A DNA stretch of 20,894 bases from a bacterium. GTDB lineage: Bacteria; UBP15; UBA6099; DSWB01. Below, in pieces: positions 1-20,894 of the stretch (positions are counted from its first letter, which is position 1; each line of letters starts with the position of its first letter). Made by a program: the position numbers and the translations under genes. The notes below the pieces were generated by a model. That model made no database searches. It was not told where the DNA came from and worked only from the letters and a program-made list of their open reading frames with translations. The DNA is taken from NCBI GenBank assembly GCA_020061125.1, contig JAGUYV010000450.1, positions 1 to 20,894 on the forward strand, given 5' to 3'.

Positions 1-3000
1 CCGGCAACGGCGGCGGCGCCGTGGACACCGTGGTGCCAGCCGCGCTCGACGGTGTGTACTGCACCGCCGCCATGGACCAGTCCGACAACCCCGCACCGTT
101 CACCAACAACGGCCCGGCTGTGGATCTGTTCGCGCCGGGCGTGAGCGTGTATTCGCTTGAACCCGGGGGCGCGTCGGGCATGCGGGACGGCACAAGCATG
201 GCCGCGGCGTTCACCGCGGGCGCAGCCGGGCTGATCGCCGGTTTCGCTCCCACGGTCACCAACAGAGAGCTTGAAGATGTGCTGCGCGAGTTCTCGGACT
301 CGCTGGGCATCGTGCCCGTGCACAACGGCGGCGTTCTGGATGTTGACGCCGCGCTGCGCCAGTTCAGCAGCGGCAACCGGCCGCCCGTGATCGAGTCTTT
401 GCACCTGTCCGAGACCGCCATCGCAGCGGACGGCGCCGTGACCGCCACGGCCGTGGCCCGCGACCCGGACGGGGATTTCCTTGAATACCGGTGGGAAGTC
501 AGCGGCGGCTCGTTGCAGGGTCCGGCGCGGGATGTGAAGACATGGGATGCGTTCCCCGAGCGCGGCCGCTACGCCGTGCGCGTGACCGTCACGGACAGCA
601 AGGGTGGCAGCGCCACGGCGCAGGCGGCGCTTGACGCGGGCCTCGACGGCCTGACCCACATTGCCATCTACCCGCGCACGGCATCCATCTCCGCGGGCGA
701 CATCATTCATTACCGCGCCTTCGGCCATTTCACGGATGGTTCCGTCCGAGCCGTGCGGCCCCTGTGGAGCGTGGACAACGGGCGCGGCGTCATGTCCCCC
801 GAGGGCGTGTTCACAGCGCTCGCCGCGGGACTGGAAACCGTGCGCGTCGAACTCGGTGGGTTCTCGGACAGTTTAACCATAGCCGTGGATTCCGCCCTGC
901 CCATGCCGGCTCTTTCGCCTGCGGCCATGATCAGCCGCAACCCGGCCCCGGCCATGGACACCGGCGCCGCCGATTTCATTGTGATCGGCGATCTGGACGG
1001 CGACGCGGACAATGATTTTATCGCCGTTGCCGGCCTCGTGGGCGCTCCCAACATAGTGCACATGAACAATGGCGGCTATGCGTTCGCTCAATCCAGCTTC
1101 CCGGTCAATTCCCAGACCAACATGGCAGTGCTCGCGGATGTGGATCACGATGCGGATCTGGATCTCATTGAAGCGGGCATTTTAACAACGCCCGGCGTGC
1201 GCTTCTTCGCAAACAACGGCGCCGGAGGTTTCGCCCTATCCATGACACTGGGCGGCGCGGATGTGCGCAGCGTATATGTTGTGGACATGGACCACGACAC
1301 CATGCCGGACATCGTGGCCGGTGTGGCGGGCATCGGCAATTCGCCAACCATATACTGGAACTCCACGACCAGCTTCAATGCAGGCAATTTCACCACGATT
1401 GCGGCCGCAGCCTGCGGACAGAAACACACCCTGGCCGGCGATGTGAACAATGACGGCTGGGCCGACATCGTCAATGTCTGCAGCACGGGCAGCACGGAAG
1501 TCTTCTATAATGTCAAAAACCGCACCTTTTCTTATGCCGGACCCATCGCCGGGTCCAATCTTGGAACCCGGTTCGCGCATCTGGCCGATGTGGACGGCGA
1601 TGGGGATCTGGACTATGTGGCGCTTCGCGCCTACAACGACGCAGGCACGGATTATGAAGAATACGCCATCTTCAAGAACAACGGCAGCGGCGCATTCACA
1701 TACTTCGGGGCATCACCGCGCTGGCAGCAAGGCTCCGGAGCCACGCAATTTGACATGGCCGATCACAACAACGACGGCGACATAGACATTTACGCCGCGC
1801 CCAAGAGCGCCACAGCCGTGGGTCTGGTGTACTCGAACAACGGCAGCGGCACCTTCACGGCGTCCGTGGACACTTTCCCCGCACCTGTGGACACCCTCAC
1901 CGCGGGCGACTTGAGCGGCGACCGCTCTCCCGACGCCATCAACAACCGCGAAACAGGCATCATCTGGGAAAACAACAACAGCACGCCCAACAACGCGCCC
2001 TCCGCGCCCACGGGCCTCAAGCACTACATTTTCGACGACGACGATCTGCAGATGGAATGGGACTGGGCGCAGGCCGGAGACTCCACCACGCGCGATCTGG
2101 TCACATTCGACCTGCGCGCCGAATACAGCGATTTTACATCCACGCAGACCGTGTATTACGGCGTGGCGCCGGAGCGGTTCGGCAACCTCGGCCACGCCAC
2201 GCACAGCGGCGCCGGAACTTATGGCTACAACCACCCCGACACAGGCATCACCACCGGCCGCCTGGCATGGTCCGTGCGCGCCGTTGACACCCAGTTCGGC
2301 CGCGGCCCCTGGAGCGCCACAGCCACCGTGGGCTGCCCCGTGGTCTCGAACCTAGCGGACACGGGCATGGCCACCCTGCGCGATTGCATTGACTACGCCA
2401 ACAACAACCCCGGCGAAACCATCACCTTCGACTCCTCGATTCACGGCGGCACAATTTCCGTGCTCTCGGAACTGCCGGCCCTGTTCTCCGGGGACACGGT
2501 GATAGACGGCCGTTTCGCGGACATCACACTGGACGGCGCCGGGTGTGCGGGCTGCAACGGCCTCACCATTGATTCCACAAGCAATGTAACCATCTGGGGC
2601 ATGACAATTGACAGGTTTTCCGAGAATGGCATTTTCGTCAACGGATCCTTGAGTTCCACCATCGGGGGAGACAGGTCCGCGGGCCAGGGCAATGTCATCA
2701 CCCGGAACGGCCAGGCGGGTATCCAGGTTACGGGAAGCTCGGGCATCTCCATCCAGGGCAACGCCATGGGCACCAATTTCGGCGCGGCCACGGGCACCCA
2801 GAGCCTGGGCAACACCTACGGAATCCGACTGTCGCGCGGCTCCTCGTTTGTTCAAAACATCATCATCGGCGACAGCGCCGCGGGCGCGCCGGTTAACGGC
2901 AACCTCGGAAACATCATTGCATACAACACCACCAACGGCGTGCGCGTGGACGGCGGAACGGCTTTTGGCCAGAACGGCGCCAGCAGAAACAGATTCACGA

Positions 3001-6000
3001 ACAACGCGATCTATGCCAACGGTGGCGCCGCGGACAAAGCCGTCTATCTCGCGGCGGCCGGCGCGCACGGCTCCCCGGCGCCCATCGCGCCCCCGGTGAT
3101 CACCAATGTCGCATGCTCCGCCACACCCGGATATTTCGATGTGACTTTCGAGGTCAGCAATCTAACGGTCGCGAACTCCGACATATATTTTTATCGTGTG
3201 GACAATGATGTGTCCGCGCCGCTCACGGCGCCGGACACAACCGCGGGCGAAGGCTTCGAATACATCGGCTACGCCACCGCGGGCGGCGTAATCGGCGTGA
3301 ACACAAAAACCGCGTCCATCCCGTTCAATGACGCGGACGGCGACTACATCTCCGCCGTGCGCTACCACCTCGGGGCCGGTCCCGCCAACAACCAGGGCTT
3401 CTCGGAATTCGCCAACAATGTGGCCATCCCCTCATGCGGCCCCTGTCCGGGCTATGTGGTCACAAACGGCAACGCCACCGGAGACGGCTCCCTGTACGCA
3501 TGCATCCAGGAGGCCAACAACAACCCGGGGTGGGCCACAATCACATTCAACGCCGCGTACACAATCCAGCCGGTCACAGCCACTCCCTACATCATTCAAA
3601 CAGACAACGCCGGGGTCGGGATTGACGGAGACACGGATGGCGACGGCGATCCGGATGTCATCATTGACGGAACCAACTGCGCCAACTGCCACGGCTTTGT
3701 GATCCGTTCCAGCAACAACACAATAAAAAATCTGTCCATTGTCAATTTCGACGACAACGCCACTTGTCCCACGGACAACTTTTTCTACCGCAACTGCGCG
3801 GGTGTATACATGAAGGACGGAGCATCCTCGAACAAGATCCAGGGCTGCCGCATCGGCACCTCGGACGGAACCGCTTCCGCCAAAAATTATTACGGGATAT
3901 TCATAGACGACGGCTCTTCGAGCAACACCGTGGGCACGGATAACGACGGCGCGGACGACGCAGCCGAGGGCAACCTCATCAGCGGCAACATGTCCTTCGG
4001 CGTGTTCATCACCGGCACAGGCGCATATTCGCAGAACAACGCGGTCATGGGAAACATCATCGGCGCGGACATCAACGGAACATCACCTCTGGCGAACAAC
4101 GCAAACGGCATTTATGTTTATCAGCGCGCCACGAACAACCTCATCGGCGGCCCCGCCGCGGTCCAGCGCAATGTCATCTCCGGAAACAACGGCGCCGGCG
4201 TGGCTATTGACCACGGCAACTGTTCCGGCAACAAGGTGCAGGGCAATTACATCGGCACCGATATCACAGGAACCCTGGCCGTACCTAACTCACGAGGCGT
4301 TTACATCAAAACAGACACCAAGAACAACATAATCGGAACCGACGGAGACGGCTCGAACGACGCAGCGGAACGCAATGTTATCAGCGGAAACAGTTCTTAT
4401 GGCGTGTTCATAGACGGCAATTTCACATCGAACAACCGAATCTCCGGCAATTATATCGGCTTGCAGAAGGGCGGAATCGCTGCGCTCGCCAATGACATAG
4501 GCGTGTTCCTCAACGGTGGAGGCAGCAACTTTATCGGAACGAACAACGACCTGGTGAATGACGACGCCGAAGGAAACATCATTTCGGGCAACACCAGGTA
4601 CGGAATCAGTCTCGATGGAGCGCAGGTCAACAGATATGTGGTCATGAAGAACATCATCGGCCTGGCTGCGGACGGCTCCACGCAACCCAACGGCCGGGAA
4701 GGAGTTCTGATCAGCAGTGGCGCGAACAACAACCTCATCGGAAGCGCCACGGACACGGCTTATGCAAATGTAATCGCGCAAAACGGCACCGATGGAAACC
4801 GGGACGGGGTTTTTATTCAGGGCCTCAATTCAGACAACAACGCAATCCTGCGAAACAGCATATACAACAATGAAGGTCTGGGCATCCGGCTGAATAATGA
4901 CGGAGCGAACCAGAACATGGCCCCGCCGGTCATCACGAATGTGACCAATACCGGCGGCTCGGCTTACAGCATTTCCGGGACATCCTCGTGCGGCGCGGGC
5001 TGCACAATCGAGATTTTCATCGTGGACAACGCCGCCGCTCCCCTCGTGAATCCTGATCCGTCAGGCACGGGCGAAGCCTACAGTTACGCCACGCGCACAC
5101 TCACCACCGCGGGCGGCGCGTGGTCCGTATCAAGCGTGAACATCCCCTCCGGCACGGAAATCACGGCCACGGTCACAGACACAGACACCGCGTCCAATCC
5201 CTTTGGTAACACATCGCCCTTCGCGGACAATGAGCCGCTGCCCGTGAGCGAATGCCCGCTCTGGCAGGTCACCACCAACGCGGACTCCGGAGTGGGCACG
5301 CTGCGCAAGTGCATCGAGGAAGCCAACGCTTCGGGCAGCGGGCAGACCATCACATTCACGATTTCCAATCAGACGATCACGCCTCTGACAGAACTGCCTG
5401 CCATTACACAGGACAGCGTGAGCATTGACGGAGCGGCGCAGAACATCACTGTCAGCGGCGCATCGTGCGCGGCCTGCGACGGGTTTACCTTTGCCTCGAA
5501 TTCCGGCGGCGTGAACGCGCTCACAATCACCGGTTTCACCGGCGTCGGCAACTCCGGCATTCTCATTGACGGTGCGTCCGGAACCGTTGTCACCGGATGC
5601 AAGATCGGAAACAACGGAGTCGCGGCCGCGCCCAATTATCACGGAATCACCATCACAAACGGCGCCTCCAGTTCCACCATCGGCGGCAGCACGCCCGCTC
5701 AAAGAAACATCATCTCCGGAAACTCGCAGGCAGGGGTCATCGTCTACAGCAACTCCAATAAAATCTATGGCAATTTCGTGGGCCTGAACGCCGCTGGAAC
5801 CGCGGCCCTTGCCAATGGCATGGGCATCGAATTGTACGGCAATTCCAATCTGGCCGGAGGCGACGCCGCCGGCACAGGAAATGTGATCGCGGGCAATACG
5901 ACCAGCGGTCTGGGTTTGCGATTTTCCGCGCAGAGCAATGTGGTGCGCAACAACATCATCGGAATGAACCAGGCCGGAACCGCATTTTCCAACGGGACAG

Positions 6001-9000
6001 GTATTCTCATTGCATCAGGCGCCACAAGGAATATGATCGGCGGCCTGGTTTCGGCTCCTAACCTGATCGCTAAAAATACAGGCGCCGGCGTCAGGCTCTC
6101 GGGCGCAACCACCATCAGAAACACCATTTCCATCAACACGATTTACGACAACGGCTCGCTGGGCATTGACCTCGACGGCGCCGGGTCCAACAGCAACATC
6201 GCCGCGCCAGCATTTTCGTGTTCCGTGGACAACGGCGGCGGCTCCTACTGGGTCGTGGGCACATCTTCCTGCAACAACTGCACCGTGGAGCTGTTCCAGG
6301 TGGACAGCGCCACAGTCACCGCGGATTTAACCGGTGCGGGCGAAGCGTTCACCTATCTTGCTTCAGCCACCACGAGCGCCACCGGCTCTTTTGGCGTTTC
6401 CATCACATTTCCTGCGGCCGCGGGCGGAACTCTGGTCACCGGCACGGTCACCGACGCCCTCGGCAACACTTCCGAATTTGCGGCCAATTACGATTTCTCA
6501 ACTGTCTGCGACCAGTGCCCGAACTGGGAAGTCACCAGCACCGCGGACAGCGGCATTGGCACTCTGCGCGCGTGCATTGACAAAGCCAACACTACCGGCG
6601 GTCCCGACACCATCATCGTGATGACGGGCGGTGCCGTGACCCTGGCATCGTCTCTGCCAACACTTACAGACGATGAGACAACTATTGACGGAAACGGGCA
6701 GTCCCTGGTCATAGACGGCGCGGGAACAGTGGATACAGGGCTGATCATACAAAGCGCGGACAACACGGTCCAGGAGCTTGCCTTTGTGGGGTTCGCCAGC
6801 GCCGCGGTCTGGATATCAGGTTCCGGCGCGCAGGGCAACACATTCGCTGCGAACCGCGTGGGCATCAACTTCAGCGGAACCGCAGACGCCAATGCCGTGG
6901 GCATGGTCATCTCCGGCGGCGCTCACGACAATGTCATCGGAGGCGACCGCTCCACTTCCCAGGGCAATGTGATCAGCGGCAACTCCGGCCACGGCATCGT
7001 TTTGACTGACAGCGGCACGGACGCAAACATCATCCGCGGCAACAACATCGGCGTGAACGCCGCAGGCGACGCCAAACTCGCAAACGGCGGCTCGGGCGTG
7101 TATGCGCACAACGGGCCTTCCGGCACAATCATCGGCACGGACGCCGCCAATCTCTACAATGTGATCGGCGGCAACGCCAGCCACGGAATCCACCTCTCGA
7201 ACAGCACTTCGGCCATCATCAAGGGCAACTACATCGGTGCGCGCTATGGCTTCCCCACGGACCTGGGCAACGGCGTCCACGGCGTGTTCCTCGAAAACGC
7301 GGACAACGCCACTCTGGGCGGAACCGTGACCGCCGAGGAGCGCAACTACATTTGCCACAACGCCAGCGACGGTCTGCGCATTGATTCATCGGACAGCGCA
7401 TCTCTCTATGCCAATTACATCGGCTCCAACGAAACCCTCACGGATCTCGGAAACAGCGGCAACGGCGTCAACATTATCAACGGCTCGACCCAGACCAAGA
7501 TCGGCGATTTGGTGAGGCAGAACTACATTGTCTACAATACGCTTGCGGGCATCAGCGTGAACGGTGCGGCTGCAACCGGCAACGGTTTCATCAGAAACAG
7601 GATTTTCGAGAACGGCGGCAAAGGCGTTTCGCTGCTGAACGGAGCAAACGCATCCATAACGAGGCCGACCATAACGGTTGTGGATGCAAAGGGCGGCGGC
7701 CTGTACGACCTGACCGTTTCCGTGCCCCAGCCTCCGGTGAACTGCTCGGCCGGAACGCCCTGCCGGCTTGAGATTTTCGCAGTGGACAACAGCGGCGTGC
7801 CGTCCGTGGCTTCGGATCCCTCCGGCGCGGGCGAGGCGTTCAACTTCGCCACCGCGCAGTTCATCACCACATCCTGCGCTCCGTCCTGCTCCGTTGTTTT
7901 CACAGATGTGAATTTCGGCGGCGCTTTCCCGGGCAGCACCAAGGTCACCGCGTCCGTCACAGGCGGCGGGGGCAACACCAGCGAGTTCTCTAACAATTTT
8001 GATCTGCCCACCACAAGTACCTGCCCCGTGGTCTCGGTGAACACAGACGCGCGTCCGGCCGCGCCATCGGGCAGCCTGCGCGATTGCATCAAGCGCGCCA
8101 ACACCGGCGCCGCCGGCAAAAATATCACATTTGACGCCAGCCTGGCCGGACAGACGATTCAACTCGTAGGCCCGCTCGACATCGGCGTGGATTCCAGCGC
8201 CATCTATACAAGCGGCATTTCCGTGACCAACGCCACGGGCGGCGAAATTACCATCAGGGGCATGGGCACAGCGCAGAACTGTCTCCACATCATGGCGCGC
8301 ACCTCCGCCACGGCCCATATCGAAAACATCACCGTAGACGGCCTCACATTTATCAACTGCAACGAGGCCATCCGGGTTTACAATGAATTCAGCGCCAACC
8401 CGTTCGACATCCAGAATGTGACTATCAGAAACAATCACATAGGCGTCACCCGCTCCGGAACATCGGGCGCGGGCTACATCAACAGCTATGGAATCACGGT
8501 TCTACACGGCAAGAATGTAACCATCGAGAACAACACCATTGCGGGCAGCCTGGCCCACGGCATTCTGGCGAGATTCATCAAGACCACGGGCCTGGTCGTG
8601 CGCGGCAATTACATCGGCACCAACGCGGCTGGCGCATCAGGCCTCGGGAACACGCAATACGGCATCTTCATCGGCGAGCATGTCAGCAACACAACCATCG
8701 GCGGAACCACGCCCGCGCAGCGCAATGTGATTTCCTCGAACGGCACATCGGGCATATATCTTGAAAATGCAAACACGGCCGTAATCACCGGCAACTACAT
8801 AGGAACCAACCCCGCCGGAACCGCGGCCCTGCCCAACGGCAAGGGCGTCACTTTATTTGAATCCATCAACAACCGCATCGGAGGCTCAAGGGCTGCGGGC
8901 GAGGGCAATGTCATCTCCGGAAACACCGCCGAAGGCATCCGTTTCAATTACAAATCCGGAGGTTGCATCGTCAACGGCAACTCCATTGGCGTGGACGCCG

Positions 9001-12000
9001 CGGGCAACCCCCTGGGCAACGGCTCACACGGCGTGCACCTCGCAGGTTACGAGGACAACCGGAATCACTTCGGCGAGCAAACCGCGGACACTGCGAACAT
9101 CATCGCAAACAACGGCGGCGGCGGCATCATCATCACCCCGGACTATGCCGGGCCTACCACAAACATGCACCGCAACTTATTCTCACAAAACCGCATTTAC
9201 AACAACGCCGGCATGGGCCTGTATGTACCGCTCGATACGAACATGGACATCCGCCCGCCGGTGTTCGACATCATCACGCCCACGGCCGCGGGTGTGGTGG
9301 ACATCTCCGGCACCACAAGCCCCGCGTGCACTTCGTGCCGCGTCGAGCTGTTCCGCGTGAATCATACCGGGTCCCCGGCCGTGGCCTCCGACACAAGCGG
9401 CGCGGGCGAAGCCTGGGAATACCTCACCCACGCCACCACCACCGCGGCCGGCGCCTGGTCCCTCTCCGGTTTCGCTTTCGCAACCGCCACGGGCGAGTGG
9501 ATGACAGCCACTCTCACGGACTCGGAATACAACACCAGCGAGTTCGCCACCAACGCCATGCCCAATTACTGCCCCGTCGTGTATTCCAACCTCGACGACG
9601 GTCCCAACACCCTGCGCGAGTGCATTTCCCAGGCCAACTCGCGCGGCGGCGCGTTCAAGACCATCACCTTCCACACAAGCCTCGCGAATTCAAATATCTT
9701 CCTGGATTCCTCTCTGCCCGCGTTCGCCACGGACGGAATCACCGTCACAAACAACAGCGGCGGGCAGATAACCGTGAACGGCCAGACGGGCAATTTCAAC
9801 TGCTTCACCATCAATTCCGCGAACAACGCCATACGCGGCTTGAGCATCGTGTCCTGCAGCGGCGCGGGCAATCCGTCCGCAATCCGCATCTCGGGCGCGG
9901 CCGCGCAGAACAACACCATTGCGGGCAATAAAATCGGAACCAACAACGCATCCGCCGCAGGCCTGGGCAACGGCGCGGGCGTGTCCATCGAGTCCGGCGC
10001 GACCGGCAACACCATCGGCGGCGCGGCTCCGGCGGACGCCAATGTCATCGCCTCATCCACCTCTGACGGCATCGTGATTGACGCGGCTTCAACAAACAAT
10101 GTTTTTGGAAATTACATTGGCACGAACTCCGCGCTGGCCGCGGGCCTGGGCAACGGAGGCCACGGCGTGCGACTGCAGAACGGCGCCACGAACAACACCA
10201 TCGGTGGAGTGAACCCCGGTCAGGCCATCAATACGATTCTCAACAACGGGTCCGCGGGCATTTCCTCGGATGGCGCCGCGTCAACCGGCAACGATTTTTC
10301 AAGGAATAAAGTTTACGGAAACGGCTGGCTCGGCATCGCGCTCACCGGCGGCGCGCACAATGCCCTGGCCCAGCCAGTAATTTCATCTATCGCAAAGACC
10401 GGCGCGGCCACCTTCAACATCATCGGCGACGGAGCGGACAACTCCTGCAACAACTGCACCGTGGAACTGTTCCGCGTGGACGACACCGTGGCCGGTGTCA
10501 CCCCCGACGGCAGCGGGGCAGGGGAGGCGTTCGTGTTCCTCGATGATGAAACCGCATCCGCCACGGGCGCGTTCGCTTTCTATGGCGTCACGGTATCCGG
10601 CGGCTCGTGGCTCACCGTCACGGTCACGGATCCCGTAAGCGGCACCAGCGAATTTTCTATCAACAAGGAAGCCGTGAACGATCCGCCGTTCGTGTGGTCC
10701 GGCACCCCGGCGTTCTCGCCCGTGTCCATCATTCCCAACGGAGCGGCCACCGCCACCCTGTCCCTGGAAGCGGACGACCCCAACGGCCTTGACGACATCA
10801 CAACCGCGCCCGCGATCGTGGTCATAGACATGTCGCCCGTGAACGGGGCGTCCGGCTCGATCACAATGACTTCCGGCGCGGCCGGCGCCAACGGCGGCCT
10901 CATGTTCGATGCAGGCAGCCTCACGGCGTACAGCGCCGCGGGCATCGCCACCGGGTCGTATATTCTGACTGCCACGGTCACGGATCGGTGGGGCGCGACC
11001 GGAACCGCCACCGTGGCTCTGGTAATTGACAACGCCCCGCCGATTGTGGACAACTCTGCGGCTTCGCCTTCAACGGTCATACCAGGCACTCCGAATGTGG
11101 CCTTCAGCGCCGATGTGTTCGATTTCAACGGCCTGTCCGATATTCAGTCGGTGACCATTGACCTGTCGCCCATTACCGGACCGGTTGCGCTCGCCATGGT
11201 GGACGACGGCACCAGCGGCGACACCGCGGCCGGAGATGGAACCTACACCATCGGCGGTTACACCATTCCTCTTGCAGCGCCGTTCGGCAACCACACGATC
11301 GTCGTCACCGCCACGGACAAATCGGGCGCCACGGCCACGGACTCGTTCATTCTCCAGATGGGCGGCGTACCCACCGTTGTCAGCGTGTCCTTCAATCCCG
11401 CCGCGGTCCCGCCCGACGGCTCCACCATCACCAACATTTCCGTGGTGGTTGACGACCCCGACGGCCAGGCCGACATCGCCCGGGTCTACATTATTCTCGA
11501 TCCCATCAAGACCGCGCCCCTGACGCTGGACCTGGTTTACTCCGGTCCTGTGGCCGGCGGGTTTTTGTACACCGGAACCGCCACCGTGGATCCCGGCTTC
11601 CTGCCCGCCACCTACACGCTCACGGCATGGGCTTCGGACTCCATGGCCCTGGCGGACGACGGCACGGGCGATCTCGGCGTGTCCAATCTGCCTCCGGACA
11701 TCCTTTCCGCCACGGCCACGCCCTACGATGTGGCCACTGGCGTGCCCGGTTTCAATGAACTCGCATTCACTGCGGTCGTGACGGATCCCAACGGCTTGGC
11801 CGATATTTATGCCGTGACCATTGATCTGTCTCCCATCGGCGGCCCGTCCGCATTCGTGCTCTACGACGACGCCACCAACGGCGACACCACAGCCGCTGAC
11901 GGTTCCTATGCGTTCACGCCCTTCACGGTTCCCGCGGCGGCGCCCGCCGGCACCCACACGCTTACTGTGTCCGCCACGGACGGAGACGCCACGGACACGG

Positions 12001-13541
12001 CAACCATCACCATCCGCGTGAACAGCCCGCCCGCGATAACCAATATGGAATTCGTGCCCCCGCAGACATTCGCCGACGGCGTGACCTCCACCCAGTTGCG
12101 CATTGACATCTACGACGCCGACGGCAGGCAGGATATTTCAACGGTCACGGTTGACCTGGCGTCCCTGGGCATAGTCCCGGCGGTGCAGAGCCTCGCATAC
12201 AGCGGCCCCGCGGGCGTGAATACCTTCCGGTATGTTCTCAATGTCACGCCGCTCGCGGGTTACGCAACCGGCGTTTACCTCGCCACCGGCACGGTCACGG
12301 ACATTTTCACGCGCACGGACACGGATTCTGCGCCGCTTGAACTCGTCACCACCATGCCAAACCCGCCCGTCATGGTGACCGTCACATCCTCCAGCAGCAC
12401 CGTGGCCGTCAAGTGGAGATCCCCGTTCCTCAACACTGACGGAACGGCCCTCACCAACCTGGCCGGACACAACATCTGGCGCCGCACAGCCACCGGAACC
12501 TATGATCCGGTTCCGTATTATGTGGACGCCACCACCGCAACCAACACCATAGTCGTCTACACCGACGCCGCGGTGACCGACTTCGAGACTTATTGCTATA
12601 AGGCAACGGCATACAACTCATACGGCATAGAAAGCGCGGCGTCCGCGGAAAAGTGTGTGATGGTGTATCCTCCCGCCTGGGTCTACCACCAGACCTGCGG
12701 GGATGTCGTCACGGGAGGATTCCCGGCCCCCAGCACGCCGGGATTCTTCAACCGGCCCATGGATGTGGCCGTGGACGACCAGGGCAACATTTTCGTGGCC
12801 GACACGGACAATCATCGCATCCAGAAATTCGACAAGTTCTGCGAATTCAAGGGCTGGCGCGGCGGGTTCGGCAACACGCCCGGAAAGTTCAAAAGCCCGA
12901 GCAGCATCACTTGGAATCCGGCCGACGGCCTGCTCTATGTAACGGACAGATACGACCGCGTTCAGGTGTTCGACACTTCCGACACACTCGATGTGCAGCC
13001 CGGCGGGTTCAAATATTACGAGCCGATCACCATCCAGTCCGGGCCGGGCGGCACATTCTTCCTCACCCAGACCGGCTCACCCAATGTGGTGCAGGTTGAC
13101 GGCACGGGCGCAGCTGTCGCCACCTTCACATTCACGCTTCCCCGCGCCGTGGACACGGACTCGTCCGGCAACATTTTTGTGACCGACATATCGGAACACA
13201 AGGTGTACAAGCTGGATTCCGGCGGCGGCGTAATCACAAGCTGGGGCGGTGCGGGCAGCGCGCCCGGATCGTTCAACGAGCCGGGCGGCCTGGCCGTGGA
13301 CAGCGGGGGCGGCTTCGTGTTCGTGGCCGACACCAAAAACAACCGCATCCAGATATTCGACCTCGACGGCGCGCTCGTGAACATAGCCGGATACGGCGTG
13401 GGCATGGACTATGGCCAGTTGCGCTATCCCGCGGGCCTGGCCGTGTCGCCAAACGGGCAGCTCGCGCCCCTGTTCACCTCGCTCATCGTCGCCGACAGGT
13501 ACAACAACCGCATCCAGGAATTCGGCCCTCCCGGCTCGTAA
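1..13541 (+). CDS. Giant secreted subtilase / beta-helix / NHL multidomain protein (5' partial)
   Basis: The frame is open from base 3, so the true start lies upstream; the GTG at 21 is internal. It ends with TAA at 13539-13541 and shows 4512 residues. The first part is the C-terminal end of a peptidase S8 (subtilisin) domain: an FAPG strand motif near base 130, then GTSMA with the presumed nucleophile Ser codon at 195-197. The Asp and His of the triad must lie upstream. Next come a PKD-like domain (about 378-640), a Big-2-like domain (645-890), seven FG-GAP/VCBS-like repeats (990-1960), an FN3-like domain (about 1990-2330), six beta-helix modules (2334-10676), five Ig-like repeats (10677-12350), FN3 (12351-12675) and an NHL propeller (12700-13538). 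No C-terminal anchor or sorting helix is visible. Subtilase plus adhesive repeats suggests a secreted or surface protein, perhaps self-processing; that role is inference. Whether this is one continuous protein rests on the unbroken frame. Confidence 0.9.
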   Translation, partial: GNGGGAVDTVVPAALDGVYCTAAMDQSDNPAPFTNNGPAVDLFAPGVSVYSLEPGGASGMRDGTSMAAAFTAGAAGLIAGFAPTVTNRELEDVLREFSDSLGIVPVHNGGVLDVDAALRQFSSGNRPPVIESLHLSETAIAADGAVTATAVARDPDGDFLEYRWEVSGGSLQGPARDVKTWDAFPERGRYAVRVTVTDSKGGSATAQAALDAGLDGLTHIAIYPRTASISAGDIIHYRAFGHFTDGSVRAVRPLWSVDNGRGVMSPEGVFTALAAGLETVRVELGGFSDSLTIAVDSALPMPALSPAAMISRNPAPAMDTGAADFIVIGDLDGDADNDFIAVAGLVGAPNIVHMNNGGYAFAQSSFPVNSQTNMAVLADVDHDADLDLIEAGILTTPGVRFFANNGAGGFALSMTLGGADVRSVYVVDMDHDTMPDIVAGVAGIGNSPTIYWNSTTSFNAGNFTTIAAAACGQKHTLAGDVNNDGWADIVNVCSTGSTEVFYNVKNRTFSYAGPIAGSNLGTRFAHLADVDGDGDLDYVALRAYNDAGTDYEEYAIFKNNGSGAFTYFGASPRWQQGSGATQFDMADHNNDGDIDIYAAPKSATAVGLVYSNNGSGTFTASVDTFPAPVDTLTAGDLSGDRSPDAINNRETGIIWENNNSTPNNAPSAPTGLKHYIFDDDDLQMEWDWAQAGDSTTRDLVTFDLRAEYSDFTSTQTVYYGVAPERFGNLGHATHSGAGTYGYNHPDTGITTGRLAWSVRAVDTQFGRGPWSATATVGCPVVSNLADTGMATLRDCIDYANNNPGETITFDSSIHGGTISVLSELPALFSGDTVIDGRFADITLDGAGCAGCNGLTIDSTSNVTIWGMTIDRFSENGIFVNGSLSSTIGGDRSAGQGNVITRNGQAGIQVTGSSGISIQGNAMGTNFGAATGTQSLGNTYGIRLSRGSSFVQNIIIGDSAAGAPVNGNLGNIIAYNTTNGVRVDGGTAFGQNGASRNRFTNNAIYANGGAADKAVYLAAAGAHGSPAPIAPPVITNVACSATPGYFDVTFEVSNLTVANSDIYFYRVDNDVSAPLTAPDTTAGEGFEYIGYATAGGVIGVNTKTASIPFNDADGDYISAVRYHLGAGPANNQGFSEFANNVAIPSCGPCPGYVVTNGNATGDGSLYACIQEANNNPGWATITFNAAYTIQPVTATPYIIQTDNAGVGIDGDTDGDGDPDVIIDGTNCANCHGFVIRSSNNTIKNLSIVNFDDNATCPTDNFFYRNCAGVYMKDGASSNKIQGCRIGTSDGTASAKNYYGIFIDDGSSSNTVGTDNDGADDAAEGNLISGNMSFGVFITGTGAYSQNNAVMGNIIGADINGTSPLANNANGIYVYQRATNNLIGGPAAVQRNVISGNNGAGVAIDHGNCSGNKVQGNYIGTDITGTLAVPNSRGVYIKTDTKNNIIGTDGDGSNDAAERNVISGNSSYGVFIDGNFTSNNRISGNYIGLQKGGIAALANDIGVFLNGGGSNFIGTNNDLVNDDAEGNIISGNTRYGISLDGAQVNRYVVMKNIIGLAADGSTQPNGREGVLISSGANNNLIGSATDTAYANVIAQNGTDGNRDGVFIQGLNSDNNAILRNSIYNNEGLGIRLNNDGANQNMAPPVITNVTNTGGSAYSISGTSSCGAGCTIEIFIVDNAAAPLVNPDPSGTGEAYSYATRTLTTAGGAWSVSSVNIPSGTEITATVTDTDTASNPFGNTSPFADNEPLPVSECPLWQVTTNADSGVGTLRKCIEEANASGSGQTITFTISNQTITPLTELPAITQDSVSIDGAAQNITVSGASCAACDGFTFASNSGGVNALTITGFTGVGNSGILIDGASGTVVTGCKIGNNGVAAAPNYHGITITNGASSSTIGGSTPAQRNIISGNSQAGVIVYSNSNKIYGNFVGLNAAGTAALANGMGIELYGNSNLAGGDAAGTGNVIAGNTTSGLGLRFSAQSNVVRNNIIGMNQAGTAFSNGTGILIASGATRNMIGGLVSAPNLIAKNTGAGVRLSGATTIRNTISINTIYDNGSLGIDLDGAGSNSNIAAPAFSCSVDNGGGSYWVVGTSSCNNCTVELFQVDSATVTADLTGAGEAFTYLASATTSATGSFGVSITFPAAAGGTLVTGTVTDALGNTSEFAANYDFSTVCDQCPNWEVTSTADSGIGTLRACIDKANTTGGPDTIIVMTGGAVTLASSLPTLTDDETTIDGNGQSLVIDGAGTVDTGLIIQSADNTVQELAFVGFASAAVWISGSGAQGNTFAANRVGINFSGTADANAVGMVISGGAHDNVIGGDRSTSQGNVISGNSGHGIVLTDSGTDANIIRGNNIGVNAAGDAKLANGGSGVYAHNGPSGTIIGTDAANLYNVIGGNASHGIHLSNSTSAIIKGNYIGARYGFPTDLGNGVHGVFLENADNATLGGTVTAEERNYICHNASDGLRIDSSDSASLYANYIGSNETLTDLGNSGNGVNIINGSTQTKIGDLVRQNYIVYNTLAGISVNGAAATGNGFIRNRIFENGGKGVSLLNGANASITRPTITVVDAKGGGLYDLTVSVPQPPVNCSAGTPCRLEIFAVDNSGVPSVASDPSGAGEAFNFATAQFITTSCAPSCSVVFTDVNFGGAFPGSTKVTASVTGGGGNTSEFSNNFDLPTTSTCPVVSVNTDARPAAPSGSLRDCIKRANTGAAGKNITFDASLAGQTIQLVGPLDIGVDSSAIYTSGISVTNATGGEITIRGMGTAQNCLHIMARTSATAHIENITVDGLTFINCNEAIRVYNEFSANPFDIQNVTIRNNHIGVTRSGTSGAGYINSYGITVLHGKNVTIENNTIAGSLAHGILARFIKTTGLVVRGNYIGTNAAGASGLGNTQYGIFIGEHVSNTTIGGTTPAQRNVISSNGTSGIYLENANTAVITGNYIGTNPAGTAALPNGKGVTLFESINNRIGGSRAAGEGNVISGNTAEGIRFNYKSGGCIVNGNSIGVDAAGNPLGNGSHGVHLAGYEDNRNHFGEQTADTANIIANNGGGGIIITPDYAGPTTNMHRNLFSQNRIYNNAGMGLYVPLDTNMDIRPPVFDIITPTAAGVVDISGTTSPACTSCRVELFRVNHTGSPAVASDTSGAGEAWEYLTHATTTAAGAWSLSGFAFATATGEWMTATLTDSEYNTSEFATNAMPNYCPVVYSNLDDGPNTLRECISQANSRGGAFKTITFHTSLANSNIFLDSSLPAFATDGITVTNNSGGQITVNGQTGNFNCFTINSANNAIRGLSIVSCSGAGNPSAIRISGAAAQNNTIAGNKIGTNNASAAGLGNGAGVSIESGATGNTIGGAAPADANVIASSTSDGIVIDAASTNNVFGNYIGTNSALAAGLGNGGHGVRLQNGATNNTIGGVNPGQAINTILNNGSAGISSDGAASTGNDFSRNKVYGNGWLGIALTGGAHNALAQPVISSIAKTGAATFNIIGDGADNSCNNCTVELFRVDDTVAGVTPDGSGAGEAFVFLDDETASATGAFAFYGVTVSGGSWLTVTVTDPVSGTSEFSINKEAVNDPPFVWSGTPAFSPVSIIPNGAATATLSLEADDPNGLDDITTAPAIVVIDMSPVNGASGSITMTSGAAGANGGLMFDAGSLTAYSAAGIATGSYILTATVTDRWGATGTATVALVIDNAPPIVDNSAASPSTVIPGTPNVAFSADVFDFNGLSDIQSVTIDLSPITGPVALAMVDDGTSGDTAAGDGTYTIGGYTIPLAAPFGNHTIVVTATDKSGATATDSFILQMGGVPTVVSVSFNPAAVPPDGSTITNISVVVDDPDGQADIARVYIILDPIKTAPLTLDLVYSGPVAGGFLYTGTATVDPGFLPATYTLTAWASDSMALADDGTGDLGVSNLPPDILSATATPYDVATGVPGFNELAFTAVVTDPNGLADIYAVTIDLSPIGGPSAFVLYDDATNGDTTAADGSYAFTPFTVPAAAPAGTHTLTVSATDGDATDTATITIRVNSPPAITNMEFVPPQTFADGVTSTQLRIDIYDADGRQDISTVTVDLASLGIVPAVQSLAYSGPAGVNTFRYVLNVTPLAGYATGVYLATGTVTDIFTRTDTDSAPLELVTTMPNPPVMVTVTSSSSTVAVKWRSPFLNTDGTALTNLAGHNIWRRTATGTYDPVPYYVDATTATNTIVVYTDAAVTDFETYCYKATAYNSYGIESAASAEKCVMVYPPAWVYHQTCGDVVTGGFPAPSTPGFFNRPMDVAVDDQGNIFVADTDNHRIQKFDKFCEFKGWRGGFGNTPGKFKSPSSITWNPADGLLYVTDRYDRVQVFDTSDTLDVQPGGFKYYEPITIQSGPGGTFFLTQTGSPNVVQVDGTGAAVATFTFTLPRAVDTDSSGNIFVTDISEHKVYKLDSGGGVITSWGGAGSAPGSFNEPGGLAVDSGGGFVFVADTKNNRIQIFDLDGALVNIAGYGVGMDYGQLRYPAGLAVSPNGQLAPLFTSLIVADRYNNRIQEFGPPGS
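990..1960 (+). repeat. Seven FG-GAP/VCBS-like Asp-rich repeats inside the giant protein
   Basis: Seven D-x-D/N/S-x-D-type loops begin at bases 990, 1137, 1284, 1440, 1587, 1761 and 1908. Examples are DLDGDADND, DVDHDADLD and DVNNDGWAD. The spacing is 147, 147, 156, 147, 174 and 147 nt, so the unit is about 49 residues. Such loops bind calcium in integrin-like FG-GAP propellers, and seven units would match a seven-bladed propeller. The fold is inferred from family knowledge; the loops and their period are seen directly. The last loop (DLSGDRSPD) is the most degenerate. Confidence 0.75.
2334..10676 (+). repeat. Six right-handed beta-helix modules inside the giant protein
   Basis: Six modules begin at about 2334, 3435, 5253, 6507, 8022 and 9570, with lengths of roughly 1.1 to 1.8 kb. 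Each opens with a Cys-Pro segment and a short strand, then a G-T/S-L-x-x-C-I-x-x-A-N motif followed by a T-I-T-F-like strand. The body repeats N-V-I-S-G-N and G-N-Y-I-G-T type rungs, as expected for parallel beta-helix (PbH1-type) coils. Most modules close with an Ig-like segment containing V-E-L-F-type and G-A-G-E-A-F-type motifs and ending near T-S-E-F. The modules differ in rung number and codons, so the duplications look old. Family comparison suggests a carbohydrate-binding, carbohydrate-cleaving or adhesive stalk; no catalytic site is identified. Confidence 0.8.
10677..12350 (+). repeat. Five tandem Ig-like repeats in the giant protein
   Basis: Five repeats start at about 10677, 11031, 11364, 11685 and 12021. 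Most open with an N-x-P-P linker and contain a D-P/F/A-N/D-G-x-x-D-I motif; three have T-I/V-D-L-S-P or a close variant. Repeats two and four are the closest pair: both carry a D-D-x-T-x-G-D-T stretch followed by G-x-Y. The pattern resembles bacterial cadherin/Ig-like stalk domains, with Asp residues that may bind calcium. They probably act as a spacer between the beta-helix body and the C-terminal propeller; this role is inferred from position. Confidence 0.65.
12700..13538 (+). repeat. C-terminal NHL-type beta-propeller of the giant protein
   Basis: NHL signatures are clear: F-N-R-P-M-D-V-A-V-D near 12750, then I-F-V-A-D-T-D-N-H-R-I-Q-K-F, then S-I-T and L-Y-V-T-D-R-Y-D-R-V-Q-V-F. A degenerate blade follows, then I-F-V-T-D-I-S-E-H-K-V-Y-K-L, F-V-A-D-T-K-N-N-R-I-Q-I-F, and a final V-A-D-R-Y-N-N-R-I-Q-E-F just before the stop. 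About six blades can be counted. NHL propellers bind proteins or ligands; which partner is involved cannot be told here. The last blade reaches almost to the stop, so no separate C-terminal sorting domain remains. Confidence 0.85.
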
Positions 13542-13570
13542 TCTTTTTCCCGCAACTCCCGCCTGTCCAT

Positions 13571-13590
13571 GCGCGGACCCGGTTCCGCGT
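13571..13590 (+). promoter_or_regulatory. Inverted repeat just upstream of the C25 operon -10 box
   Basis: CGCGGA (13572-13577) and TCCGCG (13584-13589) form a perfect 6-bp inverted repeat around a 6-nt loop, extendable by a G-T pair. It sits where a -35 element would lie for the -10 box at 13596. It could be an operator, or a weak hairpin ending the upstream giant transcript. No T-tract follows, so an intrinsic terminator is unlikely. Confidence 0.3.
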
Positions 13591-13592
13591 TG

Positions 13593-13601
13593 TGCTATAA
13601 T
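13593..13601 (+). promoter_or_regulatory. Extended -10 promoter for the C25 peptidase operon
   Basis: The string TGTGCTATAAT at 13591-13601 fits the extended -10 consensus TRTGnTATAAT with every defined base matched. No good -35 is present at the usual distance (13573-13578 reads GCGGAC), which is typical of extended -10 promoters. The predicted start of transcription is near 13608, about 25 nt before the ATG of the peptidase gene. Confidence 0.65.
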
Positions 13602-13632
13602 AATCCGGTATCGCATGCAAAGGGGGCCGGAA

Positions 13633-15303
13633 ATGGCGGCAATTATCCGTAGGGCAACAAATATTGGAATTCAAACGGGTGCGTTCGCAATGGCCGTGAT
13701 TTTGGTTTTTGCATTGGCCGAAACCGCGCGGGCGGCGCAATCCCATGCCGTGGCCAACCCGCTTTCATCGCAGAACGGCGCGGACTATCTAGTGATCGCG
13801 CCCCCGGCGTTCGAGGCCGCTCTGGCGCCGCTCCTGGACAAGCGCGCCGCGGACGGCCTGCGCACGGCGCTCGTCACAACCGTTTCCATACACGACGCTT
13901 TTCCCTACAGCGCCACGGGCGCGCACGCCATCCGCGATTTCGTGCGCTACGCATATTTCCAGTGGCAGGCGCTGCGGCCCAGATACCTGCTGCTGATCGG
14001 CGACACCGTTGCGACAGCTCCCTACGCGCCGGGCGATCCGTCCTTGCCAACCTTCCTTGTGAACACTTCCATTGCGGAAAGCCCCACCGCGTCGGACAAT
14101 CACTACGCGGACATGGACAGCGACGGGCTGCCGGATCTGGCCGTGGGCCGCCTGCCCGCGGATTCTCCGCAAGAGCTTTCCACGATGATTCAAAAGATAT
14201 TGGTGTACGAGACCGCCGCGCCCTCCGGGCCGTGGCGCCGCCGCGTGAACATGTTCGCCAGCGAAGGTCATTTCGGCGCCGTGGACGACATGCTCGAAGA
14301 CATGTTCAAGAAACTCGTGCGCAACAATGTGTCTCCCAATTTCGACCTCACCATGACATACGCCAATCCCGCCATGCCGTATTTTTTCATCCCGGACCGC
14401 TTCGGCGAGAAAGTCATCGAGCGGTTCAATGAAGGATCCCTGTTCATGGTCTACATCGGCCACGGGCACCACAGCCGCTTCGACACCGTGCGATGGAACG
14501 GCAACAAGTACCCCATTATGGACAGTGGCAAGGTCCCAGGCATAGATTCCCAGGGGCGCAGCCCCATCGTGTTCATCATCGCCTGCCTCACCGGGGATTT
14601 CGACATGCCGGAGGACTCCATCGGCGAGGAATTGCTGAAAAGCAAAACAGGCCCCGTGGGCGTGTTCGCATCCAGCGAAATATCGCATCCCTACAGCAAC
14701 TCCATACTGGCCAAGGATATCGCGTTCTTTTTCCTGCACGAGAAGCCGGAGACCGTGGGCGAGGGCCTGGTGCGGGTGAAGAGGGCGCTCATCAAGCGCT
14801 TCGACGAGGACCGGCGCTCCATTGATCGCCTTACGGGCCTCATGCTTCCCAAAAAGGAGCTTGATGCGCAGAACCGGGACCATCTGTACCTGTACAATTA
14901 CTTCGGCGATCCCGCCATGCGCATCGCCTATCCCGGAGGAGCGCTGGCCGTGCAGGCCCCGGAAAAGGCAAGGCCGGGAACGCGCATTTCCGTGACCGTG
15001 CCCCAGGCCCCGCAGGGTTCTCTGCGCGTCACCCTGGAGTGCCCGGCCACGGAAATCATCCACACCATAGCGGATATCGAAAATCTCGAAGGCGCGCATC
15101 TTGAAAAGGCTATCGCGGCCAATTACGCTAATGCGAACGACAAAATCGCGGCCGTCGCCGATCAGCATCAAACGGGCGCCGGGGACGCGACAGCCGCGCT
15201 GGACATACCGGAGAATCTGCCGCCCGGGCAATACTTCATCAAAGCGTACGCCTGGGGCGCGCACACGGACAGCATGGGCTTCGCCCCCATCGCCATAGAA
15301 TGA
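13633..15303 (+). CDS. Secreted peptidase C25 (gingipain-type) family protein
   Basis: The protein has 556 residues from ATG 13633, preceded by a purine-rich AAAGGGGG site; the longer upstream frame has no such site and overlaps the giant gene. Residues 1-34 look like a signal peptide with a hydrophobic core and an A-R-A cleavage site. Mature features match the C25 clan: a D-Y-L-V-I-A start, R-Y-L-L-L-I-G-D, an N-H-Y-A-D-x-D-x-D-G segment followed by P-D-L-A-V-G-R-L-P, then Y-I-G-H-G (His277) and I-I-A-C-L-T-G-D-F (Cys318), the expected catalytic dyad. The last 100 residues or so look like a beta-sandwich, ending in a P-P-G-Q-Y-F-I-K strand. No Por-type C-terminal sorting domain is recognised. 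It likely cleaves proteins outside the cytoplasm. It is the first gene of an operon with the next two genes. Confidence 0.85.
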   Translation: MAAIIRRATNIGIQTGAFAMAVILVFALAETARAAQSHAVANPLSSQNGADYLVIAPPAFEAALAPLLDKRAADGLRTALVTTVSIHDAFPYSATGAHAIRDFVRYAYFQWQALRPRYLLLIGDTVATAPYAPGDPSLPTFLVNTSIAESPTASDNHYADMDSDGLPDLAVGRLPADSPQELSTMIQKILVYETAAPSGPWRRRVNMFASEGHFGAVDDMLEDMFKKLVRNNVSPNFDLTMTYANPAMPYFFIPDRFGEKVIERFNEGSLFMVYIGHGHHSRFDTVRWNGNKYPIMDSGKVPGIDSQGRSPIVFIIACLTGDFDMPEDSIGEELLKSKTGPVGVFASSEISHPYSNSILAKDIAFFFLHEKPETVGEGLVRVKRALIKRFDEDRRSIDRLTGLMLPKKELDAQNRDHLYLYNYFGDPAMRIAYPGGALAVQAPEKARPGTRISVTVPQAPQGSLRVTLECPATEIIHTIADIENLEGAHLEKAIAANYANANDKIAAVADQHQTGAGDATAALDIPENLPPGQYFIKAYAWGAHTDSMGFAPIAIE

Positions 15304-15330
15304 ATGCAGGAACAGGAAGGAGATTGCCTC

Positions 15331-15534
15331 ATGGCCAAGATCACAGGAGCAAAAGTGTTCACGGTCCCCACGCAGGACAACGCCGCCGAGGACAGGCTGG
15401 GCGCGCAGCTCACCCGCTGGATCTCGGACAACCCGTTCGTGACCATGGAGGAAAAGCATGTGGTGCAGAGCGACTCGTTCTTGAGCGTTCTGGTTTTCTA
15501 CTCGGGGCAGGCCGGAGAAAACAGCCCCCTCTGA
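15331..15534 (+). CDS. Small conserved-looking protein of unknown function (67 aa)
   Basis: ATG 15331 follows a strong Shine-Dalgarno (GGAAGGAG, ending at 15322) with an 8-nt spacer. This start is preferred over an in-frame ATG at 15304, which has no such site and sits right against the previous stop. The product has 67 residues, no signal peptide and no membrane segment. It opens with M-A-K-I-T-G-A-K-V-F, has a middle with E-D-R-L-G-A-Q-L-T-R-W-I, and ends in an S-F-L-S-V-L-V-F-Y strand. This beta-alpha-beta-like pattern suggests a small cytoplasmic domain. I do not recognise the family. It lies 27 nt after the peptidase gene and 37 nt before the PHP gene, so it is probably cotranscribed with both. 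Confidence 0.7.
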   Translation: MAKITGAKVFTVPTQDNAAEDRLGAQLTRWISDNPFVTMEEKHVVQSDSFLSVLVFYSGQAGENSPL

Positions 15535-15571
15535 CACTCGCGCCCCGGCGCGTGAAACGGACCCGCTTCTC

Positions 15572-16411
15572 ATGACACAGCGCAAGGCGTCCACGCTCTG
15601 CGATTTTCATATCCACACCCGCAACACCGACGATGCGCAGGACACGCTCGAAGCCATGGCCGAAGCCGCGGCCGCGCGCGGCATTCTCGAAATCGCAGTC
15701 ACGGACCACTTCGTGCCCGGCCTCCAGGGTTACTGCGTCACGCCGCACCAGATCGAGCGGCATTTCACGGATGCGGAGCGCATCATGCGCCGGCACGGCG
15801 TAAGCGTGCGCGTGGGCATTGAGGCGGACTATCTGCCCGGCGCGGTGCGCGAACTCGAAGCCATGATCCGCAGATTCGATTTCGACATGATCCTGGGCGC
15901 GGCGCATTTCGTGGACTGGTGCGGCCTGGCCGACGAGGGGTCCGCGCGCACATATTTTTCGCGCCATGAGCCGCGCGCCGCATACCGCATGTATTTCGAG
16001 CATCTCGAAGAGAGCATCCGCAGCGGCCTGTTTCATGTGATGGCGCATCTGGACCTGGTGAAAAAATTCGGCGCAGCCATGGCCGGAAATCCGGGTTTCG
16101 AGGAATACGCGGAATGCGCCGAATCCGTGGCGCGCGCGCTTGCGGAAACGGGCACGGCGTTCGAGCTGAACTGCCGCGGATTCGATCACGCCTGCGCCGA
16201 GCAGTATCCATCCGCGCCATTCCTGGCCGTAATCAAGCAGGCGGGCGTGGAAACAGTCACCATCGGCTCGGACGCGCACCGCGCGGATGCCGTGGGAGAT
16301 CACCTGGAGCGCGGCGCCGCAGCCCTGGCCGCGGCGGGGTTCACGCGCATCGCACGCTTCAGGCAGGGCAAGCCCTGTTTTTCTGACTTGCGCGCCGATC
16401 AATCCTATTGA
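15572..16411 (+). CDS. PHP-domain phosphoesterase, histidinol-phosphatase (HisK-type) like
   Basis: The protein has 279 residues from ATG 15572; the upstream site is weak (AAACGGA, about ten bases before). It shows the four PHP metal-binding motifs: D-F-H13-I-H15-T at the N-terminus, T-D45-H46, G-x-E84-A-D, then H-F-V-D, H-L-D-L and E-L-N-C-R-G, and finally G-S-D234-A-H236. Length and motif order match HisK-type histidinol-phosphatases of the PHP superfamily, which remove phosphate from L-histidinol phosphate in histidine synthesis. No other his gene lies nearby, so another small phosphorylated substrate is possible. It is the last gene of the C25 operon, and the tatA -35 box overlaps its stop codon. 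It is cytoplasmic: no signal or membrane helix is seen. Confidence 0.75.
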   Translation: MTQRKASTLCDFHIHTRNTDDAQDTLEAMAEAAAARGILEIAVTDHFVPGLQGYCVTPHQIERHFTDAERIMRRHGVSVRVGIEADYLPGAVRELEAMIRRFDFDMILGAAHFVDWCGLADEGSARTYFSRHEPRAAYRMYFEHLEESIRSGLFHVMAHLDLVKKFGAAMAGNPGFEEYAECAESVARALAETGTAFELNCRGFDHACAEQYPSAPFLAVIKQAGVETVTIGSDAHRADAVGDHLERGAAALAAAGFTRIARFRQGKPCFSDLRADQSY

Positions 16412-16435
16412 AATGCAAACGCGCCGCTGTATAAT
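16408..16435 (+). promoter_or_regulatory. Sigma-70-type promoter of tatA
   Basis: TTGAAA (16408-16413) and TATAAT (16430-16435) are separated by 16 nt. The -35 box overlaps the TGA stop of the PHP gene. Transcription should begin near 16442, giving a leader of about 20 nt that carries the AAAGGGGA ribosome site. Confidence 0.75.
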
Positions 16436-16461
16436 TAAGGCAGACAAGAAAGGGGATCCTT

Positions 16462-16677
16462 ATGTTCAACCTTGGACCCGGTGAAATTGCGGTAGTCGTC
16501 ATCGCCATTCTGCTGATATTCGGCCCCAGAAAACTTCCGGAACTGGCCAAGTCTCTTGGCGCGTCCATCAACGAATTCCGGAAGTCCATGGCGAACCCCG
16601 AAGCCGCGGACACGAGCGCGGAACCCGCGAAACAGCTCAAGCAGGAAAGCCCCGAAGACAACAAACCCGTGGGCTGA
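16462..16677 (+). CDS. tatA: Sec-independent protein translocase TatA/TatB-type subunit
   Basis: The protein has 71 residues from ATG 16462, preceded by AAAGGGGA with an ideal spacer. One N-terminal transmembrane helix (about residues 8-20) is followed by the F-G-P hinge and K-L-P-E-L-A-K-S-L-G, the amphipathic helix, then a short charged tail. This is the TatA/TatE pattern: it builds the channel of the twin-arginine translocase in the inner membrane and carries folded proteins with TatC. Residue 8 is Glu, a TatB-like choice but also common in single-TatA systems, so it may serve both roles. No TatB gene is in the window. tatC lies 1.6 kb away on the other strand, so this is not a standard tatABC operon. 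It has its own promoter and a strong terminator. Confidence 0.9.
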   Translation: MFNLGPGEIAVVVIAILLIFGPRKLPELAKSLGASINEFRKSMANPEAADTSAEPAKQLKQESPEDNKPVG

Positions 16678-16703
16678 CTCCGCATTTTTTTTGCAAACAA
16701 ATA

Positions 16704-16735
16704 AAAAAGGGCGCTTGCTGTGAAGCGCCCTTTTT
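16704..16735. terminator. Perfect bidirectional intrinsic terminator between tatA and the porin gene
   Basis: Arms 16704-16716 and 16723-16735 pair perfectly over 13 bp (AAAAAGGGCGCTT with its complement) around a 6-nt loop. The A-run on one side and the T-run on the other give a U-tract in both directions. It ends tatA (stop at 16677) from the left and the porin gene (stop at 16763) from the right. Confidence 0.92.
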
Positions 16736-16762
16736 GTTTGTTCGAATTGCTGCGCTGTGCGA

Positions 16763-17863
16763 TCAGAAGCGGACGGAGAGCTGGATGTCCAGTTCGTCCT
16801 GGTCCACGCGGCCGCTGTTGAACTCGCGCATAATCTGCAGGCGCGCGTCCTTTTCGAAGTTCCAGTTCAGGCCTGCGGTGAAAATCTTCTGCTCGTCGGT
16901 GGCTGCGCCCGTGTTGGGATCGTACTTGTCGTAGCGGGCCACGAGCTGCACATCGGTCTCGGGGATGGCGTACGAGCCGTTCACATACCACTCGCGCGTT
17001 TTCTGGCTAAGCAGGCGGGTCTTCACGCCGGTGGCGGGCACCGTCTCGTCCAGTTTGGACTTCACGGCCACATACTCGCCGAACAGGTGGAAACCGTTGT
17101 TCTTGTAGTCCATGCCCGCGCCGAAAGCGTCCGCGTCGAACTCGGCCATTCTGCCCGCGGTGTTGGCGCCCAGGCCGGCGAACTGCACGCCCGTGTCGTC
17201 GGACATGTTGGCGAACTGGGTGAACACCTTGAAGCTCAAGTTCTCCATGGGTTTGAAGTTGAGCATGCCGCCGTAGTTGTAGCGATCATCGAAGTCGTCC
17301 TGCGCGCCGATGACACCGCCGGTGCCGTTCAGCACCCATGTCGTGAAATCGGTGTTGGCGTTGGGGATGGGGATGACGAACCCGACGCCGCGGTCGCGGT
17401 TGGCGATGCCCACGAACTGGCTGTACTGCACGGTCTCGAGATCGTACACATCGGTGTTCAGCTCATAGCTGACCGGTGTGGGCATCTGGCCGGCGAGGAT
17501 GGTGACCCAGTCCAGATAGGTCAGCACCACATACATGTCGGCGATGCGGTTTTCCGCGCCCAGGTCCCGAAGCACGGCGTTGGTGGGGGTGTTGTCGCCG
17601 AATGAAGAACCGGCGCCGCCGTTCTCGGCCAGTTCGAGATTGGCCACGAACTTGATGTTGTCCGCGGGCTGCGCGCCCAGCTTGATGCGCAGGCGGTTCA
17701 GGTCAAAATTGTCTGCGGTGCCCGGGCGTTCATCGAAGTGCATGCCGAGCTGGCCCACCACATCCATCTGGATGTCTTTTTCCGACAGGCTGGCTGCCGT
17801 GGCGGCGGTGGCGCTGCCGGCGATCATGGCGCCCATAAGCATTGCGGTTAGTGTTTTTCTCAT
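16763..17863 (-). CDS. Outer-membrane porin (OprO/OprP-like beta-barrel)
   Basis: The protein has 366 residues. The ATG at 17863 (minus strand) has an excellent GAGGAGG site six bases upstream; a TTG eight codons further upstream runs through that site and is rejected. A signal peptide with A-T-A-A-like cleavage sites spans about residues 1-24. The mature protein has alternating strands rich in Gly, Asn, Asp and aromatics, an early F-D-L-N-R-L-R-I-K-L segment typical of phosphate-selective-porin relatives, and ends in S-V-R-F with the C-terminal Phe that BamA recognises. It should form a 16- to 18-strand pore in the outer membrane for small solutes; specificity cannot be read from sequence. 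Its 3' end shares the bidirectional terminator with tatA. A separate promoter in the 415-nt gap behind it is likely but was not clearly found. Confidence 0.82.
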   Translation of the reverse strand: MRKTLTAMLMGAMIAGSATAATAASLSEKDIQMDVVGQLGMHFDERPGTADNFDLNRLRIKLGAQPADNIKFVANLELAENGGAGSSFGDNTPTNAVLRDLGAENRIADMYVVLTYLDWVTILAGQMPTPVSYELNTDVYDLETVQYSQFVGIANRDRGVGFVIPIPNANTDFTTWVLNGTGGVIGAQDDFDDRYNYGGMLNFKPMENLSFKVFTQFANMSDDTGVQFAGLGANTAGRMAEFDADAFGAGMDYKNNGFHLFGEYVAVKSKLDETVPATGVKTRLLSQKTREWYVNGSYAIPETDVQLVARYDKYDPNTGAATDEQKIFTAGLNWNFEKDARLQIMREFNSGRVDQDELDIQLSVRF

Positions 17864-18278
17864 TGTGATCCTCCTCGGAGTTTTCAAATATCAGCGGGGA
17901 GCATCTGCCGGGCCGGTGCGCCAAGTGTCCAAGGTTTCCTTGACTCTGGCCTCGATGCGGTGTTCCCTCGCATTTATTTGAATCGTATCTCTTCCGCCGA
18001 GCCGCTCCTTGGTTCGCACCTCCTTCCCAGGCTAGCGGAAAAGTGTCGCAGTGATTCCACTGCGTTGCGCTGATATCAACATCCGGGGCCTTTTGTGGAT
18101 TTTTGTCAGATCGTTTTTCCAATAAATTTGCTCTCCATGGATCGTTTATTGCATTGAAAATCAAAAGGATGCTTTTTTTCAGCAAAAACATGGGCATATC
18201 AAATGAAAACGGTAAAAAACAAATAAATTCGAAATATATGACTGAAAATAAATGTATTGAGGCGTTAAATGGAAACGG
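17864..18278. other. Intergenic region between the porin gene and tatC
   Basis: These 415 nt should hold the porin leader and promoter (minus strand). The half nearest tatC (about 18100-18270) is AT-rich. Visible elements are a 7-bp inverted repeat CAATAAA (18120-18126) / TTTATTG (18145-18151) with CCATGG between its arms, and a perfect 7-bp hairpin CGCAGTG / CACTGCG (18047-18064) with a 4-nt loop. On the minus strand the hairpin is followed by a short TTTT run, so it could be a weak terminator for tatC. No convincing -35/-10 pair for the porin could be chosen by eye. Confidence 0.4.
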
Positions 18279-19016
18279 CTATTCCCCGCTGTCCGGTTCC
18301 GGGGGTTTTGTAAACCGTATGACGATTAAACTGGCTTCGAACAGAGCATACAGCGGCACGGCCAGCACCATCATGGAAAAAACATCCGCAGGCGTGAGCA
18401 CCGCGCCCACGATAAGCGCGGCCACAAACGCGAACTTCCTGTTGCCGGCAAGCATCGCATAGTCCACCACGCCGATCCGCGCGAGGAAGAAAAGGACAAT
18501 CGGCAACTGGAACACCGCGCCGAACGCCAGGATGAATCCGCCCACGAACGATACGAACCGGTTGATGTCATAGGTGAACACCACATAACCTGCGCCGAAC
18601 TGCTCCAGAAAGCGCAGGGACAGGGGAATGGTGAACAGGGCGAACGCCCCGCCCATCAGGAAAAGGACCACGCCCGTAATCACCGCGGGCCACACATACC
18701 GCCGCTCGTGCGGATACAGGCCCGGCGCCACGAACAGCCATATCTGCAGCAGGATCACCGGCGACGCCACGGCCACTCCCATGACCATGGCCAGCTTGAT
18801 CAGAACCATGAACGGCGTCTGCGGCGCCAGGGCCAAAAGTTTGACTTCCGACATGGAGGTGATGAACACCAGCGCTTGGCGGCTCACGAAAAAGCACGCA
18901 ACCGTGCCCACGGTCACGGCCACGATCATGATGATCAGCCGCGTGCGCAGCTCATCGAGATGATCGAGAAAGGTCATCTCCTTCATGTCCGGTTTTTTTC
19001 GGCGTGCCTGGGCCAC
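18279..19016 (-). CDS. tatC: Sec-independent protein translocase subunit TatC
   Basis: The protein has 245 residues, the usual TatC length. The start is GTG at 19016 with a GGGGAG site five bases upstream; the later ATG codons lack one. TatC landmarks are in order: F-L-D-H-L-D-E-L-R-T-R-L near the N-terminus (the signal-binding region), G-L-Y-P-H-E-R-R-Y in the first cytoplasmic loop, F-G-A-V-F-Q-L-P in helix four, and L-T-P-A-D-V-F-S near the end. Six membrane helices fit. TatC binds twin-arginine signal peptides in the inner membrane and recruits TatA. The residue matching the conserved helix-four Glu (E. coli Glu170) is Gln here, a variant that I believe occurs in other TatC proteins. The gene stands alone, split from tatA by the porin gene. 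Confidence 0.95.
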   Translation of the reverse strand: MAQARRKKPDMKEMTFLDHLDELRTRLIIMIVAVTVGTVACFFVSRQALVFITSMSEVKLLALAPQTPFMVLIKLAMVMGVAVASPVILLQIWLFVAPGLYPHERRYVWPAVITGVVLFLMGGAFALFTIPLSLRFLEQFGAGYVVFTYDINRFVSFVGGFILAFGAVFQLPIVLFFLARIGVVDYAMLAGNRKFAFVAALIVGAVLTPADVFSMMVLAVPLYALFEASLIVIRFTKPPEPDSGE

Positions 19017-19051
19017 AAGCGCTCCCCTCTGTGCTCCGTGCGCATTGTCAC

Positions 19052-19057
19052 ATTATA
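19052..19057 (-). promoter_or_regulatory. -10 box of the tatC promoter
   Basis: The minus strand reads TATAAT at 19057-19052, 35 nt upstream of the tatC GTG. At a 17-nt spacer the -35 would be TGTTTA (19080-19075), a partial match. The predicted transcript starts near 19045. The same bases also give TATAAT on the + strand (19054-19059) because ATTATAAT is a near palindrome, but no + gene follows closely. Confidence 0.55.
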
Positions 19058-19059
19058 AT

Positions 19060-19664
19060 CTACACAATAACCTCTAAACACGCAATTGCATGTCATCAAT
19101 AGCACGGCCTGATTTTGGAATATTCCGGTGTTTTGACAGAGTAATCAACAAAAATACGGCCCGATGACAGGAATCCGCAACTATCGGGACCCATAGCGCG
19201 GCAAACAGCACGGTCATGCCGGTTCGTAATCGAAAAATGTCAAAAGTGGTTCATTGGTATTTAATGGAATATAAAATAAGCAAAAATGCTGTGAGATATC
19301 ACGAGCATCAAAGAGAATTCTCGAGGATGCCGATCTCCCGATCCGTTATTTTTTGCGAATGGCTGAATAGGGTCTAATCCGGCTGAATGAGGCAAAATTC
19401 CAGATCTCAAAATTTTTTTCAAATTTTTTTTCGCGGTTTTTTTTCATGAATTTCCGTGAAGCTCCACGGGAATATTGCGTTTCTGTTCGCAGAATGTTGC
19501 TACTATATATGGTGGTGCTATAAATGTTGTGCCAATATATTGTGTAAAAATGCCATAAATACCGGTTCCCGGTTCCTCCCGTGCATTTGCCATTTGCCCT
19601 TGCCTTCTGACTTTGTTTTTTGCGCTTTTTCTTGAATTATTAAATCTTTTTTTCTGCAACATAC
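19060..19664. other. AT-rich intergenic region between tatC and the mraZ promoter
   Basis: About 600 nt without a supportable gene, clearly lower in GC than the flanks. Elements seen are: a stem CCCGAT/ATCGGG (about 19160-19188) with a 17-nt loop; the palindrome GAGAATTCTC (19313-19322); a direct repeat GGCTGAAT at 19361 and 19381; three T-tracts at 19413, 19424 and 19437; and further T-rich stretches at 19615-19653. A 75-codon minus-strand frame (19444-19671) starts at TTG without a ribosome site and is not called. Confidence 0.5.
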
Positions 19665-19694
19665 TTGACAAAGCTCATTCTTTCAAGGTAAAGT
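19665..19694 (+). promoter_or_regulatory. Promoter of mraZ-rsmH (head of the dcw cluster)
   Basis: A perfect -35 TTGACA (19665-19670) is followed, after 18 nt, by TAAAGT (19689-19694), four of six matches to the -10 consensus. Transcription would start near 19701, leaving a leader of about 145 nt before mraZ that contains the MraZ-box-like repeats. Confidence 0.7.
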
Positions 19695-19761
19695 CTGGAT
19701 CAATGTAGGAAAAAGTGGGAATTTGCAGTAACAAATGGTTTGAAATTCGATCGAAGTGGGA
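19694..19761 (+). promoter_or_regulatory. Candidate MraZ operator: phased TGGG-like boxes
   Basis: TGGAT (19696), TAGGA (19706) and TGGGA (19716) recur exactly every 10 nt, the layout known for MraZ boxes (TGGGN repeats with 5-nt gaps). Two further boxes lie on or near the same phase, TGGTT at 19736 and TGGGA at 19757. They begin at the -10 box and cover the first transcribed bases, so MraZ bound here could repress its own operon, as established for MraZ in other bacteria. Confidence 0.6.
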
Positions 19762-19846
19762 AACAAAGGCGTAGCGGCCAATCAGAGGAAGTCTCGAACA
19801 AAACTCTTAAAGGAAATTGATCGTAGTTTGCCAGGGAGTCGGCGCA

Positions 19847-20320
19847 TTGGGCGAAGCGTTTTTCACAGGGTTCCACTATCACAAGGTTGACGCCAAGGGC
19901 AAGGTTATGCTGCCCAAGGAGTATCGCGACGGCCTTGGAGACAAAGTGGCTGTGCAGATGGATTCGGCCATCTACCCCGGCGCCGGAGGCAAGTTCGTGT
20001 TTTTGAAAGTCATGCCCGTGGCGCAGTGGAAGAAGATGTCGGACAAGAGGGGCAAGCTCACGCGCAATCAGAAGCGGTTGTTGCTGGGTGTAGACATAAC
20101 GGAAGTTGACAAGGTAGGCCGGATCCAGTTGCCGCACTCCATGCGCAAGATGGCCAACACCGAAGAGGGCATGGAGATCTGTGTGGCGGGAAACGACGAT
20201 GTCGTGGAAATCTGGAACAGGGACCGGTACGAGGAAGCCATGATCGCGGGGCTGTACGATGAGATGACGCAGTCCGGCATGGAACAGCAGCAAGAGCGCG
20301 GAACCGGAGAGGACTCGTGA
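19847..20320 (+). CDS. mraZ: Transcriptional regulator MraZ
   Basis: The protein has 157 residues if started at TTG 19847, which has AGGGAG (19833-19838) eight bases upstream and puts the F-x-G-x-Y-x-H-x-V-D motif at residue 6, close to its normal place at the very N-terminus. A longer frame from TTG 19817 has a purine run only two bases before it. MraZ is a double SpoVT/AbrB-fold protein that binds TGGG repeats and represses the dcw cluster. The two D-x-x-x-R signatures are D15-A-K-G-K19 (Lys replaces Arg) and D88-K-V-G-R92. Both halves are present, and the C-terminus carries a short acidic/Gln tail. The gene overlaps rsmH by four bases (GTGA), so the two are translationally coupled. Control by its own boxes at 19694-19761 is likely. 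Confidence 0.9.
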   Translation: MGEAFFTGFHYHKVDAKGKVMLPKEYRDGLGDKVAVQMDSAIYPGAGGKFVFLKVMPVAQWKKMSDKRGKLTRNQKRLLLGVDITEVDKVGRIQLPHSMRKMANTEEGMEICVAGNDDVVEIWNRDRYEEAMIAGLYDEMTQSGMEQQQERGTGEDS

Positions 20321-20894
20321 GCTATGGCAGCACGCGCCATGTGCCGGTTCTGCTCGATGAGATATTGCAGGGATTGCAGATAAGGGCGGACGCGCATTAC
20401 TGCGACGCCACACTGGGAGGTGGGGGCTACACTTTACAACTTATGAAGCGCCTGACCTGCGGCAGGGTGATAGCCTTTGACCGCGACCCCGGCGCCATCG
20501 CCCACGCGAGAGCTTTGCTGGGCGATGACCCGCGCTGCGAACTGGTCCATGCAAATTTCGATCAGCTCGAGCCGCGGTGGGAGCAGGGCGGCTGGCCCGC
20601 GCCCATGGGGATTGCGTACGACCTGGGATTGAGCAGCATCCAGCTCGAGGATCCCGCCCGCGGGTTCAGTTTTCTGGCAACGGACGCGCCCCTGGACATG
20701 CGGTTCGATCCGGAACAGGACGGCCCTAGCGCCGCCGACATTGTGAACGGCTGGAGCGAAGAGGAGCTTGCGGACCTGTTCTTCGAACATGGGGAGCGCG
20801 CTGGACGGCGCATCGCGCGGCGCATCGCGTCCGAGAGGGACAGGGCGCCCATCGCCACTGCGGGCCAGCTTGCGGACATCGCGGCCGCGGTTGC
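20317..20894 (+). CDS. rsmH: 16S rRNA (cytosine1402-N4)-methyltransferase RsmH (3' partial)
   Basis: It starts with GTG 20317, overlapping the mraZ stop in GTGA, and stays open to the window end, showing 192 residues. Diagnostic motifs are H-V-P-V-L-L-D-E at residues 8-15, D-A-T-L-G-G-G-G-Y at 30-38 (SAM-binding motif I, with Tyr where many have His), F-D-R-D-P, Y-D-L-G-L-S-S-I-Q-L, and R-G-F-S-F followed by P-L-D-M-R-F. RsmH adds the N4 methyl to C1402 of 16S rRNA in the ribosomal P site. mraZ-rsmH is the usual head of the dcw cluster, and ftsL, ftsI and mur genes would be expected beyond the window. Confidence 0.95.
   Translation, partial: MSYGSTRHVPVLLDEILQGLQIRADAHYCDATLGGGGYTLQLMKRLTCGRVIAFDRDPGAIAHARALLGDDPRCELVHANFDQLEPRWEQGGWPAPMGIAYDLGLSSIQLEDPARGFSFLATDAPLDMRFDPEQDGPSAADIVNGWSEEELADLFFEHGERAGRRIARRIASERDRAPIATAGQLADIAAAV

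Follow-up and report, generated by a model that had tools for sequence, protein, structure and literature searches.

ACGT in the Window and the Genome

What removes one self-complementary tetramer from an entire stretch of bacterial DNA? The question was raised by the first-pass annotation, which reported no ACGT in the window analyzed here, the whole of contig C480 (20,894 bases) of assembly GCA_020061125.1 (G000; 4.12 Mb in 513 contigs, 79% complete). A machine count gave 0 ACGT against 63.8 expected from a second-order Markov model built on the window's own trimers (Poisson P about 1e-28), in agreement with the "several tens" that had been anticipated. The earlier hand count of about 400 ACG was slightly low, since 465 ACG (and 317 CGT) are present, but none of them is followed by T, as had been stated. 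ACGT had the lowest observed/expected ratio (o/e) among all 256 tetramers of the window, and the remaining 15 four-base palindromes were each found in it, which confirmed that other palindromes are present.

The features of the window are collected in Table 1. The longest ORF contained no ACGT, compared with a mean of 53 and a minimum of 40 in 1000 synonymous codon shuffles. The use of T-ending codons for Asn, Asp, Tyr and His before GTN, already noted in the annotation, was absolute in this ORF (50 T-ending, 0 C-ending), while C-ending codons were preferred in other contexts by 627:183. Judged from its translation only, this ORF may encode a giant protein of the VCBS/right-handed-helix type.

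Table 1. Features of the window, with positions counted from its first base.
Feature	Position	Strand	Remark
ACGT-free stretch	1..20894	both	0 vs 63.8 expected
4506-aa ORF, codon choice skirting ACGT	21..13541	+	0 ACGT; Asn/Asp/Tyr/His always T-ending ahead of Val
Possible C25-type peptidase	13411..15303	+	translation reading only
Possible PHP-like phosphoesterase	15572..16411	+	translation reading only
Possible porin-like protein	16763..17887	-	translation reading only
Possible TatC-like protein	18279..19016	-	translation reading only
Possible MraZ-like protein	19817..20320	+	translation reading only

The same state extends across the genome. In a 480-kb sample of the G000 assembly, from which the rRNA genes and phage-like contigs were excluded, 12 ACGT were counted against about 1105 expected (o/e 0.011), a depletion of approximately 90-fold in which some 99% of the sites are gone. 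ACGT was again the tetramer with the lowest ratio of the 256, and non-coding DNA was cleared to the same degree (3 observed, 90 expected).

The genomes searched included just six others from this order (G001–G006), and their ACGT ratios were normal (0.76–1.02). The loss therefore belongs to the G000 lineage, and the shared loss across relatives that would have spoken against the annotation's reading is absent. The control sample of unrelated genomes used for the frequency of strong ACGT loss was small.

Selection on DNA and Cytosine Deamination

Two explanations had been offered for the missing tetramer: selection exerted by a restriction-modification system cutting ACGT, and mutational decay, in which C-methylated ACGT is deaminated into ATGT or ACAT with no selection involved. 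With the amino acids held fixed, ACGT was found to be cleared from every reading frame of the 480-kb sample, with 7 sites against 768 expected in frame xAC-GTx, 1 against 278 in frame ACG-Txx and 1 against 110 in frame xxA-CGT. In the last of these frames Arg becomes Cys or His whichever strand undergoes the C-to-T change. Protein function should therefore restrain deamination there, and yet the loss is equally complete.

Codon choice for Arg after A and for Thr before T was analyzed in a 327-kb set of G000. CGT was used in 0 of 795 Arg codons following xxA; Arg itself was retained and written as CGC, CGG, CGA, AGA or AGG in otherwise normal coding. Thr before T was written as ACC (0.50), ACA (0.35) or ACT (0.15), and the annotation was right that ACG is avoided in this position. 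Compared with the third-base shares in Ala, Pro and Ser before T (A 0.18–0.19, C 0.29–0.37, G 0.33–0.37, T 0.13–0.15), the lost ACG portion was split between ACC and ACA and did not pass to ACA alone.

Decay would predict an excess of ATGT and ACAT, and a modest one was observed (ratio 1.12), together with a small effect at the protein level, as Asn/Asp/Tyr/His-Val pairs were scarcer in G000 (0.81) than in its relatives (0.95) and the corresponding -Ile pairs were commoner. However, the ATGT/ACAT surplus amounted to 215 in the 480-kb sample against 1104 missing ACGT, about one fifth, so the excess looked for by the annotation is there but leaves most of the loss unaccounted for. Since Thr before T shifts chiefly to ACC and frame xxA-CGT is purged although both products alter Arg, deamination of methylated C is not supported as the main cause, and decay without selection is very unlikely. 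The ACGT loss fits selection at the DNA level, not cytosine deamination alone.

Retention of Sites in the rRNA Genes

The rRNA genes are exempt from this loss. Six ACGT were found in the 16S gene of G000 and none in the remaining 12.4 kb of its contig, and four more were found in the 23S gene, giving a total of 10 at an ordinary density. The 16S gene of E. coli carries five ACGT, three of them at positions matching those of G000. The other sites depleted in this genome (see below) were also retained in the rRNA genes, with 8 CTSAG, 5 GRGCYC, 3 RTCGAY, 3 CAGCTG and 2 AAGCTT (about 21). All site types together, ACGT included, numbered 31; in an equal length taken from elsewhere in the genome, fewer than one would be expected.

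Because the rRNA genes keep ACGT and the other sites, these sites are not lethal. A lone endonuclease, acting with no protective methylation, would force a total absence of ACGT, and the tetramer is indeed almost wholly missing outside the rRNA genes; given the 10 copies in the 16S and 23S genes and the 12 more in the 480-kb sample, such an enzyme is scarcely conceivable as the cause, unless these copies are shielded by some other means. The sites retained in the rRNA genes would argue instead for methylation during any period of enzyme activity.

Other Depleted Sites in G000 and Its Order

In G000, ACGT belongs to a group of about six type II-like sites that have been nearly purged, with at least five others: CTSAG, GRGCYC, RTCGAY, CAGCTG and AAGCTT. 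In the 480-kb sample, CTCAG/CTGAG had an o/e of 0.02 (CTCAG, 3.5 against 195), GRGCYC of 0.06 (29 against 521), CAGCTG of 0.08 (9 against 114), AAGCTT of 0.10 (9 against 92) and RTCGAY of 0.10 (21 against 201). CTAG was also low (0.15), and a similar shortage was seen for GGGNCCC (24 against 163). CTCAG was at first considered as an isolated pentamer; when an independence null was used, CTAAG/CTTAG fell short as well (18.5 against 191). On the Markov null CTAAG/CTTAG was not low, and the order relatives were low there too; because of this dependence on the null and the low values in the relatives, CTSAG is taken as firm and CTNAG as only possible. Among these sites are the specificities of BseMII, BanII, PvuII and HindIII, and RTCGAY is, to our knowledge, not the target of a standard enzyme.

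The relatives have purged sites of their own. In G001 these were CTAG (0/39), CATATG (0/13) and RGATCY (2/24), and CCWGG was depleted in G002 to G006 (0/96, 7/95, 1/54, 0/23 and 0/65, respectively). CTAG was missing from G005 (0/17), and CAGCTG was low in all of the order relatives G001–G006. No purging pattern was seen at sites with a fair expectation in the controls from outside the order (G057, G040, G314, G315, G199 and two Synergistaceae). Some purging was found in another order, that of G323, G191 and G046, with GTAC at 1/49 and RTCGAY at 1/24 in G046. It could be supposed that the order of G000 strips its genomes of many restriction targets, with a set proper to each species and little but the rRNA genes being spared, and that purging is a standing strategy by which strong or leaky enzymes can be kept with little methylation, and not a by-product; this idea is unlikely.

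A cause unrelated to restriction was also weighed, such as DNA structure, a binding protein, the target of a mobile element or a codon-pair preference. Causes of this kind do exist, as illustrated by CTAG, whose scarcity in most bacteria is of unclear origin (PMC4687349), and nothing more specific speaks for one here. Codon pairs do not explain the loss, as non-coding DNA is equally cleared. Moreover, the order relatives are normal for ACGT, and the purged set resembles type II recognition sequences, includes degenerate palindromes (GRGCYC, RTCGAY) and varies between relatives, which makes a non-restriction cause quite unlikely.

Probable Restriction-Site Avoidance

Very likely, ACGT is missing because selection has long acted against it as the target of an orthodox type II restriction-modification system, present or past. 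Of the two explanations first proposed, restriction-driven selection is thus the one that is well supported: all reading frames and the non-coding DNA are cleared, the loss is private to the lineage, and ACGT is one among several purged type II-like sites. Known type II enzymes specific for ACGT are MaeII, TaiI and HpyCH4IV, whose recognition sequence is the site lost from G000; the likeness lies in the site.

An orthodox type II system recognizing ACGT, with a separate endonuclease and methyltransferase, would have been long resident in the lineage. Each ACGT would carry a small risk of being cut whenever methylation lags, and mutations destroying the site would be slowly favored. Those ACGT needed by RNA structure would be retained, surviving either through methylation or through a later loss of the system. 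With a simple mutation-selection balance and enough time, each site would need a scaled cost of no more than about ln 90 = 4.5 for the ratio to fall to 0.011.

Avoidance of this kind is already known. In a published survey, the sites of orthodox type II systems were avoided in 48% of the genomes encoding the system, in 3.9% of controls and in 0.7% of genomes with no system at all, and lost systems left traces of avoidance (PMC4687349). The case of G000 resembles the avoidance described there (Rusinov et al., 2015) and in the earlier study of Gelfand and Koonin (1997), as cited in that paper, in that a short palindrome falls below its Markov expectation, differs between related lineages and may outlast its system. 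Set against the survey's avoidance threshold of 0.78 (PMC4687349), the depletion in G000 (0.011) is far stronger; in addition, several sites stand at or below about 0.1 in one genome and the rRNA genes are visibly exempt.

Methyltransferases and the C128 Gene Set

The G000 assembly (79% complete) was searched for methyltransferases, and no gene with demonstrated ACGT specificity was found; Eco57I/TaqI-type methylases were likewise not found in it. A Dam-family methylase on contig C38 was rejected as the cause since no endonuclease was seen adjoining it, as was a beta-class methylase on C172, of which orthologs with 57–59% identity occur in five relatives with normal ACGT. A partial methyltransferase match of unclear function was located on C411. 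With so few methyltransferases set against about six purged sites, a number of the systems must have disappeared, have escaped assembly or belong to other families.

Additionally, one methylase was found on each of two phage-like contigs. C259, with an amidase and a late transcription activator, is near-normal for ACGT (8 against 11.3 expected) and its own methylase has a TSPPY motif; this contig may not belong to the bin, or it may protect itself. C78 (IMGVR_UViG_2880805847_000001), which carries tail genes and a Dam-like methylase, shares the depletion of its host (2 against 13.1 expected), and it was the sole match when phage relatives were sought among viral contigs.

Just one methylase of the assembly was found beside an endonuclease. 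It lies on contig C128, where a C5 methylase (M; PF00145, E 6e-42), a DUF4928 protein (R; PADLOC REase_II, E 2e-42) and a Vsr protein (E 3e-32) are encoded together. A comparison of DUF4928 with solved structures by sequence gave no match, and the predicted structure of a homolog had a mean pLDDT of 49, too low to be usable. DUF4928 was carried by 7 of 337 genomes, G000 included. The set is missing from the six ACGT-normal relatives, where neither a close methylase homolog nor DUF4928 was found. Its closest homolog (M 62%, R 64% and Vsr 64% identical, with 54% identity in the target-recognition region of M) is present in G323, a genome from another order or a deeper lineage, in which ACGT is also the lowest tetramer (8/76 in 110 kb, 0.11). 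One ACGT was counted inside the set of G000 and two inside that of G323 (their own codons would give 3.3 and 3.4), compared with 9 to 13 in the sets of ACGT-normal genomes.

From these data it could be argued that the C128 set is itself the ACGT system behind the loss, and that its relative acted likewise in G323. This early attribution, made because G323 is poor in ACGT, was weakened by the other purged sites and by G191, a congener of G323 that is ACGT-poor as well (2/47) but has neither DUF4928 nor a C5 methylase in an assembly that is 93% complete. Loss of RTCGAY is also common to G000 (0.10) and G323 (0.11), so the set could recognize RTCGAY instead; this site showed no clear loss in G191 (9/15), and it is lost in G046, which has no DUF4928. 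Homologs with R proteins of 54–57% identity occur in ACGT-normal genomes and plasmids, ACGT being normal in G057, G040, G314, G315, the two Synergistaceae and the plasmids of the DUF4928 comparison; G199, with R at 45% identity, had an ACGT ratio of 0.48. Furthermore, the AT content of the C128 set exceeds that of the genome, a hint that the set arrived later. The attribution is thus possible but doubtful, and the set may recognize ACGT, RTCGAY or neither.

Small plasmids, some of them with resistance genes, were also observed to carry methylase-DUF4928 sets, most with Vsr; their hosts include Pseudomonas aeruginosa, Serratia, Burkholderia and Aeromonas. The plasmid sets of Pseudomonas, Serratia, Burkholderia, Aeromonas and Azospirillum share the families and gene order of C128, with R 54–57% identical and Vsr unannotated on some plasmids. 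They differ from it in that the methylase is just 37–38% identical and the host plasmids do not avoid ACGT (0.86–1.14).

Implications

G000 probably represents an extreme form of a known process, in which restriction enzymes erode their target sites in a genome exposed to them for long. It is unusual in how strong the depletion is, how many sites are affected within a single genome and how cleanly the rRNA genes are spared. If the C128 set is specific for ACGT, a recognition sequence would become known for the DUF4928 endonuclease family, which also occurs on clinical plasmids. With the rRNA genes as a control, recoding that can be followed frame by frame and relatives with different purged sets, this genome offers a clean system for measuring how strongly restriction shapes genomes.
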